The position numbers and the translations under genes were made by a program. A stretch of 64,000 bases of DNA from the NCBI GenBank assembly GCA_018266395.1, contig JAFEAM010000002.1:1-64000 (forward strand), in the 5' to 3' direction. This DNA comes from Bacteroidota bacterium. GTDB lineage: Bacteria > Bacteroidota > Bacteroidia > Cytophagales > Cyclobacteriaceae. Positions 1 to 64,000 of this stretch are shown piece after piece. Position 1 is the stretch's first letter. The number at the start of each line of letters is the position of its first letter. The notes under the pieces are model-generated. The model did not search any database and had not been told where the DNA came from. It saw only the letters and a list, made by a program, of their open reading frames with translations.

Positions 1-668
1 TTGGGAGTTACGGTGCCTTGTGACATGCGATTCTCCAGGAACCTGGCATAATGGCCCACTCCCGCGGTTTGTCCGCTCCATATATATTGTTCCGAACGCT
101 CCGTTGCAGAAGGAGTTAGTGAGGCAGCATCTCCATTGATATAGTAGACATTGGGCTTGGTCGCTTTCTCGGGCCGCCTCACCGTAACTTGTTCCCGTGA
201 CAAAGTCTGAGCGATCTCTGAGTCTGGATCATCCATATCCCCGGAAATGATGGCATGCTCGGGGCACACATTGACACACGCAGGCTCAAGGCCGATATCC
301 ACCCGGTGAGCGCAGTAGTTACATTTGGCTGCAGTATGCGTGTCCGGGTCAATATATAATGCATCATATGGACAGGCCTGCATGCACGACTTGCATCCAA
401 TGCACCGGTCATTATTAAAATCAACAATGCCGTCCTGTCTTATATATAAGGCCTCAACCGGACAGATTTCCACACAAGGGGCATCAGTGCAATGGTTGCA
501 CCTCAGTACCGAGAAAATGCGTCTGGAATTCGGGAACTCTCCTTTTTCCACCTGTTTGACCCAGGTACGATTTACGCCCAGTGGAACATCGTGTTCAGAC
601 TTGCAGGCGACTGTGCAAGCGTGACATCCAATACACTTTCTGTTGTCGATAACAAATCCGAATTGCAT
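1..668 (-). CDS. Four-cluster Fe-S electron-transfer subunit of a molybdopterin oxidoreductase (partial)
   Basis: Read on the minus strand from the ATG at 668, the protein has the Cys spacing of a DMSO-reductase/polysulfide-reductase type B subunit: CIGCHACTVACK, then CNHCTDAPCVEICP, then CIGCKSCMQACP, then CNYC followed by CVNVCP. These Cys can ligate four [4Fe-4S] clusters, which would wire a molybdenum catalytic subunit to a membrane anchor. About 222 residues are visible and the gene runs off the left edge. An in-frame TGA upstream and no other start codon fix the start at 668. It is transcribed divergently from the sHdr operon, across a 134-bp region holding an inverted repeat. A sulfite-oxidising SoeB-like role is attractive because sHdr is thought to release sulfite, but that is inference; the catalytic and membrane subunits would lie outside the window. 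Confidence 0.85.
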   Translation of the reverse strand, partial: MQFGFVIDNRKCIGCHACTVACKSEHDVPLGVNRTWVKQVEKGEFPNSRRIFSVLRCNHCTDAPCVEICPVEALYIRQDGIVDFNNDRCIGCKSCMQACPYDALYIDPDTHTAAKCNYCAHRVDIGLEPACVNVCPEHAIISGDMDDPDSEIAQTLSREQVTVRRPEKATKPNVYYINGDAASLTPSATERSEQYIWSGQTAGVGHYARFLENRMSQGTVTP

Positions 669-738
669 GAGGCGGCAGCTGTGATGGTTGAAATGGAATC
701 GGGAAAGCCTGACGACTCAATCTATGAAATAAATAAAT

Positions 739-790
739 AATTGAATAGTTGTACAATTATAATATTATTGATTACTTCAATTATTCAATT
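739..790. promoter_or_regulatory. Inverted-repeat operator candidate in the divergent sHdr/Fe-S promoter region
   Basis: AATTGAATA (739-747) and its exact reverse complement TATTCAATT (782-790) flank an AT-rich segment that also holds TTGTACAA (749-756). The site lies between two divergent start codons (668 minus, 803 plus). An ArsR-family regulator is encoded in the downstream operon, and paired AT-rich inverted repeats are usual ArsR targets. No perfect TAnnTTTG element is seen; TACTTCAA at 773-780, 21 bp after a TTG, is a weak match. Binding by the local ArsR is inferred. Confidence 0.45.
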
Positions 791-802
791 CAATCGTTTA
801 CA

Positions 803-1894
803 ATGTCCAGACTCAAAGAATATTTGAGCGATCCCCTATTGCGTCTTCTGTACGAAGAAATTCGTTCAGCAGGACCGGTTCGTTCGGTATCACTGGACCT
901 TACTCATGTCTGCAACTTAAGGTGCAAGGGCTGCTATTACTTTGAGGAGGGCATGGATCGTGCGGGTGAAGGCTCTGATCTGGCTTTGGAGAATTGGATT
1001 CACCAGGAACTGGAGCGCGGGACAAACTTTGTGACGGTAGTGGGCGGGGAGCCCAGCCTGCAACTGACGCGGTTGAAAAAACTGTATGATCATTTCAGAC
1101 TCAGTGTTGCATCCAACGGTTTGATCAGGATTCCTAAAGAAGGATTTGAGAATCTGCCCATTGGGATTTCCATCTGGGGCACCAAATACACAGACTCAAA
1201 ACTAAGGGCCAACGGCCGGCGGGACTTGTTCGGTGAAGCGCTCCGAAATTACGCCGGTGATGAACGCGCCTTTTGGTACTACACCGTTGCACCGGGACAC
1301 GCTGAGGAGATAGAGACAGTTGTTGAGCAATGCATACGGAATGGCAACCGGGTGCTCTTCAACTACTACAGCGACCTTTCAGGCTTTGGCGGCGGATTGG
1401 ATTATCGCAAAGGGTTTCAGGATGTCGCCGAAGAGATAGACCGGATGATCGACCGGTATCCGGGACGAGTGCTCACCACCAGGTACTTTAACAGAGTTGT
1501 GACTTCCGGCCGACTCTATGACATGAACTGGGGCTATGATGTGTGTACCAATGTTTCAGTCAATCTCGCCCAGAATCAGTTCAGGATGAGTAATGGACAG
1601 CCGTACAATCCGCATTTCCGGGCGTACAACGCCGATTTTGCCTCCACCCGCCGTTGCTGCACGGGGACCAGCAGAAGCTGCGATTCATGCTTCGACAGCT
1701 GGGAACACTTTTCCTGGATCATGCTTCACATGAAAAAACATCTCGGTTCGCAGGATGAGTTTGCGAATTGGCTGGGCACTGTATTTATGTTCTATTTTAC
1801 CACACGGCTCGTGAAGAATTCAGATGGTGACGCTATTCTGGAGAAGGTCCACCGGCTGGGCGTTAACCATGAATATGAGTGGGCATCAAAATAA
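803..1894 (+). CDS. Radical SAM protein with C-terminal Cys-rich region, head of the sHdr operon
   Basis: A 363-residue protein with a canonical CxxxCxxC radical-SAM motif (C37, C41, C44) shortly after the N-terminus and a GGEPS glycine-rich SAM-binding motif. A C-terminal Cys cluster (RCCTG then SCDSC) could hold an auxiliary Fe-S cluster in SPASM fashion. The start at 803 is preferred to an in-frame TTG at 749, because the additional leader is AT-rich, would overlap the operator, and does not resemble the family. It is the first gene of the plus-strand sHdr/lipoate operon, 31 bp before the ArsR gene. It differs from the two LipS-like radical SAM proteins further down. Substrate unknown; a role in cofactor or peptide maturation for the sulfur pathway is inferred from position alone. 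Confidence 0.8.
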   Translation: MSRLKEYLSDPLLRLLYEEIRSAGPVRSVSLDLTHVCNLRCKGCYYFEEGMDRAGEGSDLALENWIHQELERGTNFVTVVGGEPSLQLTRLKKLYDHFRLSVASNGLIRIPKEGFENLPIGISIWGTKYTDSKLRANGRRDLFGEALRNYAGDERAFWYYTVAPGHAEEIETVVEQCIRNGNRVLFNYYSDLSGFGGGLDYRKGFQDVAEEIDRMIDRYPGRVLTTRYFNRVVTSGRLYDMNWGYDVCTNVSVNLAQNQFRMSNGQPYNPHFRAYNADFASTRRCCTGTSRSCDSCFDSWEHFSWIMLHMKKHLGSQDEFANWLGTVFMFYFTTRLVKNSDGDAILEKVHRLGVNHEYEWASK

Positions 1895-1925
1895 CAGACA
1901 CTAAATCTGATTCGACTAAAACACC

Positions 1926-2228
1926 ATGGAAATAACAAAACGAAAAATTAGTGCGACAAAGCTCAGAAGGGTGGCCGAAATATTCGGAGGCCTCGCCCAT
2001 CCTGTCAGGCTTGAAATTTTGGAATACCTGGAAGACGGAATTCCCAGGACGGTGGGCGACATCCTTGCGCAGGTTAAGATTGACCCCACCCTGCTTACCC
2101 ATCACTTGTCAAAAATGAAGAGCATCGGAATACTGGAATCTGAGAGAGACGGCAGGAACATCTATTACCGGCTGATGATGAAAGAAGTGACAGACGTATT
2201 TGATTGCATTCAGCATTGCAGAATTTAG
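1926..2228 (+). CDS. ArsR-family transcriptional repressor (sHdrR/SoxR-like)
   Basis: A 100-residue winged-helix protein with the ArsR core: LAHPVRLEILEYL in helices 1-2, the recognition region LLTHHLSKMKSIGIL (about 56-70), and the wing around ERDGRNIYYRL. It lacks the metal-binding CVC motif of arsenic sensors. Its only two cysteines are C94 and C98 near the C-terminus. Known sHdrR and SoxR repressors of sulfur oxidisers are ArsR proteins that sense (poly)sulfide through a pair of cysteines; here the pair is four residues apart, so the geometry would differ. It is encoded between the radical SAM gene and tusA. The likely operator is the 739-790 inverted repeat. Family call is firm; sulfur sensing is inferred. 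Confidence 0.85.
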   Translation: MEITKRKISATKLRRVAEIFGGLAHPVRLEILEYLEDGIPRTVGDILAQVKIDPTLLTHHLSKMKSIGILESERDGRNIYYRLMMKEVTDVFDCIQHCRI

Positions 2229-2248
2229 ACACCAAACCATTCAAAAAT

Positions 2249-2488
2249 ATGAGTGATGTAAAAGTTGTTAAAACCCTGGATTGCACCGGACTCCTGTGTC
2301 CCATGCCGGTGGTCAAGACTTTCAAGACCATCAAGGAAATGCAGGTAGGAGATGTGCTTGAAATGATTGCAACCGATCCGGGCGCAATGCCCGACATGAA
2401 GGCCTGGGCAAATCAAACCCAGCATGAACTCCTCGAGGCCACTGAAGCTGGCGGCAAATTCAAGTTTCTTATAAAGAAGACACACTAA
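2249..2488 (+). CDS. tusA: TusA-family sulfur carrier protein
   Basis: A 79-residue TusA/SirA-like protein with the diagnostic CPxP motif (C17-P-M-P20) after the first strand; C17 is the expected persulfide-carrying residue. The ATG at 2249 gives the usual family length; a longer in-frame opening from 2204 overlaps the ArsR gene and adds no TusA-like sequence. In sulfur-oxidising bacteria TusA donates sulfane sulfur to the rDsr or sHdr machinery and exchanges it with DsrE proteins. Here it is 12 bp upstream of a DsrE-family gene and in the same operon as sHdr, matching the known tusA-dsrE-shdr arrangement. It acts in the cytoplasm. Confidence 0.93.
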   Translation: MSDVKVVKTLDCTGLLCPMPVVKTFKTIKEMQVGDVLEMIATDPGAMPDMKAWANQTQHELLEATEAGGKFKFLIKKTH

Positions 2489-2500
2489 AAATGTAGCACA

Positions 2501-3013
2501 ATGGCAAACGGAACCAACAAACTCGCCCTGATTGCATCCAAAGGAACCCTGGATTGGGCCTATCCGCCTTTCATTCTTGCCAATGCAGCGGCCGCCATGG
2601 GATGGGATGTGGGAATCTTCTTCACCTTCTACGGTCTTCCTCTGCTGAAGAAAGATCTGAAGCTGAGCGTAACACCCGTTGGCAATCCGGCCATGCCGAT
2701 GAAAATGCCTTTCGGACCGGAGGGCTTCCAGAACATCAACTGGCCAATCCCCAATCTCATCACAGCCAATATTCCGGGCTTTGAAAGTGTGGCGGTAAGC
2801 CTGATGAAAAAAGGATTTAAGAACAAGGGAGTGGCCACCATCGAGGAGTTGCGGGAAACGGCACTTGAAATGGATGTGAAGATGATTGGCTGCCAGATGA
2901 CCATGGATGTATTCGGATTCAAGAAGGAAGACTTTATAGACAAAGCTGAGATAGGCGGAGCTGCTGCCTTTCTGCAGTTTGCTTCGGATGCCAACGTCAG
3001 TCTCTTCGTCTGA
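2501..3013 (+). CDS. DsrE-family sulfurtransferase (DsrE2/DsrE3-like)
   Basis: A 170-residue DsrE/F/H-fold protein. The N-terminus (LALIASKGTLDWAYPPFILA) is the DsrE-type first strand and helix, and the conserved cysteine C131 in GCQMTMDVFG is the likely persulfide site. It matches the larger DsrE2/DsrE3A class, which relays sulfur with TusA in sulfur oxidisers. No membrane segment is evident. It follows tusA directly and precedes a lipoate-protein ligase. The exact DsrE subclass cannot be fixed without a phylogeny. Confidence 0.85.
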   Translation: MANGTNKLALIASKGTLDWAYPPFILANAAAAMGWDVGIFFTFYGLPLLKKDLKLSVTPVGNPAMPMKMPFGPEGFQNINWPIPNLITANIPGFESVAVSLMKKGFKNKGVATIEELRETALEMDVKMIGCQMTMDVFGFKKEDFIDKAEIGGAAAFLQFASDANVSLFV

Positions 3014-3028
3014 GGTTTAGACAACCGG

Positions 3029-4120
3029 ATGCCTATCCGTTGGATCGATGCCGGCACAGTCAGTGACCTGCGATCCCAGAGCATTTACCATGGTCTCGGG
3101 TATGCGCAGGAGCGGAGAACCCCGGATACGATCGTGCTGGCGACTCCCGAAAGTCCTTACCTGTGTGTAGGACATTTTCAGGATCCGGCAAGGGAACTGG
3201 ATCTTGAGTTTTGCCGCAAGTCCGGGCTTCCGGTGATCAGGAGAGAAACGGGAGGTGGCACGGTGCTGATTGACAGCGGGCAGTTGTTTGTACAATGGGT
3301 ATTCCAACGGGAATCCCTTCCACGAAAAGTGGAGCAAAGGTTTGAGACATTCATTAAGCCGATTGTTGAGACCTATTCGTTCTTTGGAATTGATGCTAAA
3401 CTTTATCCGGTCAACGACATTCATGTCAATGGCCGGAAAATTTGCGGAACAGGTGCAGGCACTATTGGTGAAGCTGAAGTTGTAACCGGAAATTTCCTCT
3501 TTGATTTTGATACTGAGAAGATGGTGCAGGCACTTAATCTTCCCGGTGAAGTCTTCAGGGAGCAAACCCGCGAAAGCTTAAACAAGTATCTCACCACCTT
3601 CGGCAAGGAGAAGAGATCTCAGCCTGACCGGAAGGAGGTGATCGAGGTATACATGGCGCAATGCAGAAAGGTATTGGGTCGTGACTTCTTCGACGGCAAC
3701 CTCACCGAAAAGGAATCGAAAGAGATGGAGCTGATTGAAGAGAAGTGGAGGGAAGAGGCAGGTCATTTCATCCCGTTGTCCAGGCCGGAGGAGCGTTTGT
3801 TGAAGATCCATGCCGGCGTTTGGATCGGTCAGATGAAACATGCTGCGCGTGGCGGTTTCATAGAATCCGTGATCCGGATGAACGAAAACAGGATTGAGTT
3901 CATCAAACTGAAAGCGGATGCCGGCAACGCAACTGCAAAAGACTGGAATGGGCTGGAAACAAGCCTGACCGGGGCAGTCCTGGAAAGGGAGCAACTGTCA
4001 GACAGGCTGGCAAAATATTTCAGCAGTCACCGTGAACAGGGCGGCTTCCATATCGACGACTGGGTGGAAGCGCTTCTTCGCATAAGGAATGAAAAGAAAA
4101 GAGTGACAGGCCGTGAGTAG
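3029..4120 (+). CDS. Lipoate-protein ligase, sLpl type (copy 1)
   Basis: A 363-residue member of the LplA/LipB/BirA fold. RRETGGG (71-77) is the lipoyl-adenylate binding loop, and ND (129-130) followed by GRK with K137 matches the catalytic-lysine motif NDxxVxGRKIxG. A C-terminal extension of roughly 170 residues suggests the two-domain sLpl(AB) form, which lipoylates LbpA proteins in sHdr organisms. It is encoded 15 bp after a dsrE gene and upstream of the first lbpA, and its end overlaps the next small gene by 8 bp. A second ligase sits at 11741-12865; the two differ substantially. The target (LbpA1, LbpA2, or both) is unknown, and a scaffold or octanoyl-transfer role for one copy is possible. 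Confidence 0.88.
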   Translation: MPIRWIDAGTVSDLRSQSIYHGLGYAQERRTPDTIVLATPESPYLCVGHFQDPARELDLEFCRKSGLPVIRRETGGGTVLIDSGQLFVQWVFQRESLPRKVEQRFETFIKPIVETYSFFGIDAKLYPVNDIHVNGRKICGTGAGTIGEAEVVTGNFLFDFDTEKMVQALNLPGEVFREQTRESLNKYLTTFGKEKRSQPDRKEVIEVYMAQCRKVLGRDFFDGNLTEKESKEMELIEEKWREEAGHFIPLSRPEERLLKIHAGVWIGQMKHAARGGFIESVIRMNENRIEFIKLKADAGNATAKDWNGLETSLTGAVLEREQLSDRLAKYFSSHREQGGFHIDDWVEALLRIRNEKKRVTGRE

Positions 4121-4364
4121 ACTGATTGGAAGGATTGTGACAGCGGATGAGGTGGCCAGACTTCCCGGGGAAATAGCCAACGAATGGTTTCTTCTGGAGG
4201 TATTGTCCACCGATGAGAAGGGCAGGGCAAACAAGCTGAGGATAGCCGGTCATGATAAAAACAAGGATTTGCTTCGCGATCATCTCCTGGAATTGGAGCA
4301 TGGTCCCGACAAGAGATACATATTCTTTTTCTCAGACCCCGACCGGGCCTGTGAACTTGAATAA
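4113..4364 (+). CDS. Small uncharacterised protein of the sHdr operon (GTG start)
   Basis: An 83-residue acidic protein starting with GTG at 4113, overlapping the end of the ligase gene by 8 bp, which suggests translational coupling. I recognise no family. It has no cysteine until the C-terminal RACELE, no membrane segment and no signal peptide. Strand, tight overlap and placement between a lipoate ligase and a DsrE gene argue that it is a real gene. It may be a small partner of the ligase or of the sulfur relay; function not known. Confidence 0.6.
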   Translation: MSRLIGRIVTADEVARLPGEIANEWFLLEVLSTDEKGRANKLRIAGHDKNKDLLRDHLLELEHGPDKRYIFFFSDPDRACELE

Positions 4365-4395
4365 CAGGAGATAAAGACTTAATAACACAGTTAAT

Positions 4396-4773
4396 ATGGA
4401 CAACGAAGGAAAGAAGATTCTCGTCATTCAAACCCACGGTGTAGAAACTCCAACGCGAACTTATTCGCCTTTGTTCTATGCCATGGCGGCGGCAGCCATG
4501 GAAATGGAGGTAATGGTGTGGTTCACCATGAATGGCACCAACCAGCTTAAGAAGGGCGAGGCTGAAAAAGTCCAGCTGGACAAATCCAGCAATGTCACAC
4601 TAAAGACCATGATCCAGATGGCCATGGACTCTGATGTCAAACTCAGGGTCTGTCAGCAAAGCCTGGAACTCTGGAACATGAAAAAAGAAGATCTCATTGA
4701 CGGTGTTGAAATATTGGGAGCTACCAGCATAATCGATCTCTCGCTCAATGCCGATCATGTAATGTATTTCTGA
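4396..4773 (+). CDS. DsrE-family sulfurtransferase, small form
   Basis: A 125-residue DsrE-fold protein. It opens with the strand KKILVIQTHGVETP, followed by FYAMAAAAMEMEVMVWFTM, a typical DsrE helix and strand. C86 in RVCQQSLELWNM is the probable active cysteine, corresponding to C131 of the larger DsrE upstream. Length and motif resemble the DsrE3-like proteins near sHdr genes. It precedes lbpA by 16 bp. Having two DsrE paralogues beside one TusA suggests a branched or two-step sulfur relay feeding sHdr; which partner it serves is inferred only. Confidence 0.82.
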   Translation: MDNEGKKILVIQTHGVETPTRTYSPLFYAMAAAAMEMEVMVWFTMNGTNQLKKGEAEKVQLDKSSNVTLKTMIQMAMDSDVKLRVCQQSLELWNMKKEDLIDGVEILGATSIIDLSLNADHVMYF

Positions 4774-4789
4774 CCACAACTATCATACT

Positions 4790-5260
4790 ATGTCACACGA
4801 AAAGATCAATGAATGTGTTATCCCGAAAGACCTTCATTATTCCGTGGAGGATAACACCTGGGTCCGGCTGAACGAGGATGGCACCGTTACGGTCGGCATG
4901 ACAGATATCGCACAACACCTGGCAGGCCCCATCCTTCATGCGAAGGCAAAAGGAGCAGGTACCGATCGGAAGAAAGGCAAGCCTATTGCAACTGTGGAAA
5001 GCGGCAAGTGGGTGGGACCGGTAAAGTCCCCCGTGTCCGGGGTCATCACTGAGGTGAATGAAAAGCTTGCAGGCGATGCACAGCTTATCAACCGTAGCCC
5101 CTATCGTGAAGGCTGGGTGGTAAAGATGAAACCCGAAGCACTCGACGCGGAGCTGAAGGAAATGGTGACCGGCGACCAGGCAGTTGCAGCCTACAAAGCC
5201 AAAATTGAACGCGACAACATCAAGGCCTGCAACCATATCGAAGGTTCCGACACCTATTAG
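4790..5260 (+). CDS. lbpA1: Lipoate-binding protein LbpA (copy 1), GcvH-like
   Basis: A 156-residue protein of the GcvH fold. The lipoylation site is in VESGKWVGPVKSP, with K73 as the modified lysine, between the two hammerhead strands; glycine-cleavage H proteins have the same arrangement. Here there are no gcvT/P genes nearby; the gene sits directly upstream of hdrC1. In sHdr organisms LbpA carries lipoate essential for sulfane-sulfur oxidation and is distinct from GcvH. The spacing to DsrE is 16 bp and to hdrC1 33 bp. It differs considerably from the second copy at 10352. Confidence 0.92.
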   Translation: MSHEKINECVIPKDLHYSVEDNTWVRLNEDGTVTVGMTDIAQHLAGPILHAKAKGAGTDRKKGKPIATVESGKWVGPVKSPVSGVITEVNEKLAGDAQLINRSPYREGWVVKMKPEALDAELKEMVTGDQAVAAYKAKIERDNIKACNHIEGSDTY

Positions 5261-5293
5261 TTAATGCATTTATAAAGAAGATTTGAAACTGAC

Positions 5294-6013
5294 ATGGCTG
5301 CGAAGAATACACTCGACCTGAGCATGAACAAGTACGCAGATGTTCCTTACGAGGAGAAGGAGCGTCTGTTTGAGGAGATGAAGGCTGATCACAGATGGAA
5401 TCATGTGCTCTATGGTTGCTACGAGTGTGGCATCTGCGTCGCCGCATGCCCTTCTGCGCGGTTTTACGATTTCAGCCCCAGGGTAATCGCACAGGCTGCT
5501 GCCCGCGAGGACGTGGATCTGGTGTACACACTGATGAACGACAGTGTGTGGGATTGTTCCCAGTGTTTCTCCTGTGACCGGTGCCCGCGCCAGAACAGCC
5601 CGGGCCAGATCATCACGGTCATGCGCGAAGTGGCAGTAAAGAATGGTCTGAAGACAGCCAAGGAAGCGCTTGAAGGTTACGGCCGCATCATCTACAAAAT
5701 CATGTCAACCGGTACGCAGGTATCACCCGACATGCTGCAGCCCAATGCATTCCCCGATTGGGGCGGTCATGTGAAAGATATTTCTGACAACCTGGACGTG
5801 TGGAGAAAAGCCCTCCCGCCGGAGACGCTGCACACCACTGAAACAGGCTGGCAGATTACAGACAAGACTATCATTGAACTCTACCTCATCTGGCACATGA
5901 CGGGCGTTATGAAACTCATTGAAGGTGTGGATGAGGGACTCTTCATGATTCTCGTTGACGTGATGGAAGAGCGGCTCGAGGAAGCAGGTTACGACAACAT
6001 TTCATTTGACTAA
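5294..6013 (+). CDS. hdrC1: sHdrC1, ferredoxin-like subunit of the sHdr complex
   Basis: A 239-residue HdrC homologue with two Fe-S binding motifs: C42, C45, C48, C52 (CYECGICVAACP) and C88, C91, C94, C97 (CSQCFSCDRC). These would hold two [4Fe-4S] clusters passing electrons between the HdrB and HdrA subunits. The helical C-terminal half is typical of HdrC. It starts the core C1-B1-A-hyp-C2 block that defines sHdr clusters, as opposed to methanogen Hdr clusters, and is preceded by lbpA. Cytoplasmic. Confidence 0.92.
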   Translation: MAAKNTLDLSMNKYADVPYEEKERLFEEMKADHRWNHVLYGCYECGICVAACPSARFYDFSPRVIAQAAAREDVDLVYTLMNDSVWDCSQCFSCDRCPRQNSPGQIITVMREVAVKNGLKTAKEALEGYGRIIYKIMSTGTQVSPDMLQPNAFPDWGGHVKDISDNLDVWRKALPPETLHTTETGWQITDKTIIELYLIWHMTGVMKLIEGVDEGLFMILVDVMEERLEEAGYDNISFD

Positions 6014-6030
6014 GACAAAACGCAGACAAC

Positions 6031-7218
6031 ATGATTCATTTACCCATTGTTAAGGCTGTCGATCGGAAATTCGAGGCCAACCCGGAGGAAGCTCCGAAGG
6101 AAGACATCCGCGAGGCGGTGCTGCAGCTGGAGAAGGAGGGCGAGTGGGAAGTCAGCCGTGTCCCGGAGCCTTACATGGAAGTGAAAACCAAGTATGGACG
6201 TTCCAAGAAGATCCCGGTTCAAAAGACGTGGCATCACAAGAGTTGCGGTCAATGCGGGCACATACCCGGATACTCCACTTCTATCTTCTGGCTGAACCGC
6301 GCGTTCGGGCTCGACTATCACGATCCGACCGATCAGACCTCATGTACGGCGTGGAACTATTACGCCTCTGCCACCTCCAACCCGGAGGCACAGGCAGCAG
6401 TGGCGATGCGAAACTTTGCAGCCGCAGCCGAGACCGGATATTTCCCCATAATCCACTGCGGCACCAGCTTCGGGCATTACAAGGAAGTTCGCCACGCCCT
6501 GGTGCATCAGCCCGAGCTGAGAAGGAAGGTCAAGAAGATTCTTGAAAAACTCGGCAAGAAACTGGTCATGCCGGAAGAGATCGTGCACTACAGCGAATGG
6601 GTGCTGGCCATGCGCAACAGGATTGCCGAACGCCAGGTCCTTGACATGAGCATGATCACGGCAACCGTTCACCCGGCCTGCCACTATCACAAACTGGTGG
6701 AAGATGATGCCGTCTACGACAGTGAAATATACGGTGCGCAACGGACCGCCATTATCACCTCGACCCTGCAGGCGCTGGGTATCAAGGTGGGCGACTATTC
6801 TACCTGGTATGACTGCTGCGGATTCGGTTTCCGCCACATCCTCGTGTCCAGGGATTTCTCGCGTTCTTTCTCCGTGCAACGTAAAATTGAAGTGATGATG
6901 GAGGAGGTTAATCCAGACATCACGGTTACCCATGACACGGGCTGTGTGACAACGCTGGATCAAAGCCAGTTCGCAGGAAAAGCACACGGAAAGAAAGTGG
7001 GACTTCCTGTACTGTCAGACTCACAAATTGCTGCCTTGGCCATGGGAGCACATCCTTATAAGGTGTTGCAGATGCATTGGCACAACACAGACAATACCAG
7101 GTTCCTCGAGAAGCTTGGTATAGATCATGCGAAGATGTGGGCCGAGTTTGAGGCAGAAGCAGATAAGATCAGAAGGGGTGAAAAACAATTCCTGACCTGG
7201 GAGGATGCAGCTAAATAG
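6031..7218 (+). CDS. hdrB1: sHdrB1, CCG-domain subunit
   Basis: A 395-residue HdrB-like protein. A Cys-rich N-terminal part (C72, C75 in SCGQCGH, and C105) is followed by a CCG motif (C262-C263 in DCCGFGF), an upstream HPACHYH element and a downstream TGCVTTLD. Canonical HdrB has two CX(31-39)CCGX(35-36)CxxC motifs binding noncubane clusters; here both are altered, as is usual for sHdrB1, with the closing CxxC reduced to a single Cys. It follows hdrC1 by 17 bp. Its likely role is the active-site or cluster-bearing subunit that handles sulfur-sulfur bonds in the reverse, oxidative direction. Confidence 0.9.
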   Translation: MIHLPIVKAVDRKFEANPEEAPKEDIREAVLQLEKEGEWEVSRVPEPYMEVKTKYGRSKKIPVQKTWHHKSCGQCGHIPGYSTSIFWLNRAFGLDYHDPTDQTSCTAWNYYASATSNPEAQAAVAMRNFAAAAETGYFPIIHCGTSFGHYKEVRHALVHQPELRRKVKKILEKLGKKLVMPEEIVHYSEWVLAMRNRIAERQVLDMSMITATVHPACHYHKLVEDDAVYDSEIYGAQRTAIITSTLQALGIKVGDYSTWYDCCGFGFRHILVSRDFSRSFSVQRKIEVMMEEVNPDITVTHDTGCVTTLDQSQFAGKAHGKKVGLPVLSDSQIAALAMGAHPYKVLQMHWHNTDNTRFLEKLGIDHAKMWAEFEAEADKIRRGEKQFLTWEDAAK

Positions 7219-7245
7219 ATATTGACAATTATTAAAACATAAGAC

Positions 7246-8301
7246 ATGGCAAGCGATAATATTCTTGTAATCGGAGGCGGACCCACGGGCATGGAGGCAG
7301 CACGCGGGATAGCCTCACTCGGATACAAAGTCACATTAGTGGAAAAAAGGCCGCGCCTCGGAGGAACTCCCGATGCATCTCAATATGCGGCGCTCACGCC
7401 AGACCTCCGCAGCGCCGAAGAGGCCATTGGCGAAATGGTTGACGCTGTGACGAACAAGCCTAACGTTAACCTGATGCTCGACACAACAGTGGTCGGATCC
7501 TCCGGAAGTGTCGGTAATTTCAAGGTGAAAGCCATTCAGTCCGGCAAGGAAATCACCATCGACGCAGGTGCCGTGATCGTGTGTACAGGCTTCACCCACT
7601 TTGATCCGGGTCGCGAAACCCAGAAATACGGATACTATGAGCACGACGATGTCATCACCCTGGTGGATGCGGAGAAAATGCTGAAGGCCGGGAACTTCGT
7701 ACGCCCTTCAAACGGAGAGAAACCCAAACGTGTTTGCTTCATCCAGTGTGTCGGCTCCCGCGACCGCCAGATCGGCAATGAATATTGCAGCAAGGTCTGC
7801 TGTGGGATTTCCAGCAAACAGGCGATCGAAATCCGCCAGGTGGTGCCGGATTGCAAAGTCTTCATTTTCTATATCGATATGAGGATGTATGGCTACTGGG
7901 AAAATGAAATCTATTGGCCTGCACAGGAGAAGTACAAAGTCAATTACGTGAAAGGGATCGCGACCGAAATCGTGAAGAAAGGCGATCAGCTCATCGTCAA
8001 AGGTGAGGACACCACTCTGCGCCGCCCCATGGAAGTGCCAATGGACATTGTCATCCTCGCCGTGGGCATGGAACCGAGCGAAGGCACGAAGAAAGTCGCC
8101 GACATCTTTGGCCTGAAGAAGAACAAATATGGATTCATCGAAACCACGGGAGGTCCGCTCAACACAGTCTCTACCGAAGTGCCTGGTGTGTTTGCTGCCG
8201 GTGCCAGCACGGGTCCCTCTGACCTTGAAGACTGCGTATCCAGCGCTGGAGCAGCAGCAATGAAAGCCATCGCATCGCTACGCGCCGCCGTCCCTGCATG
8301 A
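7246..8301 (+). CDS. hdrA: sHdrA, FAD-binding subunit
   Basis: A 351-residue flavoprotein. The N-terminal Rossmann motif GGGPTG (10-15) ends with the acidic VEKRPRLGG for FAD. A Cys-rich segment (QCVGSRDRQIGNEYCSKVCC) matches the HdrA cluster motif, and a C-terminal VFAAGASTGPSDLEDCV matches the FAD-closing motif. It is far shorter than methanogen HdrA, lacking the additional ferredoxin and thioredoxin-reductase-like parts, which is typical of sHdrA. It is 4 bp from the next gene, hyp. Non-bifurcating electron transfer from the HdrB sites through HdrC is the accepted model for the family. Confidence 0.92.
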   Translation: MASDNILVIGGGPTGMEAARGIASLGYKVTLVEKRPRLGGTPDASQYAALTPDLRSAEEAIGEMVDAVTNKPNVNLMLDTTVVGSSGSVGNFKVKAIQSGKEITIDAGAVIVCTGFTHFDPGRETQKYGYYEHDDVITLVDAEKMLKAGNFVRPSNGEKPKRVCFIQCVGSRDRQIGNEYCSKVCCGISSKQAIEIRQVVPDCKVFIFYIDMRMYGYWENEIYWPAQEKYKVNYVKGIATEIVKKGDQLIVKGEDTTLRRPMEVPMDIVILAVGMEPSEGTKKVADIFGLKKNKYGFIETTGGPLNTVSTEVPGVFAAGASTGPSDLEDCVSSAGAAAMKAIASLRAAVPA

Positions 8302-8305
8302 GAGC

Positions 8306-9052
8306 ATGAGTCAGTTGGTTGACATATCGGCAGCGAAGGAATTCATGAAGGAAACGCTCGACCGCGTGGATCGCGCGGAGCTGATCTCCATGGCTTCCGA
8401 CCTGGATGCCAAGTCGAGGCACTTCCGGTATGTGTTGGGTGCAGATCAGATTGGCCAGTTGACGCCATCAGACGTCACCAGTCTTCTCAAGTTTACTTTT
8501 GCCACCCGGCGCCATCACGCAAAGATCACTGAAGCCCAGTCGCACGATATGCTTGCTGAGGAAATCAGGAACCTGCTCCACGGCGATCAGCTGGTGGAGG
8601 AGCGCTTCGAACGGTTTGTGAACCGGGTTCAGGGCGGCGATGAGGGCATGCGAACTGAGCTGGCAGGAGAGATCCTTCACTTCACCAAGCCGGACATATA
8701 CTGGTTGTGGAGCCGGTGGATGTGGGACCCCGCTAAGAAAACTGGCGCCATTCCACTGCTGACCACTGAAGAGTTTGACCTTCAAGGCAGCCACGCTGGA
8801 GAAATATATAAGAAGGTAGGAAAGGGGATTGCATTCGTGCATTCCATTGGTGATGCAGCTGAATTCCGTTTCATCAGTAACAATCTGTTTGGAACGGATG
8901 TATTCCTTGCATGCGTTTATGTTGTGTACGCTTACACGGTATTAAGACTGAGGATGACCCAGGAGTTCAATAAAGTGATGCCGGGTCTGCCTGAATTTAC
9001 GCGGCGACTGCTGGGTATATACAGAATGCCTCAGTTGGTTGAAAAAATTTAG
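8306..9052 (+). CDS. hyp: sHdr 'hyp' accessory protein
   Basis: A 248-residue protein with no cofactor motif, few cysteines and a mostly helical composition. It lies between hdrA and hdrC2, exactly where the conserved hypothetical protein of sHdr clusters occurs; this hyp gene is a marker of the sulfur-oxidising type and is absent from methanogen hdr clusters. The tract HFTKPDIYWLWSRWMWDP is notably Trp-rich. The gap to hdrA is 4 bp. A structural or assembly role in the complex is likely from co-occurrence; the biochemical role is unknown. Confidence 0.85.
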   Translation: MSQLVDISAAKEFMKETLDRVDRAELISMASDLDAKSRHFRYVLGADQIGQLTPSDVTSLLKFTFATRRHHAKITEAQSHDMLAEEIRNLLHGDQLVEERFERFVNRVQGGDEGMRTELAGEILHFTKPDIYWLWSRWMWDPAKKTGAIPLLTTEEFDLQGSHAGEIYKKVGKGIAFVHSIGDAAEFRFISNNLFGTDVFLACVYVVYAYTVLRLRMTQEFNKVMPGLPEFTRRLLGIYRMPQLVEKI

Positions 9053-9070
9053 AATGTTCAAATAACAGTT

Positions 9071-10336
9071 ATGCCGGTTGATAAAAAGCAGATTATCGAA
9101 AAAGAGAAAGTTGTAGTGGACGGTATCGAATTGACCGCCGAGTGGAACCGGATGTTCGAGCAGCGGGTCGTCTTTGATTACGACACCACTACGCTGGACA
9201 AAGTGACCAATGTGGCCGAAGCTGAGTCCATGGGCTGGTGTTATCAGTGCGGCCAGTGCATCCCCGTCTGCCCGGTGGATAATGTCGGTGAGTATGGTCC
9301 CCGCAAGATCTTCCGCAATCTACAATTGGGTATGGATCTCTTTGCTTCCGACGACCTCTGGCAATGCACTACCTGCATGAACTGCCTCAGGGTCTGTCCG
9401 AAGGAAGTGAACATGATCAAGATCATGCCGGCCATCCGCGAACAGGCGGTGCTGGAGGGCAATGTGCCGGAAGAACTTCAGAAGGCCTTCACCAACACGT
9501 TTGAATATGGCAATCCTCTCGGCGAATCTCAAAAGAAGAGAGCCGACTGGGTTCAGGGAGCCGGTGTGCCCGTGCCCATCATGAAGGATATCAAACGGCC
9601 CGTCGACGTGCTCTGGTTTGTGGAAAGCTATCCAGCCTATCACATCCGCGGCAAGCAGGCAAGCGCTGCGCTGGCGAAAATATTCAACAAGCTGGGCGTG
9701 GACTTCGGCATACTGGGTGTGGAAGAAAAAGACACATGCGACAGCCAGCGACTGGCAGGTGAGATGGGTTTGTTCGAGGAATTCGCCGAATACAATATCA
9801 AGACCCTAAAGAAATATAAGTTCAGGCAACTTCTCGTTACCGACCCGCATGCACTGAATGCATTCAAAAAGGAATATCCCAAGCGCGGCGGCGAGTTTGA
9901 TGTGATCCACTATACGACTTTCCTGGCGCCTTTGCTGGAGAAACTGAATCTTACAAACTCGCTGAATTATAAAATCACATTCCATGATCCGTGCTACCTG
10001 GGACGTCACAATGGCGAGTATGAGGCCCCTCGAAAAATCATCAACAGCCTTCCTGGTGTGGAACTGATTGAAATGGGTCGCTGCCGCGAGCAGAGTTACT
10101 GCTGTGGCGGTGGCGGTGGCGGTATGTGGCTGGATGGTTTCATGTCTGACCACGTGAGCGAGCGCCTGTCGGAGAACAGGGTTCGTGAAGCAGTGAAGAC
10201 CGGCGCCAATGTTCTTGCTGTATGCTGTCCTTACGAGGTTTCCCGTTTTGAAGATGCCGTGAAGTCAACAGGGAATGAAGGAAAGCTCATGGTAAAAGAC
10301 ATTGCCGAATTGATTGTTGAAGCGATGGGCAACTAG
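9071..10336 (+). CDS. hdrC2: sHdrC2-type HdrC-HdrB fusion (HdrD-like)
   Basis: A 421-residue protein with an N-terminal HdrC part carrying two CxxCxxCxxxCP motifs (C57-C67 and C99-C109) followed by an HdrB-like part. The C-terminal CCG motif is intact: HDPCYLGRHNGEYEAPR, then GRCREQSYCCGGGGG, then AVCCPYE. In the first CCG region the usual cysteines are mostly lost (VTDPHALNAF where relatives have TCPHC; EKDTCDSQR where relatives have CCGD). It is clearly paralogous to the soluble part of the membrane protein at 15748, sharing the KKRADW linker and DPCYLGR. It probably supplies both C2 and B2 functions, as no separate hdrB2 is present, and would connect sHdr to its electron acceptor. Confidence 0.88.
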   Translation: MPVDKKQIIEKEKVVVDGIELTAEWNRMFEQRVVFDYDTTTLDKVTNVAEAESMGWCYQCGQCIPVCPVDNVGEYGPRKIFRNLQLGMDLFASDDLWQCTTCMNCLRVCPKEVNMIKIMPAIREQAVLEGNVPEELQKAFTNTFEYGNPLGESQKKRADWVQGAGVPVPIMKDIKRPVDVLWFVESYPAYHIRGKQASAALAKIFNKLGVDFGILGVEEKDTCDSQRLAGEMGLFEEFAEYNIKTLKKYKFRQLLVTDPHALNAFKKEYPKRGGEFDVIHYTTFLAPLLEKLNLTNSLNYKITFHDPCYLGRHNGEYEAPRKIINSLPGVELIEMGRCREQSYCCGGGGGGMWLDGFMSDHVSERLSENRVREAVKTGANVLAVCCPYEVSRFEDAVKSTGNEGKLMVKDIAELIVEAMGN

Positions 10337-10351
10337 GTAAACCCAAATCAG

Positions 10352-10801
10352 ATGAAGCAGATCGGAAAATATCAGGTGCGGACGGATGTGTATTATGATC
10401 CGGCCAATCACTTCTGGATTGATGTGTCGGGTAACAGGGCCGTGATCGGCATGAGCCCGCTCGTGCAGGAAACCAGCGGCTCCTTTGTAGCCATCCAGTT
10501 TGCGGCCCCGGGCACCGTGTTCGCTAAGGGTGCCAGCATCGGCAGCGCGGAAGCGGAGAAACATGTGGGCCCACTCAAGGCTCCGGTCTCCGGAAAAGTT
10601 CTTTCTATCAACCAACAGGTGGTTGAGCGCCCCCAGCATATCAATGCTGATCCTTATGGAGAAGGATGGCTGATGGAAGTTGAACTGACCAACGCGGCAG
10701 CGGAATTGCCTTCATTGGTTTCAGGTGAACAGCAAATTACCCGCTGGTTTGAAGAGGAACTGCAAAAATTTGAAGAGAAGGGATGGATCGCTCAACCATA
10801 G
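10352..10801 (+). CDS. lbpA2: Lipoate-binding protein LbpA (copy 2)
   Basis: A 149-residue GcvH-like protein whose lipoylation site is AEAEKHVGPLKAPVSG, with K70 as the predicted modified lysine. It is divergent from LbpA1 (which has ESGKWVGP) and has an acidic helical C-terminus. It lies 15 bp after the HdrC2 fusion, and its end overlaps the LipS1-like gene by 19 bp, so it heads the lipoate-assembly block. In published sHdr clusters lbpA often sits next to lipS1-sLpl-lipS2. Two LbpAs may serve different halves of the complex (C1/B1 versus C2/ETF); this is inference. Confidence 0.9.
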   Translation: MKQIGKYQVRTDVYYDPANHFWIDVSGNRAVIGMSPLVQETSGSFVAIQFAAPGTVFAKGASIGSAEAEKHVGPLKAPVSGKVLSINQQVVERPQHINADPYGEGWLMEVELTNAAAELPSLVSGEQQITRWFEEELQKFEEKGWIAQP

Positions 10802-11739
10802 AGAGTCAACAGGACACGGCCTTCGGTTTACGGCTTGAACATTTCGGCCGGTCCATAACATTCCATGCGCCGGGACTCAAGCATTATTCCATTCCTGGGT
10901 TCGAACAGACAAACCCGCGCGCCTTTCTGCCTATCAGCCTCACCGGCAACGGGTGTGCACTGGACTGTGATCATTGTGACTCCAAAATCCTGGAGCCCAT
11001 GATAGCCCTGAATCCAAAAGAGGGACTCTTTTCACTTTGCCAGAAACTCGCAGCGGCAGGAACCGAGGCAGTTCTCATCAGCGGCGGCTCACAGCGCAAT
11101 GGAAAAGTCCCGTTCCTGAAACACATCGACGACATCAAAAGAATTAAATCCGAACTCGGCCTGAAGGTGATGGTGCACACCGGTTTAGTGGATGGCCCCA
11201 TGGCGGCAGGCCTGCAAAGTGCAGGAGTAGACGGAGTGGCACTCGACATTATCGGATCCAATGAAACTATCCGCCAGGTGTATCATCTCAGTGCAACAAC
11301 GGAGGACTATGATATCTCCATGAGATACCTCAGCGATTATGGCCTGAGCATGCGCCCTCATATCATCCTTGGTCTTCACTATGGAAAATTCCTTGGCGAG
11401 CATGCTGCGCTCGAGATGATTGCAAAATATGACATTCACGCGCTGATCCTGGTTATTCTCACTCCTCTTACCGGGACCCGCATGCAGAAGACAGCGCCCC
11501 CTCCAGCTGAAGAGGTGGCTGCTTTTTTTCACAAGGCAAGAATGAGAATGCCGGCCACCAAAATTCTGGTGGGCTGTGCACGACCCGGTGGTGAGTACAA
11601 AAAGATCGTAGACCGTGCCGCAGTGGAAGCCGGACTCAATGGCATTGCCTATCCTGCGGAAGGGATAATTGAATATGCATGTGAAAGAGGACTTGAACCC
11701 ACTTTTTTTGAGAACTCCTGCTCGTGTGGCGTAGACTGA
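10783..11739 (+). CDS. lipS1: Radical SAM sulfur-insertion enzyme, LipS1-like
   Basis: A 318-residue radical SAM protein with C-x3-C-x2-C in GNGCALDCDHCDSKI, followed by the glycine-rich LISGGSQRNG and a TIM-barrel body. The C-terminus carries the pair ENSCSCGVD. LipS1 and LipS2 together insert the two sulfurs into octanoyl groups in the sLpl/LipS lipoate pathway, replacing LipA. The order here (lbpA, this gene, lipoate ligase, second radical SAM) matches that pathway's conserved order; assignment to LipS1 rather than LipS2 rests on that order. It overlaps lbpA2 by 19 bp and is 1 bp from the ligase, implying tight coupling. Confidence 0.8.
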   Translation: MDRSTIESQQDTAFGLRLEHFGRSITFHAPGLKHYSIPGFEQTNPRAFLPISLTGNGCALDCDHCDSKILEPMIALNPKEGLFSLCQKLAAAGTEAVLISGGSQRNGKVPFLKHIDDIKRIKSELGLKVMVHTGLVDGPMAAGLQSAGVDGVALDIIGSNETIRQVYHLSATTEDYDISMRYLSDYGLSMRPHIILGLHYGKFLGEHAALEMIAKYDIHALILVILTPLTGTRMQKTAPPPAEEVAAFFHKARMRMPATKILVGCARPGGEYKKIVDRAAVEAGLNGIAYPAEGIIEYACERGLEPTFFENSCSCGVD

Positions 11740-11740
11740 A

Positions 11741-12865
11741 ATGAACCACTGGAGATACATCGAAGAACATGATGTGTCTGCCTCTCACGGGCTGGCAGCA
11801 GATGAACTTTTACTGCAGTCACATTCGTCGACTGGCAACTTGCCCGCGACACTAAAACTGTATACTTACCGGAACTACTGCGCGCTTTGCGGGCGCTTTC
11901 AACATATGACAGCTGAGATCGATGTTGAATCATGCAGGGTGCACGATGTGCAGATCGGAAGGCGGCTTACAGGCGGAGGTGCCATCATCATGGGCAACGA
12001 TCAGCTGGGCATCTGCCTTGCCACGCACACAGGCGCCTTTGCATGGAACCACATCCGGGATCTCTACCAGCTTTTTTCACAGCCGATAATTGACGCCCTG
12101 ACTGTATTTGGTGTCAAAGCCGGATTCCGGTCACGCAACGATCTGGAAGTGGCCGGCAAAAAGATTGCTGGACTCGGCATCCATATCAGCCCTGAAGGAG
12201 CGGTGCAGTTTCATTCCAGCTTGCTGTTGGATCTTGATATTCCGAAGATGATGCAGGTGCTGAATATTCCGATTCAGAAGTATTCAGATCGCCGGATGAT
12301 CCAGGCGGTATCGCAGAGAATGACGACCGTGAGAAGAGAAGCCGGACAAATGGTGACGATGGAGGCTTTGCGAAGTGAAATTCTCAAAGGTTACAGCAAG
12401 GCCTTTGGGGTTGAATTTCATCCGCAGCCATTTACATCAGCTGAGGAGTCTGCAATTCGGCAGTTGGAAGTAGAAAAATACGACACCAAGGCCTGGCTCT
12501 TTCAGCACAGCCCACAGGAGGACATGACAGGCATGAGCCTGAAGAAAACGCCAGATGGCCTCCTCCGAACTTATATCGGTTTGAAAGGCGATAACATCAA
12601 GAGCGTGATGATCACTGGAGACCTTCTGGCGATGCCCTCCTCATTTGCGCGCATTGAGACGCTGCTGAAGTGGACACCGCTGGAAAAGGAGAAGATTTCT
12701 TCCGTAATAGAAAAGGTCTGGATAGAAGACAAACTTCACAATTCAAACCTGCAAATTACGCCGGAACACCTTACGGAGGCCATCTGGACTGCTGCACAGC
12801 GTGCGCATGCCGCCCACCGCTATACCTACCATGGATCCTGTTACTATCCAAAAGAGACAGCCTGA
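11741..12865 (+). CDS. Lipoate-protein ligase, sLpl(AB) type (copy 2)
   Basis: A 374-residue lipoate ligase-like protein. RRLTGGG (74-80) is the lipoyl-AMP loop, and NDLEVAGKKIAG with K141 is the catalytic-lysine motif. A C-terminal accessory domain includes a Tyr/His-rich tail (RAHAAHRYTYHGSCYYP). It is bracketed by the two LipS-like radical SAM genes (1 bp and 18 bp gaps), the arrangement expected for sLpl(AB), which attaches octanoate or lipoate to LbpA. It is the more conventional pathway ligase by context; the copy at 3029 is additional. Which copy acts on which LbpA is unknown. Confidence 0.9.
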   Translation: MNHWRYIEEHDVSASHGLAADELLLQSHSSTGNLPATLKLYTYRNYCALCGRFQHMTAEIDVESCRVHDVQIGRRLTGGGAIIMGNDQLGICLATHTGAFAWNHIRDLYQLFSQPIIDALTVFGVKAGFRSRNDLEVAGKKIAGLGIHISPEGAVQFHSSLLLDLDIPKMMQVLNIPIQKYSDRRMIQAVSQRMTTVRREAGQMVTMEALRSEILKGYSKAFGVEFHPQPFTSAEESAIRQLEVEKYDTKAWLFQHSPQEDMTGMSLKKTPDGLLRTYIGLKGDNIKSVMITGDLLAMPSSFARIETLLKWTPLEKEKISSVIEKVWIEDKLHNSNLQITPEHLTEAIWTAAQRAHAAHRYTYHGSCYYPKETA

Positions 12866-12883
12866 AAACTTCACGTAACCTAT

Positions 12884-13969
12884 ATGATCAACACACAGAC
12901 CGCTCCTGTCAAAACAGAACGAAAAATCAGCCCGGAGTTTGTTCGCATCAGCGCAGCCAGCGCCATTGCATTGCGGCTCCAGTCCGGAAGATTTTCCCGT
13001 GATTTTGATTTCGGTGGAATTAATCTTCTCCTCAATTATGAGAACGGCTGCCTTTCGGACTGTTCATACTGTGGCCTGGCCCGGACACGGCCCGGTGCTT
13101 ATGAAGAGAAGAGTTTCATCCGCGTGGAGTGGCCGCTGGTGGAGACGGACAGGTTGATCGGCCGCATGAAAACGCATGAAGACAAGCTCACGCGTTTGTG
13201 CATCTCCATGGTTACACATGGAAGCGCTTATCGCGATACGCTGGAGATTACAAAGAAACTGACCTCCACTCTTCGTACTCCACTGTCCATTCTGGTTGCA
13301 CCTCCTACGCTCAATACGGAGAAGCTTCAGCAGTTCAAGGACAACGGTGTAGACATGATCGGCGTGGGACTGGATGCGATTACTGAAGAGACTTTCCGTC
13401 AGCACCGCACCAATGTGCCGAATGGTTCCCTCCGATGGGACAACTACTGGAACATCATCAACGAGTCAAGAAGAATCTTCGGACCATGGAAAGTAAACAT
13501 CCATACGGTTGTCGGGCTTGGAGAAACAGACAAAGACCTGATCGACATGTTTGTCTACCTGAAGGAACATCAGATTCTGCCTTACCTCTTCAGCTTCAAT
13601 CCGGAACCCGATTCCAGGATGGCCTTTTCTGAAAAGGCAAGCATTACCCGCTGGCGCCGGATTCAACTGGTGAAACACCTGATTGAAAAATATGAATTCC
13701 CTGCCGATGCAGTTTCTTATGATGACCAGGGCATGATCAGAAAGATGGAGATCCGTGGCCAATCCATTGCCAAAGCGATAGAAGACCTTGATGCTGGCAT
13801 TCCCTTCATGACCAACGGCTGCCCTTCCGAAGGAGGAGAAGAAGCAGGATGCTCCCGCCCATATGGAAGTTATCGGCCCAGCGAATCCTTCCGTGACTTC
13901 CCCTTTCAGCCGGAAATGGACGACATGCAGCTGATTCGCACGGAACTCGCTTTACAGGAAATTATCTAA
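12884..13969 (+). CDS. lipS2: Radical SAM sulfur-insertion enzyme, LipS2-like
   Basis: A 361-residue radical SAM protein with CLSDCSYCGLAR (C-x3-C-x-Y-C, the spacing and Tyr seen in BioB-like enzymes). The barrel contains SMVTHGS, APPTLN, GVGLDAI and VHTVVGLGET motifs typical of BioB/LipS-like proteins. The C-terminal NGCPSEGGEEAGCSRPYG has two cysteines that could ligate an auxiliary cluster sacrificed for sulfur insertion. It completes a lipS1-sLpl-lipS2 block. No LipT-like flavoprotein gene is seen. LipS2 rather than LipS1 is assigned by order and by its BioB resemblance; moderately sure. Confidence 0.8.
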   Translation: MINTQTAPVKTERKISPEFVRISAASAIALRLQSGRFSRDFDFGGINLLLNYENGCLSDCSYCGLARTRPGAYEEKSFIRVEWPLVETDRLIGRMKTHEDKLTRLCISMVTHGSAYRDTLEITKKLTSTLRTPLSILVAPPTLNTEKLQQFKDNGVDMIGVGLDAITEETFRQHRTNVPNGSLRWDNYWNIINESRRIFGPWKVNIHTVVGLGETDKDLIDMFVYLKEHQILPYLFSFNPEPDSRMAFSEKASITRWRRIQLVKHLIEKYEFPADAVSYDDQGMIRKMEIRGQSIAKAIEDLDAGIPFMTNGCPSEGGEEAGCSRPYGSYRPSESFRDFPFQPEMDDMQLIRTELALQEII

Positions 13970-13989
13970 GACTCAGTAATTAAACCGTT

Positions 13990-14751
13990 ATGAATATTAT
14001 CGTACCCATCAAACAGGTTCCGGACCTGGTAGAAGAACTGGAGATCGATGCTTCCGGGGTTGACCTCGACCGCTCCTCACTGAAGTTGAAACTCAATGAA
14101 TTCGATGATCATGCGCTGGAAGAGGCGCTGATCCTGAAGGAAGAGACGGGATCGACCGTTACCGCCATCGCGCTTGAAGCTGAAGATGTCGACAAAATAT
14201 TGTTCACCGCTTTTGCGAAAGGAGCAGACAAGATCATCAAGGTGACCGGACTGGAGAATCCTTCTGCACACCAGGCTGCCCAGGCAATGGCTGAAGTCAT
14301 CATGGGTCTTTCACCCGACCTGGTGATGACAGGCGTTCAGGCTGTTGACGATCGTGACGGACAAATACCCGTCCTTCTTGCGCATTATCTGAAGATACCC
14401 CATGTAAGTGTGGTAACAAGTGTTAAAGCAGAAGGCGGAGGGGTAACCGTGAGCAAGGAATATGGCGGCGGACTGGTTGCTGAATTTGAAGCAAAGCTTC
14501 CACTTGTAGTGGGAGTGCAGGCAGCCAGACAGTCGCCCCGCTATGTGCCCGTGGCAAAGGTGCGTCAGGTAATGAAGTCGGCAACAATTGAGGAAGTGGC
14601 AGCCGGCAGCACGTCAGCCACGGCCGGCTCTTCAGTAAAGCGCTTCTTCAAACCCGAAGGAGGACGTGGAGCAGAAATGCTGGAAGGTTCTGCGGAAGAG
14701 CAGGCATCGAAAATCATTCAGACACTGAAAGAAAAAGGAATCATCAAATGA
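13990..14751 (+). CDS. etfB: Electron transfer flavoprotein beta subunit
   Basis: A 253-residue EtfB. The N-terminus MNIIVPIKQVPD is the family signature, NEFDDHALEEAL follows, and TGVQAVDDRDGQIPVLLA is the AMP/FAD-binding ETF-beta motif. It overlaps etfA by 4 bp. In the etf-containing type of sHdr cluster the ETF is thought to take electrons from the complex and pass them to a membrane quinone reductase, and the EMO gene follows directly. No acyl-CoA dehydrogenase genes are nearby, so a role in fatty-acid oxidation is less likely than one in sulfur oxidation. Whether it bifurcates cannot be read reliably from sequence. Confidence 0.93.
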   Translation: MNIIVPIKQVPDLVEELEIDASGVDLDRSSLKLKLNEFDDHALEEALILKEETGSTVTAIALEAEDVDKILFTAFAKGADKIIKVTGLENPSAHQAAQAMAEVIMGLSPDLVMTGVQAVDDRDGQIPVLLAHYLKIPHVSVVTSVKAEGGGVTVSKEYGGGLVAEFEAKLPLVVGVQAARQSPRYVPVAKVRQVMKSATIEEVAAGSTSATAGSSVKRFFKPEGGRGAEMLEGSAEEQASKIIQTLKEKGIIK

Positions 14752-15707
14752 GCAATAACGTATACGTCGTCGCCGAACATATCAAGGGTAGGTTCGACGA
14801 CATCACCTTCGAAATGTTGGGCAAGGGCAAGGAAATTGCAGGTGCCCTTGGCGGGGAAGTTGTGGCCGTGCTGGCCGGCAGTGGTGTAAAAGGAATGGCT
14901 TCTCAGTTGGGAACCGCCTCAAAAGTGATCTGCATAGAATCTGAGGCACTGCAGCAATTTTCGCCGCTGGCTTATGCTAAGGCAGTCTCTGCAGTAGTGG
15001 GCGCCCATCAGCCTGCCATTGTGCTCACCGGGTATACGTCCATGGGGATGGAAATTGGCCCAGCTGTATCTGTCGACCTGAACATACCGCTCGTGTCCTT
15101 TGTGGGTTCATTGTCGGTGGATGGTGGAAAAGCCGTTGCCGTAAGTCAGTTGTATGGCGGCAAGATGAACGTGGAATCACATGCCGACGGCAACCAGTGC
15201 ATCATAAGCATTTTGCCGGGAGCATTTCCTGCCGATGCAGGCCGATCTTCCGGCAGCCCTGCCGTGGAAGATTTTGCAGCACCCGACCTTAGCGGACTTG
15301 CTGTAACTTTCAAGAAGCTCATCGAGCCTGAAGGCGGAGATGTGGACATCACCACACAGGATATTCTCGTGAGCGCAGGCCGCGGCATTCAATCAGATGA
15401 AAACCTTCCCATCGTGGAGGAACTTGCGAAAAAAATAGGCGGTGCGGTTTCATGTTCGCGCCCCCTGGTCGACAGCAAGTGGATGCCCAAGACCAGGCAG
15501 GTGGGAAAATCCGGTCTGAAAGTAAAACCGAAACTGTACCTGGCGCTCGGCATCAGCGGCGCGCCGGAACATATCGAGGGGATGAAAGACGCAGGTCTTA
15601 TCATTGCTGTGAACAGCGATCCCAAGGCACCGATCTTTGATTATGCTCACTATGGTGTGGTCGGTGACTTGTTTGAAATTATTCCTGCGCTTACTGGTAA
15701 GTTGTAA
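14748..15707 (+). CDS. etfA: Electron transfer flavoprotein alpha subunit
   Basis: A 319-residue EtfA with the C-terminal FAD-binding ETF-alpha signature LYLALGISGAPEH, then INSDP-like AVNSDPKAPIFDYAHYG. Its ATG overlaps the etfB stop by 4 bp (ATGA). The N-terminal half is the usual ETF domain shared with EtfB. It is followed after 40 bp by the EMO-type membrane oxidoreductase. Together EtfBA and EMO would deliver electrons from sHdr/LbpA to menaquinone; this pairing is known for EMO in other bacteria and is inferred here from order. Confidence 0.93.
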   Translation: MSNNVYVVAEHIKGRFDDITFEMLGKGKEIAGALGGEVVAVLAGSGVKGMASQLGTASKVICIESEALQQFSPLAYAKAVSAVVGAHQPAIVLTGYTSMGMEIGPAVSVDLNIPLVSFVGSLSVDGGKAVAVSQLYGGKMNVESHADGNQCIISILPGAFPADAGRSSGSPAVEDFAAPDLSGLAVTFKKLIEPEGGDVDITTQDILVSAGRGIQSDENLPIVEELAKKIGGAVSCSRPLVDSKWMPKTRQVGKSGLKVKPKLYLALGISGAPEHIEGMKDAGLIIAVNSDPKAPIFDYAHYGVVGDLFEIIPALTGKL

Positions 15708-15747
15708 AATATTTTGTGTTCACTGCCTGCCTAATGCCTGTACTGCC

Positions 15748-17820
15748 ATGATTGAAACCAGAGAGATCTATCGTCATTTTCCGTTCGTACTGGAGATCAT
15801 CTTCTATGTAGTGGCCTTCTCCACGATCGGATTCTTCATCTATGGATTCTACAGAAAGTATCAGAAGTACAGGAAAGGGCGTGAGGCCGGGCGCTTCAAC
15901 AATCTTGCAGGCAGGTTCCTGAAGGCGGCAGCCATAATGGCGAAAAACTCCACCGTCTTCAAGCGGGACGCCTATGCTGGCTTTGCCCACTGGATGATCT
16001 TCTGGGGATTTGTCGTGCTTTTCATCGGAACGGTGATTGTAGCCTTTGATTACGATTTTCTCCGGCATCTGAATCTGAAGTTGCTGCAGGGCAACTTCTA
16101 CCTCGGATTTTCCTTTGTCCTCGATATTTTCGGCGTACTCTTCCTGGTAGGCCTCGTGATGATGATGACACGGCGTGCAGGCAAACCGGCCCAGCTGGAC
16201 TACACACGCAACGACCTCGCCCCCGGCCAATACAACAGGAAAGGCTATGCCACCGACGATAAGATATTCCTGTGGCTCCTCTTTCTCATCGGCCTGACCG
16301 GCTTTTTCATTGAAGGCATACGCATTGCGGCCGACCGCCCCGCATTTGAGGTGTGGTCACCCGTAGGCTGGTCACTCGCGGGTTTGTCGGACATGGCAGG
16401 ACTGACACCCCACGCCAATTCGGCACACATCTACATGTGGTGGTTCCACGCCATCCTGGTGATGTTCTTCATTGCCTACATCCCGTATTCCAAAGCCATG
16501 CACATGCTGGTGGATTACGCCAACCTGATGTTCAAGGACGATATGGCAGCCAAACGTCTTCCGCGTGTTTCCGAAGAGCGCATGAAAGAAGGTATGGGAT
16601 ACAAGGCCGTCGTGGACTTTACCTGGAAGGAGTTGCTCGACTTTGACGCCTGCACAAAATGCGGCAGGTGCCACCAGGTGTGTCCAGCCAGAAATGCCGG
16701 CACACCGTTGTCTCCACGCGATCTCATCCTTGATTTACGCACCCATGCGAATGCGACCATCGGTGCTCCAGAATGGTTCACTCAGGCATTCAGCCCTGAT
16801 AAGAAGCAATCCGGCAAGCTGGCAGGAGAAATCATTCAGAAAGATGTCTTGTGGTCATGCACCACCTGCATGGCCTGCGTGGAAGTGTGCCCGGTTGGCA
16901 TCGAACATCTTACCAGCATCGTCAACCTGAGGAGATCATTGGTAGATCAGGGAGCCATGGAGACTTCGCTTCAGGATACGCTGGCTAACATCGGTGAGTA
17001 CGGCAACTCATTCGGTCAATCCGAAAAGAAACGAGCCGACTGGACCAAGGGCTTGAGCTTCAAAGTCAAGGATGTGAGGAAAGAAGAAGCCGAGTACCTC
17101 TGGTTTGTGGGCGACTATGCTTCTTATGATACGCGGATTCAGGGACTTTCCCGCCGTGTAGCCACTGTACTCCAGTCTGCCGGAATTGATTTCGGAATCC
17201 TCTACGAAGCAGAAAAGAATGCCGGCAATGATGTGCGGCGTGTAGGTGAGGAGGGATTGTATGAGATGCTGGTGGAGGACAATATGAAGGCCCTGGGCAA
17301 AGGCAAATTCAAGAGGATCTTCACAACAGACCCGCATTCATACAACACCATCAAAAACGAATACCCGGAGTACGGAGGCAATTATCAGATTGAGCACTAT
17401 ACAGGTTTGTTGCTGCGTCTTGTAAAGAACGGTCAACTGAAGTTCAGCAAGAAATTGGGATACAAGGTTACCTACCATGATCCTTGCTATCTCGGCCGTT
17501 ACAACGGAGAAGTCGATGCACCCCGTCAGTTGCTGGAGGCCATGGGCGTTGAGCTGATGGACATGCCACGCTGCCGTGAGAACTCGTTCTGCTGCGGCGC
17601 CGGAGGCGGCAGGATATGGATGGATGATTCCAAGATGAAAGAGCGTCCCAGCGAGATCCGCATCAGGGAGGCGCTGTCGCTTGGCGGGCAAGTGACGCAT
17701 TTCATTGTTGCCTGCCCGAAAGACTACGCCATGTTTTCAGATGCCGTCAAGACCAGTGGCAACGAAGGCCGCATGAAGGTGATGGATATTATTGAGTTGG
17801 CTGGGGAAGCGATGGGGTGA
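15748..17820 (+). CDS. emo: Membrane Fe-S oxidoreductase, EtfD/EMO type (ETF:menaquinone oxidoreductase)
   Basis: A 690-residue protein starting at ATG 15748; the longer in-frame opening overlaps etfA and is not expected to be translated. About five membrane helices fill residues 10-270 in a NarI/DsrM-like layout with candidate haem His in FAHW and WWFHA. A cytoplasmic HdrC-like part follows (CTKCGRCHQVCP from C302; CTTCMACVEVCP from C371), then an HdrB-like part with an intact CCG motif (DPCYLGRYNGE; C615-C616 in FCCGAGGG; VACPKDY). The first CCG region lacks cysteines (EKNAGNDVRR and TTDPHSYN). It is the last gene of the operon. Known EMO/EtfD proteins oxidise ETF and reduce menaquinone. 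Confidence 0.9.
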   Translation: MIETREIYRHFPFVLEIIFYVVAFSTIGFFIYGFYRKYQKYRKGREAGRFNNLAGRFLKAAAIMAKNSTVFKRDAYAGFAHWMIFWGFVVLFIGTVIVAFDYDFLRHLNLKLLQGNFYLGFSFVLDIFGVLFLVGLVMMMTRRAGKPAQLDYTRNDLAPGQYNRKGYATDDKIFLWLLFLIGLTGFFIEGIRIAADRPAFEVWSPVGWSLAGLSDMAGLTPHANSAHIYMWWFHAILVMFFIAYIPYSKAMHMLVDYANLMFKDDMAAKRLPRVSEERMKEGMGYKAVVDFTWKELLDFDACTKCGRCHQVCPARNAGTPLSPRDLILDLRTHANATIGAPEWFTQAFSPDKKQSGKLAGEIIQKDVLWSCTTCMACVEVCPVGIEHLTSIVNLRRSLVDQGAMETSLQDTLANIGEYGNSFGQSEKKRADWTKGLSFKVKDVRKEEAEYLWFVGDYASYDTRIQGLSRRVATVLQSAGIDFGILYEAEKNAGNDVRRVGEEGLYEMLVEDNMKALGKGKFKRIFTTDPHSYNTIKNEYPEYGGNYQIEHYTGLLLRLVKNGQLKFSKKLGYKVTYHDPCYLGRYNGEVDAPRQLLEAMGVELMDMPRCRENSFCCGAGGGRIWMDDSKMKERPSEIRIREALSLGGQVTHFIVACPKDYAMFSDAVKTSGNEGRMKVMDIIELAGEAMG

Positions 17821-17886
17821 GAAAGGTTTCAAGTTACTCGGTTGATTGGCGCGCAAAGGCGCAATGCTCGCGAAGGAATTCATAAT

Positions 17887-18340
17887 TGTATTCCTCCGTG
17901 CCTCCGTGGCCAATAAGTCATCAGCAAATGGACAACTAAGAACGAATTGCCACGGAAACACGGAACTTTTGCTTTGAAGCCTTTGCATTAATCCGTGCGA
18001 TCCGTGGCAAAGAATCATCAGCGAACGGACAACCTGGCTTTTGCTGGAAATAAGTTGCCACGGATTTCACGGAACTTTTGCTAAGACAAGTTATTGCATT
18101 CCTCCCTGCCTCCTTGGCAAAATATTATCCGCAAACGGATTGCCTTGCTTTTGCTGGAAATAAGTTGCCACGGATTTCACGGAGCTTTTGCTAAGACAAG
18201 TCATTGCATTCCTCCGTGCCTCCGTGGCAAATAAATCATCAGCAAACGGACTAGTGAGCTATGGTTGAAAACATTTGCCACGGAAACACGGAGCTTTGCT
18301 TTTGAAGCCTTTTGTATTCCTCCGTGCCTCCGTGGCAAAT
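17887..18340. repeat. Tandem array of palindromic ~65-bp units, ~110-bp period
   Basis: Four units begin TTGCCACGGA and end TCCGTGGCAA or a one-base variant, so each can fold into a long hairpin: 17947-18010, 18055-18120, 18165-18230 and 18275-18338. A fifth right half lies at 17887-17913. Linkers of about 44 bp are also similar to each other (ATCATCAGC, AAACGGAC, TTTTGCTGGAAATAAG). Inside the units CCGTGCCTCCGTGG and CACGGAAACACGGA are tandem subrepeats. No ORF crosses it. It separates the sHdr operon (plus) from a convergent porin gene (minus) and may also terminate both. Confidence 0.85.
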
Positions 18341-18390
18341 AGTCCCTTTGATACGTTAGCCAGCTCCCAGTAGCCAGCCGCCAGCAGCCC

Positions 18391-19737
18391 TTATTTCACG
18401 AAAGTATAGTTCAGTCCCAGCATGATCATCGACGTCGTCATAGAGTAGCTGACTGAGCTACCCGGGATGGCGCCATAGGGATTGGTACCTGTAACCGCCA
18501 TGGGGCTCAACAATTGACCGTAGGTGGAGCCGCCACTGGTGCCGTAGTGATACACAGCGTTCAGCGTCACCTTATCCGAGAACACATATCCCAATCCCAA
18601 TTGGTACGCATTCTTGATCACAGCCGGTGCTGGTGCAGAGAACATCACCAGATCGTTATTAATCGGATTGGAGCTGTAGGTATATCCAACCCGAAGCGGT
18701 AGTTTCTCAATTCCTTTGTACTGCAAACCGAAGGAAACAACTGACATGTCATTCCATCCAAACCCGTTTACCGAGCCAGTTGCGGTCCAGCCTTTCTCTT
18801 TGAATCCCTGTGTGCTGCTGTAAAATACGCGCCGGTAATCCAGAGCCACGTCAACCTTACCCTTCGAATATCCGGCACCCACGGAGAGAATGGCGGGGTA
18901 GTTCATGGTGAAAGAGCTTTCAGGGGCTGCGGAATTGTCAAGGTAGGTGTTCTTGAAAGTGAACTTGCTGAATGACTGGCCAGTCTTGTAAGATGCGCCC
19001 AGCTTGATTCCGTTGTGGGAATCATAAAACAGACCGAGTTGACCTCCGAAGCCGGTGGCCGTTGCCCGTTCGCTAACCGGATAGCCCTTGGCGGGATCAG
19101 GAGAAGAGAGTGGGTTAGGCAACAATTTCAGTCCGGCATAGTTGAACATGGGTTGAACGCCGACAGAGAATTTATCAGAGAGCTTGTAAGACCAGGCTAC
19201 TGCTACTTGCAGCACCATGTAGTCCGATTCCAGGTGACCGAATCCTCCGGCTTGTTGCGGGTAGTTGATCGGGTTGGACGGCTTCGTGGGATCGAAACTT
19301 GGACTAAGCGGGTTGTTGGGTTCCTGTGGAAAAGTCACGCCGAAACCGCTGACGCCGAAGGCCGATACGCCAAACGTATGCTTGCTGTTCTCCTTTCCAA
19401 AGACCATCGACAAGGCCGGCATAACCGAAAGGCCGCGGTCATCTTTGGTGGTACCGCTGACTGCCGGGGCTCCTGGCCCAAGCATTCCTGCTGGCAATGA
19501 GGATGAAAGTTCCGGGGAAGAAGAAAATGCTCCCGCGTTAATGGAAAGGATCTTCTGATTGAATGATGAAATGGCTGCAGGATTCCAGAGCAAAGCGCCG
19601 CTGATGTCCGTAGGCTGTGCCGTAGCAGCGCCGCCCATAGACATGTTAACGGCTCCGGCACCCTGCATAACGGTTCCGGTCTGGGCCAGTCCCAAAGTCG
19701 AGATGAGCACCAGCAAAACAACTAGTAAGTTTTTCAT
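18391..19737 (-). CDS. OmpP1/FadL-family outer-membrane transporter
   Basis: A 448-residue protein with a signal peptide (MKNLLVVLLVLISTLGLAQ) and the FadL-type N-terminus QGAGAVNMSMGGAATAQPTDISG, followed by WNPAAIS, the NPA motif of the hatch domain. The rest is amphipathic beta strands ending in NYTFVK with the terminal aromatic expected of a beta-barrel. The family imports hydrophobic compounds such as fatty acids or aromatics across the outer membrane. It converges on the sHdr operon across the palindromic array. A link to uptake of hydrophobic sulfur is tempting but unsupported by sequence. Confidence 0.88.
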   Translation of the reverse strand: MKNLLVVLLVLISTLGLAQTGTVMQGAGAVNMSMGGAATAQPTDISGALLWNPAAISSFNQKILSINAGAFSSSPELSSSLPAGMLGPGAPAVSGTTKDDRGLSVMPALSMVFGKENSKHTFGVSAFGVSGFGVTFPQEPNNPLSPSFDPTKPSNPINYPQQAGGFGHLESDYMVLQVAVAWSYKLSDKFSVGVQPMFNYAGLKLLPNPLSSPDPAKGYPVSERATATGFGGQLGLFYDSHNGIKLGASYKTGQSFSKFTFKNTYLDNSAAPESSFTMNYPAILSVGAGYSKGKVDVALDYRRVFYSSTQGFKEKGWTATGSVNGFGWNDMSVVSFGLQYKGIEKLPLRVGYTYSSNPINNDLVMFSAPAPAVIKNAYQLGLGYVFSDKVTLNAVYHYGTSGGSTYGQLLSPMAVTGTNPYGAIPGSSVSYSMTTSMIMLGLNYTFVK

Positions 19738-20270
19738 GATCGTAGAAATGAGTGATACCTGTGTTGAATTTCAGTCAGCAAGAGTAGGACTGAATCGGGT
19801 GTCAGCCAATGATCCCGATCACGGGCACCGGTGATTTATTTCTGATTGCTTATTGCCGATTGTTGATTGGGTTGGTGCCTTCTTCAGCAAGATGCAAGAC
19901 TACTATGTATGGATCGCAGTTTATCTCATTGGAGACTGATGCAAGATTGAAATGATGGACTAGGCGCTGATGTCTGTCGGCATAACGTCGCAGCTATGCC
20001 CGGTGAGGGGGTTGACCTCGGCCATCGCGAAAACTCCTTCATGGGGAGTTCTTCCTCTTAAAATTCAAGGATCGGGTCATCTAAACACTCCTCCTGGCCC
20101 TCGTCTATGGGGTGTCCATCGTTCAAATGAACATAGATTAAATACTTTCGCTATCATTGTTGGACACACAATGGACACATAATGGATACGTATTGGACAC
20201 AGAAAGGACGTATATTGGAATCAAATAGGAGAGAAATGCCTCATATTCCCTCAAAAACCCATCTTCAGCC
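19738..20270. other. Non-coding stretch with a short periodic repeat
   Basis: No convincing gene is seen in these 533 bp. Near 20028-20056 a small hairpin (AACTCC with GGAGTT) occurs. From about 20160 to 20219 there is a degenerate 11-12 bp tandem repeat with core TGGACACA: TGGACACACAA, TGGACACATAA, TGGATACGTAT, TGGACACAGAAA and GGACGTATAT. It lies directly upstream of the gene at 20271 and might be a regulatory or slippage-prone tract. Confidence 0.6.
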
Positions 20271-20843
20271 ATGAGTAAGGTCAAAAACAACCCCATCATG
20301 AAGACCCTGACCGGTACGCTCGGTCGGACTGTCTACTTCCGGATGTGGCGCGGGCGTCACATTATGGCCAGCATGCCCAAGCGTCGCGAGAAGCTGTCCG
20401 AGAAACAGGAGAAGACTGTGTCCCGATTCAAGCTGGCGTCAGCGTGGGCTAAGCAGCAGATGACCGATCCGAAAATCAAGGCTCTTTACCAGGCACGCAC
20501 CAACTACCATTATCACAGCGCCTACCTGGTTGCACTCAACGACTACCTCCACCAACCTGAGGTGAAAGGCATACGAACCAAGGATGAATTTGGTTCCAAC
20601 AATAACACAATTTTTATTGATGTGCTTGACGATTTTGAAGTTGTTGAAGTTCGTGTGATGATCAAGGACAAAAGCGGTAAGATACTCGAGAGCGGCAACG
20701 CACAACGTGCGGACAAGAATCCGAATATGTGGAAGTACACGCCCAAAGCAGCCAACCTACTGAAGACTGGAACCATTATTCAGGCCATCGCAGTCGACCG
20801 GCCGGGGAATGAAGGGAGCATGGAAGTGACAATGGAATTTTGA
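20271..20843 (+). CDS. Conserved hypothetical protein (Bacteroidota-type)
   Basis: A 190-residue soluble protein without signal peptide. The N-terminal third is strongly basic (RMWRGRHIMASMPKRREKLS) after a short NPIMKTLTGTLGRTVYF segment that resembles the start of small proteins widespread in Bacteroidota whose function is not known to me. The C-terminal part (IDVLDDFEVVEVRVMIKDKSG onward) reads as a beta-rich Ig-like or CNA-like fold. The basic N-terminus could bind nucleic acid. Upstream is a short-period tandem repeat; downstream begins a dispersed repeat. No operon partner. Confidence 0.7.
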   Translation: MSKVKNNPIMKTLTGTLGRTVYFRMWRGRHIMASMPKRREKLSEKQEKTVSRFKLASAWAKQQMTDPKIKALYQARTNYHYHSAYLVALNDYLHQPEVKGIRTKDEFGSNNNTIFIDVLDDFEVVEVRVMIKDKSGKILESGNAQRADKNPNMWKYTPKAANLLKTGTIIQAIAVDRPGNEGSMEVTMEF

Positions 20844-20910
20844 ATGTTGAACAGATGATTTTGAATGTTGAAGTCAAAGGGAAGCGAGATTCAAAGGGTC
20901 GACGTTTGTC
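20841..20910. repeat. Dispersed intergenic repeat, copy A (GAATGTTGAA family)
   Basis: TGAATGTTGAACAG, then TTTTGAATGTTGAAGTCA, then GCGAGATTC and a GTCG-containing tail. The same order of blocks recurs at 22276-22350, and related words occur at 25683-25727. It overlaps the last bases of the preceding gene. Confidence 0.7.
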
Positions 20911-20968
20911 AAAGATTGAAGTAACTTCCGGATTTGTTGGTTACGAGTTGATCCGTTGAATACTCATT

Positions 20969-21475
20969 ATGAATTATTCTCAGGAACCAGAGAACCTTAA
21001 AGTAATCTCATTGTCAAGCAGATTGACTTTCATATATAAATTCATAATCTCGACCGGAATGATAATCCTGATTAATGGAATAATATTTTATCTGCGAGAC
21101 TTTACTCCGGAAAAAGATCAGCTTTGGATAGTCATATTTTTGAATGTTATTTTGCTCTTAAATGTGGCGCCAATATTTTTCATCAATTCAGTCAAGTACT
21201 CCTCCAACAAAGTAATAATCAATAATTTCTTTAGAGAATGGTCTGTTCCTATTGGATCAGTTATTGGAATCAAGAAAGCATATATCTATTTGTACAGGAT
21301 AGAATATTACGATGGGGCATCTGTGAAGCGTGTTCTATTCATGTCGCATCTGCTCGAACAGACTTTTAATCCCTTTGATCGGCCTGAAAGTCTGGAATTA
21401 TTTGAAAAAATGCTTACAGGAATTGTAGGGAAGGGATCTAAGCCTTTTGATGCTGAAATTACCGATCAGAAGTAA
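20969..21475 (+). CDS. Hypothetical membrane protein, two TM segments
   Basis: A 168-residue protein with two hydrophobic helices (residues about 24-45, FIYKFIISTGMIILINGII, and about 55-77, LWIVIFLNVILLLNVAPIFF), followed by a soluble C-terminal domain of about 90 residues with short strands resembling a small PH-like fold. Its base composition is visibly more AT-rich than the sHdr operon. No family recognised. It stands alone between intergenic repeats. Confidence 0.65.
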   Translation: MNYSQEPENLKVISLSSRLTFIYKFIISTGMIILINGIIFYLRDFTPEKDQLWIVIFLNVILLLNVAPIFFINSVKYSSNKVIINNFFREWSVPIGSVIGIKKAYIYLYRIEYYDGASVKRVLFMSHLLEQTFNPFDRPESLELFEKMLTGIVGKGSKPFDAEITDQK

Positions 21476-21594
21476 CTAAGGAATTACTGAAGTTTGCGTC
21501 TCGCTATATCTCAAATGTTCTGCGTAGCTAACCAGTCAAAAGTTTGAGCCACCTCTGACTTCTGGATTACGTGCCAGCAGCCAGTGCCCAGCAG

Positions 21595-22239
21595 CTAGCC
21601 GCCCTTTTTCAACACATAATGAGTGGCCATCTCCCCGTTCACTCTTTCAATGCTGAAACCCATGGATGACCAGTCCAGGCCGGCGAACAAGTTTTCGCCT
21701 TTACCGAGAAGCACGGGTGAAAGTGCAAGGTGGAGTTCATCGATATAGCCGGCCTGCAGGAACTGGCGAACAGTAGAAGTTCCTCCACCGATCCGGATGT
21801 CTTTTCCACCTGCCGCCTTCTTCGCTTCATCCAGTGCAGACTTTATTCCTCCCGTAACAAAATGAAAGACGGTTCCTCCTTTCATCTCAAATGATTTCCT
21901 TGGATAGTGGGTGAGGACGAACACAGGAACATGATACGGTGGCGTTTCGCCCCACCAGCCTTTCCATTCTTCGTTAGGCCAGTCGCCACGGATGGGTCCA
22001 AACATGTTGCGGCCGAGAATCCAGGCCCCGAGGTTGTCAAAGGATCTTTCGGCGAACTCGTTGTCCACGCCGTCTGTTCCGCTTCCTTGTCCATGCATCT
22101 TCTGAAATGCTTTGGTGGGAAATACCCATTTGTGAAGGTCCATGCCGCCTATGCCCATGGGATTTTGCAGGTCCTGGGAGGGTCCGGCGCCATAGCCGTC
22201 CAGTGAAATCGAGAAGGCTGCTACTTTGACTTTACTCAT
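21595..22239 (-). CDS. RibD C-terminal/dihydrofolate-reductase-like protein
   Basis: A 214-residue member of the RibD_C/DHFR-like family. It starts VKVAAFSISLDGYGAGPSQD, the family's first strand with the conserved S-x-DG, and contains GAWILGRNMFGP, VFVLTHYPRKS and IRIGGGTSTVRQFLQAGYIDELHL, the NADPH-binding GGG strand and helix. Members reduce pterin- or pyrimidine-like substrates; most stand-alone copies are unassigned. A TATCTTTA element at 22270-22263, 24 bp upstream on the minus strand, resembles the -7 box of this genome. Confidence 0.88.
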   Translation of the reverse strand: MSKVKVAAFSISLDGYGAGPSQDLQNPMGIGGMDLHKWVFPTKAFQKMHGQGSGTDGVDNEFAERSFDNLGAWILGRNMFGPIRGDWPNEEWKGWWGETPPYHVPVFVLTHYPRKSFEMKGGTVFHFVTGGIKSALDEAKKAAGGKDIRIGGGTSTVRQFLQAGYIDELHLALSPVLLGKGENLFAGLDWSSMGFSIERVNGEMATHYVLKKGG

Positions 22240-22275
22240 TGGAAATGGGATTTGATGGAGGGTAAAGATAAATAC

Positions 22276-22350
22276 TGAATGTTGAACAGGAGAATATTGA
22301 ATTTTGAATGTTGAAGTCAGGACGATGCGAGATTCTAAATATCAGCGTCG
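22276..22350. repeat. Dispersed intergenic repeat, copy B (GAATGTTGAA family)
   Basis: It contains TGAATGTTGAACAG, TTTTGAATGTTGAAGTCA and GCGAGATTC in the same order as copy A at 20841-20910, with small insertions. It lies upstream of the reductase gene that ends at 21595 on the minus strand. Confidence 0.7.
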
Positions 22351-22413
22351 TCGCCGGCTCCTACCAATGAGGTTGCTTATCGCCCATGAAGATGGGCTCC
22401 CTATCTATGGCTG

Positions 22414-22770
22414 TTACTTCTGGCGGTTTACCCACATGCTCGCAAGCAAACTCAGTGCAAATACAACTGCTGTGCAAGTGTCAACGAGCTGAGGGTTGAA
22501 ATCCACACCTGTAAGCTTCAACAACAAAAAATGGATATAGGATGTTGAGTGATCGCGATAGCCAAGCGCTTCGCGCACCTGCCAATGCCAGTCGGTGCAA
22601 AAGCAATAGCCCCATCCGTACCAGATGCCCAGTACGAACCAGGAGAAGGCAGTAAGGGTCATAGTTATTAGATGAAGTTTCCGGGTCTTGGGAAACATCC
22701 ACCCCACCACGTTGAAGAACGTGAATACGGTGTGGAATAAAAAGAAGAAAACATTCAGGAACTCCAGCAT
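22414..22770 (-). CDS. DUF2784-like small membrane protein
   Basis: A 118-residue integral membrane protein with four predicted helices. The pattern FFLFHTVFTFFNVVGWMFP, then CFCTDWHWQVREALGY, then YIHFLL matches DUF2784 proteins, in which the CxxTDWHW motif between helices 2 and 3 is conserved. The length is typical. Function unknown; the Cys and His residues could bind a metal or haem. Monocistronic on the minus strand, divergent from the tRNA-Val gene. Confidence 0.85.
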   Translation of the reverse strand: MLEFLNVFFFLFHTVFTFFNVVGWMFPKTRKLHLITMTLTAFSWFVLGIWYGWGYCFCTDWHWQVREALGYRDHSTSYIHFLLLKLTGVDFNPQLVDTCTAVVFALSLLASMWVNRQK

Positions 22771-22850
22771 AAGGAATCAAAGGTAGCGGACGAGGATTCA
22801 AGATAGGGGCTCATCTTTGGGCCATCAATGCTTCTCAAGACACCGTTTTG

Positions 22851-22880
22851 TTGCACAAATCAAAAACAATAGTACTTTTG
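22851..22880 (+). promoter_or_regulatory. Bacteroidota-type promoter of tRNA-Val
   Basis: TTG at 22851-22853 and TACTTTTG at 22873-22880 are separated by 19 bp, fitting the Bacteroidota pattern TTG-N(17-23)-TAnnTTTG. The tRNA starts 20 bp after the -7 box. Confidence 0.75.
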
Positions 22881-22899
22881 CAGTCCCATTAGAAACAAA

Positions 22900-22974
22900 G
22901 GGAGCTTAGCTCAGCTGGTTCAGAGCATCTGCCTTACAAGCAGAGGGTCGGGGGTTCGAACCCCTCAGCTCCCA
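22900..22974 (+). tRNA. tRNA-Val (anticodon TAC)
   Basis: A 75-nt cloverleaf. The acceptor GGGAGCT pairs with AGCTCCC with discriminator A. The D-arm is AGCTCAGCTGGTTCAGAGC. The anticodon stem is TCTGC/GCAGA with loop CTTACAA, hence anticodon TAC. The T-arm is GGGGGTTCGAACCCC. CCA is not encoded. A promoter lies at 22851-22880 and an intrinsic terminator follows. Confidence 0.97.
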
Positions 22975-22985
22975 CATTGATAATC

Positions 22986-23012
22986 AAGCACTTACCAAAG
23001 TAAGTGCTTTTT
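22986..23012 (+). terminator. Intrinsic terminator of tRNA-Val
   Basis: A perfect 10-bp stem AAGCACTTAC/GTAAGTGCTT with loop CAAA is followed directly by a T-run, 12 bp after the tRNA. Confidence 0.9.
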
Positions 23013-23384
23013 CATTTTGGTAAGTTCGAATCAACTCTAAACTCAAAGTATTTATCCTTGGGTTGATGGTACCCAAGCACTGTCAAGAATGAGTTTCATG
23101 TTGATTATTGACATGATTCCGCTAAACCACCATGCCATCTCATTTGGCGATCAGAACCTTGGAGTCAGTGTAGTATTTATTTACATCAACGAATGATGCA
23201 GTCGGATTTCCACCATGCGCAAAGTCATTACGTACATCTACGAGTGATGTGACAACGAGGTCTCTTTGTAATTGTAATTTGGAAGCACCTTCATTTGATT
23301 CTCAAGTGCTTTCCTATCCACTCCAGACCAGAAGTTGTTCCAGACGGTCAATGAGAAATCTAAGTGTTGAATTGAACTGGAGCA
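23013..23384. other. Intergenic stretch, nothing recognised
   Basis: About 370 bp between the tRNA terminator and the convergent DUF3667-like gene. I see no supported ORF, strong repeat or structured RNA. ACGAATGATG and ACGAGTGATG recur about 50 bp apart (23197-23250) as part of an imperfect direct repeat beginning TTACATC/GTACATCTACGA. Confidence 0.4.
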
Positions 23385-24104
23385 TCACCCTTGAATAAAG
23401 AAATAAAGATAAAACACGATTACCGCATGGGTGGCGCTCAAAAGGAGAGCCAGTGGAACATAGATTAAAACATGTGCTGCAACCAAGTATCTGAGAAGAG
23501 CTTCGCCATAATTGATCTCATAAAATGACTTTGCTGCCACCACAAAGAATGCTGTTGAGAAAATTAAACTAAACCAATCGACCATCCATTGCCCGGAATG
23601 GCTAAATAGGCGATATAGTTTCGGGGCCCATGTAACTATATTGATTTGCGCTGAAACAAAAAGCACAAAATACAGATGATGTATAAATGGCTTCTTCTTC
23701 ATTCTGAAAAGTAACCACCAACTCAAGACAATAGAAGGAACATAAACGAACCAGAAAACTTGCTGGGAGAAGACTATTGGGAGTGCTTTTAGAAATGCGA
23801 CATTCAAGCGTGGGTTTGAACTAAATGAATCCTTAAATAATTCGGCCAACTGATAATAATTTCCTCTTCCATTTGCCCAAGTGAAGAATCCTGTGACTTC
23901 AGCTACCATGTATGAAAATCCATATGCAACTAAGAAATAGCTGACTGGAGTCATGCTTTCCTTACGATCGCCGCTGCAATAATCTATGATCACCTGCCCG
24001 GGGCGGATCATCAGACCCCTGAACGTATACCACAGTTTCTTTGGATGAAAGCCTATTGTCTCGGTCAGCACCTCTGTATTTTCCTTTGGTATCTGATCAT
24101 TCAT
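23385..24104 (-). CDS. DUF3667-like membrane protein
   Basis: A 239-residue protein with five or so membrane helices in its C-terminal two thirds. The N-terminal motif LWYTFRGLMIRPGQVIIDYC, then GDRKESMTPVSYFLVAYG, is the signature of DUF3667-like Bacteroidota proteins (typically RPGxxxxxYxxGxRxxxxxPxxYF). The N-terminal zinc-ribbon of some relatives is absent. Function unknown. Coding sequence is AT-rich compared with neighbours. It sits between a tRNA gene and a tRNA-like remnant. Confidence 0.8.
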   Translation of the reverse strand: MNDQIPKENTEVLTETIGFHPKKLWYTFRGLMIRPGQVIIDYCSGDRKESMTPVSYFLVAYGFSYMVAEVTGFFTWANGRGNYYQLAELFKDSFSSNPRLNVAFLKALPIVFSQQVFWFVYVPSIVLSWWLLFRMKKKPFIHHLYFVLFVSAQINIVTWAPKLYRLFSHSGQWMVDWFSLIFSTAFFVVAAKSFYEINYGEALLRYLVAAHVLIYVPLALLLSATHAVIVFYLYFFIQG

Positions 24105-24319
24105 AGTTTAGAATTATGCCGCCAACAATGCTTTTGTGAACCTCATTCTTCAATTACCTGAGTTCTTACAGAAATCTTCCATCCCGACTCCCTAAGCCCC
24201 TCGTCTATTACCTGGTTTCGGGTTTCGCTCTCTCGCATTATTAAAAATGATAATACCGATTAGGATGTCTTAGGATGACCTTCTAAATATATTGATTTTC
24301 GTTTCTCTGAGGCAGGTTG

Positions 24320-24394
24320 AAATTGGTCACATCCCGGCGTATAAGCCGGGAGGGTCGGGGGTTCTCCCGAAAGGATTCGGGACTCGGCTCCCAC
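24320..24394 (+). pseudogene. Degenerate tRNA-like sequence
   Basis: ATCCCGGC-GTATAA-GCCGGG looks like an anticodon arm with a loop of the wrong size. GAGGGTCGGGGGTTC at 24350-24364 is identical to positions 22943-22957 of tRNA-Val. The T-loop is interrupted by a small hairpin (TCCCGA-AAGGAT-TCGGGA) before CTCGGCTCCCAC, which matches a tRNA 3' end. No complete cloverleaf can be drawn, so it is called a remnant. Confidence 0.5.
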
Positions 24395-24404
24395 TAAACA
24401 AGAT

Positions 24405-24432
24405 AGCCTCAGGAATACCTGGGGCTTTGTTG
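24405..24432 (+). terminator. Terminator-like hairpin after the tRNA remnant
   Basis: AGCCTCAGG (24405-24413) pairs with CCTGGGGCT (24418-24426), with one T-G pair and loop AATA, followed by a T-rich stretch. The position relative to the remnant mirrors a genuine tRNA terminator. Confidence 0.6.
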
Positions 24433-24553
24433 TTTATGCTCCATATTAACCATGGATCATGGTTACCTAATAACCGGAAGCTCTCTCACTGATTTTCATC
24501 ATTGGCTCCGGCAAGATTATTCTTGAATTTCGTCCAAGAAGCCCATATTTACC

Positions 24554-25669
24554 ATGTATTCAATTAAAGAATCGGGTTCCGGCAAAGTGGTGCTGGTTCC
24601 TGCAAGTTTCAACTATATAGTCACTTCGCTTCTGCTGGTAGCGATAGGGGGAACGGCGCTCTACTTTGGAGTAACCAACCTTGGCAACACGGGCACACAG
24701 TTGTCATGGCCCGTGGCACTTATCGTCTTTGGAACCTTGTTCGCTGGTGCCGGCATCGGGTTCTACCTGAAAAGAGGCAGGTTCATCAATGTTCCCCAGT
24801 CGATTACTTTCGACAACGCAAAAGGAGTTGTCATCATTGAGATGGATCCGTCCACCATGCAAAAGGGATATATCCGTTATGATGAGATTGAGCGCTTCGA
24901 CGTGGAAAGAGAGACGCGCGGCGGCAAAACCCCTTCTCACTATTATCATGTCTACCTTCTTAAAAAAGATGGAGGACGATGGTACCTGACGGTATCGAGA
25001 AACAGAACTGCGGCGGACAATGTTCTGCAGAATCTCAACACACACGTAGCCGTTCGGAATCCGGTCATCATGGAAATAAAACCAGTGATCTCGGACAAGC
25101 TCGAAAAGGATGAAAAGCAAGAGAGGACAACTATCTTCTGGCAAAATACTGTTGACATTTCTTCATTCTTTGGGCCGGCTATCGTAGTGTTCTTTTTGGG
25201 AGGGATTGGCATCGTCACCTTCCTCGCAGGGAGTACTACCATCGGCATGGCGCTGGGCGGACTGGCGGTTGTGGCAATAGTAGGGTTTGCGCAAAAAATC
25301 AGGAAAGACGCTACCACGCGATATGGCGTCAGCATAGGCAAGGAACAAGTTGAATATAGGGAGTCTGACAAGTCATCTGGCGCGGCAAGGAAGACCAAGT
25401 CCATACCGCTGCAGGAAGTGCATAGCATTGTTTATACTTTCTCGCCTTCGGGATCAATGGGAGATGACATTGTGATTCGCACCATACAGCAGCATGAAGA
25501 CTGGATGAAGAGTCAGACCGGACTTATGGAGGCCATCAAGGCGCACTTCAAGTCCTACAATGAACTGATTCGATTCAACATCAAGGCCCTTAACGCGGTG
25601 GAGTGCCTTCAGCTGGAACACTGGTTACAAGAGGTGATGAAGAAACGTGGAAACGTGCACGTGCAGTGA
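24554..25669 (+). CDS. Hypothetical membrane protein, PH-like/DUF domain
   Basis: A 371-residue protein with two helical hairpins: two TM segments at about 18-70 (ASFNYIVTSLLLVAIGGTAL; WPVALIVFGTLFAGAGIGFY) and two more at about 205-255 (FGPAIVVFFLGGIGIVTFLA; GMALGGLAVVAIVGFAQKI). After each pair comes a cytoplasmic beta-rich stretch resembling a PH-like domain (SITFDNAKGVVIIEMDP; VSIGKEQVEYRES). The protein thus looks like an internal duplication of a 2TM + PH-like unit. No family name recognised. Monocistronic; convergent with the basic-protein gene at 25809. Confidence 0.7.
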   Translation: MYSIKESGSGKVVLVPASFNYIVTSLLLVAIGGTALYFGVTNLGNTGTQLSWPVALIVFGTLFAGAGIGFYLKRGRFINVPQSITFDNAKGVVIIEMDPSTMQKGYIRYDEIERFDVERETRGGKTPSHYYHVYLLKKDGGRWYLTVSRNRTAADNVLQNLNTHVAVRNPVIMEIKPVISDKLEKDEKQERTTIFWQNTVDISSFFGPAIVVFFLGGIGIVTFLAGSTTIGMALGGLAVVAIVGFAQKIRKDATTRYGVSIGKEQVEYRESDKSSGAARKTKSIPLQEVHSIVYTFSPSGSMGDDIVIRTIQQHEDWMKSQTGLMEAIKAHFKSYNELIRFNIKALNAVECLQLEHWLQEVMKKRGNVHVQ

Positions 25670-25682
25670 ACGGCGGATCAAG

Positions 25683-25806
25683 AATGTTGAATGTTGGACT
25701 TTGAATGATGAATGCTGAATGAGGAAGTAGAACGGTCAGGCAGTAATTGACGCCGAATCTGAAGTCACTTCAACATTCAAAGTCCAGCACTCGAAATTCA
25801 GCATTC
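25683..25806. repeat. Inverted repeat of the GAATGTTGAA family between convergent genes
   Basis: TGGACTTTGAATG (25695-25707) and its exact reverse complement CATTCAAAGTCCA (25774-25786) sit within longer imperfect arms that also share GAATGCTGAAT and GGAAGTAGA. The words relate to the dispersed repeats at 20841 and 22276. Its position between two convergent genes suggests a terminator or a REP-like role. Confidence 0.65.
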
Positions 25807-25808
25807 GT

Positions 25809-26030
25809 CTACTTCCGCTTCTTTCCTTTATTCCTCCGGGCTTGCTTGTCCTGCTTCTTTGACTTCTTTATCTTCTGCTTGGGACTCTGCTTCTTCCCCT
25901 TCTTGTTGCCGGCCACCATGCGCTGCTCGGGGGTCATGTTCGCCTTCTGAGCCTTGGTCGACTTTACCTTCTTTTGACCCCAGGCCAGGGTGGACAGAAG
26001 CATAAAGAGGATGATCAGGACTTTATTCAT
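25809..26030 (-). CDS. Small secreted Lys-rich protein
   Basis: A 73-residue protein starting at ATG 26030: signal peptide MNKVLIILFMLLSTLAWGQ, then an extremely basic tail of lysine clusters (KKGKKQSPKQKIKKSKKQ). The longer in-frame opening to 26156 would bury the signal peptide and is rejected. No family known. Such a tail could bind nucleic acid, polyphosphate or LPS; it is also low-complexity, so the call rests mainly on the clean signal peptide. Confidence 0.6.
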   Translation of the reverse strand: MNKVLIILFMLLSTLAWGQKKVKSTKAQKANMTPEQRMVAGNKKGKKQSPKQKIKKSKKQDKQARRNKGKKRK

Positions 26031-26247
26031 TGCTAAATCTATCCAGAAAACCTCCTCGTGACAAAGCGCAGTTTCTCGATTGGTTATGCCAGGGATGATT
26101 TTGCTCATAAAATGCCTCAGAAGGGTCATTTCATTCTCCAAAAAATGCCTTTCCACGGTGATTTCTTCCTAGTGGTATTATTTTTCCTTTTATGGGTATT
26201 TTCCATGGTGACCTGCCCCTGAAATTGCCCTCTCATTACTAAAAAGC

Positions 26248-27444
26248 GTGAGTTTCAGCCACCACCATAATTCCCATTTCGGCTATTTTTCCCTGGTGGG
26301 TACGAATTTTACCAAAGCTGATACCCATCTACGGAGCACCTTCGCTGTGACCCCAAGCACCATGGAGGAGGCTTTTGACCGCGCGGCCAAAAAGGGTATA
26401 GCAGAGTTCATTGTGCTGTCGACTTGCAACCGCACTGAGTTTTATGCCTGCGCCCCCGTGCATGTCCTGATTAATCTGGTGCGGGAGCAACTTAATCTGT
26501 TACCGGAGGAGATAGATCGCTATTTCTATGTACGCACAGGAGCAGAAGCGGTAAGACACCTCCTGAGGGTGACAGTTGGATTGGATTCGCAGATTGTCGG
26601 GGATTATGAAATAGCAGGACAGGTGAAGAAAGCTGTTCAATACTCCCGTCAGAAAGGAATGATCGGCACGTTTACCGATCGCATTTCCAGCTCAGCGTTC
26701 CAGGCTTCTAAAGAAATCAAGGCGAAGACAACGCTAAGCAGCGGAAAGTACTCTGTTAGTTTTGCCGCCCTTGAATTGATATCCTCCTACCGTGCATCCC
26801 ATGATCTTAATAAAATCCTGATCGTGGGCACCGGTGAAGCAGGACAGGCAATTGCCAGAAATCTAGCCGAACATTTTGAAGACATCCAGCTCACATTCGC
26901 CAACCGCACGCTGGCTCACGCCGAGGATCTTGCCCGGGATATGAATGTGTCCGTACTTCCTTTTGAAGAACTTACACAGTATTTGAATCAGTTTGATGCA
27001 GTTGTTACAGCGATCCAATCAGATCATTATATTATTGAGCCGGAGCACGTACCTGGACCACCACCCAAACTCTTTTTGGATCTCAGTGTTCCACAGGTAG
27101 TCAATCCTGAAATCAGAGATACACCAGGGATTGAACTTTATACGGTTGATGAAATTTCGGCTACACAGAAGGAGGTAATGAATCACCGTACGGCAGAGAT
27201 ACCCCGTGCAGAAGCCATACTGGATGAATTTATGCAACGCCTTCTGGAATGGCAGACGTTGTTTATGTGCACTGATGTCATTCAGACCTACAAAGACAGA
27301 CTGCATGAATATTTGTCCCCGGACGATGCGCAAGTCAGAACAATAGATAAGTCCTTTTCCAGACTCATCAAGAAAATTAAAGTTGAGGGATACCGTGGCT
27401 GCTCAGTCATCCTGACGGTGAACGAGCTTATCGGGCAGCAGTAA
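26248..27444 (+). CDS. hemA: Glutamyl-tRNA reductase
   Basis: A 398-residue HemA starting with GTG at 26248. The catalytic cysteine lies in STCNRTEFY (about residue 58), DSQIVGDYEIAGQVK is the conserved tRNA/substrate segment, and ILIVGTGEAGQAIARNLAE is the NADPH-binding Rossmann motif. It reduces glutamyl-tRNA to glutamate-1-semialdehyde, the first step of C5-type haem synthesis. It heads a ten-gene operon in which hemC follows at once (1-bp overlap of stop and start). About 100 bp upstream, AAAATGCCT and GGTGA words repeat, but no clear promoter is seen. Confidence 0.95.
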   Translation: MSFSHHHNSHFGYFSLVGTNFTKADTHLRSTFAVTPSTMEEAFDRAAKKGIAEFIVLSTCNRTEFYACAPVHVLINLVREQLNLLPEEIDRYFYVRTGAEAVRHLLRVTVGLDSQIVGDYEIAGQVKKAVQYSRQKGMIGTFTDRISSSAFQASKEIKAKTTLSSGKYSVSFAALELISSYRASHDLNKILIVGTGEAGQAIARNLAEHFEDIQLTFANRTLAHAEDLARDMNVSVLPFEELTQYLNQFDAVVTAIQSDHYIIEPEHVPGPPPKLFLDLSVPQVVNPEIRDTPGIELYTVDEISATQKEVMNHRTAEIPRAEAILDEFMQRLLEWQTLFMCTDVIQTYKDRLHEYLSPDDAQVRTIDKSFSRLIKKIKVEGYRGCSVILTVNELIGQQ

Positions 27445-28364
27445 TGACAGAGCTACAAGCTATCAGAATAGGTACGCGTGAAAGTGCTCTTGCGCTTTAC
27501 CAGGCCAGAGCGGTTGCGGCTGCCCTGGAGAAAAAAGGAGCTCGCACCAGACTGGTGGAGATCTCTTCCGATGGAGATGTCGATCTTCATACCCCGCTGT
27601 ATGAAATGGGAATTCAGGGTATTTTCACCAAGTCCCTGGATATAGCCCTGCTGGACAAGCGGATAGACATAGCTGTTCATTCAGCAAAGGATATACCTAC
27701 GAAACTGGCGAAGGGGCTTCGCCTCTGTGCTGTACTCAAACGCGGATCGCCGCTCGATTGTCTGGTGTTGCCTACTACTAAAGCCTCCATTGATTTCAAT
27801 AAAACGAATAAGATTGCTACAAGCAGTCTCAGGCGCAAATCGCAATGGCTGGCAAGATATCCGAAGGATGTGCTGGAAAGTTTCCGCGGAAATATACAGA
27901 CGCGCCTGAAAAAGCTCGATCAGTCAGAATGGGATGGGGCCATTTTCGCGCAGGCGGCGATGGAACGACTGGGAATCACATCGCATACTTTCATCACGTT
28001 GGACTGGATGCTGCCGGCACCTGCGCAGGGTGCCATTGCGGTTGTTTGTCGTGATGATGATGCGGAGATGAACGAAACTACTGCGGCGATCCATGATGTG
28101 GACACCGGATTGTGTGTAGATGCAGAGCGTGATTTTCTGGCAGCACTTCATGGGGGTTGCGCCGTACCTATAGCCGCTTACGCAACACTGGAAAAGTCAG
28201 AATTGAGATTCCGTGGAAACATTTTCAGCTATGAGGGGGACCGCAAATGCGAAGTGGATTTGAAATTTCCGCTCAGCCAAGCCGCTGAAGCAGGAGAGAG
28301 GGCTGCTGCGGAAGTCCTTCGTACAGGAGGAGAACCCATCCTCAGAACTTTCAGACCGGCGTGA
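27444..28364 (+). CDS. hemC: Hydroxymethylbilane synthase (porphobilinogen deaminase)
   Basis: A 306-residue HemC. IRIGTRESALALYQARAVA is the N-terminal signature, AVHSAKDIPTKL contains substrate-binding residues, and the dipyrromethane-cofactor cysteine is in LHGGCAVPIAA. It polymerises four porphobilinogens to hydroxymethylbilane. The ATG overlaps the hemA stop by one base (TAATG) and the end overlaps hemD by 4 bp. Confidence 0.95.
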   Translation: MTELQAIRIGTRESALALYQARAVAAALEKKGARTRLVEISSDGDVDLHTPLYEMGIQGIFTKSLDIALLDKRIDIAVHSAKDIPTKLAKGLRLCAVLKRGSPLDCLVLPTTKASIDFNKTNKIATSSLRRKSQWLARYPKDVLESFRGNIQTRLKKLDQSEWDGAIFAQAAMERLGITSHTFITLDWMLPAPAQGAIAVVCRDDDAEMNETTAAIHDVDTGLCVDAERDFLAALHGGCAVPIAAYATLEKSELRFRGNIFSYEGDRKCEVDLKFPLSQAAEAGERAAAEVLRTGGEPILRTFRPA

Positions 28365-29062
28365 TCAAACTGATAACGATATTATCTACCAGGCGACTTC
28401 AGCCTGATGAAGCGGCATCCCTGAAGGCGGCGGGGTTGAAGGTGGATCATTTGGATTTCATAAAGAGAACAGTGGGACTTCCTGTAAATCAGGAAACGGT
28501 TCATAATAACATCGCTCTCACGAGCCAGGTTGCCGTTGAAGGGTGGGTGTCACTTGCCGATTCGTGGCACCTTAAGATCAAGGATTATCGCGTCTTCTGC
28601 ACAAGCGGGGCTACCAGGAAAGCAGCGCAAGCACAGAATTTGCCGGTTGGTGGAATTGCACACAACGCAGAGGCGCTTGCAGAAGTAATTCTTGGAGATC
28701 CTTCCGTTAAGGCGCTTACTTTTCTTGGTGGCAACAGAAGGCTTGACATCCTGCCAGAGAAACTGAGAAGCAGAGGAGTGGAAGTGAACGAGATCGAGGT
28801 ATATCGAACAGAACTGGTTCCGGTGAAAGTAAGTCACCACTATGATGCAGTCATCTTCTTCAGCCCGAGTGGAGTGGAAAGCTACATGAGGTCGACTCCA
28901 AACTGTCCGACCCTAGCTTTTTGTATCGGTACTACCACCGGATCTTTTGCAAGGCAGCATGGCTTTAACAATGTGCTGGTTTCCAGCGAACCAAATACAG
29001 AATCCCTTATCGACATGATCAGTCAATTCTATTCAAACCAAAATGCCCATGCTAAGAAATGA
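28361..29062 (+). CDS. hemD: Uroporphyrinogen-III synthase
   Basis: A 233-residue HemD with GTG start overlapping hemC by 4 bp. The sequence is poorly conserved as usual for the family. The two-lobed pattern is visible: an N-terminal STRRLQ motif and a second-lobe DAVIFFSPSGVESYM, which is the most conserved HemD stretch. It cyclises hydroxymethylbilane to uroporphyrinogen III. Position between hemC and hemE supports the call. Confidence 0.9.
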   Translation: MIKLITILSTRRLQPDEAASLKAAGLKVDHLDFIKRTVGLPVNQETVHNNIALTSQVAVEGWVSLADSWHLKIKDYRVFCTSGATRKAAQAQNLPVGGIAHNAEALAEVILGDPSVKALTFLGGNRRLDILPEKLRSRGVEVNEIEVYRTELVPVKVSHHYDAVIFFSPSGVESYMRSTPNCPTLAFCIGTTTGSFARQHGFNNVLVSSEPNTESLIDMISQFYSNQNAHAKK

Positions 29063-30074
29063 TTTGTTGTTGCGGGCACTAAAGAATGAAGAGGTTACAC
29101 GGCCTCCGGTCTGGATGATGCGTCAAGCGGGAAGATATTTGCCAGAATACCAGGAACTGCGAAAGAAGTACGATTTCTTCACCAGGGTGCAAACTCCCGA
29201 GCTGGCATGTGCCATTACGTTGCAGCCGGTGGATATCATCGGTGTAGATGCGGCGATTCTGTTTTCAGATATCCTGGTCATTCCCCAGGCGATGGGCATG
29301 ACGGTGCTGATGGAGGAAGGCAGAGGTCCGCTGTTGCCGGAGACCATTCTAGGAACTAAGGACATTGAGCGCCTTGAAACGGAAGTGGAGTCTAAACTTC
29401 AGTACGTATTCAATGCCATATCCCTGATCAAGAAAGAACTGAATGACCGTGTTCCGCTGATTGGATTTGCAGGAGCACCTTTCACTTTGCTGTGCTACAT
29501 GGTGGAGGGGAAGGGGAGCAAAGGTTTTGAGAAGGCCAAGGCATTCTGTGTTTCGCAGCCTGACCTGGCCCATCGGTTGTTGTCAAAGATTACAAAGGCA
29601 ACTATCAGCTATCTGAAAGCGCAGGCCACAGCGGGTACAGATGTTATACAGGTTTTTGACAGTTGGAGCGGCCTGCTGAGCCCAGATGATTTTGATCAAT
29701 TTGCAGGAAAATATCTCATCGAAATTGCTGAAGCATTAGCTCCTGTCGTTCCCGTCATACTCTTTCCGAAGGGTAGCAATTATGCATTGGGAGCACTGTC
29801 AGCAAACCCTGCTGTATCAGGAATCGGAATTGACTGGGGCATCCGGGCGGAAGAGGCGAGGAGTGTGACCAAAGGAAGGGTGGCTCTCCAGGGCAACTTC
29901 GACCCGACCCATCTTTTCAAGCCAGTGTCTGATATACGAAATGAAGTGCATAAGATGATCGACAGTTTTGGAGCAAGGTCCTACATCGCCAACCTGGGCC
30001 ATGGAATTTTGCCCAATGTTCCTGTAGAACATGCGAGGGCATTTGTCGATGCGGTCAAGGAGTATAAGGCATGA
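29043..30074 (+). CDS. hemE: Uroporphyrinogen decarboxylase
   Basis: A 343-residue HemE. RPPVWMMRQAGRYLPEYQ near the N-terminus is the UroD signature 1 with the essential arginines, and GFAGAPFTLLCYMVEG is signature 2. It decarboxylates uroporphyrinogen III to coproporphyrinogen III. Start overlaps hemD by 20 bp and the end overlaps hemF by 4 bp (ATGA). Confidence 0.97.
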   Translation: MPMLRNDLLLRALKNEEVTRPPVWMMRQAGRYLPEYQELRKKYDFFTRVQTPELACAITLQPVDIIGVDAAILFSDILVIPQAMGMTVLMEEGRGPLLPETILGTKDIERLETEVESKLQYVFNAISLIKKELNDRVPLIGFAGAPFTLLCYMVEGKGSKGFEKAKAFCVSQPDLAHRLLSKITKATISYLKAQATAGTDVIQVFDSWSGLLSPDDFDQFAGKYLIEIAEALAPVVPVILFPKGSNYALGALSANPAVSGIGIDWGIRAEEARSVTKGRVALQGNFDPTHLFKPVSDIRNEVHKMIDSFGARSYIANLGHGILPNVPVEHARAFVDAVKEYKA

Positions 30075-30988
30075 GTACAATAAAGGACAGGTTTGTAAAG
30101 CATATCCAGTTGTTGCAGACTACCATTTGCGAAGCTTTGGAACATGTGGACGGCGAGGCATCCTTCATCACCGACCACTGGCAGCGACCGGGAGGCGGAG
30201 GTGGGGTTACTCGTGTCATCGCCGATGGCAAAGTCTTTGAAAAAGGTGGAGTCAATATTGCAGTTGTAAACGGGCCACTGTCAGCGCAAGCAGCCCAGCA
30301 ATTGAAAGTGCAAGGGCAGTCATTCTTTGCTGCGGGACTTTCGCTAGTCATTCATCCGTGCAGTCCCAAGGTGCCAACGGTACATGCCAACTGGCGGTAT
30401 TTTGAATTATACGATGAAAAAGGAAATACCACGGATGCCTGGTTTGGCGGTGGCACTGACCTGACGCCTTACTACCTGGTGGAGTCAGACGTTGTTCACT
30501 TCCATCAAACGCAGAAGAAATGTTGTGATGGCTTCGATGGTGGATTGTATGCTGCGTTCAAGCACCAGTGCGACAACTATTTTTCAAACCATCATCGCGG
30601 GGAAGAGCGAAGGGGAGTAGGCGGGATATTTTTTGATCATTGCCGGGCTGAAGCCGGACGAGATATGGGATTCTGGTTTGACTTCGTAACGGCAAACGGA
30701 AATTCCTTCCTGGAGGCCTATTTGCCGATTGTAAGGAAGCACGTGGATGAATCTTTTACGCCCAAGGAAAAATACTGGCAGGAGATCCGGCGAGGGCGGT
30801 ACGTGGAGTTCAACCTGCTTCATGACCGGGGAACGCTGTTCGGCATCAGAACACAAGGCCGCACAGAAAGTATCCTGATGAGTCTGCCTCCTACAGTAAG
30901 GTTTGATTATGATTTTCAGGCAGAGGCCGGAAGCGAAGAAGAGAAACTTCTTAAAGTATTGCGTGAACCGCAGGAATGGATAGCCTAA
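30071..30988 (+). CDS. hemF: Oxygen-dependent coproporphyrinogen-III oxidase
   Basis: A 305-residue HemF with the signature WFGGGTDLTPYYL and the conserved FNLLHDRGTLFGIRTQGRTE near the C-terminus. It converts coproporphyrinogen III to protoporphyrinogen IX with oxygen. The operon also encodes the anaerobic counterpart hemN (33252), so the organism can make haem with and without oxygen. The start overlaps hemE by 4 bp; hemB follows after 12 bp. Confidence 0.97.
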   Translation: MSTIKDRFVKHIQLLQTTICEALEHVDGEASFITDHWQRPGGGGGVTRVIADGKVFEKGGVNIAVVNGPLSAQAAQQLKVQGQSFFAAGLSLVIHPCSPKVPTVHANWRYFELYDEKGNTTDAWFGGGTDLTPYYLVESDVVHFHQTQKKCCDGFDGGLYAAFKHQCDNYFSNHHRGEERRGVGGIFFDHCRAEAGRDMGFWFDFVTANGNSFLEAYLPIVRKHVDESFTPKEKYWQEIRRGRYVEFNLLHDRGTLFGIRTQGRTESILMSLPPTVRFDYDFQAEAGSEEEKLLKVLREPQEWIA

Positions 30989-31000
30989 TGATTTAAGATT

Positions 31001-31972
31001 ATGATGAGGAGAAACCGAATACTGAGACAATCTGCGTCCATCCGTGAGATGGTGTCGGAGACTGTACTCAAGCCATCAGATTTCATCGTGCCTGTCTTTA
31101 TTGTAGAAGGCAAGGGAGTGAAGGAAGAAATAAGTTCGATGCCGGGATATTATCGTTATTCAACAGACCTGGTTGTTGAAGAATTGAGAAGCTGCTGGAA
31201 TGCTGGCATCCGCTCCACGTTGATTTTTGTGAAGGTTGCCGATGATCTCAAGGACAACACAGGGAAGGAAGCATTGAATGACAACGGACTCATGCAAAAT
31301 GCGGTTCGCGCGATCAAGAAAGCGCTGCCTGACATGATTGTGATGACGGATGTGGCACTTGACCCGTTTTCGATCTATGGGCATGATGGAATAGTGGAGG
31401 GACAGGAGATTGTGAATGACAAGACAGTTGAAGTCCTGGCCAAAATGAGTGTGAGTCATGCAAGGGCCGGCGCCGATTTTGTTGCGCCCAGCGATATGAT
31501 GGATGGTCGGATTGGCGCCATCAGGGTTGCATTGGAGGAGGCCGGGTTTACCAAAACAGGTATCATGAGTTATGCCGCCAAATATGCCTCCTGTCTTTAC
31601 GGACCTTTCCGTGATGCACTGGACAGCGCTCCAGGCTTTGGTGACAAGAAGACGTATCAGATGAATCCCGCGAATCGCGTGGAGGCGATCAAGGAAGCGC
31701 TGATGGATGTTGAGGAAGGAGCTGATATCATTATGGTCAAGCCTGCTCACGCTTATCTGGACATTATCCGGGAGGTTAAGAATGAAGTGCAGTTGCCCGT
31801 CAGTGCCTACCATGTGAGCGGAGAATATTCGATGATCAAGGCAGCAGCAAAGGCGGGATACCTTGATGAAGAGAGGGCGATTATGGAAATACTCACAGGT
31901 ATCAAGAGGGCAGGCGCTGATCTCATTGCCACCTATTTTGCCAGGCAGGCCGCGGAAATTATTAACAGGTAA
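31001..31972 (+). CDS. hemB: Delta-aminolevulinic acid dehydratase (porphobilinogen synthase)
   Basis: A 323-residue HemB. The two Schiff-base lysines are in MSYAAKYAS and [13 protein letters not shown]. The usual zinc-binding triple-Cys segment (DVCLC...HGHCG in zinc enzymes) reads [14 protein letters not shown] here, which points to the magnesium-type, zinc-independent form. It condenses two 5-aminolevulinates to porphobilinogen. hemL begins 4 bp after its stop. Confidence 0.97.
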
Positions 31973-31976
31973 CAGA

Positions 31977-33251
31977 ATGAATCGAAATAACAGCGAACGA
32001 CTTTTCGCGGAAGCGCAGAAGCATATTCCAGGTGGGGTGAACTCACCCGTTCGCGCCTTCAAAAGTGTGGGCGGCAATCCTTTATTCATCAAGCATGCAA
32101 AGGGAGCTTATCTCTATGACGAAGATGGCAATCGCTATATAGACTATATTAATTCCTGGGGACCGATGATCATGGGGCACACTTATGGTCCCGTGGTGGA
32201 GGCAATCAGGTCTGCTGCGGAGAAGTCGTCGTCGTTTGGTGCCCCCACCGAGCTTGAGGTTCACATGGCAGAAGTCATCAAAGAGATGGCTCCGAACATT
32301 GACCTTGTCAGGATGGTGAACAGCGGAACTGAGGCGTGCATGAGTGCGGTTCGTCTTGCGAGAGGATATACAGGCAGGAACAGGATTATCAAGTTCGAAG
32401 GCTGCTATCACGGACATGCGGATGCCTTTCTGGTCAGCGCCGGCAGCGGAGTGGCAACGCTCGGCATTCAATCAGTACCGGGTGTGCCGGGGCACGTAGC
32501 GCAGGATACACTGACGGCGCCCTACAATAATATTGAGGCTGTGAAGTCTCTGATTGAAAAATACCCAAATGAAATCGCCGCCCTGATTATTGAGCCAGTG
32601 GCGGGGAACATGGGGTGCATACTACCCGAGCCGGGATTCCTGGCACAAATCCGGAGCCTTTGCACCAGGAACGGGATCGTATTGATTTTTGATGAGGTGA
32701 TGACAGGATTCCGTTTGGCCCGTGGCGGAGCACAGGAGCTTTTTGCGATCAATGCGGACCTGGTCACGTATGGTAAAATTATCGGTGGCGGATTGCCTGT
32801 GGGAGCTTTCGGCGGGAAGCGCGAGATCATGGAGAAGATTGCGCCTCTCGGAAATGTTTACCAGGCCGGCACGTTAAGCGGCAATCCCATAGCCATGGCG
32901 GCAGGTTATCAGATGCTCACCACCTTGAAAAATCATCCAGAGATATTTGCCGACCTGGACAAGAGAACACACACATTGGCTGACGGTATTCACGATGTAT
33001 TGGAACAAAAAGGAATCCCTCACACCATTAACAGACTGGGGAGTATGATGAGCGTCCATTTCGGTAAGGACAAAGTAACTGATTTTGACTCCGCGAAGAA
33101 ATGTGACAATCAGATGTTCAACAAATTCTTTCATCACATGCTGAATGAGGGCGTCTACCTTCCTCCTTCGGCATTCGAGAGTTGGTTCATCAGTCATTCG
33201 ATATCGGAAGCAGACGTTCATGCGACTGTAGAGGCAGTGAGAAAATTCTAG
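31977..33251 (+). CDS. hemL: Glutamate-1-semialdehyde 2,1-aminomutase
   Basis: A 424-residue PLP enzyme starting at ATG 31977 ([20 protein letters not shown]); a longer in-frame opening lies inside hemB and is rejected. [14 protein letters not shown] is the family N-terminus, and the PLP lysine is in [17 protein letters not shown]. It makes 5-aminolevulinate from the HemA product. It sits eight steps from its pathway order but in the same operon; hemN begins right after its stop codon. Confidence 0.97.
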
Positions 33252-34604
33252 ATGCTGGACTTATTATCCAAATACGACAAGGCCATTCCCAGGTACACGA
33301 GTTACCCGACGGTTCCCTACTGGGAACCTGCGACCCTTAAAACTGAAATCTGGAAGCAGTCAGTTTCTGAGGCATTCAGGCGGGAGAAGGGCGAATTGTG
33401 TCTGTATATCCACCTTCCGTACTGTGAGAATCTCTGCACGTTCTGTGCATGCAATAAGCGCATCACTAAGAACCACCAGGTAGAGGGTCGCTACATTGAA
33501 GCCCTGCTGAAAGAATGGAATTTGTATCTGAAGATTCTGGGCGGGAGGCCCATCATTCGTGAAATACATTTGGGCGGCGGAACACCTACCTTCTTCAGTC
33601 CTGACAACCTCAGGTTGTTGATTCAGGACATAGCAAAGGATGCCACTGTCCCGGTTGATCATGAATTTGGTGTGGAGGTTCATCCCAACTATACCAGGAA
33701 GAAGCATCTGGAGACCTTATTCCATGAGGGTTTTACCCGACTTAGCCTCGGTGTTCAGGATTTTGATCCCGAGGTACAATACACCATCAATCGCATCCAG
33801 ACTTTTGAACAGACCAAAGAAGTGGTGGACGTAAGTCGTAAACTGGGATACAACAGTGTCAATATTGATCTGGTTTACGGACTGCCGAGGCAGACCAAAG
33901 CTCACATCGAATACACAGTTGGACAGGTAAAACAGTTGATGCCGGAGCGCATTGCCTTTTACTCTTATGCACACGTTCCGTGGAAGAGCAAGGGTCAGCG
34001 CCGGTATACAGAGGCGGATCTTCCTTCAGCAGGAAACAAATGGGAGATGTATCAGAGGGGGAGGGAGTTGCTGTTAAGCTCAGGATATCTTCCCATCGGG
34101 ATGGACCATTTTGCCCTTCCAGGCGATAAGCTCCAGCTGGCAGAAGTGAATGGCAAGCTCCATCGCAATTTTATGGGGTATACCACCACCCAAAGCAAAC
34201 TGCTGCTGGGTCTCGGTGCGTCTTCCATCAGTGACACCTGGGATGCTTTTGCCCAAAATGAAAAGGAAGTGGAAGCTTACGAGGAAAGAGTCGAAAGACA
34301 TGAGATGCCCATTACGACCGGCCACCGGCTGAATGAGGAAGATCTTCTTCTGCGCAAGCACATTCTGGAATTGATGGGCACCCACAAGACACGGTTGCCG
34401 GTTGAGAAACTTGAAAAACCATTTCACACGTTCATTGTTAGTTCCATGGCAGGCTTGGAATCTGATGGCCTTGTTCAATTGAGTAACAATGACTTACAGG
34501 TAACCGAAAAAGGCAAAATGTTCATTCGCAATATTTGCGCGGCTCTGGACGCACGACTATGGAGGAAAGGTGCCGAATCGAAATTATTCAGTAAAGCAAT
34601 TTGA
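33252..34604 (+). CDS. hemN: Oxygen-independent coproporphyrinogen-III dehydrogenase
   Basis: A 450-residue radical SAM enzyme. YCENLCTFCACN gives the HemN-type CxxxCxxCxC motif, where the fourth Cys distinguishes true HemN from HemW-like proteins. LGGGTPTFF, GLPRQT and ERIAFYSYAHVPW are further HemN motifs. It oxidatively decarboxylates coproporphyrinogen III without oxygen. Directly follows hemL (no gap) and overlaps hemH by 4 bp. Confidence 0.96.
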   Translation: MLDLLSKYDKAIPRYTSYPTVPYWEPATLKTEIWKQSVSEAFRREKGELCLYIHLPYCENLCTFCACNKRITKNHQVEGRYIEALLKEWNLYLKILGGRPIIREIHLGGGTPTFFSPDNLRLLIQDIAKDATVPVDHEFGVEVHPNYTRKKHLETLFHEGFTRLSLGVQDFDPEVQYTINRIQTFEQTKEVVDVSRKLGYNSVNIDLVYGLPRQTKAHIEYTVGQVKQLMPERIAFYSYAHVPWKSKGQRRYTEADLPSAGNKWEMYQRGRELLLSSGYLPIGMDHFALPGDKLQLAEVNGKLHRNFMGYTTTQSKLLLGLGASSISDTWDAFAQNEKEVEAYEERVERHEMPITTGHRLNEEDLLLRKHILELMGTHKTRLPVEKLEKPFHTFIVSSMAGLESDGLVQLSNNDLQVTEKGKMFIRNICAALDARLWRKGAESKLFSKAI

Positions 34605-35650
34605 TGATGGCATCCTCGGCAATATTACTCGCCAACCTGGGTTCCCCAAATTCTTACCAGGTGAAGGATGTCAGGAAATACCTGGATGAATTTCTCATGG
34701 ATGAGCGCGTCATCGATATTCCCTTCCTGGTGCGCACGCTGCTGGTGAAAGGCATCATCGTACCTTTCCGCGCTCCCAAAAGTGCAGCCAAGTACAAGAC
34801 CATTTGGACTGAGAACGGGTCGCCGTTGATTCACATTTCACGACAAGTGCAGCACCTGCTGGAAGAAAAGACCGGGCTCCCCGTAGAGTTGTGCATGCGC
34901 TATGGCCAACCCTCACCGGGACTGGCACTGGCAAATCTTCACCGTGGCCATCCTGACCTAAAAGAAGTGGTACTGGTACCGCTCTACCCACATTATGCCA
35001 TGAGCAGCTATGAATCAGCAGTAGTTCATGTGGAGAAAGCTTACAGGGATGGCAACTATCCGTTTGCGTTGAAAGTTGTTCCGCCCTTCTATAATCATCC
35101 GGCCTACATAGCATCCCTGGCAGAAAGTGTCCGGCCTCACTTGTCAGCAGGTTATGATCATGTGCTTTTCAGCTATCATGGCGTGCCTAAGAGGCATATC
35201 CTCAAATCTGATCCATCCCATTCGCACTGCCTGTTGAAGGAAAGTTGCTGTGACATCAAGTCTCCTGCGCACTCAACGTGCTACCGTCATCAGGTTATCG
35301 AGACCACCCGGCTTGTGGCCCATGAACTTACATTAAAGGAGGGATCTTACAGTTTTTCATTCCAGTCCCGGCTGGGTCGCGATGCATGGCTTCAGCCTTA
35401 CACGGCTGCGCAGTTGTCTGCATTTCCATCAAAGGGTATCAAACGATTGCTTGTGTTGTCACCTGCATTTGTCAGCGATTGCCTTGAAACACTGGAGGAA
35501 ATTCAGATGGAAGGAAGAAACGATTTTCTCGGACACGGCGGAACGGAATACAAAGTGGTACCTTGCCTGAATACCCGTCAGGATTGGATCATGGCACTGG
35601 ACAGAATAGTGAAGGAAACTATGAACCCTGAAATGATCAGTGCCGGCTGA
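34601..35650 (+). CDS. hemH: Ferrochelatase
   Basis: A 349-residue HemH with ILLANLGSP at the start, the conserved VLFSYHGVPKRH carrying the metal-transfer histidine, YSFSFQSRLGRDAWLQPYT, and a C-terminal PAFVSDCLETLEEI with the conserved glutamates. It inserts Fe2+ into protoporphyrin IX. It has no C-terminal Fe-S cysteine cluster. It overlaps hemN by 4 bp, and hemJ starts on its last base. Confidence 0.96.
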   Translation: MMMASSAILLANLGSPNSYQVKDVRKYLDEFLMDERVIDIPFLVRTLLVKGIIVPFRAPKSAAKYKTIWTENGSPLIHISRQVQHLLEEKTGLPVELCMRYGQPSPGLALANLHRGHPDLKEVVLVPLYPHYAMSSYESAVVHVEKAYRDGNYPFALKVVPPFYNHPAYIASLAESVRPHLSAGYDHVLFSYHGVPKRHILKSDPSHSHCLLKESCCDIKSPAHSTCYRHQVIETTRLVAHELTLKEGSYSFSFQSRLGRDAWLQPYTAAQLSAFPSKGIKRLLVLSPAFVSDCLETLEEIQMEGRNDFLGHGGTEYKVVPCLNTRQDWIMALDRIVKETMNPEMISAG

Positions 35651-36183
35651 TGTATATGTACCCCTACGTAAAAGCGCTTCACATCATTTTTGTCGTAACC
35701 TGGTTTGCAGGCCTGTTCTACGTGGTCAGGCTTTTTGTTTATAACCGGGAAGCGCTTGACAAGGCAGAACCGGAAAAAAGCATTTTACAGAGGCAGTTCG
35801 CAGTGATGATACGCCGGTTATGGTTGGGCATCACCTGGCCCTCCTGCATCCTGACCGTCATTTTCGGAACGTGGCTGATCATCCTGATTGGATTCCCTAT
35901 GTGGTTGATCATCAAACTGGGGTTCATCGCAGGTCTGCTGGCCTATCATTTTTCGTTGCATGTAATTTACAAGAGGCAGAGCAGGGGAGACTTTGGCTAC
36001 GCTTCCAATCAACTCCGCGCGTGGAATGAGGTGGCAACCGTATTTCTCTTTGCCATTGTCATGCTGGCTGTGGTCAAAAGTGAGCTGGGTCTTCTGTGGG
36101 GGCTTCTGGGCCTTGGTCTGCTCACCCTGGTGCTCGTGGTCTCTATCAGGATCTACAAAAGCTTTCGTAACAAAACGACTTAG
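35650..36183 (+). CDS. hemJ: HemJ-type protoporphyrinogen IX oxidase
   Basis: A 177-residue membrane protein with four TM helices. VKALHIIFVVTWFAGLFYVV carries the conserved N-terminal histidine of HemJ, and WLIIKLGFIAGLLAYHF has the conserved Lys and His of helix 3. HemJ oxidises protoporphyrinogen IX to protoporphyrin IX, a step otherwise missing here as no hemG or hemY is present. It is the last gene of the haem operon and is followed by a terminator. Confidence 0.9.
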   Translation: MYMYPYVKALHIIFVVTWFAGLFYVVRLFVYNREALDKAEPEKSILQRQFAVMIRRLWLGITWPSCILTVIFGTWLIILIGFPMWLIIKLGFIAGLLAYHFSLHVIYKRQSRGDFGYASNQLRAWNEVATVFLFAIVMLAVVKSELGLLWGLLGLGLLTLVLVVSIRIYKSFRNKTT

Positions 36184-36191
36184 GCGGAATG

Positions 36192-36226
36192 AAAAAGCGC
36201 CGGCGAATCAACTTCACCGGCGTTTT
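36192..36226. terminator. Bidirectional terminator between hemJ and the BNR-protein gene
   Basis: A hairpin with outer stem CGCCGG/CCGGCG (36198-36203, 36217-36222), extended by GAA/TTC after a mismatch. It has an A-run on the left (36192-36196) and a T-run on the right, so it can serve both converging genes. Confidence 0.85.
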
Positions 36227-36245
36227 CCCTAGGGAATAGCTTGAT

Positions 36246-39200
36246 TTACCGCTTCAAGGGTTCATAGTTCTTGAACGGGTTGAATGTCACCTTTTCCATT
36301 GTGTTGCGGTATTCCGGCCACTGCTTTTCGAAAAAGGTATTGACCCGGTTCAACACTTTGTCCACCTGTTCGGATGCCTGTCGAACCAGCATCTGATCGG
36401 TTGGGCTAACCGGATCTTTGGAGGAAGAAATGAAGAACTGAGCATTGCCAATGTGGGACAAAGGCGTGGGATCGGCAGATCGAGTGATGCCCTGACGTTT
36501 GTCCTCTTTTCCAATCATGTAATCGATGATGTTGTTGATTGAATCACGAATCGCTTTGGTTTTGGCGGAGGCATCTTTCAGATCATCGCGCTTTGACTCC
36601 TTGATTTTCTTTTCATACTCATCTGTTATTTCTTTTGATTCCTGGAGACGCGCCATCGCTTTTGCAGCCAGCCCTGTCATCTTCTGCAGGTCCTTCAACA
36701 AAGCGTAGCGATCAGCAAGTGTCTTCTCCATGTTCGGGAATCTAGGATCTGATTTTACTGTTACCATCGTGGAATCCTTCTGTCCGCCAAACGTAACTCT
36801 CACCTTGTAGGTGCCAGGCAGTACCTGTGGACCCGGAGGTTCCATGCCTTCCCTGCGGGGCCTCTCACGACCGGGGATGCGTTCACCCTTCTCATTCATG
36901 CCCCACTGCAGGCGATTAAAGCCATTGTCTTCAGGCGCTTTCAACTTCATGGTTCGGATCTTTTCGTTGGATGCGCTGAATACCTCAACCGTGAGGGAGT
37001 CATACTTCACAGCCGGCTTTTCGTCCTTCTTGTCTGCAGGTTTTGATGTCTCAGCTGCTTTTGTGTCGGCAGGCTTTTTACCCTTTTCCTCTGCCTTTTT
37101 AGGCTCTTCCTTTTTGGGCTCTTCTTTTTTGTCCGGTTTGTTTATGACATAAGAAATCATCGCACCGGAAGGACGATTTTCTCCCTGGAACATGGCGTTG
37201 CCTGGGAACAGCACGCCAGCGGGATCCTGGAAGGTTACCTGATAGGCATCGGGAGCATCAAAGACGTGAATCTGTTTGCCGAGAACCTGGGTTCCTTCTG
37301 TAACCATTTGCCTTAATGGACGGATATCATCCAACACATAAAATGCTCGTCCAAAAGTTCCGATCACCAGGTCATGCTCTCTGGGGTGGATCACGAGATC
37401 CATGGTAGAGACTCCTGCAGGGAATCCACTGGTCCATCGCGTGTAGGTCTTCCCCTCATCCAGACTTACGAAAAGCCCGTTCTCAGTGCCGACGAAAATC
37501 AGCCTGGGTTCGACAAGATCCTGCTGAACAGCCAGCGTGTAGTTGTTGTCTCCAAGCTCAGTTGCGTTTACCATGTTTTCCCATGTTTGTCCGTAATCTC
37601 TTGACCGGAACAGGTAGGGTTTGAAATCGAACTGACGATAATTATTTACAACGACAAAGACTTCTCCTGCTTTGTAACCGGAGGCCCGTATCTGTGGAAT
37701 CCATGCTCCTTTTGGTAGACCGATAATCCTTGAAGTCAGATTGGACCAGGTTTTGCCGCCATCGCGAGTGAGCTGCACCTGACCGTCGTCTGTCCCTATC
37801 CAGATCAGGCTCTTATCCAAAGGACTCGGTGCGATGGTCAGGATGGTGCAATGATTCTCTGCGCCGGTTGCATCCATGGTGAGACCGCCGCTTTCATGCT
37901 GCTTTTGTTTTTCAGGATCGTTGGTGGTAAGGTCCGGAGAAATGATTCCCCAGGTGTTGCCCTTGTCTGTGCTCTTGTGCAGGAACTGGCTGCCGTAGTA
38001 AATCGTGGAATTGTTGAATGGATCCTGTGCGAAGGCTGCATTCCAGTTAAAGCGCAGTTTCATTTTTACGTCGGGATGTGTGGGGCGAATGATCTTGGTA
38101 TGACCGGTCTTCCGATCAAAACGCCCAAAAAATCCCCCCTGAGACATCGCATACCCGTATCGACTGTCATCGGGATCAGGAGCTGTGTCGAATCCATCTC
38201 CGAACATTACGGACTGCCAGTACATGTTCCGGATGCCTTCATCTTTCCACACGTAAGCAGGACCCACCCAGGAGCCATTGTCCTGAAGACCCCCGTATAC
38301 ATTGTAAGGCTGATCCATATCCACATTAACGTGATAGAACTGACCCACAGGAATGTTGTCGACAAACTGCCAGTTTTTTCCTCCGTCGTGGGTAATGTTG
38401 AGTCCCCCATCGTTGCCGTCAATCATGTAGGATGGATTCTCAGGGCTTATCCACCAAGCATGGTGGTCGGGGTGCACGCCGGAATAGGGAAGCAGTTTCT
38501 GGAATGACTTGCCGCCATCGATGCTCACATTCACTTCCGAGTAGATGGTGTATAACTGATTTTCATTTTTCGGATTGGCTCTGATTTCGGAATAGTAGAA
38601 AGGCCGGTCCCCGATCTCATTCATCTTGTCGTTGACCATCTGCCATTTGAAGCCGCCATCGGTGGAGCGATACAGCCCATTTTTCTTGCTTTCCACCAGC
38701 GCATAGATTACGTCCGGTTTGTTTTCAGAGATAGCCAATCCGATGCGGCCAAGCTCGCCTTCCGGCAGCCCGTCCTTAGAAGTTTTCTTCACCCAGGTCT
38801 TGCCTCCGTCAAAGGTGATGTGGAGTCCTGAGCCAGGACCGCCTGATTTGAATGTCCAGGGCCAGCGGCGGTGTTCCCACATGGTTGCGACCAGCTTGTT
38901 TGGATTGGATGGGTCCATAATGAGATCGGCGCATCCGGTCTTTTCGTCGACAAAGAGGACCTTTGTCCATGTCTCGCCACCGTCGGTGGTTTTGAATACG
39001 CCGCGTTCAGGGTGTTCACCCCAAGGTGATCCAATGGCGCCCACGTAGACTGTGTTGGGGTTGGTCGGATCGACAATAATGCGATGAATGTTGCGGGTCT
39101 TCTCGAGGCCCATGCGTTTCCAGTTTTTGCCACCGTCGAGACTTTTGTAAATGCCATATCCGCCGTTGAGACTGTTGCGGGGATTTCCTTCTCCTGTGCC

Positions 39201-39512
39201 CACCCAGATCACGGAGGGATTATTCTGCTGGATGGCGATGGCGCCAATGGACAGCACTGTTTCCTTGTCAAAGAGAGGCTCCCAGTTGATACCCCCGCTC
39301 GTGCTTTTCCATAGTCCACCAGAGGCGGCACCCGCATAGATAATGTCAGGATTGCTGACTACTGCATCTATTGCTGTAATGCGGCCGCTCATCCCTGCGG
39401 GCCCAATGCTGCGGGGTTTGTAGCCTTTCAATTTATCCATATCCAGCTTCTGCGCCTGGGCAAGGTCAACCAGGATGACAAAGCCCAGCAGAAGGATCAG
39501 TAATTTTTTCAT
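36246..39512 (-). CDS. Secreted sortilin/VPS10-like beta-propeller protein (BNR repeats)
   Basis: A 1088-residue protein with signal peptide (MKKLLILLLGFVILVDLAQA). More than ten BNR-type repeats of the S/T-x-D-G-G-x-x-W form (STSGGINW, SLDGGKNW, TTDGGETW, TFDGGKTW, STDGGFKW, THDGGKNW, TRDGGKTW) predict one or two sortilin-like propellers over residues 30-750. A Lys/Pro/Glu-rich hinge (about 800-845, KKEEPKKEEPKKAEE) leads to a C-terminal region with a helical tail rich in charged residues. The family is common in Bacteroidota and annotated as glycosyl hydrolase, but no catalytic site is evident. A likely role is a periplasmic or surface binding protein. Confidence 0.85.
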   Translation of the reverse strand: MKKLLILLLGFVILVDLAQAQKLDMDKLKGYKPRSIGPAGMSGRITAIDAVVSNPDIIYAGAASGGLWKSTSGGINWEPLFDKETVLSIGAIAIQQNNPSVIWVGTGEGNPRNSLNGGYGIYKSLDGGKNWKRMGLEKTRNIHRIIVDPTNPNTVYVGAIGSPWGEHPERGVFKTTDGGETWTKVLFVDEKTGCADLIMDPSNPNKLVATMWEHRRWPWTFKSGGPGSGLHITFDGGKTWVKKTSKDGLPEGELGRIGLAISENKPDVIYALVESKKNGLYRSTDGGFKWQMVNDKMNEIGDRPFYYSEIRANPKNENQLYTIYSEVNVSIDGGKSFQKLLPYSGVHPDHHAWWISPENPSYMIDGNDGGLNITHDGGKNWQFVDNIPVGQFYHVNVDMDQPYNVYGGLQDNGSWVGPAYVWKDEGIRNMYWQSVMFGDGFDTAPDPDDSRYGYAMSQGGFFGRFDRKTGHTKIIRPTHPDVKMKLRFNWNAAFAQDPFNNSTIYYGSQFLHKSTDKGNTWGIISPDLTTNDPEKQKQHESGGLTMDATGAENHCTILTIAPSPLDKSLIWIGTDDGQVQLTRDGGKTWSNLTSRIIGLPKGAWIPQIRASGYKAGEVFVVVNNYRQFDFKPYLFRSRDYGQTWENMVNATELGDNNYTLAVQQDLVEPRLIFVGTENGLFVSLDEGKTYTRWTSGFPAGVSTMDLVIHPREHDLVIGTFGRAFYVLDDIRPLRQMVTEGTQVLGKQIHVFDAPDAYQVTFQDPAGVLFPGNAMFQGENRPSGAMISYVINKPDKKEEPKKEEPKKAEEKGKKPADTKAAETSKPADKKDEKPAVKYDSLTVEVFSASNEKIRTMKLKAPEDNGFNRLQWGMNEKGERIPGRERPRREGMEPPGPQVLPGTYKVRVTFGGQKDSTMVTVKSDPRFPNMEKTLADRYALLKDLQKMTGLAAKAMARLQESKEITDEYEKKIKESKRDDLKDASAKTKAIRDSINNIIDYMIGKEDKRQGITRSADPTPLSHIGNAQFFISSSKDPVSPTDQMLVRQASEQVDKVLNRVNTFFEKQWPEYRNTMEKVTFNPFKNYEPLKR

Positions 39513-39668
39513 AAATGGAAATTTTGGTAAAAGGTGGCTAAAGATAGTGATTGGTCACAGTAAGGAGTGTCAGATTCCGTAAGCGGTAGTTGGGCATTTG
39601 ACCGGCCAGCAAAAATTATCTGACGTTCAATTGTCCATTCATTAAATTGTGAAAACCTGTTTAAGCTT

Positions 39669-40571
39669 ATGAATACTTCACGACGTGACTTTCTAAAGCA
39701 GGGAGCCGCCCTTGCAGCCACCCTGTCTTTTAGTTCCTCTCTTTTGGCAAAAGATACCGGCACGCGGCTCACCGGGATGCAGTTGTATTGTGTGCGCGAT
39801 CAGATGAAGGCTGACCCTATGGGTACCCTGAAGAAACTTGCGGCAATCGGATACAAATATGTGGAGCACGCGAACTATGTGGATCGTAAATTCTATGGCT
39901 GGAAGGCAACGGAATTCAAAAAAATACTGGATGACCTGGGAATGAAAATGCCGAGCGGTCACACGGTAATGGGCAAGCAGCACTGGGATGCAGGCAAGAA
40001 GGAGTTTACTGATCTATGGAAATATACTGTGGAAGACGCAGCAACTGTCGGACAACAGTTTGTGATCAGTCCCTCGCTTGATGAGAGTCTACGCAAGACA
40101 AGAGACGACTGTCTTCGTTATATGGAAGTGTTCAATAAGGCAGGTGAGTTGTGCAGAAAGTCGGGGATGAAATTCGGGTACCACAACCACGACTTTGAAT
40201 TCAGCCAGAAGTTGGACGGGCAGGTGTTGTATGACATCATTCTCAAGAACACCGATCCTTCCCTTGTTATGCAACAGCTCGACACCGGAAACCTGTACAA
40301 TGGGGGAGCCAAGGCCATTGACATCATGAGACAATACCCCGGGCGGTTTGAGTCCATGCACGTGAAGGATGAGATTCTGACCAAGGACGGTCATGAAAAA
40401 TATGAAAGCACCATCCTCGGAAAAGGTATAGTCAATGTGAAGGAGGTGATTGATCTCGGGAAAAAGAACGGGACCCTTCATTTCATCATCGAGCAGGAGG
40501 CTTACCAGGGGAAAGATCCTGTAGACTGCATGAAGGAGAATTTCGCAGTCATGAAGAGTTGGGGATACTGA
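39669..40571 (+). CDS. Xylose-isomerase-like TIM barrel protein, Tat-exported
   Basis: A 300-residue sugar phosphate isomerase/epimerase-family protein. The N-terminus SRRDFLKQGAALAATLSF is a twin-arginine signal. Barrel motifs include LQLYCVRDQM-like QLYCVRD, GYKYVEHANY, YHNHDFEF (metal-ligand histidines and acid) and FESMHVKDE. The family binds a divalent metal and acts on sugars or cyclitols; here it would act in the periplasm. Substrate unknown. A terminator hairpin follows. A related Tat-exported paralogue is at 47030. Confidence 0.87.
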   Translation: MNTSRRDFLKQGAALAATLSFSSSLLAKDTGTRLTGMQLYCVRDQMKADPMGTLKKLAAIGYKYVEHANYVDRKFYGWKATEFKKILDDLGMKMPSGHTVMGKQHWDAGKKEFTDLWKYTVEDAATVGQQFVISPSLDESLRKTRDDCLRYMEVFNKAGELCRKSGMKFGYHNHDFEFSQKLDGQVLYDIILKNTDPSLVMQQLDTGNLYNGGAKAIDIMRQYPGRFESMHVKDEILTKDGHEKYESTILGKGIVNVKEVIDLGKKNGTLHFIIEQEAYQGKDPVDCMKENFAVMKSWGY

Positions 40572-40589
40572 ACGTCACTTAGCTAAAGG

Positions 40590-40615
40590 CCCCGGTTCAT
40601 GCCGGGGTTTCTTTT
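40590..40615 (+). terminator. Intrinsic terminator
   Basis: CCCCGG and CCGGGG with loop TTCATG are followed by a T-rich run, 19 bp after the stop of the TIM-barrel gene. Confidence 0.85.
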
Positions 40616-40655
40616 CGAACTGTAGTAAGTAGCTTAAGATTTGAATTGAGCAATC

Positions 40656-41696
40656 ATGAAGTATAGATTATTTGGAAACACAGGTCTCCGCGTCTCGGAA
40701 CTGTGCTTCGGCACCATGGGCTTCGGCACAGAATGGGGATGGGGTTCTGACAAAGAAGAGAGCAGGAAAATCTTTGACACCTTTGCAAATGCAGACGGTA
40801 ATTTCTTTGACACAGCCAACCGCTATACCGAAGGGACTTCGGAGAAGTTTCTGGGCGAGTTTATCGCCAGTGATCGTGATCATTTCGTGATTGCCACCAA
40901 GTATACACTCAAGGACCGCAATGGCGACCTGAATTTTGCCGGCAATCATCGCAAGAATCTCATGCGGAGTGTGCGCGACAGTCTGAAGCGGCTTAACACA
41001 GAATACATTGACATCCTGTGGATGCACGCATGGGACCTGATGACGCCCGTAGATGAAATCATGCGTGGATTCGATGATCTCGTCAGCAGGGGACTTGTTC
41101 ACTATATAGGTGTAAGTGATACTCCTGCCTGGGTGGTCAGTCAATGCAATACCCTTGCCCAGCTCAGAGGATGGAGTCAGTTTGCCGGGCTGCAGGTCGA
41201 GTACAGTCTCATTCAGAGAACAGTAGAGTTCGATTTGTTTTCTATGGCAACCGCATTTGGTATGACCGTGACTCCATGGGCGCCATTGGGTGGCGGCGCA
41301 CTAACAGGGAAGTATCTCAAAGGTGAAAAGGGTCGCATCCAGGAAGGGAGCAAGCGACTCAGTGAGAGAGCCAGAAGCATAACACAAAAAGTAGTGGAGG
41401 TGGCTGAACACCTTGGGGTCACCCCTGCCCAGGTAGCCATCAACTGGACACGGCAGCACCGTCAACTTAGCATGGTGCCGATCATAGGAGCAACCAAAGT
41501 GGCACATGTGGAAGATATGCTGGGGGCCACCAAATTTGTTCTGCCAAGGGCAGCGTTTGATGAGCTGAATGAAATAACAAAGATTGACCTGCCATTCCCA
41601 TATTCTTTCTTCGCTGAAAAAACACCAATGGACGTGGTTTACTCCGGTGCACGAGAAAAACTTGAGGACAGTCGCTTCAGAGTTTCAGATTACTGA
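40656..41696 (+). CDS. Aldo/keto reductase
   Basis: A 346-residue AKR. The start MKYRLFGNTGLRVSELCFGTMGFG is typical; NFFDTANRYTEGTSE contains the catalytic Asp/Tyr, FVIATKYTL the Lys, and DILWMHAWD the His region. NADPH contacts appear near the C-terminus (PIIGATKVAHVED). It resembles the Tas/YajO group of short, promiscuous AKRs. The SDR gene starts 8 bp after its stop, suggesting co-expression. Substrate unknown. Confidence 0.92.
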   Translation: MKYRLFGNTGLRVSELCFGTMGFGTEWGWGSDKEESRKIFDTFANADGNFFDTANRYTEGTSEKFLGEFIASDRDHFVIATKYTLKDRNGDLNFAGNHRKNLMRSVRDSLKRLNTEYIDILWMHAWDLMTPVDEIMRGFDDLVSRGLVHYIGVSDTPAWVVSQCNTLAQLRGWSQFAGLQVEYSLIQRTVEFDLFSMATAFGMTVTPWAPLGGGALTGKYLKGEKGRIQEGSKRLSERARSITQKVVEVAEHLGVTPAQVAINWTRQHRQLSMVPIIGATKVAHVEDMLGATKFVLPRAAFDELNEITKIDLPFPYSFFAEKTPMDVVYSGAREKLEDSRFRVSDY

Positions 41697-41704
41697 TTAA
41701 TCCT

Positions 41705-42397
41705 ATGAAGACTGTTCTTGTTACAGGAGCCAACAAAGGAATTGGACTGGAGATCGCACGTCAAATGGCAGGGAGTGGTTTTGATATAACCATTTCCGGC
41801 AGGAGTGAACAACGCCTTCGGGAGGCCAGTGATATTTTAAAGCGAAATGGTATTGAAGTGCATTTGCTGTTGATGGATGTCGGGAATGATGCTTCAGTGG
41901 AGGCGGCTGCCAAAGCGTGGTCAGCAGGCGGCAAGAAACTGGATGTCCTGATAAACAATGCAGCTGTAGCTATTAAAGGTGACCGATCGTTGACCGTTTC
42001 ACCGTTTGAGATATTTGATGAGACCATACAAATCAACAGCTATGGTCCACTTCGAGTGACGCGTGCTTTTCTGCCTATGATGAACAAACCTGGAAGGGTT
42101 ATCATGATGTCGAGCGGGGGTGGGTCCATGACGGACCCTGTTGAGGGTTGGTCCCCATCGTATTGCGTCTCGAAGACCATGCTGAATGGCTTGACGCGAC
42201 ACCTGGCATATGAATTGGAAAAGTCATCCATCGCAGTGAATGCCGTTTGCCCTGGTTGGGTGAAAACGGACATGGGTGGAAAAGGTGCGACGAGATCCGT
42301 GGAGAAAGGAGCAGAAACGCCTGTGTGGCTTGCTACCGAAGCGTCTCAACTATTGTCCGGGCAGTTCTTCAGGGACAAGAAATCAATTCCGTGGTAA
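41705..42397 (+). CDS. Short-chain dehydrogenase/reductase
   Basis: A 230-residue SDR: NAD(P)-binding TGANKGIG near the N-terminus, NNAAVA (NNAG-like), the catalytic serine in MMSSGGGS, and YCVSK as the YxxxK motif, followed by NAVCPGWVKTDMGG. The architecture matches carbonyl-reductase-like classical SDRs. It is 8 bp after the aldo/keto reductase gene and ends next to a convergent membrane gene. Confidence 0.92.
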   Translation: MKTVLVTGANKGIGLEIARQMAGSGFDITISGRSEQRLREASDILKRNGIEVHLLLMDVGNDASVEAAAKAWSAGGKKLDVLINNAAVAIKGDRSLTVSPFEIFDETIQINSYGPLRVTRAFLPMMNKPGRVIMMSSGGGSMTDPVEGWSPSYCVSKTMLNGLTRHLAYELEKSSIAVNAVCPGWVKTDMGGKGATRSVEKGAETPVWLATEASQLLSGQFFRDKKSIPW

Positions 42398-43486
42398 TCA
42401 CACCTTGAAGAATATTTTCTTCTGGTAGAGAAAGTAGCAGAGATACCACTCCAGCGCAAAAATTGAAAGTGAGCCAAGGATGTTGATCATCCATTCCGCA
42501 GCATGCGCCATTGTCAATAAACCTCCGGAGACAGCTGTTACGTAGCCATTGAACCAGCGGTGTCCGACAATTTCAAAGAAGAGATAGATAAAAATTGAGT
42601 TCAATCCCACCACGGTGAAGAAAGTGAGATTGAATACCTTCTTCCTGATGTCGATCCACCAATACGAAATAGCCAGCCCGGTAAAGCACCAGCCTGCTGA
42701 GGCGAGGACAAATGATGTCGTTGCAATCCGCTTGATGATGGGAGTCATGGTGTAATCCAGGATAAAACCGGCAGCGAGACAGACGGCTGCGCTGATCCAT
42801 AGCTTCTTCATTTTCTCGGAGGATGCAGCATCCGATAGCAGCCATTTTCCGGCCACGGCTCCAAGTATGGTGTGGACGGCAGTCGGGATGCAGTTGATGG
42901 CGACCCAGCCATCGGGATTGATCTTGTTCATCAGCAACAGATCCATGTAGTTGCCAAAATTGTGCTGATCGGTGAAGGGTTGATCGAATCCGCTGACGCC
43001 TGTAAACCGATACAAAATTTCCGTAATGACCAAAAGAACTGCACAGACCAATAACTGACGCGCCACCGTCCATCTGAAAATCAGAAATGCCACCAGAGAT
43101 GTGAATGAGAGTTGGGTAAGAACATCCCAGAGTTCGAAGGATAGTCCTTGTGGGCGAACGGCATAATCCAGTACGCCCCAGAAGAAGAGCCATCCGGATC
43201 TTTTGAGCGCTTTTCTGAGAGAGTCGCTCCAGCTTCTGCCTTCCAGTTCCTGACGATTCAGTGAAAACGCCATCGCTGTACCTGCCATGAACATAAAACC
43301 CGGCTGAATAAGATCCCAAAACCGCAAGCCGTGCCATGGATGATGCTCAAACTGGATGAAAAAGCTGTGAAGGAAATTTCCCTCCGACATCCCAATCAAA
43401 TATGAATAAAGGCCGGTACTTTCCATCATCAGAAGAACCATAATCAGACCGCGCAGGAAATCAAGGGAGAGCAGGCGGGAGGGCAT
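42398..43486 (-). CDS. DUF5009/HGSNAT-like membrane acyltransferase
   Basis: A 362-residue polytopic protein of about ten TM segments. It begins SRLLSLDFLRGLIMVLLMM, the S-x-D-x-x-R-G motif of DUF1624/DUF5009 heparan-alpha-glucosaminide N-acetyltransferase relatives, with HHPWHGLRFWDLIQPGFMFMAG following, which is conserved and includes the proposed active histidine. The family transfers acetyl groups across membranes to sugars. It converges with the SDR gene (adjacent stops). Confidence 0.85.
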   Translation of the reverse strand: MPSRLLSLDFLRGLIMVLLMMESTGLYSYLIGMSEGNFLHSFFIQFEHHPWHGLRFWDLIQPGFMFMAGTAMAFSLNRQELEGRSWSDSLRKALKRSGWLFFWGVLDYAVRPQGLSFELWDVLTQLSFTSLVAFLIFRWTVARQLLVCAVLLVITEILYRFTGVSGFDQPFTDQHNFGNYMDLLLMNKINPDGWVAINCIPTAVHTILGAVAGKWLLSDAASSEKMKKLWISAAVCLAAGFILDYTMTPIIKRIATTSFVLASAGWCFTGLAISYWWIDIRKKVFNLTFFTVVGLNSIFIYLFFEIVGHRWFNGYVTAVSGGLLTMAHAAEWMINILGSLSIFALEWYLCYFLYQKKIFFKV

Positions 43487-43613
43487 TGGATAAAGTTAGT
43501 TGAATTTATAAGAGTTTGACTGGGTCCGGCATCTCCTAATGCATAAGGGAAATGAAAATTTAAAGGAGAAAAGCGTGGAACCGTGGAGGCCGTATTGCTG
43601 TTTATCTTCGCGT

Positions 43614-43919
43614 ATGGCGAAAGCAAAATTCAACGAACTGATAGCATCCGACCGCCCGACATTAGTCGATTTTTCGGCTGAATGGTGCGGCCCTTGCAAG
43701 ATGATGGCCCCTGTTCTTTCTGAGCTCAAAGGCATGATGGGAGATCGGATCAGCGTTATCAAAATAGACGTCGATCGTAATCCGGAAATCGCATCCAACT
43801 ACCAGGTACGGAGTGTCCCTACCCTCATTCTTTTCAAAGGCGGAGCTTTGAAGTGGCAGCAAAGCGGAGTGGTGCCTGCAGCCCAGCTGAGAAAAGTGAT
43901 TGAACAAGTTGGCGTCTGA
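43614..43919 (+). CDS. trxA: Thioredoxin
   Basis: A 101-residue thioredoxin with the WCGPC active site (FSAEWCGPCKMMAP) and the cis-proline motif SVPTLILFKGG. Start at ATG 43614 gives the normal family length; an upstream in-frame ATG at 43539 would add an unusual 25-residue leader. Cytoplasmic disulfide reductant. Monocistronic, convergent with the SDR gene at 43933. Confidence 0.93.
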   Translation: MAKAKFNELIASDRPTLVDFSAEWCGPCKMMAPVLSELKGMMGDRISVIKIDVDRNPEIASNYQVRSVPTLILFKGGALKWQQSGVVPAAQLRKVIEQVGV

Positions 43920-43932
43920 ACTTCCGGCCTCT

Positions 43933-44694
43933 TTAGTATGGTGAAGGGCTGACGCTCGTCCAGCCGCCATCCACCACCAACGTCTGCCCCGTAATATGTG
44001 CGGCCTCTGGCGATACGAGAAATAATGCCGCGTTGGCTACATCAACTGTGGTGGCCGGCCTTCCCATGGGAGTAATCTCTGACCACGTCTTGTCATAATC
44101 GGGATCGCGGGATGTTCGTTCGGTCAGCGTGGCACCTGGCGCAATTGCATTGACGGTAATTTTATAAGGAGAGAGTTCAATCACCAGCGTTTTGGCGAGC
44201 ATTTCAAGCGCGGCCTTGCTCATACCATAGGCCGTAAGATTCTTATGCGCCTGATGTCCAGTGACGGAAGACATGAAAAGAATGCTGCCGCTGGTGGCCT
44301 GCTCCTTCATTTGTGCTGCTGCCGCCTGTGCCAGGAAGAAACTTCCGCGGAGGTTGACGCGCATGACCTGATCAAAGTCTTCAGGACGATAGGAAAAGAA
44401 ATCTCCGTAGAGTGTTATGCCGGCATTTGCAATGGCAATATCAACATGTCCAAATTGCCTGACCGCTTCTGCAACCATGGCAGAGGTTTGAGCTGGATCG
44501 GAGCAGTCTGCAATGAAGGGACTGCACACCCCCTTCTCTTTTCTGATCGATGATACTGCTTCTTCGGCAAGTGAACTTTCAATATCGTTCAGAAGCACGT
44601 GGGCTCCGCCAGCTGCCAGCTTGCGGCTGATTTCGAGTCCAATTCCCTGTCCTGCCCCGGTGACAATGGCTACTTTGTTTTGAAACGCTTTCAT
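43933..44694 (-). CDS. Short-chain dehydrogenase (sugar-type, FabG-like)
   Basis: A 253-residue SDR. VTGAGQGIGLEIS is the cofactor loop, IANAGITLYG the NAG motif, MSSVTGHQAHKNLTAYGMSK the catalytic Ser/Tyr/Lys, and the C-terminus ITGQTLVVDGGW the usual substrate-loop end. It is 8 bp downstream of the dehydratase gene, which points to a sugar dehydrogenase plus sugar-acid dehydratase pair, as in oxidative pentose or hexose catabolism. The substrate is inferred only by context. Confidence 0.9.
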   Translation of the reverse strand: MKAFQNKVAIVTGAGQGIGLEISRKLAAGGAHVLLNDIESSLAEEAVSSIRKEKGVCSPFIADCSDPAQTSAMVAEAVRQFGHVDIAIANAGITLYGDFFSYRPEDFDQVMRVNLRGSFFLAQAAAAQMKEQATSGSILFMSSVTGHQAHKNLTAYGMSKAALEMLAKTLVIELSPYKITVNAIAPGATLTERTSRDPDYDKTWSEITPMGRPATTVDVANAALFLVSPEAAHITGQTLVVDGGWTSVSPSPY

Positions 44695-44702
44695 ATGAAA
44701 TC

Positions 44703-46415
44703 CTAGTGCGAGTCTCGTGAAACTTCATCCCCTGAACTTCCGTGCAGAAAATCCAGATCAACACCCAGATGCGCCTGTTGAACGTGCCTTTGATAAAGCC
44801 TCACATAGCCTCGGTCATATTCCTTATGAATAGGTTTCCAATTGCCACGGCGTTTGGCCAGTTCTTCGTCAGAAACATGGAGCGTCAGCGTCCTGTTAGG
44901 TACGTCCAGTGAAATTTCGTCGCCGGTTTTCACCACGGCAAAGTTTCCGCCCCTGGCGGCCTCAGGTGATGCATGCAGGATTACAGTACCGAAGCCAGTG
45001 CCGCTCATCCTGCCGTCTGAGATCCGCACCATGTCTTCAACCCCTTTAGCAAGGAGTTTCCTCGGGAGGCCCATGTTGCCCACTTCAGGCATGCCCGGAT
45101 AGCCGATCGGCCCCACATTCTTCAGAACGAGGATGCTGGTTTCATCCACCTCAAGATTCGGCAGATCAATGCGATTTTTATAATCATCAATGTCTTCAAA
45201 CACTACTGCCTTTCCACGGTGGGTCATCAGGTGCTTGCTGGCTGCAGTGGGCTTGATGACAGCACCATTCTCACAGAGGTTTCCCCTGAGAATGGCAACA
45301 CCTGACAAGGCATTGAACGGATCTTTTGCTGTTGCGATGATATCGCGGTTGTAACATTCAGCCGACTGGTAGTTTTCTCTTAATGATTTCCCATTGGCCG
45401 TGATCACATCGTGGCGCAAATGCAAATCCAACTCCTTCATGACGGCTGGTAGTCCGCCCGCGTAATAGAGATCCTCCATGAAGTATTTGCCCGAAGGCTG
45501 GAGATTGGCTACCAGCGGAACCGCACGGGAGTAACGGTCAAAATCCTCAAGTTCCAACTTAACCCCAATCCTTCCTGCGATCGCAAGAAGGTGAATAATA
45601 AAATTCGTAGAGCCACCTATCGCAGCATTGACGATGATTGAGTTTTCGAATGCGTGGCGCGTCAGAATATCGGACATGCGCAGATTTTCCTTTACCATCT
45701 CAACGATTCTGATGCCGGATAGCTGTGCCAGTACCTTCCGCCGGGAGTCTGCTGCAGGTATGGCGGCATTCCCGGGAAGGGACAGGCCCAGCGACTCTAC
45801 CATGCAAGCCATGGTGGAGGCTGTACCCATTACGGCGCAATGCCCGCGACTGCGACACATGCAGGCTTCTGCGACAGACAGATCTTCTTCTGTCATTTCT
45901 CCGGATCGTATCGCATTGTCAAAACGCCATAGGTCACTGGTGCCGATGTCTTTGCCCTGGTATTTGCCGGTGAGCATCGGACCTCCGGACACGACAATGG
46001 AGGGGAGGTTTACACTGGCTGCCCCCATGATGAGAGACGGAGTGGTCTTGTCGCAACCGCACAAAAGCACAACTCCATCGAGCGGGTTCGCCCGTATGGA
46101 CTCTTCCACATCCATGCTTGCAAGATTGCGGTAAAGCATGGTGGTGGGCTTCATAAGGGTTTCACCCAGAGATATCACAGGGAATTCCACCGGAAATCCA
46201 CCGGCTTCACGGACACCTATCTTTACCGATTCTGCCAGTTCCCTGAAATGCGCATTACACGGGGTAAGCTCAGACCAGGTATTGCAAATTCCGATTACCG
46301 GTTTGCCCCGGAATTCATAGTCGGGAATGCCCTGGTTCTTCATCCACGCCCTGTAGATGAAGCCATCCTTGCCTGTTTTTCCAAACCACTCTTGACTGCG
46401 AAGTTTCTTGCCCAT
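44703..46415 (-). CDS. IlvD/Edd-family sugar-acid dehydratase
   Basis: A 570-residue dehydratase. Cluster-binding cysteines are visible in CNTWSELTPCN, LCGCDKTTP and the MCRSRGHCAVMGTAST segment; DGRMSGTGFGT near the C-terminus is the catalytic signature. Subfamily features (GKPVIGICNTWSELTPCNAH) resemble L-arabinonate/D-xylonate dehydratases more than valine-pathway IlvD. It is co-directional with a downstream SDR; no isoleucine/valine genes are near. A TATCTTTA element (46478-46471, minus) may be its -7 box. Likely role: dehydration of an aldonate to 2-keto-3-deoxy acid. Confidence 0.88.
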   Translation of the reverse strand: MGKKLRSQEWFGKTGKDGFIYRAWMKNQGIPDYEFRGKPVIGICNTWSELTPCNAHFRELAESVKIGVREAGGFPVEFPVISLGETLMKPTTMLYRNLASMDVEESIRANPLDGVVLLCGCDKTTPSLIMGAASVNLPSIVVSGGPMLTGKYQGKDIGTSDLWRFDNAIRSGEMTEEDLSVAEACMCRSRGHCAVMGTASTMACMVESLGLSLPGNAAIPAADSRRKVLAQLSGIRIVEMVKENLRMSDILTRHAFENSIIVNAAIGGSTNFIIHLLAIAGRIGVKLELEDFDRYSRAVPLVANLQPSGKYFMEDLYYAGGLPAVMKELDLHLRHDVITANGKSLRENYQSAECYNRDIIATAKDPFNALSGVAILRGNLCENGAVIKPTAASKHLMTHRGKAVVFEDIDDYKNRIDLPNLEVDETSILVLKNVGPIGYPGMPEVGNMGLPRKLLAKGVEDMVRISDGRMSGTGFGTVILHASPEAARGGNFAVVKTGDEISLDVPNRTLTLHVSDEELAKRRGNWKPIHKEYDRGYVRLYQRHVQQAHLGVDLDFLHGSSGDEVSRDSH

Positions 46416-46513
46416 AGTTGTTTAACGTACTTCAATGTTCCACTCAGATGCCACCTGATTTCTTGCATGTTAAAGATACGGCTTTGATGCAGGTTCAGGG
46501 TTTCTTTTTACAT

Positions 46514-46569
46514 GATGATAATCATCAAAAACACATTCATTGTAGATACAATAATCATCGCTACATTTG
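46514..46569 (+). promoter_or_regulatory. Promoter with overlapping operators for the MarR gene
   Basis: TTG (46540-46542) and TACATTTG (46562-46569) are 19 bp apart, a consensus Bacteroidota promoter. A perfect inverted repeat TTGTAGATACAA (46540-46551) covers the -33 element, and GATGATAATCATC (46514-46526), an odd palindrome, lies upstream. The same TTGTA-N2-TACAA element occurs at the same place in the pirin promoter (50190-50201). Confidence 0.75.
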
Positions 46570-46574
46570 CTGGC

Positions 46575-47033
46575 ATGTCGATTGAGTCAGATATCCTGCA
46601 GGAAAAATTTGATAGCGAGCATCAGAAGGCGGCCATCAACGTGCTCTATACCAGCGGATGGCTTTACAATCTGAATGCCGTGCGTCTGAAGAAGTTCGGG
46701 ATCACACCTGAGCAATTTAATGTGCTGCGTATTCTGCGCGGATCCCATCCAAAGACCATGATGCTGGCTGATATCACTTGTCGCATGCTGGACAAAAGCA
46801 GCAACGCGACGCGGCTGGTAGAGAAACTTCGTCAGAAAAATCTGGTACGAAGAGAGATCTGCGCCAACAACCGCAGGCAGGTAGACATTGCCATTACGCA
46901 GCAGGGGTTGACGCTGCTGCAGAAAATCGATGATGATGCCAACGAGTGGGTCGCTGCCCTGAAATCCATCTCCAGGACGGAAGCCAAAGAGCTTAACCGC
47001 ATTCTCGATAAACTAAGAAGTCAGTCAGCCTAG
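46575..47033 (+). CDS. MarR-family transcriptional regulator
   Basis: A 152-residue winged-helix protein starting at ATG 46575; the upstream in-frame ATG at 46512 lies in the promoter and is rejected. LKKFGITPEQFNVLRILRG is the MarR dimer/HTH core, MLDKSSNATRLVEKLRQKNLV the recognition helix, and RREICANNRRQVDIAITQQG the wing with the R-x-N-R-R motif. One Cys sits in the wing (ICANNRR) and one in the recognition region (TCRML), so redox or electrophile sensing is possible. It probably autoregulates through TTGTAGATACAA and may control the pirin cluster at 50259. Confidence 0.9.
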   Translation: MSIESDILQEKFDSEHQKAAINVLYTSGWLYNLNAVRLKKFGITPEQFNVLRILRGSHPKTMMLADITCRMLDKSSNATRLVEKLRQKNLVRREICANNRRQVDIAITQQGLTLLQKIDDDANEWVAALKSISRTEAKELNRILDKLRSQSA

Positions 47034-47989
47034 GCCAGCAGGGGTTTCAGGTAAGAAGCAGAATTCTTCAATGTGCGCTGTGGATCCGGTGCCAGGTCTC
47101 TCTCCACATAGAAGTACTCGACTCCCGATTGAGCGGCCGCTTTAATAATGGACGGCATGTCAAATACTCCTTCTCCCGGATCGCTCATCTTGGGAAAAAG
47201 GGTCATCCACTGATCTGGCGTCCCGCCGTCACCGGCAAAACGAATGGGTTCGGCAGCATTCTTTACATGCATGAGTTTGAATCTGCCGGGATATTTCTTC
47301 AGGTATTCTTCCGGTTTGGCACCGCCGGCAGTAAGCCAGAAAATATCCATTTCAAAAGCGACATGTTTCGGATGGGTTCTCGAAATCAGGACATCAAATG
47401 GAATTTCATTTGATTTGGGCGCGTGTTCATAGCCATGGTTGTGATACGTAAACACCATCTTGTAGGCAGACATTTTCTCTCCAAGTGAATTGAACTCGTC
47501 GGCCAGCTTTTTGTAATCGTCGAGGGTTTTTCGCTCTTCTAGATTGTTGAGTGCGGGCAATGCCACATAGGTGGTTCCCAGGATGCTTAACTGATCCAAC
47601 GAGAGGCTCATCTGTGTTCTCAGAGTTTCCAGATCCATGTGAACGGAAGTGGCCCTAAGCCCGGAGTCGTCCAGCATTTTCTTTACTTCTTTGGGAGAAT
47701 AGCCGTAAAAAGCATTTCGTTTAAAGCCGAGTTGGGCTGCTATTGGTTTCCAGCGCTCAATAACGGATGGTGCACTGAATTCGTAGGGTCCAAAGAATTC
47801 CACTTCCTGATACCCGAGTTGTCCAAGAAGTTTCAGGGTCCCGGGAAGGTCGTCATCTATCATTTTCTCTATGCTGAAGAGGCCAACACCCAGCTTTCTT
47901 TTAGGTTTGGGTGTAGTATTGGCGAGAGCGCCCAATGTGCCGGCCACTCCAGCCGTCGCCACGGCAATAAAATCACGTCGGGTAATCAT
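47030..47989 (-). CDS. Tat-exported xylose-isomerase-like TIM barrel protein
   Basis: A 319-residue sugar phosphate isomerase/epimerase-family protein with a twin-arginine signal (ITRRDFIAVATAGVAGTLGA). YHNHGYEH and EMDIFWLTAGG are the metal-binding barrel motifs, and FKLMHVKNAA corresponds to MHVKD of its paralogue at 39669. It ends 4 bp inside the convergent MarR gene. Role likely periplasmic sugar or cyclitol isomerisation or hydrolysis; substrate unknown. Confidence 0.87.
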   Translation of the reverse strand: MITRRDFIAVATAGVAGTLGALANTTPKPKRKLGVGLFSIEKMIDDDLPGTLKLLGQLGYQEVEFFGPYEFSAPSVIERWKPIAAQLGFKRNAFYGYSPKEVKKMLDDSGLRATSVHMDLETLRTQMSLSLDQLSILGTTYVALPALNNLEERKTLDDYKKLADEFNSLGEKMSAYKMVFTYHNHGYEHAPKSNEIPFDVLISRTHPKHVAFEMDIFWLTAGGAKPEEYLKKYPGRFKLMHVKNAAEPIRFAGDGGTPDQWMTLFPKMSDPGEGVFDMPSIIKAAAQSGVEYFYVERDLAPDPQRTLKNSASYLKPLLA

Positions 47990-48051
47990 GGAGGAAAGTT
48001 AATTGATTTAGGATTCAGAAGTGGTACACAACGCCGCGACCGGTCAATGCC

Positions 48052-48558
48052 CTATTTTCTCGCCTTGTTTTCACGGAGCATTTCTGCAAATCCCTGTTTT
48101 TTGGCAAAACCGTTGAGCGCCATGGCGATACGACGGGCCTTGGTTGGGGATGTCTTCGCGCTTTCGATCCAATTGCTATAGTACTTCTGATGCGAGCCGG
48201 GAAGAGACTTGAAGAATCGGAGTGACTCCGGCTCTTCTTTCAGACAGGCCATCAGATCCGGAGACAACACGAATTTGCTTTCATCTGCCTGCAGTGTGAC
48301 ATGGATCATATCGCCCGCCTGCTTCCCGATAGACTTTCTCAAAGTTCCTTTCAGCGGAAAAATAAAGTTTCCCTCACCCATCGGAAGCAGCGATGCTTTG
48401 CTGATGGCATAACCATCAATTGTGCCCTTCACCCTGAAGGAAACCTTTGTATTCGGCTTCAATTTCTGTGCTTGCTTCTTTGAAATCTCGATATAGGACC
48501 ATCCCGTCTTCTCGCCTTGCTTGCCGAACTTCAGGATGCGGGTTGAAAAGGAGATCAT
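48052..48558 (-). CDS. DUF1905 + YdeI/OmpD-associated domain protein
   Basis: A 168-residue two-domain protein. The N-terminal half (GWSYIEIS, VSFRVKGTIDGYAISKASLLPMG) is DUF1905. The C-terminal half contains the YdeI/OmdA-type segment LPGSHQKYYSNWIESAKTSPTKARRIA. The ATG at 48558 was chosen because the DUF1905 domain starts there; an upstream in-frame opening to 48675 also reads ATG and cannot be fully excluded. Function unknown; relatives have been linked to bacteriocin or stress tolerance. Divergent from the next gene. Confidence 0.85.
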   Translation of the reverse strand: MISFSTRILKFGKQGEKTGWSYIEISKKQAQKLKPNTKVSFRVKGTIDGYAISKASLLPMGEGNFIFPLKGTLRKSIGKQAGDMIHVTLQADESKFVLSPDLMACLKEEPESLRFFKSLPGSHQKYYSNWIESAKTSPTKARRIAMALNGFAKKQGFAEMLRENKARK

Positions 48559-48720
48559 ACCCAAATATAGTTGTTCCGGCTTCCGCGGATAGCCGGCAAT
48601 GTGGAGAACCAGGGAAGATTGAAGAATTCTGTTGTTCATGCATTTCCTGCCAAAGATCAGTTTACCATCAGGCATGTTATTCGTTGTGAAAGGTTATTGC
48701 GTAGTAAATTAAGTGCCGGT

Positions 48721-49386
48721 ATGGAGGACAATCCCCGAATAGCGCATTTGCAGGATTTGTGGAAGGCTGACCGGGCAACCAAACTCGTGAACATGGTCAC
48801 CCTGTACAGGATTGTCACGTTTCCTGTCCTGCTGCTTCTCATCTTTCTGGACCGGTTTGATATTTTTCAATGGATGCTGGTTGCCAGCTTCCTTACCGAT
48901 GCAGCGGATGGTCATCTGGCCAGAAGATATAAAGTGTCCAGTGTACTGGGATCACGCCTGGATTCGCTCGGAGACGACCTCACGCTGTTGGCAGCCATTT
49001 TAGGGTTGGCCGTATATCAGCCAGGATTTCTCCGCGAGCAATGGTGGACCATTCTCGTGCTGCTGATTCTTTTCTTTATTCAGATCGGAATTTCCATTGC
49101 GAAGTACGGGAAGATGACAAGCTTCCATACCTACTTCGCGAAATTGGCGACAGTGTTTCAGGGATTCTTCTTGTGCTCTATTTTCCTCTTTGGAGGCCCG
49201 GCGATGTGGCTTTACTACTTAACGGTCATTGTCACAGCGATCGAACTGGCAGAGGAGATTATTATGGTGATCCTGTTAAGAGCCTGGAAGACAAATGTTC
49301 ATGGACTTTATTGGCTGGTGAAGGAGAAGATGCATCACTACTCCAGGCATGAAGTCAGGCCGGGTAATCAGTCTGAGCATCAATGA
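48721..49386 (+). CDS. CDP-alcohol phosphatidyltransferase family protein
   Basis: A 221-residue membrane enzyme with several TM helices and the full signature D-x2-D-G-x2-A-R...G-x3-D-x3-D (DAADGHLARR, then GSRLDSLGDD, about residues 60-86). It joins a phosphatidyl group to an alcohol in phospholipid or related synthesis; the substrate alcohol is not predictable. The start at 48721 fits the family; an upstream opening overlaps the divergent gene. Confidence 0.9.
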   Translation: MEDNPRIAHLQDLWKADRATKLVNMVTLYRIVTFPVLLLLIFLDRFDIFQWMLVASFLTDAADGHLARRYKVSSVLGSRLDSLGDDLTLLAAILGLAVYQPGFLREQWWTILVLLILFFIQIGISIAKYGKMTSFHTYFAKLATVFQGFFLCSIFLFGGPAMWLYYLTVIVTAIELAEEIIMVILLRAWKTNVHGLYWLVKEKMHHYSRHEVRPGNQSEHQ

Positions 49387-49516
49387 GGGGGTAATTCAAT
49401 CTGATGCTGGTGAAAATTGCATTTGAAATAATTGTTTCAGGGTTAGCAGAACACATGATCTTGCGGCAAAATCTCCGGGAATTTGTAACATTTTGATCCC
49501 CGGGTCATCTTCAGTC

Positions 49517-50149
49517 ATGGATGTTCAGAATCTGTACAAAAGCGTTCGAAAAAGACGATGGTTGTCCTTCGCTGTAATCTGGAGCCGGTATCTCATCGGT
49601 TTTGCCTTTATCCCATCCGGCATGACCAAATTGCTGGGGAACCGGTTCACTTCTCTTCCGGTAAGTGATCCTGTCGGCTACTTTTTTGAGGCGATGTACC
49701 GTACAGGATGGTACTGGAACTTCCTGGGCGGGGCACAACTAACGGCCGCCCTGTTGTTGATGACGCAGCGTTTTGCATCGGCGGGCAACCTTATTTTTTT
49801 CCCACTCTCGCTGAACATTTTTTTGATCACCTGGTCGGTGGGTTTCAAGGGTACGGTCTATATCACCGGTCTGATGCTGATGGCTTCCCTGGGACTTCTT
49901 TTGTGGGACTATCCCAAATGGAGAAGTATGCTGGCAACGGACAACTCAATCTCCACTTGGGATATGGAAAATTGGCCCACCTACAACCGTCACTGGATAA
50001 TCACGGGCATGATATTGTTTGTGGAAGGAGTTGGGATGGCGCTGACAGGTCATTATGCGCCGGGCAGGATCGTTTCCCTGCTCTTCCTGGCCCTCATGGC
50101 GCTTACTTTCTTAGTATCCGTAATCCTGTTCAGGTTCCGGAAGGCCTGA
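49517..50149 (+). CDS. DoxX-like membrane protein
   Basis: A 210-residue protein with five or more TM helices. The N-terminal helix SRYLIGFAFIPSGMTKLLGNRF and the following WNFLGGAQLTAALLLM resemble DoxX/SURF4-type proteins (R-x-x-x-G-x-x-F...G-x-x-K-L...G-x-x-x-L). ATG at 49517 is the better start. Function unknown. It lies upstream of the pirin promoter and is not in that operon. Confidence 0.7.
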   Translation: MDVQNLYKSVRKRRWLSFAVIWSRYLIGFAFIPSGMTKLLGNRFTSLPVSDPVGYFFEAMYRTGWYWNFLGGAQLTAALLLMTQRFASAGNLIFFPLSLNIFLITWSVGFKGTVYITGLMLMASLGLLLWDYPKWRSMLATDNSISTWDMENWPTYNRHWIITGMILFVEGVGMALTGHYAPGRIVSLLFLALMALTFLVSVILFRFRKA

Positions 50150-50189
50150 AGCGAAGGCAGAAGGCTGCGGATATCAGCAGTAACAATAG

Positions 50190-50238
50190 TTGTAAATACA
50201 ACAATTGTATGTATCTTTGTTAACGGTTTAACCGTTAA
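50190..50238 (+). promoter_or_regulatory. Promoter/operators of the pirin-nitroreductase cluster
   Basis: TTG (50190-50192) and TATCTTTG (50212-50219) are 19 bp apart. TTGTAAATACAA (50190-50201) is an inverted repeat over the -33 box, nearly identical to the one at the MarR gene. Just after the -7 box, TTAACGGTTTAACCGTTAA (50220-50238) is a perfect 19-bp palindrome around a central T, overlapping the expected transcription start; a second regulator may bind it. Confidence 0.75.
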
Positions 50239-50258
50239 ACAACCGGGGAGGAAAAACG

Positions 50259-50972
50259 ATGAAAACGATCTATCACGCTGCATCCAGCAGGGGACATGCC
50301 AATCACGGCTGGTTGGATTCCCATCATACTTTCAGTTTTGCAGGCTATTATGACCCCGCCAGGGTGCATTTTGGGTTACTGCGTGTTCTAAACGATGACA
50401 TGGTTAAAGGAGGCATGGGCTTTGGCCAGCATCCGCACGACAATATGGAAATTGTTTCCATACCGCTGAGCGGCGCCTTGGAGCACAGGGATAATACAGG
50501 AGGGCATGGAATAATTCGTTCAGGAGAAGTCCAGATCATGAGTGCCGGTTCCGGCATTGTTCACAGTGAGAAAAATGCGTCTGCAACAGAGCCGGTCAAC
50601 TTCCTTCAGATTTGGGTCTTTCCAAAAGAAAAGAATATTGAGCCGCGGTACGATCAAAAGCTGTTTAAACAAGAGGACAGGATAAACCAGCTTCAAACAG
50701 TCGTGTCGCCTGAGAAAAGCAGCAATACGTTGTGGATCAATCAGAATGCCTGGTTCAGTCTGAGTCATTTGGGCAAGGGCACCGGCATCGATTACAAATT
50801 GCACGATCCTTCAAATGGTGTATATGTTTTTGTCATAGACGGTGAGGTCAGTGCCGGAGGGCAAGAAATGAAGAAGCGGGATGGAACGGGAATCTGGGAA
50901 ACTGATGCAGTAAGGATTGAGTCGCACGAAGAAGCCGAAATCCTGCTTATGGAGGTACCTATGCATGGATAA
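50259..50972 (+). CDS. Pirin-family bicupin (YhhW-like)
   Basis: A 237-residue pirin. HGWLDSHHTFSFAGYYDP is the YhhW-type N-terminal signature with the first metal-ligand histidines; FGQHPHDNMEIVSIPLSG and HRDNTGGHG complete the first cupin, including the conserved E. Family members such as YhhW and pirins are metal-binding and some have quercetin 2,3-dioxygenase activity. First gene of a cluster with a second pirin, a nitroreductase and a small ferredoxin, under a MarR-type operator; a quinone or flavonoid detoxification role is plausible. Confidence 0.92.
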   Translation: MKTIYHAASSRGHANHGWLDSHHTFSFAGYYDPARVHFGLLRVLNDDMVKGGMGFGQHPHDNMEIVSIPLSGALEHRDNTGGHGIIRSGEVQIMSAGSGIVHSEKNASATEPVNFLQIWVFPKEKNIEPRYDQKLFKQEDRINQLQTVVSPEKSSNTLWINQNAWFSLSHLGKGTGIDYKLHDPSNGVYVFVIDGEVSAGGQEMKKRDGTGIWETDAVRIESHEEAEILLMEVPMHG

Positions 50973-51032
50973 CAAGACTAAGAACCGAACCGTAGAGCGT
51001 TTGCTATACGCCCAGCTGGTAGATTGGGAGGG

Positions 51033-51845
51033 ATGCCTGTGCGCCAGCCTTTACCTACACAACAGGTAGATAAACTGGATCCATTTCTTTTGCTACACCA
51101 TGCAGATATAAAAGTGCCTACTCATGTTGATCCTGCCAAGGCGGGTGTGGGACCCCATCCTCATCGGGGCTTTTCACCTGTGACGTTTATCTTTAAAGGC
51201 GGTGTTCATCATCGGGACAGCCGCGGAAATAATAGTATCATCTATGAAGGTGGTGCGCAATGGATGAATGCTGGAATGGGGATTATTCATAGCGAAAGGC
51301 CGCCGGCTGATATTCATGAAAGGGGAGGAAGGCAGGAAATCATACAACTCTGGATCAACACTCCGGCCGGGCACAAAATGGATCAACCCTCTTATCAGCC
51401 AATCACCGCACATGGATCACCCGGTTATAAATCGCCCGACGGATTGGTTACGCTGAAATTGTTTTCAGGAGAACTGCTTGGGTTGAAGGGCCCCGTTCGT
51501 TCCTATACTGAAGTGAATACAGCAACCTTGACCATGCTCAGGACAGGCAGGATCTCGCTGTCCCTTCCGGCACATCACCAGGTCATGCTGTATCTCCTGG
51601 ATGGACAAATAACAGTTGACACTTTCGGACTGGTGGATGGACTTCATCTTGTCCATTTCAGAAATGACGGAGATGGAATCACGATTGAGGCCAAAGAAGA
51701 TACGCGGATGCTGCTGCTGACAGGCGCCCCTCTGGATGAGGAGGTTGTGAATTACGGTCCTTTTGTGATGAACAATCAAACCCAGATACTGCAGGCTATG
51801 CGGGATTATCAAATGGGGAAAATGGGCGTGCTGATCGAGGATTAG
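51033..51845 (+). CDS. Pirin-family protein (second, distinct subgroup)
   Basis: About 270 residues with the pirin core LDPFLLLHHADI, VGPHPHRGFSPVTFIFKGG, HRDSRGN, and QWMNAGMGIIHSERP, i.e. the metal-binding HxH and His-Glu set in the N-terminal cupin. The start is uncertain: ATG 51033 and TTG 51024 are available, but the frame is open upstream to 50982 and encodes RRAFAIRPAGRLGG, which reads like the missing pirin N-terminus without an ATG/GTG. It follows the first pirin by about 60 bp. Confidence 0.87.
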   Translation: MPVRQPLPTQQVDKLDPFLLLHHADIKVPTHVDPAKAGVGPHPHRGFSPVTFIFKGGVHHRDSRGNNSIIYEGGAQWMNAGMGIIHSERPPADIHERGGRQEIIQLWINTPAGHKMDQPSYQPITAHGSPGYKSPDGLVTLKLFSGELLGLKGPVRSYTEVNTATLTMLRTGRISLSLPAHHQVMLYLLDGQITVDTFGLVDGLHLVHFRNDGDGITIEAKEDTRMLLLTGAPLDEEVVNYGPFVMNNQTQILQAMRDYQMGKMGVLIED

Positions 51846-51923
51846 AATGTGTGCATTTGTACAATGAGATCGATAATCTGATAGAGGTTTGAACCAATGA
51901 AGAAGTTTATTGTTTGAAGAGAC

Positions 51924-52523
51924 ATGGAAATTGCAACAATGGAAAAAACAACGGAGCTGGAAGCTGCCGTTATGGATCAGATAAAAGACAGAAGAAGTTC
52001 AAGATCCTATTTATCAAAACCCTTGGAGGCAGAAAAAATCAAATCATTGTTTGAGGCAGCCCGTTGGGCACCTTCAGCCATGAATGATCAGCCCTGGACT
52101 TATGTATTTGCCACAAAAGGGGAGGGTGAACTTTGGGTCAAGCTCTACAGCATGCTGAACGATGGAAACAGGCTATGGGCGGGAAACGCCCCATTGCTCA
52201 TACTCAGCATGGCGAGGAATACTTACAGGAACTACGGAACACCCAATCCCACCGCTCTTTATGACCTCGGTGCAGCCAATGCCTTTCTTTCCCTGCAGGC
52301 TACCGAACTGGGTTTGAATGCACATCAAATGGGTGGATACAACAGGGAAAAAACGCGCGAGCTTCTGAACATTCCTGATACCTATGATCTGGGTGTAATC
52401 ATCGCGGTCGGTTATCCGGGAGGACCGGAACTCCTTCCTGAGGCGCTTCGCGTGAGGGAATTGTCGCCCAGATACAGATTCAGCCAGAAGGAATTTGTAC
52501 ATTCAAAGGCTTTTGAAAAGTGA
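51924..52523 (+). CDS. Nitroreductase-family protein
   Basis: A 199-residue FMN-dependent nitroreductase-like enzyme: RRSSRSYLSKPLEAEKI is the FMN-binding N-terminus, AARWAPSAMNDQPW the conserved substrate/FMN segment, and GAANAFLSLQATELGLNAHQMGG the helix with the GLxxHxMGG motif. The family reduces nitro compounds, quinones or flavins. In cluster with pirins it fits an electrophile or quinone response. The small ferredoxin gene starts 4 bp after its stop. Confidence 0.92.
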   Translation: MEIATMEKTTELEAAVMDQIKDRRSSRSYLSKPLEAEKIKSLFEAARWAPSAMNDQPWTYVFATKGEGELWVKLYSMLNDGNRLWAGNAPLLILSMARNTYRNYGTPNPTALYDLGAANAFLSLQATELGLNAHQMGGYNREKTRELLNIPDTYDLGVIIAVGYPGGPELLPEALRVRELSPRYRFSQKEFVHSKAFEK

Positions 52524-52527
52524 CAAG

Positions 52528-52773
52528 GTGAAGGACATCACAAAGAAATATTCCAACGGAGAGGTTACCATCGTATGGAAACCTTCTTTGTGTTCCCACT
52601 CCGCACTATGCTTCACAGGTCTAAAGGAGGTTTTTCATCCGAAGCAACTACCGTGGATCACGCCCGAAGGCTCAACAACGGACAAGATTATCCAACAAGT
52701 CCAGAAATGCCCTTCCGGCGCTCTGAGTTACAAGATGAATAAAGCTGCCACGGATAAGTCTGCAAAATCCTGA
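52528..52773 (+). CDS. Small divergent 4Fe-4S protein (Fer4_19-like)
   Basis: An 81-residue protein read from GTG 52528, 4 bp after the nitroreductase stop (an in-frame TTG at 52495 would overlap that gene). It has the DUF1271/Fer4_19 pattern: YSNGEVTIVWKPSLCSHSALC, then FHPKQLPWI, then QKCPSGALSY. Cysteines C-x5-C and a distant C-P fit a mono-cluster binding site. Relatives often act with oxidoreductases, so it may supply electrons to the nitroreductase or a pirin. Confidence 0.85.
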   Translation: MKDITKKYSNGEVTIVWKPSLCSHSALCFTGLKEVFHPKQLPWITPEGSTTDKIIQQVQKCPSGALSYKMNKAATDKSAKS

Positions 52774-52799
52774 ACTAATAATTCAATCAGTTTACAAAA

Positions 52800-55334
52800 C
52801 TATTGAGATAAGCCCTGCCTGGACAGGAACACCCCCGGATAAGTGCCGGTTGCTTTTCCTTCGTCATACACCACTTTGCCATTCACCCAAACCATTTTAA
52901 TACCGGTACTGAGTGCACCAGGATTTGCAATGGTGGCCTGATCGATTACTGTAGCAGGGTCAAAAAGCACGAGGTCGGCGGCTTGTCCTGCAGCTATGAG
53001 TCCACGACCTGTAATACCGAGGTGCTCAGCTGACAGGCCGGTCATTTTATTGATAGCGGTTTCCAGCGTCATCACCTTCTGCTCTCTGACATATCGCCCC
53101 AACACGCGGGGGAATGTGCCGAAACCACGGGGGTGTCCGTAAACCGCACCATCAGAGCAGACATTGGTATGGGGCCATGCAAGAATATTGGCAACATCTT
53201 TTTCACTCATGGACTTGCCCATAATGGTCTCGACATCGACATTCTTGTCTTTGTTATTGAGTTCAAATTTGTCGGCTTCATCTACCAGCCGCATAAGGGT
53301 GACGTATGGCTTCTCATTGCTCAGCCGTGCCACTTCACCAACAGTCTTGCCGGCATATTCAGGATGAGGCGCAAACGCAACCAGCACTGAACCATCGGGA
53401 TCAAAAAGCTGCTGGACAGCAAATTCTGCGCTGGCTGGATTCTTGTAGTCTCTTTTCGGGAACAGCACCCTCAGCGTAGACATCCAGTAGTCGTATGGAT
53501 AGGCGTCTGCCGTAATGTTGATGCCTTCCGTTCTGGCTTCTTCTAGTCTCACCAGCAGGTTGGCGGCTGACCCCCAGCGGTCTTTCAGTGCGATCTTCAT
53601 GTGCGACACCTGTACCGGCAATTTTGCCTGCCTTCCGATATCGATTATTTCGTCAATGGCGTCATCCATATTCATGTCTTCGCTTCGGATGTGGCTGATA
53701 TACCGTCCACCCTGACTGGCGGTCACTTTGGCAAGCTCCAGCACTTCATGTCTACTTGAAAAGAAAGCGCGTTCATATTCCAAGCCTGAAGCAAGACCCA
53801 GTGAGCCTTTTGACAATTCACTTAACAGCATTGATTTCATCTTCTCCAGCTCCTCAGGCTTGGAACTGCGAAACACACCCGATGGCCCCATCGCAGCAAC
53901 GCGCAGGGTGGTATGTCCTGTATAGGTGGCAAGATTTATGGAGAGCGGATGTTTTTTCAGTTGCGATTTTATACTGTCAATTGGATTGCCCCCGCCGTCC
54001 TGTCCGACCACAATGGTAGTGATCCCCTGGTTAATGGCGGCCAGAATTTCAGGGTGTTCCATGGAGCCCCAATCGTGATGACTATGGGTATCGATGAACC
54101 CTGGAGAAAGCGCGAGGCCCTTTCCATCCAGGCTGGACTCACCTTCAAACGGGTTCAACGATCCTACTTCCCAGATTTTGTCATTCAGAATCCGCACTGA
54201 ACCACTGAACGCTGCCAGTCCGGTACCATCAATAACTGAGACGTGCGTAATTAATTGAGTGGCAGGTACTGTTGGGCGCTCCCCATTGATCCATGAAAAT
54301 AATTTACTCCGGACATTAAAGGCATCATTCGTACCATTGGTCAGGACAATAATGGTCCGCTTATTCGGGATGTCTCTGATGATAATATTGCGGAACCCAA
54401 CCCAGCCACCGGTATGAGAGATGACACCGTTTGGTTCCACCCGCCAGCCGAAGCCATAAGGAAAGGTGGTACCGTCATTGAGTTTCACGGGCTGAAAAGC
54501 TTCTCTAAGTGTTAACTGTTTGACCAGTTTTTCTCCATACAATGCCTGATCCCATTTCAGAAGATCTTCTGCAGATGCGTATACATTGCCGTCACCCCAA
54601 ACGCCGTCATATCTTCCAAGTTCATTTACAACTTCTTTTCCATTCTCGCGCCGAAAGCCGTATACCCGGTTTGGAATAGTCATCTTGAGCGTAAGATTGT
54701 ACAGGACTGTGTTTTTCATTCCGAGCGGTCCGGCAATCTTCTCTTGAAACATCTGATTGGCATGTGTCCCGGAGATAACTTCGATGACTGATGCCAGGAT
54801 GGCATAATTGGTATTGCAATAGCTCCATCTGGAGCCAGGCTGGAAGACCAGACTGGGTTTCACATCGCCTATCAAGCGCAGGAGTTTGGCATTGGTCAGG
54901 GTATCAAGTGGTCCGTTGTATCGCTGAGCCAGTTCGAAATACTCCGGCAGCCCTGAAGTATGGGTCATCAAATGGCGGAGAGAAATGCCAGGGTAGGGGA
55001 ACGCCTTCAGGTATTTGTCGACGGGATCATCATACGAAAGTTTGTTCTGTTCCTTCAGCATCATGATCATCATGGTGAAGAACTGCTTGGACACGGAAGC
55101 CATATTGAACGATGATGACATTGTGAGTGGTCGTCTCGTGTAAATGTTCGCAACGCCGAAGGGTCGTTGATAAACCACTTTGCCTTTCTCGGCTATAAGG
55201 ACGACTCCGTTGAACAGGGCCTGGCGGTGCAGTAAACTGAAGGCTGAGTCAATTGATTTTACCGGGATGTTCTTTGCGCCAGTCAGTGTCGGAGCAGAGA
55301 CAAAAAATAGCAGGATGAATAACAGCCGTTTCAT
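52800..55334 (-). CDS. Serine beta-lactamase-like/D-aminoacylase fusion protein
   Basis: An 844-residue secreted protein with signal peptide (MKRLLFILLFFVSAPTLTG). Residues about 25-345 are a class-C beta-lactamase-like serine hydrolase: S-x-x-K in ASVSKQF, Y-x-N in SYCNTNY, and H-T-G in ISHTGGWVGF. Residues about 350-840 are an N-acyl-D-amino-acid deacylase/amidohydrolase: GFIDTHSHHD metal ligands, SGLEYERAFFSS, SHIRSED, QVSHMK, SDGAVYGHPRGFGTFPR. Each half has complete catalytic motifs. Both families act on D-amino-acid bonds, so peptidoglycan-fragment or D-peptide degradation in the periplasm is likely. Confidence 0.9.
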   Translation of the reverse strand: MKRLLFILLFFVSAPTLTGAKNIPVKSIDSAFSLLHRQALFNGVVLIAEKGKVVYQRPFGVANIYTRRPLTMSSSFNMASVSKQFFTMMIMMLKEQNKLSYDDPVDKYLKAFPYPGISLRHLMTHTSGLPEYFELAQRYNGPLDTLTNAKLLRLIGDVKPSLVFQPGSRWSYCNTNYAILASVIEVISGTHANQMFQEKIAGPLGMKNTVLYNLTLKMTIPNRVYGFRRENGKEVVNELGRYDGVWGDGNVYASAEDLLKWDQALYGEKLVKQLTLREAFQPVKLNDGTTFPYGFGWRVEPNGVISHTGGWVGFRNIIIRDIPNKRTIIVLTNGTNDAFNVRSKLFSWINGERPTVPATQLITHVSVIDGTGLAAFSGSVRILNDKIWEVGSLNPFEGESSLDGKGLALSPGFIDTHSHHDWGSMEHPEILAAINQGITTIVVGQDGGGNPIDSIKSQLKKHPLSINLATYTGHTTLRVAAMGPSGVFRSSKPEELEKMKSMLLSELSKGSLGLASGLEYERAFFSSRHEVLELAKVTASQGGRYISHIRSEDMNMDDAIDEIIDIGRQAKLPVQVSHMKIALKDRWGSAANLLVRLEEARTEGINITADAYPYDYWMSTLRVLFPKRDYKNPASAEFAVQQLFDPDGSVLVAFAPHPEYAGKTVGEVARLSNEKPYVTLMRLVDEADKFELNNKDKNVDVETIMGKSMSEKDVANILAWPHTNVCSDGAVYGHPRGFGTFPRVLGRYVREQKVMTLETAINKMTGLSAEHLGITGRGLIAAGQAADLVLFDPATVIDQATIANPGALSTGIKMVWVNGKVVYDEGKATGTYPGVFLSRQGLSQ

Positions 55335-55496
55335 GGTATGCGGTTAGATAGTCGAATGAATTTAGAAAAACGGCTGATGTCAAAGGAACCGTACACAAAA
55401 ACATTGTAAAATGCCCTCTGGATGCTGCCATGTATATATATTTGTGACCCTCAGCCGGAGGAAAGTCGCATCCGCAACACCGATATCGACTAGTAA

Positions 55497-55571
55497 GGGG
55501 TCTTAGCTCAGCTGGTTTAGAGCACTACCTTGACAGGGTAGGGGTCGAGGGTTCGAATCCCTCAGATCCCA
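55497..55571 (+). tRNA. tRNA-Val (anticodon GAC)
   Basis: A 75-nt cloverleaf: acceptor GGGGTCT/AGATCCC (one G-T pair) with discriminator A, D-arm AGCTCAGCTGGTTTAGAGC, anticodon stem CTACC/GGTAG with loop TTGACAG giving anticodon GAC, and T-arm GAGGGTTCGAATCCCTC. CCA is not encoded. A TATATTTG -7-like box lies at 55437-55444, without a TTG at the usual spacing. A short CCACA-CATT-TGTGG hairpin spans the 3' end. Confidence 0.97.
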
Positions 55572-55634
55572 CACATTTGTGGAATTGACTTTTTACGCAC
55601 TCAGCAACAAGAATATACAATCAGGAATTAGTCA

Positions 55635-57119
55635 TCATTTCATCATGGCCAGAAACACTCCATTGGTCCAGCCAAATCCATCCTGATTTGGATACTCCCC
55701 GCCGCTGGCAGCACCATCTTCATTCCACACGTCATACTTCTCAGTCATCTTTCCGGTCTTCTGGTATACTTTGATCACAGTCTGTGTCCATCGGTGGCAG
55801 ACTTCCCTACCCAGGTCATCAAATCCGTAGTTCATCAAACCTTTCGAAGCGATCCACTGGAGTGGAGCCCACCCATTCGGTGCATCCCATTGCTGCCCTG
55901 AGTGGATTAGCGTAGTGGTGAGTCCGCCGTGCTTAAGAAACTTTTCGCGTAGTAATACTTCCACACCCAGGGCCTGATCAGGTGTGGCGATTTCAAAGAA
56001 GAGAGGGAAGGTTGCAGCCAAATTGAAATGACCCGTCAACTGCTCGGCTACAAAGTCGTAATCAAAAAAGAAACTTCTAGTGTGATCCCATAAGTGTTTA
56101 CGGATGGCCGCTTTCCTTTTGGTCATACGCTTTACAAAATCGCTTGCCTTCGCCGCATTCCCGGATTGTTGAAAAGCATCTGCAAGAGTATGCTCAAGAT
56201 AGTAGAGCAGGCAATTCAGGTCTACAGGAACAATGTCGGTGGTGTGAATGGTATCGAACCGGTTCATGTCACTGAACCATCTGCTGCTGAAGTCCCAACC
56301 TGATTCCGCCGCAGCCCTAAGATGACGAAACAATTGATCCGCTGGCTGTTCGCTTTGATGCGATAACTCAACGTCTTCCCGATAAGACTCAGGCCGTGGC
56401 GTCGCGCTTTCATCCCAGTATCGGTTAAGTGTGCTGCCATCTGGCATGCGTACCACTCTTTTGACAGAAGACGTGCTGTCATTAAGCATATCGTAACCGG
56501 ACATCCAGAAATTGTATTCTTTTTCCATCTCCGACAGATATTGCACAAGCACTGCCGTCCCCTTTATTTCAGACAGCAGCCTGACCATAAGCGCGAAAAA
56601 TGGCGGCTGGGATCTGCCGAGAAAATAGGTTCGGTTGCCGTTGGGAATGTAGCCATACCGATTGATGAGGAAGGCGAAATTGTCGATCATGTTGCGGATC
56701 AGATCTTCACGGTGTGAGATCTCCAGACCCAACATTGTGAAGTAACTGTCCCAATAATAGATTTCTCGAAATCTTCCACCCGGAACGATATATGAAAAGG
56801 GTAATGATATAAGTGAACTTGATTCGTGGCCGGGATTGCGGCGAAGCACATTCCAGAGATCGTTGATATGCTCCTGGGGTGACCTGGACAAATCACTGGT
56901 GTAAGTGCTGTCCGGAGCTTTTGGCAGTTCGAAATTTCTCCGCACGAACTCTTTCAGATCAAACCCGGGCTGTTGCTTGCCTGCCTGATATCCTTTAAGG
57001 AGGTCCTCCATGGATCTTTTGGCAATACAGTCGGGAAAAGTTTTACCATCCGGGAAGATATTCTTCATCTGAACCTCCTCGAACAGGGGGCCCAGCTCAT
57101 GGATGTACTGAATCTTCAT
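55635..57119 (-). CDS. treF: Trehalase (GH37)
   Basis: A 494-residue alpha,alpha-trehalase. Signature 1 is at residues 113-127 (PGGRFREIYYWDSYF) and signature 2 in QQWDAPNGWAPLQW; the GH37 catalytic region DGSTLNRYWDE, then PRPESYREDVELS, is also present. No signal peptide, so cytoplasmic, unlike periplasmic TreA. It follows an MFS transporter gene by 45 bp, suggesting uptake then hydrolysis of trehalose to glucose. Confidence 0.95.
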   Translation of the reverse strand: MKIQYIHELGPLFEEVQMKNIFPDGKTFPDCIAKRSMEDLLKGYQAGKQQPGFDLKEFVRRNFELPKAPDSTYTSDLSRSPQEHINDLWNVLRRNPGHESSSLISLPFSYIVPGGRFREIYYWDSYFTMLGLEISHREDLIRNMIDNFAFLINRYGYIPNGNRTYFLGRSQPPFFALMVRLLSEIKGTAVLVQYLSEMEKEYNFWMSGYDMLNDSTSSVKRVVRMPDGSTLNRYWDESATPRPESYREDVELSHQSEQPADQLFRHLRAAAESGWDFSSRWFSDMNRFDTIHTTDIVPVDLNCLLYYLEHTLADAFQQSGNAAKASDFVKRMTKRKAAIRKHLWDHTRSFFFDYDFVAEQLTGHFNLAATFPLFFEIATPDQALGVEVLLREKFLKHGGLTTTLIHSGQQWDAPNGWAPLQWIASKGLMNYGFDDLGREVCHRWTQTVIKVYQKTGKMTEKYDVWNEDGAASGGEYPNQDGFGWTNGVFLAMMK

Positions 57120-57164
57120 ATAAAAAGAATAAAGGCTATGGGTATAACCGTCAAAGTAGGTATC

Positions 57165-58418
57165 CTAGTGTCCTCCGGAACTGACGAAATTCACCTTTGC
57201 CTCTGATTTTTTCTGTAACCTGCTGAAGATGGCCAGACAAATGGTCAGCATGGCTATAGGCAAAAGAGAAAAATAGAATGCCTTTTCACCGCCATAGGCT
57301 TCAAATAAGTGACCGGTAATAATGGATCCGGTGGTGCCGCCTAACGCTGAGAAGATTACTATCAATCCTGACATGGGTCCATGTTGACGGGGCGGGAGCG
57401 TACTCAGTATGACGGAATTGATGGCCGGATAAATAGGCGCGATGAACAACCCGATCAGCGGAAATACAAAAGCAGCAAGTGGCGCAGTGGCCCAACCAGT
57501 CACTTCTCCCTGGGCGGCGCGGGCCATAGGCATGGCAATGAGGACGAGTGTTGCGGATGCGGCCAGGCAAATCACAAGAACAAAAAACCAATGAAGCTTC
57601 CTCAGGGCAATGCCGGCAGAGAACCGGCCTATGGCAGTGGATGCCGCGAGGATGCTGGCCATTTGAATGCTCAATGTCGCAGGCAGCTGCAGCACCTTGC
57701 TGTTGAATGTGGGGAGCCAGCTCATGATGCTTTGCTCGATGAGTACGTAGGTGAAAGCGCTGACAATGAACACCAGGACCAGTGGCTGAATCGCCAACTT
57801 GACCATATCAAAAAAGTCCTTGCTGAAAGACAAGGATTCAGAAGGACGGATGGCAGATTCGTCCAGCGTGGTAGTCCACAAGAGAACGAAAGCAATGGCA
57901 GAAATGCCGGCGAGCAGGTAGTAGACTCTGAACCAGTCGTTAGAGGTCGGCTCGGAATCACTTACGAAAGCGCTGAAAATGAAGTACCCCGTGAGAATTC
58001 CTACCATAAAAAAGGACTCAATAAAATTCATGAAGCTTGCATGGTCCTTTTTGTTGTCTGTGATAATCCCTATGGTCGCGTACACCGACACTTTGATGAG
58101 CGCAAAGCAGGTGCCCGTTACGGCAAAAAGTACTTTCGTCATGGCGAAACTTCCCATCGAAGGCATCAACAGGCATGTGGCGGAAATCAGGCCGAGTGCA
58201 ATGAGCATGGCGTTTTTGTACCCAATCCTTACAATATAAGAAGCAACAAGAAAGCTCACCGCCGCAATGCTCAGGTCTTTGAACCCCTCCAGAATGCTGG
58301 CACTCGACTCAGACACTCCGAAATTGTGCTGCACCTGAAGAATGACCGTCCCAACACTGTTGAGGAGAATGGCAAAGACAAAGTAGTTGAGGAAAAGGGA
58401 GAGTTTGATACGCCACAT
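57165..58418 (-). CDS. MFS transporter
   Basis: About 417 residues from ATG 58418 (MWRIKLSLFLNYFVFAILLNS), with 12 TM helices typical of the major facilitator superfamily. The in-frame start at 58475 would add a polar, Cys-containing leader. The cytoplasmic loop after TM2 contains RIGYKNAM. By its position directly upstream of trehalase it may import trehalose or another sugar; no substrate motif is recognised. It lies 63 bp (or 6 bp with the longer start) after the OxyR gene. Confidence 0.88.
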   Translation of the reverse strand: MWRIKLSLFLNYFVFAILLNSVGTVILQVQHNFGVSESSASILEGFKDLSIAAVSFLVASYIVRIGYKNAMLIALGLISATCLLMPSMGSFAMTKVLFAVTGTCFALIKVSVYATIGIITDNKKDHASFMNFIESFFMVGILTGYFIFSAFVSDSEPTSNDWFRVYYLLAGISAIAFVLLWTTTLDESAIRPSESLSFSKDFFDMVKLAIQPLVLVFIVSAFTYVLIEQSIMSWLPTFNSKVLQLPATLSIQMASILAASTAIGRFSAGIALRKLHWFFVLVICLAASATLVLIAMPMARAAQGEVTGWATAPLAAFVFPLIGLFIAPIYPAINSVILSTLPPRQHGPMSGLIVIFSALGGTTGSIITGHLFEAYGGEKAFYFSLLPIAMLTICLAIFSRLQKKSEAKVNFVSSGGH

Positions 58419-58481
58419 AGTGTTGGGGTTCTGGTTGATCACTTGTTTCTGGCAGCAGGGCGGAAATCTTGACAAAAGAGA

Positions 58482-59417
58482 TCAAATCCCCAAAACTTTC
58501 CTATTCCGGTCCTCTTTCAGGCTTGGGGGGATATGCTCCATAATTTCTTCCTTCAATGCTGCCAGCAAACTGGTTCGGTGGAAATTCTTGTTTACTACAA
58601 GGCTGATTTCCCGAACGGGTTTCGGTGGGGCGAATTCACGCACCTTTTCTTTCTGCTTTCGTGACAGATCCAGCGTGGCCAGATAGGGCAGTATGGTGAT
58701 GCCCTGATGATGGTCTACCAGATTTTTCAAAGTCTCAATGCTGCCCGTCTCGTATTGGAGGCGCACCCCTCCGAAATCTTTTTTCTTCAGTTCACACAAA
58801 TCCAGCATCTGGTTGCGCAGGCAGTGGCCTTCCTCCAAAAGCCACAACTTACTCAGATCAATGTCACGTGGAAGCAGATATCTCTTCCTCGATGCTTTTT
58901 CTTCCGTGGCCACATAAGCAAAGAACTCTTCATAGAAGACAGGGTGCTCGTCTAATTTCGGATCATTCAGGGGAGTGGCAAGTAGCCCTATATCCACCTC
59001 GCCCGTTTTGAGTGACTCTATGATCTTGTCTGTGACCAGTTCTCGGATGCTGATCTTGAGTGCCGGATATTTGTCTGTGAATGATTTTAGAAACAAGGGT
59101 AGCAGGTAAGGTGCTACCGTCGGGATGACAGCCAACACCATTTCCCCGGAGATTTCATGCCGTCTTTGCTGGGCGTATTCCTTCAGGCGGTTGACATCGG
59201 CAAGTATCTGGCGGGCCCGGGCAATGATCTCTTGACCCTCAGGAGTAGGAATAACCGGCTGCCGGCTGCGATCGAAGATCTTGATGCCCAACTCGTCTTC
59301 CAGCTTTTGCACCATCATGCTCAGCGTCGGCTGGGTGACAAATGTCCTTTCAGCAGCACGGGCGAAATGCCGGTGAGTATCGATGGCAATAATATATTCC
59401 AGCTGCTGGAGATTCAT
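58482..59417 (-). CDS. oxyR: OxyR-type LysR-family regulator
   Basis: A 311-residue LysR protein starting MNLQQLEYIIAIDTHRHFARAAE. The HTH (FARAAERTFVTQPTLSMMVQKLEDELG) and effector domain are complete. GHCLRNQMLDLC carries the two cysteines spaced as in OxyR (C-x8-C), so H2O2 sensing is likely. ATG 59417 is chosen as family-typical; an upstream in-frame opening overlaps the next gene. Downstream are the MFS and trehalase genes on the same strand. Confidence 0.92.
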   Translation of the reverse strand: MNLQQLEYIIAIDTHRHFARAAERTFVTQPTLSMMVQKLEDELGIKIFDRSRQPVIPTPEGQEIIARARQILADVNRLKEYAQQRRHEISGEMVLAVIPTVAPYLLPLFLKSFTDKYPALKISIRELVTDKIIESLKTGEVDIGLLATPLNDPKLDEHPVFYEEFFAYVATEEKASRKRYLLPRDIDLSKLWLLEEGHCLRNQMLDLCELKKKDFGGVRLQYETGSIETLKNLVDHHQGITILPYLATLDLSRKQKEKVREFAPPKPVREISLVVNKNFHRTSLLAALKEEIMEHIPPSLKEDRNRKVLGI

Positions 59418-59496
59418 AGCAACATTCGGCTCCTTGTTTCCGATTTCTTGTTTGTGCCGGGGATAAGCGTCCCCGCTGCAATAGAGCCTATCTATA

Positions 59497-59504
59497 CAAA
59501 GATA
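59497..59504 (-). promoter_or_regulatory. -7 element upstream of oxyR
   Basis: TATCTTTG on the minus strand (59504 to 59497) matches TAnnTTTG, 80 bp before the oxyR ATG and after the stop of the preceding gene. No TTG is found 19 bp further upstream, so only the -7 half is supported. Confidence 0.45.
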
Positions 59505-59535
59505 ATTGCAATCGGTCTGATTGATGATGGGAATA

Positions 59536-61641
59536 CTACCTTCTCCTTCCGCCACCCCCGCCTCTCGCTCCGCCTCCGCCAAATCCACCGCCACCCCGGT
59601 TCATCTGCTGGAAGCCTGCGTTCTGGTTTGAACTTCGCTGACGGTTCTCATAATCCCGGTTCATGTTGTTGCGCTGGTCTGCCTGGTTCCACTGATTTCC
59701 GTTGCGCTGGGACCAGTCTCCATTATCACCGCGCTGATAGACATTCCCGCTTCTGTCGCCATACACATCATTTCGACCTCTTCCAGTCGGCTGTTGTGAA
59801 GCTTTCGGCTGCGAAATATTGTTCCCCTGACTGCGGCGATCACCTGCAGGCTGTTGCGAAGCTGATGGACCACGTTGACGGTCGCGTGTGGCGACGTCAT
59901 TGCGGCCATTGTAGATATTATTGGAGCGATCAATGTTGATGTTTCCATTGTTGATGAACGTGGGCCCCCGACCGCCATACATTCCGCCACGATAGGGAGG
60001 ATAATAAGGAGGACGATACATGGGAGGTCCCCAATAGCCGCCACCGCCATAGATACTCATGTGAAACCATCCATAACTCATGTGAAATCCCATGCTCCAT
60101 CCTGTCCAGGGATTATAGTGCATGCTGAAGCCGTAGGTAACCGGCTGGGGATAATAGTAAGGACCATACCAGGGGTTGTAATAATATCCGGTACCATATA
60201 CTACCGTTCCCCCGTAAACATAACAGCCTGTATAACCAGGAGTGTATCCCACGTAGACCACCTCCGGCGTGCTGTCATAAATGTAGACGTACTGCAACGG
60301 ATAGGCTGGTGAACTAGCAGGTATCTTGTCCACTTCCTTGGGCCGCTCATCACTCACCTTCCATGGACCTTTGGGTGAATCGGCAACAAACCACACGCCT
60401 GTCTCCACACAGTAATATTTGTTTCCAGATTGAAGGACTTTACTGGTGGTGTTGACAGCCAGCGAGAGCGATGTTCCTTCAATCTTCTCAAACTTGGGCT
60501 CGCCGTCATAGGTGACGGTGCACGTTGCCTTCTTCCTGTCCACCTTGGCCGTTTGAGGGATCTGCGCATCCATTACCGCCATCCTGCTAGCGGGTGTGCC
60601 CGGTACACTGGCCAGCACGTTATCCTTTTCAGATCCTTCAGGAATGTTTGCGAAGTCTTTTGGGAGCTGATCACCAGAAATGTAAGCCCAGGGTCCCTTC
60701 AGATCCGATGCCGCATACCACCGCCCGGAAAGCAGCACGTAGAATTTCTGATCTTCAATACTCTTGAATATATCATCCTCTGAGTTTGATATGTAGAGAA
60801 GAGATGTCTTCTGAATGTTGACGTATTGCGGTTCGCCTTTGGATTGGATGAGTTCAGCAGATGTAAGACTCACCAATACAGCAGGCTTTTCGTTGGTTAC
60901 CGGGGCCTTACCTTCCGTTTCTTTTTTCAATTGCTTGTCCAGGGACTGAATCCTCTTCGGCAGTTGTGCCGCCAAATTATAGTCTTTTGCGACCAAAGCA
61001 GAGACATACCAGTTCTGGCCGCCATATAAATAGTATTTCTTGTCATCAGGATTCTCAACTATGAGAAAGGGTGTATTGATCACCTTGTTCATACCCAGCT
61101 TCTCGTCTTTCTTGAGACGCGGCTCGCCATCAATGAGTACAAGGGTGGTGGGTTCAGTCTTAAAAATAATTTCAGGAGCATTGTTCTTAAAATCGGCGTT
61201 GACGGCCTCCTGCTCCTGTTCTATGGTGGCGGCAATATCATCGAGGGAAGCCACAATTTCCCATTTGGGTATTTCCTTTTCCAGGAATGCCTTCAGCTTA
61301 TTGATCTTGTTTTCATCTGTAACACCGGGAAGCCTTACTTCCGAAATGGTGATGCTCTCAAGGGTAGCCGTACGGGTATCTCGATCAGTAACCAGGGTCG
61401 CGTTGTACCAGAACACACCGAACTGCAATTCATCACCTGGCAATTCTTTTGCAGAAAAGGCTGCCCTGCCGACAAGCCGATCACCCTTGAGGCTTTCCGG
61501 TTGCGGCTGATAGATGGTGATGACACCTCCTTTTTCGGTTTTAAGTTCCTTGGGCCATATGGATTCAGCGTTCACGACCAGTGAAAAAAGGCTGATGAAG
61601 GGAATCAGTAGAATTCCTGTTTTGTTGAAAAATGTTTTCAT
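59536..61641 (-). CDS. Large secreted Gly/Tyr/Asn-rich protein
   Basis: A 701-residue protein with signal peptide (MKTFFNKTGILLIPFISLFSLVVNA). The ordered N-terminal part (about 26-420) contains three repeats of a small module with YYLYGGQNWYVSA, FYVLLSGRWYAASDLKGPW and YYCVETGVWFVADSPKGPW, each ending in a W-x-[VA]-[AS] core. After about 440 comes a Tyr/Gly/Pro-rich region (YNPWYGPYYYPQP), then an Asn/Gln/Arg/Gly-rich tail ending in RGGGGGRRR. Similar proteins are annotated as carbohydrate-binding or hypothetical in Bacteroidota and Proteobacteria. Function unknown; cell-surface or matrix role possible. Confidence 0.75.
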   Translation of the reverse strand: MKTFFNKTGILLIPFISLFSLVVNAESIWPKELKTEKGGVITIYQPQPESLKGDRLVGRAAFSAKELPGDELQFGVFWYNATLVTDRDTRTATLESITISEVRLPGVTDENKINKLKAFLEKEIPKWEIVASLDDIAATIEQEQEAVNADFKNNAPEIIFKTEPTTLVLIDGEPRLKKDEKLGMNKVINTPFLIVENPDDKKYYLYGGQNWYVSALVAKDYNLAAQLPKRIQSLDKQLKKETEGKAPVTNEKPAVLVSLTSAELIQSKGEPQYVNIQKTSLLYISNSEDDIFKSIEDQKFYVLLSGRWYAASDLKGPWAYISGDQLPKDFANIPEGSEKDNVLASVPGTPASRMAVMDAQIPQTAKVDRKKATCTVTYDGEPKFEKIEGTSLSLAVNTTSKVLQSGNKYYCVETGVWFVADSPKGPWKVSDERPKEVDKIPASSPAYPLQYVYIYDSTPEVVYVGYTPGYTGCYVYGGTVVYGTGYYYNPWYGPYYYPQPVTYGFSMHYNPWTGWSMGFHMSYGWFHMSIYGGGGYWGPPMYRPPYYPPYRGGMYGGRGPTFINNGNINIDRSNNIYNGRNDVATRDRQRGPSASQQPAGDRRSQGNNISQPKASQQPTGRGRNDVYGDRSGNVYQRGDNGDWSQRNGNQWNQADQRNNMNRDYENRQRSSNQNAGFQQMNRGGGGFGGGGARGGGGGRRR

Positions 61642-61689
61642 AATTGCAAACGCAATGTAGTTATACCTGTCCGAATTGTCAGTGTGATA

Positions 61690-62412
61690 TCACTGGGTTA
61701 CCGCACCAAAAAACATGATGAACCTCAACCTCCAGATGCTGTCCACAGTATCAAAGGACTGGTCGATGGTTTCACGCGATTGTTGAAAAGCATAAATGAA
61801 CTGGAATCGGTATTGATAGTTTAGCCTGTAACCGAGACCGAGACGGGTCTTGAAGATATTGGCAAATCTTTCCCCCACATTTTTGTCCATAACAAAAAAA
61901 CCTTCCACGTCGGTGATGGCATAGAGTTGTTTGTTTTCGAAGAAGGTCTTTCGGTTTATTGGCACGAACACTTCAGTGAATAGCCGGACGCGGTTGCTGA
62001 TCTCCATTTCCCCGCCTTCAGGCTTCACCATCCGGTAATCATATCGCAATACAGCCCGGCTTTCAATCCGACCGCCCGTCGTTATCGTGTAACGCATGGC
62101 AGGACTCAGTCTGGTTTCATAGGTACGAAGCTTATTGCTTTGCTGTACCCAATACAATGGCACGGAAAACATCAAATCGATCTTGGGCGACATACTCCGC
62201 TGGATGGTGGGGGTAATCATCAGGGCTCGCCAGGGGTCCTGACCCGAAGTCACTTTTTCAAAACTGGCTTCAGTATCAAAAACCCAGACGTTGGCGAATG
62301 GATAGACCCCCTGAAGGTCCGCCCACACCTGTGTATCATATGACTTCTGCCCTGAAGCGGACAAGACCGGCAACAATCCTATAAGTAAGAAAGCAATTTT
62401 CCGGAAACCCAT
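61690..62412 (-). CDS. DUF2490-like outer-membrane protein
   Basis: A 240-residue protein with a signal peptide (FRKIAFLLIGLLPVLSASGQ) and alternating strands typical of a small beta-barrel. The sequence around WADLQGVYPFANVWVFDTEA and LSPAMRYTITTGGRIESRAVLRYDYRM fits DUF2490. It is 1 bp downstream of the amidohydrolase stop, so it is the last gene of a three-gene operon with glutaminase. Function unknown. Confidence 0.82.
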   Translation of the reverse strand: MGFRKIAFLLIGLLPVLSASGQKSYDTQVWADLQGVYPFANVWVFDTEASFEKVTSGQDPWRALMITPTIQRSMSPKIDLMFSVPLYWVQQSNKLRTYETRLSPAMRYTITTGGRIESRAVLRYDYRMVKPEGGEMEISNRVRLFTEVFVPINRKTFFENKQLYAITDVEGFFVMDKNVGERFANIFKTRLGLGYRLNYQYRFQFIYAFQQSRETIDQSFDTVDSIWRLRFIMFFGAVTQ

Positions 62413-62413
62413 T

Positions 62414-63520
62414 TCACTTCAAATGTAGCTTCTCCCATTGGCGGACTTTGTGACGGGCATCATCAAACAGTCTGATGTAGTTTCTCAGCCTGACTTTTTC
62501 ACTCGTTTCCCTATCTAGCAAATTCCAGAGAGGCGCATACATTTCATAAACGGAATAATAGGACTTCTCATCAGGAGGTGCCACCACATCTGTGCCGAAC
62601 AGAAAGCGATCGGGGAAGCGGTTCAACAAACCTGCTGTGTTTTGCGTTGCCTGAGGCGAAGAGACTACATACTTGGCAACTTCATCCCACGAGATGTCAA
62701 AATAGACATGCTGCAGAGTGGGATCGCTCAGTATTTGTTCTACAATATCAATGTGTGCTGTGCTTCTTTCCGGCACAGCGGATCCGCCGTAGGTAGCGGG
62801 ACTCACAACTCGACCGAGACCCGTATGAGCCCAGATAATGGTTGTCTTCGGATGTCGCCTCAGCAATTCTTTCACCTGCGTGAGATAGACCGGCTCTGAC
62901 TTGGCTTTCGCGAAGGGCACATCGATATCATTGTGTAGAATAACGAGCAACCCGACTTTACCTGCGAAGTCGAGAATACTGTCCAGCGCCGGGTTTGTGA
63001 GGCTGGCTACTTCACCAGCCACTTTGGCTGAAACGAACTCCTTGTGAATACTGAATTCACCTATTCCAGTAAAAACGCCCGGGAAAGTCTGAAGCACGCG
63101 TTGAATATGTTTCCAACCGTACATGTCTGCCGGATTGAAACCTGTGATCATAGGGTCAAATCGCGCCTGCTGCTCAGGTTTCAGGTGACTGTACTGCGTT
63201 GCGATCCATGCGTCTGTGAAGGAGTAGTAATACAGGGGCGCATCGCTTTGCAAATAATAGGACGGGCCATAGCTGCCGGAGTTCTGGTAGGACCACTGTT
63301 GCTGAAGGGGAATTCCAAACAATGTGGACCTTCCAACGTTGTCACCCATCAATTGCAGATAGCGCTCTATGGTAATTCCTTCCTGGATGAAATTGGTTAA
63401 GTGAAAATGAGAATCGTTGAAAAGTATCTGCTTGTTCGGCTGGGCGTAAGCAGACCAAAACTGAAGGCTGCAAAATATCACTGCCAGCAGTAATCGACGG
63501 TCTTTCCCTTTCCCGTTCAT
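62414..63520 (-). CDS. Secreted amidohydrolase (amidohydrolase_2 family)
   Basis: A 368-residue protein with an N-terminal signal segment (LLLAVIFCSLQFWSAYAQ). The metal-binding H-x-H is in FNDSHFHLTNF; LLVILHNDID and TIIWAHTGLG carry further barrel ligands, and FLFGTDVVAPP the terminal Asp. This pattern belongs to the TIM-barrel amidohydrolase_2 group (decarboxylases and hydrolases). It overlaps the upstream glutaminase gene by 4 bp and precedes DUF2490. Substrate unknown. Confidence 0.85.
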   Translation of the reverse strand: MNGKGKDRRLLLAVIFCSLQFWSAYAQPNKQILFNDSHFHLTNFIQEGITIERYLQLMGDNVGRSTLFGIPLQQQWSYQNSGSYGPSYYLQSDAPLYYYSFTDAWIATQYSHLKPEQQARFDPMITGFNPADMYGWKHIQRVLQTFPGVFTGIGEFSIHKEFVSAKVAGEVASLTNPALDSILDFAGKVGLLVILHNDIDVPFAKAKSEPVYLTQVKELLRRHPKTTIIWAHTGLGRVVSPATYGGSAVPERSTAHIDIVEQILSDPTLQHVYFDISWDEVAKYVVSSPQATQNTAGLLNRFPDRFLFGTDVVAPPDEKSYYSVYEMYAPLWNLLDRETSEKVRLRNYIRLFDDARHKVRQWEKLHLK

Positions 63521-64000
63521 TTTGTCCGTGGCTCTACCAGGTAGGGATTGACTTTCAATTCACGCGACACTTCAAAAATTGCCCGCTGTGCTTTTACGCT
63601 GTTACCTGCTTCATTCAGAGGAGGTGATATGGCAGCAATCCCGAATTTGCCTGGGCACACTGCAATGATTCCTCCGCCAACTCCCGACTTTCCCGGAAGA
63701 CCAACTGCAAACAACCATTGACCGGAGTCATCATATAATCCGGCGGTAGCCATCACCGAAAGGGTGAATGCCGCTGTCTCCGGAGAAACCACTTTTTTCT
63801 TTGTGACAGGATTGAAACCTCCGTTTGCCAGCGTAGCCGCCATCGTAGCGAGGTCGCGCGTGTTCACATTGAGCGCGCATTGCTTGGTGTAAATGTCGGT
63901 GGACTGGACTGGATCAAAATACATTCTGTTATAAGCAAACAGCAGGTGAGCGATGGCCTGATTTCTGAGGTTGTCACCGGCCTCGCTGATATAGACAGGG
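63517..64000 (-). CDS. glsA: Glutaminase (serine-type GlsA), partial
   Basis: The C-terminal ~160 residues of a glutaminase, cut by the right edge. The visible sequence includes ISEAGDNLRNQAIAHLLF, YTKQCALNVNTRDLATMAATLANGG, then GLPGKSGVGGGIIAVCPGKFGIA with the conserved K-S-G-V-G-G-G loop, and ISPPLNEAGNSVKA. It deamidates glutamine to glutamate. An ATG at 63924 is internal, not the start, since the family motif continues upstream of it. Its stop overlaps the amidohydrolase start by 4 bp. Confidence 0.92.
   Translation of the reverse strand, partial: PVYISEAGDNLRNQAIAHLLFAYNRMYFDPVQSTDIYTKQCALNVNTRDLATMAATLANGGFNPVTKKKVVSPETAAFTLSVMATAGLYDDSGQWLFAVGLPGKSGVGGGIIAVCPGKFGIAAISPPLNEAGNSVKAQRAIFEVSRELKVNPYLVEPRTK

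Follow-up and report, generated by a model that had tools for sequence, protein, structure and literature searches.

A type II sHdr operon with lipoate assembly genes and a radical SAM companion in a Bacteroidota genome, probably for sulfide or sulfane sulfur oxidation

Does a member of the Bacteroidota encode the apparatus required to oxidize sulfane sulfur and, if so, which variety of that apparatus? Cytophagales- and Saprospiraceae-like Bacteroidota are usually regarded as degraders of organic matter. The question is raised by the window, a 64,000-nucleotide stretch of a Cyclobacteriaceae genome that starts at a contig end (JAFEAM010000002.1, positions 1 to 64,000), in which 20 open reading frames fill positions 803-17820. 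The original prediction was of 20 co-directional genes, with gaps of 40 bp or less, that form an sHdr-LbpA-lipoate-ETF-EMO set in a Bacteroidota genome. All the reading frames are indeed present on the plus strand, with gaps that, calculated from the coordinates, range from -19 to +40 bp, and the family matches agree with the set proposed. Analysis of the sequence thus confirms that the operon encodes a sulfur-oxidizing heterodisulfide-reductase-like (sHdr) system together with sulfur carriers, lipoate-binding proteins with their assembly genes, an ETF and a membrane protein of the ETF:quinone type. The gene set is far above chance, as it recurs in 80 related loci and the cluster- and lipoate-binding residues are near-invariant.

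The first two genes, in a correction to an earlier reading, encode an sHdr-associated radical SAM protein of unnamed family (803..1894) and an ArsR-family regulator with a C-terminal CX3C motif (1926..2228). These are followed by the sulfur carrier TusA, which has a CPMP motif and exceeds the Pfam cut-off (2249..2488, start corrected to the ATG at 2249), a DsrE2-type sulfur carrier above the cut-off of NF047629 (2501..3013), a first copy of the lipoate:protein ligase sLpl (3029..4120), an 83-residue protein of no recognized family with matches in 11 of 18 Bacteroidota-titled loci (4113..4364), a DsrE3-like sulfurtransferase (4396..4773) and the GcvH-like lipoate-binding protein LbpA1 (4790..5260). 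The core comprises sHdrC1 (5294..6013), the proposed catalytic subunit sHdrB1 (6031..7218), a short sHdrA flavoprotein of 351 residues (7246..8301), the conserved 'hyp' subunit (8306..9052), whose predicted fold is mostly helical and returned no solved structural relative, and sHdrB3 (9071..10336). Downstream lie a second GcvH-like lipoate-binding protein, LbpA2 (10352..10801), the lipoyl synthase LipS1 (10783..11739; 228.6 bits against a cut-off of 230), a second sLpl (11741..12865), the lipoyl synthase LipS2 (12884..13969; 188 bits against 270), EtfB (13990..14751) and EtfA (14748..15707). The product of the last gene (15748..17820, its ATG at 15748 again a correction from the list of reading frames) is taken to be EMO (ETF:menaquinone oxidoreductase), a membrane oxidoreductase of the ETF:quinone type in which a cytochrome-b-like membrane part is expected to be joined to an HdrD-like Fe-S part; its Fer4 and CCG domains score above cut-off, a QmoC match at 14-194 lies below threshold, and the family search matched no EMO model to the protein.

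Cluster- and lipoate-binding residues, among others, are highly conserved. Cysteines C72, C75, C105, C143, C217, C262, C263 and C305 of sHdrB1 are kept in 41/41 best matches (one per genome), as are the lysines K73 of LbpA1 and K70 of LbpA2 in their own 41 best matches per genome, while C131 of DsrE2 and C86 of the DsrE3-like protein are retained in 24/24 and 32/32, respectively. The LbpA proteins combine a modifiable lysine with lipoate assembly genes in their own operon.

Judged by its genes, the system is type II sHdr, which is defined by shdrC1B1AH-B3 and etfAB within one syntenic cluster (PMC11582611), the arrangement found in the window. The order C1-B1-A-hyp-C2 originally proposed has to be amended, as the supposed C2 is a protein of 421 residues with Fer4 at 57-113 and CCG at 302-387, and is thus the C2+B2 fusion sHdrB3 that marks type II systems with EtfAB; the type I label is ruled out by this fusion. 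The distinction drawn from methanogen-type Hdr was well founded. A methanogen-type or Flx-linked HdrABC is rejected by the length of sHdrA, 351 residues, and by its scores, which fall far below the cut-offs for HdrA2 (267.9 bits against 1100) and HdrA (224.4 against 1400).

It had also been claimed that the operon holds every part of the pathway. The sHdr set is present, but the claim omitted an adjacent SoeBC/SoeA pair and gave no attention to the radical SAM gene, the least understood of the parts. At the contig end, the minus-strand gene at 1..668 encodes the N-terminal 222 residues, comprising the Fer4 subunit, of a SoeB-SoeC-like fusion that is cut by the end of the contig (C22), and this gene recurs next to the sHdr genes of relatives. 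The SoeBC-like remainder opens a second contig of the same genome, C11 (L157:2-940), and is followed by a SoeA-like subunit (L157:957-3821). A homologue at locus L143 spans both parts, its residues 1-219 matching C22 at 84% and 225-538 matching C11 at 53%, and the two contig ends have at least 21 identical bases in common. The genome thus possesses SoeBC/SoeA-like genes, which in relatives lie beside sHdr or radical SAM genes, and it is likely, from this sequence context, that a sulfite-oxidizing complex adjoins the operon. The Soe assignment derives from architecture and context, as NCBIfam and Pfam gave no curated Soe match. As read from the sequence, the SoeA-like protein shows no twin-arginine leader in its printed N-terminus, and the SoeBC-like protein appears to consist of a Fer4 subunit and a hydrophobic anchor part. 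The substrate of the SoeA-like protein is not fixed by its type, since the same type also occurs on haloarchaeal plasmids.

We consider it very probable that the locus represents a type II sHdr island, in all likelihood laterally spread, by which sulfide or sulfane sulfur is oxidized in dissimilatory metabolism. What the sequences themselves establish is gene content, gene order, conservation, kinship and linkage; the reactions, their direction and their regulation are deduced from the protein families. A type III sulfide:quinone reductase (SQR), encoded elsewhere in the genome, would turn sulfide into sulfane sulfur. TusA and the DsrE proteins would carry this sulfur to LbpA, on which lipoate would be assembled in place by sLpl, LipS2 and LipS1. 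The sHdr complex (A, B1, C1, hyp and B3) is predicted to release the LbpA-bound sulfur as sulfite, its electrons flowing through EtfAB and EMO to the quinone pool. The adjacent SoeBC-SoeA-like complex would then oxidize sulfite on the inner side of the membrane, and sulfate may leave through a SulP-family transporter whose gene neighbours the sulfur genes.

With respect to the fuel, a thiosulfate- or sulfide-oxidizing organism had been predicted. Sulfide is the better supported of the two because of the type III SQR; SQR and SulP also have other uses. Thiosulfate so far finds no such backing, as the SoxB-like protein of the genome reaches 265.9 bits against a cut-off of 550. A search for SoxY was uninformative, giving no match anywhere, the 14 controls included. 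A FadL/TodX-type outer-membrane protein (18391..19737, minus strand), with related genes close to the sHdr loci of five further genomes, is a possible channel for the sulfur substrate; a search of six family genomes, run without a positive control, gave no match to the gene. A SufS-like aminotransferase stands beside sHdr loci in 11 genomes and does not appear in the stretches of the present genome that were read (window positions 1-30000 and L157). Several recurrent clusters of family-less reading frames near sHdr loci were set aside as probable antisense frames, on strand and position only.

It could be argued that the pathway, working as described, serves chiefly to rid a heterotroph of toxic sulfide and contributes little to its energy metabolism. 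This proposal, which overlaps the preferred one and differs in purpose alone, draws on the frequent use of SQR for detoxification (PMC13384644), but the operon includes EtfAB and EMO, positioned to deliver electrons to quinone and recurring across phyla, and we regard it as rather unlikely. Improbable, in our view, is that this set of proteins works reductively, from quinol to disulfide or sulfane sulfur, in sulfur respiration or disproportionation. Hdr proteins have been predicted to be reversible (PMC6776052), and the best, sub-threshold family matches of the SoeA-like protein include the thiosulfate reductase PhsA and DmsA. However, LbpA, TusA and DsrE and, in bacteria, mostly LipS1 and LipS2 go with the sHdr of sulfur oxidizers. 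In addition, periplasmic Psr, Phs and Ttr enzymes carry the twin-arginine leader that is missing from the printed N-terminus of the SoeA-like subunit.

Oxidation remains the preferred reading, and the system is not unique to this genome within the phylum. Among the best 80 matches to sHdrB1, 18 are Bacteroidota-titled MAG loci with 77-88% identity, and sHdr occurs in 3 of the 395 phylum genomes sampled, the present one included. The sampled genomes of the same genus (one) and the same family (seven) all lack sHdrB1, so that the trait is recent or patchy here. This absence, a flanking hemE unmatched in G146, G049 and G186 (nearest relative, at 57%, from another family among 32 genomes) and the weak match of flanking DNA to the same-genus G146 (best E 1.3e-14) all lend something to the view that C22 is a contaminant or chimeric contig from another host. 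That view is highly improbable, because flanking DNA at about 50.2-58.4 kb has collinear matches of 66-71% to same-family G049, and C11, whose end overlaps C22 within one gene, carries a gene with counterparts of about 70% identity in two genomes of the family. The odd hemE excepted, contig and host show no disagreement. The tree pairs the window with a MAG of the Cyclobacteriaceae at an SH-aLRT of 97, and this pair falls inside a group of 13 Bacteroidota rows supported at 99. A single clade of all Bacteroidota was rejected for 17 rows (p-AU 1.17e-56, quick tree), in a test whose group was defined by phylum but which was run after the first tree had been seen. The type II island has probably spread by lateral transfer. 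No empty insertion site was found in relatives; the surroundings of the SoxB-like gene in genomes G186 and G049 are not syntenic with C11 or C22. While sHdr is a known system, our literature search found no report of it in Bacteroidota, and the locus places genes for a route from sulfane sulfur to sulfate in Cytophagales- and Saprospiraceae-like members of the phylum.

The radical SAM gene appears to be an undescribed companion of the sHdr set in several unrelated bacterial groups. The protein has a strong match in 28 of the 47 sHdr genomes examined and is full-length in 2 of the 395 sampled phylum genomes, both of which carry sHdr. It contains a CX3CX2C site and further conserved cysteines, reaches no named NCBIfam family at its cut-off, and gave a structural model (pLDDT 71.9) that is too weak for detail and matches general radical SAM folds only. 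On plasmids, relatives at 33-37% adjoin genes for a 'Phenylacetic acid catabolic protein' and PaaI or MaoC. The protein may be a maturation factor; we suggest tentatively that it is a further maturase of LbpA or of the Fe-S proteins of sHdr and EMO, implying a novel cofactor modification and a separate type II variety. Were this true, the modification might, for example, fall on the octanoyl or lipoyl group bound to LbpA, beside the action of sLpl, LipS1 and LipS2, and the variety would have spread to several groups, among them Bacteroidota, Planctomycetota, KSB1 and Neomarinimicrobiota. The ArsR protein, likely a sulfur-responsive switch of the operon, has C94 and C98, which form its CX3C motif, as its only cysteines; it scores 37 bits against the BigR cut-off of 155 and lacks the Cys pair of sHdrR/SoxR/BigR-like sensors (Cys50/Cys116 in HdsHdrR). 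With this regulator, the radical SAM gene and the SoeBC fusion, the locus contributes concrete and testable elements to a pathway for which the chemistry of the cofactors and the mode of regulation are still under study.

EtfBA-linked sHdr has been described as Group III in Actinobacteria and Firmicutes (PMC6067878), and a 19-gene sHdr cluster is known from Thermomicrobium roseum (PMC6776052). The window resembles known type II systems in its C1-B1-A-hyp-B3 core, EtfBA, LbpA copies, TusA and DsrE proteins, but differs in its Bacteroidota host, in the placement of LipS1, sLpl and LipS2 within the operon, where they separate LbpA2 from EtfB, and in the added radical SAM gene, 83-residue gene and adjacent SoeBC fusion with SoeA. 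With the type I system of Hyphomicrobium denitrificans (shdrC1B1AHC2B2) it has in common A, B1, C1, hyp, LbpA, sLpl-LipS1-LipS2 and an ArsR-type regulator; in contrast, its C2 and B2 are fused, EtfAB and EMO lie within the operon, no lipT was recognized among the twenty genes, and its ArsR is without the Cys50/Cys116 pair. The putative sulfite-oxidizing complex is similar to SoeABC in its Mo-type catalytic subunit, leaderless Fer4 subunit and hydrophobic anchor part, but here B and C make up a single fusion protein of about 540 residues. Finally, the radical SAM protein shares the CX3CX2C site and additional conserved cysteines with radical SAM maturases, the nearest solved folds being BlsE, anSME and TYW1, and is set apart from them by full-length close relatives that occur with sHdr.

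The 20 open reading frames between positions 803 and 17820 all lie on the forward strand, no more than 40 bp apart, as originally predicted. They encode, in order, a radical SAM protein (803..1894), an ArsR regulator (1926..2228), TusA, DsrE2, sLpl, an 83-aa protein, a DsrE3-like protein, LbpA1, sHdrC1, sHdrB1, sHdrA, hyp, sHdrB3, LbpA2, LipS1, a further sLpl, LipS2, EtfB, EtfA and EMO. Assignments are based on NCBIfam and Pfam matches. DsrE2 exceeds its family cut-off; LipS1 (228.6 versus 230 bits, 1.4 short) and LipS2 (188 versus 270 bits) do not, and each is still the top family match, while DsrE3, LbpA, sLpl and EMO were named from best family and context. According to excerpts of PMC11582611, type I sHdr systems are arranged C1B1AHC2B2, and type II systems hold C1B1AHB3 and etfAB in one cluster, B3 being a fusion of C2 and B2. 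The product of 9071-10336, which the original prediction had named C2, contains both Fer4 motifs and a CCG domain within 421 aa; it is thus sHdrB3, and the cluster is type II.

The key residues of the system are conserved in best matches per genome at 70% or more query coverage, own genome included. All eight sHdrB1 cysteines occur in 41/41 genomes, each sHdrC1 cluster cysteine in 42/43 or 43/43, and sHdrB3 C57 to C109 in 42/42. LbpA1 K73 and LbpA2 K70 are each present in 41/41, counts that are not independent because the two queries match each other's proteins. TusA was countable in only 6 genomes, since ORFs below 100 aa were excluded. The hyp subunit has a confident predicted structure (pLDDT 93.2, pTM 0.91), which matched no solved structure at E ≤0.001 (top match E 0.86); profile searches returned only E 0.36 and 0.73. 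Adjoining the operon at 18391-19737 (-) is a FadL/TodX outer-membrane protein, possibly a channel for the sulfur substrate; related genes lie in the vicinity of sHdr loci in five further genomes. A SufS-like aminotransferase repeatedly adjoins sHdr loci (L042:3-1370 (-) and 10 other genomes); the stretches compared from our own genome contain none. In a Saprospiraceae MAG the radical SAM gene is separated from EMO by a magnesium-chelatase-like ATPase pair (L144:9625-12519 (-)).

Within the phylum the system is sparsely distributed. Although sHdrB1 matches at E ≤0.001 in 89/395 sampled genomes, only three, our own, G005 and G087, reach 65% identity over most of the length, the remainder being at 30% or less; the one genome of the same genus in this sample, the seven of the same family and the six of the same order all lack a match. 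Among the best 80 of 546 places confirmed in a scan of genome contigs, 18, with 77-88% identity, have Bacteroidota in the title (Cyclobacteriaceae, Flammeovirgaceae, Saprospiraceae or unspecified). At 40% query coverage these 80 loci, which vary in length and often stop at contig ends, contain C1 (79), B1 (80), A (78), hyp (74), B3 (71), EtfB (60) and EtfA (58); for EMO, 69 is a maximum, as the query also matches B3.

A quick tree of C1, B1 and A, supported by SH-aLRT only, was built from the window and 73 of the 82 loci with matches, nine incomplete loci being excluded. The window pairs with a Cyclobacteriaceae MAG (L038; SH-aLRT 97), and both are nested in 13 Bacteroidota rows (SH-aLRT 99) near Calditrichota. 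G005 and G087 group with Neomarinimicrobiota, SAR324 and archaeal rows. A single clade for the 17 Bacteroidota rows, tested once the tree had been inspected, is rejected (p-AU 1.17e-56). The simplest reading is lateral transfer into the phylum, with at least two entries.

It could be argued that the contig, C22 (98,688 bp, the window being positions 1-64000), is a chimera. The original prediction judged the flanking genes to look like Bacteroidota. The flank at ~50.2-58.4 kb has collinear 66-71% matches to same-family G049, while hemE, from the hemA-hemE region at 26248-30074, matches in 19/32 genomes, the closest (57%) belonging to another family, and in none of G146, G049 or G186. Flank DNA matches same-genus G146 only weakly. 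The genome is 4.43 Mb, 97.6% complete and 0.38% contaminated, and a chimera is unlikely. On contig C11 of the same genome, whose start is L157, a SoxB-like gene is 70% identical to G186 and 69% to G049, both same-family, with any match in 4/6 genomes and none in G146; G186 and G049 lack sHdrB1.

The first operon gene falls short of every NCBIfam cut-off: its top match there reaches 29.4 of the 180 bits required. Pfam Radical_SAM is just under (26.9 versus 29.5) and Fer4_12 over (27.4 versus 22). At E 0.001 it matches 19/395 phylum genomes, full-length in only two, our own and G005, both with sHdr; G087 has sHdr and no match. Of the genomes that carry 47 of the best 80 of 546 loci, 31 have a match; it is strong in 28 (E ≤1.3e-53; G395 and G397 partial only) and weak in L054, L088 and L097. 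Strong matches occur in 17/18 Bacteroidota-titled genomes, the exception being L051. The 19/47 genomes without one comprise L051, Calditrichota L053 and L054, L072, the tested Bacillota, Actinomycetota, Chloroflexi and Deltaproteobacteria-titled genomes, Gemmatimonadetes L086, SAR324 L103 and archaeal L101 and L104. In 22 of 26 strong-match genomes (G395 and G415 left out), sHdr, lip, ArsR, EMO or soeBC genes are found on the stretch that carries the gene; it is at a contig end in G401, G403 and G405, and set apart within the stretch in G409. Mapped onto the sHdr tree, where 27 rows carry it and 19 lack it, its presence requires at least six changes. Its distances track those of sHdr (r 0.54, n 22, reached by 0/9999 permutations), a correlation that shared descent alone could explain. 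All 19 aligned proteins share eight cysteines (C37, C41, C44, C248, C285, C286, C293 and C296); in a set of 23 C37, C41 and C44 are present in 20. The ORFs of five genomes as called lack the motif, probably because they start too late or are cut by the end of a contig. Relatives occur on 15 plasmid records (five listed at 33-37%), which indicates that the family at large is not restricted to sHdr. On a Burkholderia plasmid (L209) and an Alteromonas plasmid (L210) a distant relative has as neighbours a 'Phenylacetic acid catabolic protein' and either PaaI or MaoC, which hints at acyl-chain substrates. The radical SAM proteins named in excerpts of PMC10332631 and PMC6067878 are two, LipS1 and LipS2; this operon encodes both of these separately, and a third is not named in those excerpts.

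The regulator is also unusual. Excerpts of PMC12423496 describe Cys50 and Cys116 as the sHdrR sensing pair, and note that it is often missing from related regulators in organisms with sHdr. The only cysteines of the window ArsR are C94 and C98 (CX3C), both conserved as cysteine in 9/9 aligned Bacteroidota sequences (G412 has two extra cysteines); among all 17 aligned, the positions are cysteine in 13 and 11, respectively. We infer that ArsR may be a sensor.

Sulfide is the better supported substrate. A protein on contig C25 scores 631.8 (cut-off 525) against a type III SQR model ('selenoprotein subtype') and also matches solved SQRs. The SoxB-like protein (L157:5888-7681 (-)) belongs to the 5'-nucleotidase family and scores 265.9 against a SoxB cut-off of 550; the SoxY search gave zero matches, even in its controls.

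A SoeB-SoeC-like fusion is split over C22 and C11 and is followed on C11 by a SoeA-like subunit and a SulP-family transporter (window 1-668 (-) and L157:2-5567). The window part matches residues 1-219 of the 538-aa L143 fusion at 84%, residues 225-538 match C11 bases 8-937 at 53%, and at least 21 bases (24 by eye) are identical between the ends of the two contigs. Next on C11 are a 954-aa molybdopterin protein, 72% identical to its L148 counterpart, and the transporter, above the Pfam and below the TIGR00815 cut-off. The Fer4 fusion or part of it occurs in at least 9/50 genomes and the large subunit in at least 7/50, own included, lower values because the fetched stretches are short. A Thermomicrobium roseum plasmid carries the same pair (large subunit 60.8%), and that species has an sHdr-EtfAB-LbpA cluster (excerpts of PMC6776052); the large subunit also occurs on haloarchaeal plasmids. 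These genes thus likely, though not certainly, encode a sulfite oxidase of the SoeABC kind.

A non-exhaustive literature search found no report of sHdr in Bacteroidota, and we do not claim that it is unreported. The word 'Bacteroid' is missing from the text of PMC6067878 and from that of PMC10332631, the latter of which shows phyla in figure 3; a Bacteroidetes/Chlorobi member with sulfur metabolism has dsr and qmo genes (excerpts of PMC6338057). The operon is a type II sHdr system, of a kind already known, from hosts for which we found no report of it. Three features are real additions: its radical SAM gene, its unusual ArsR and the SoeBC-SoeA genes linked to it.
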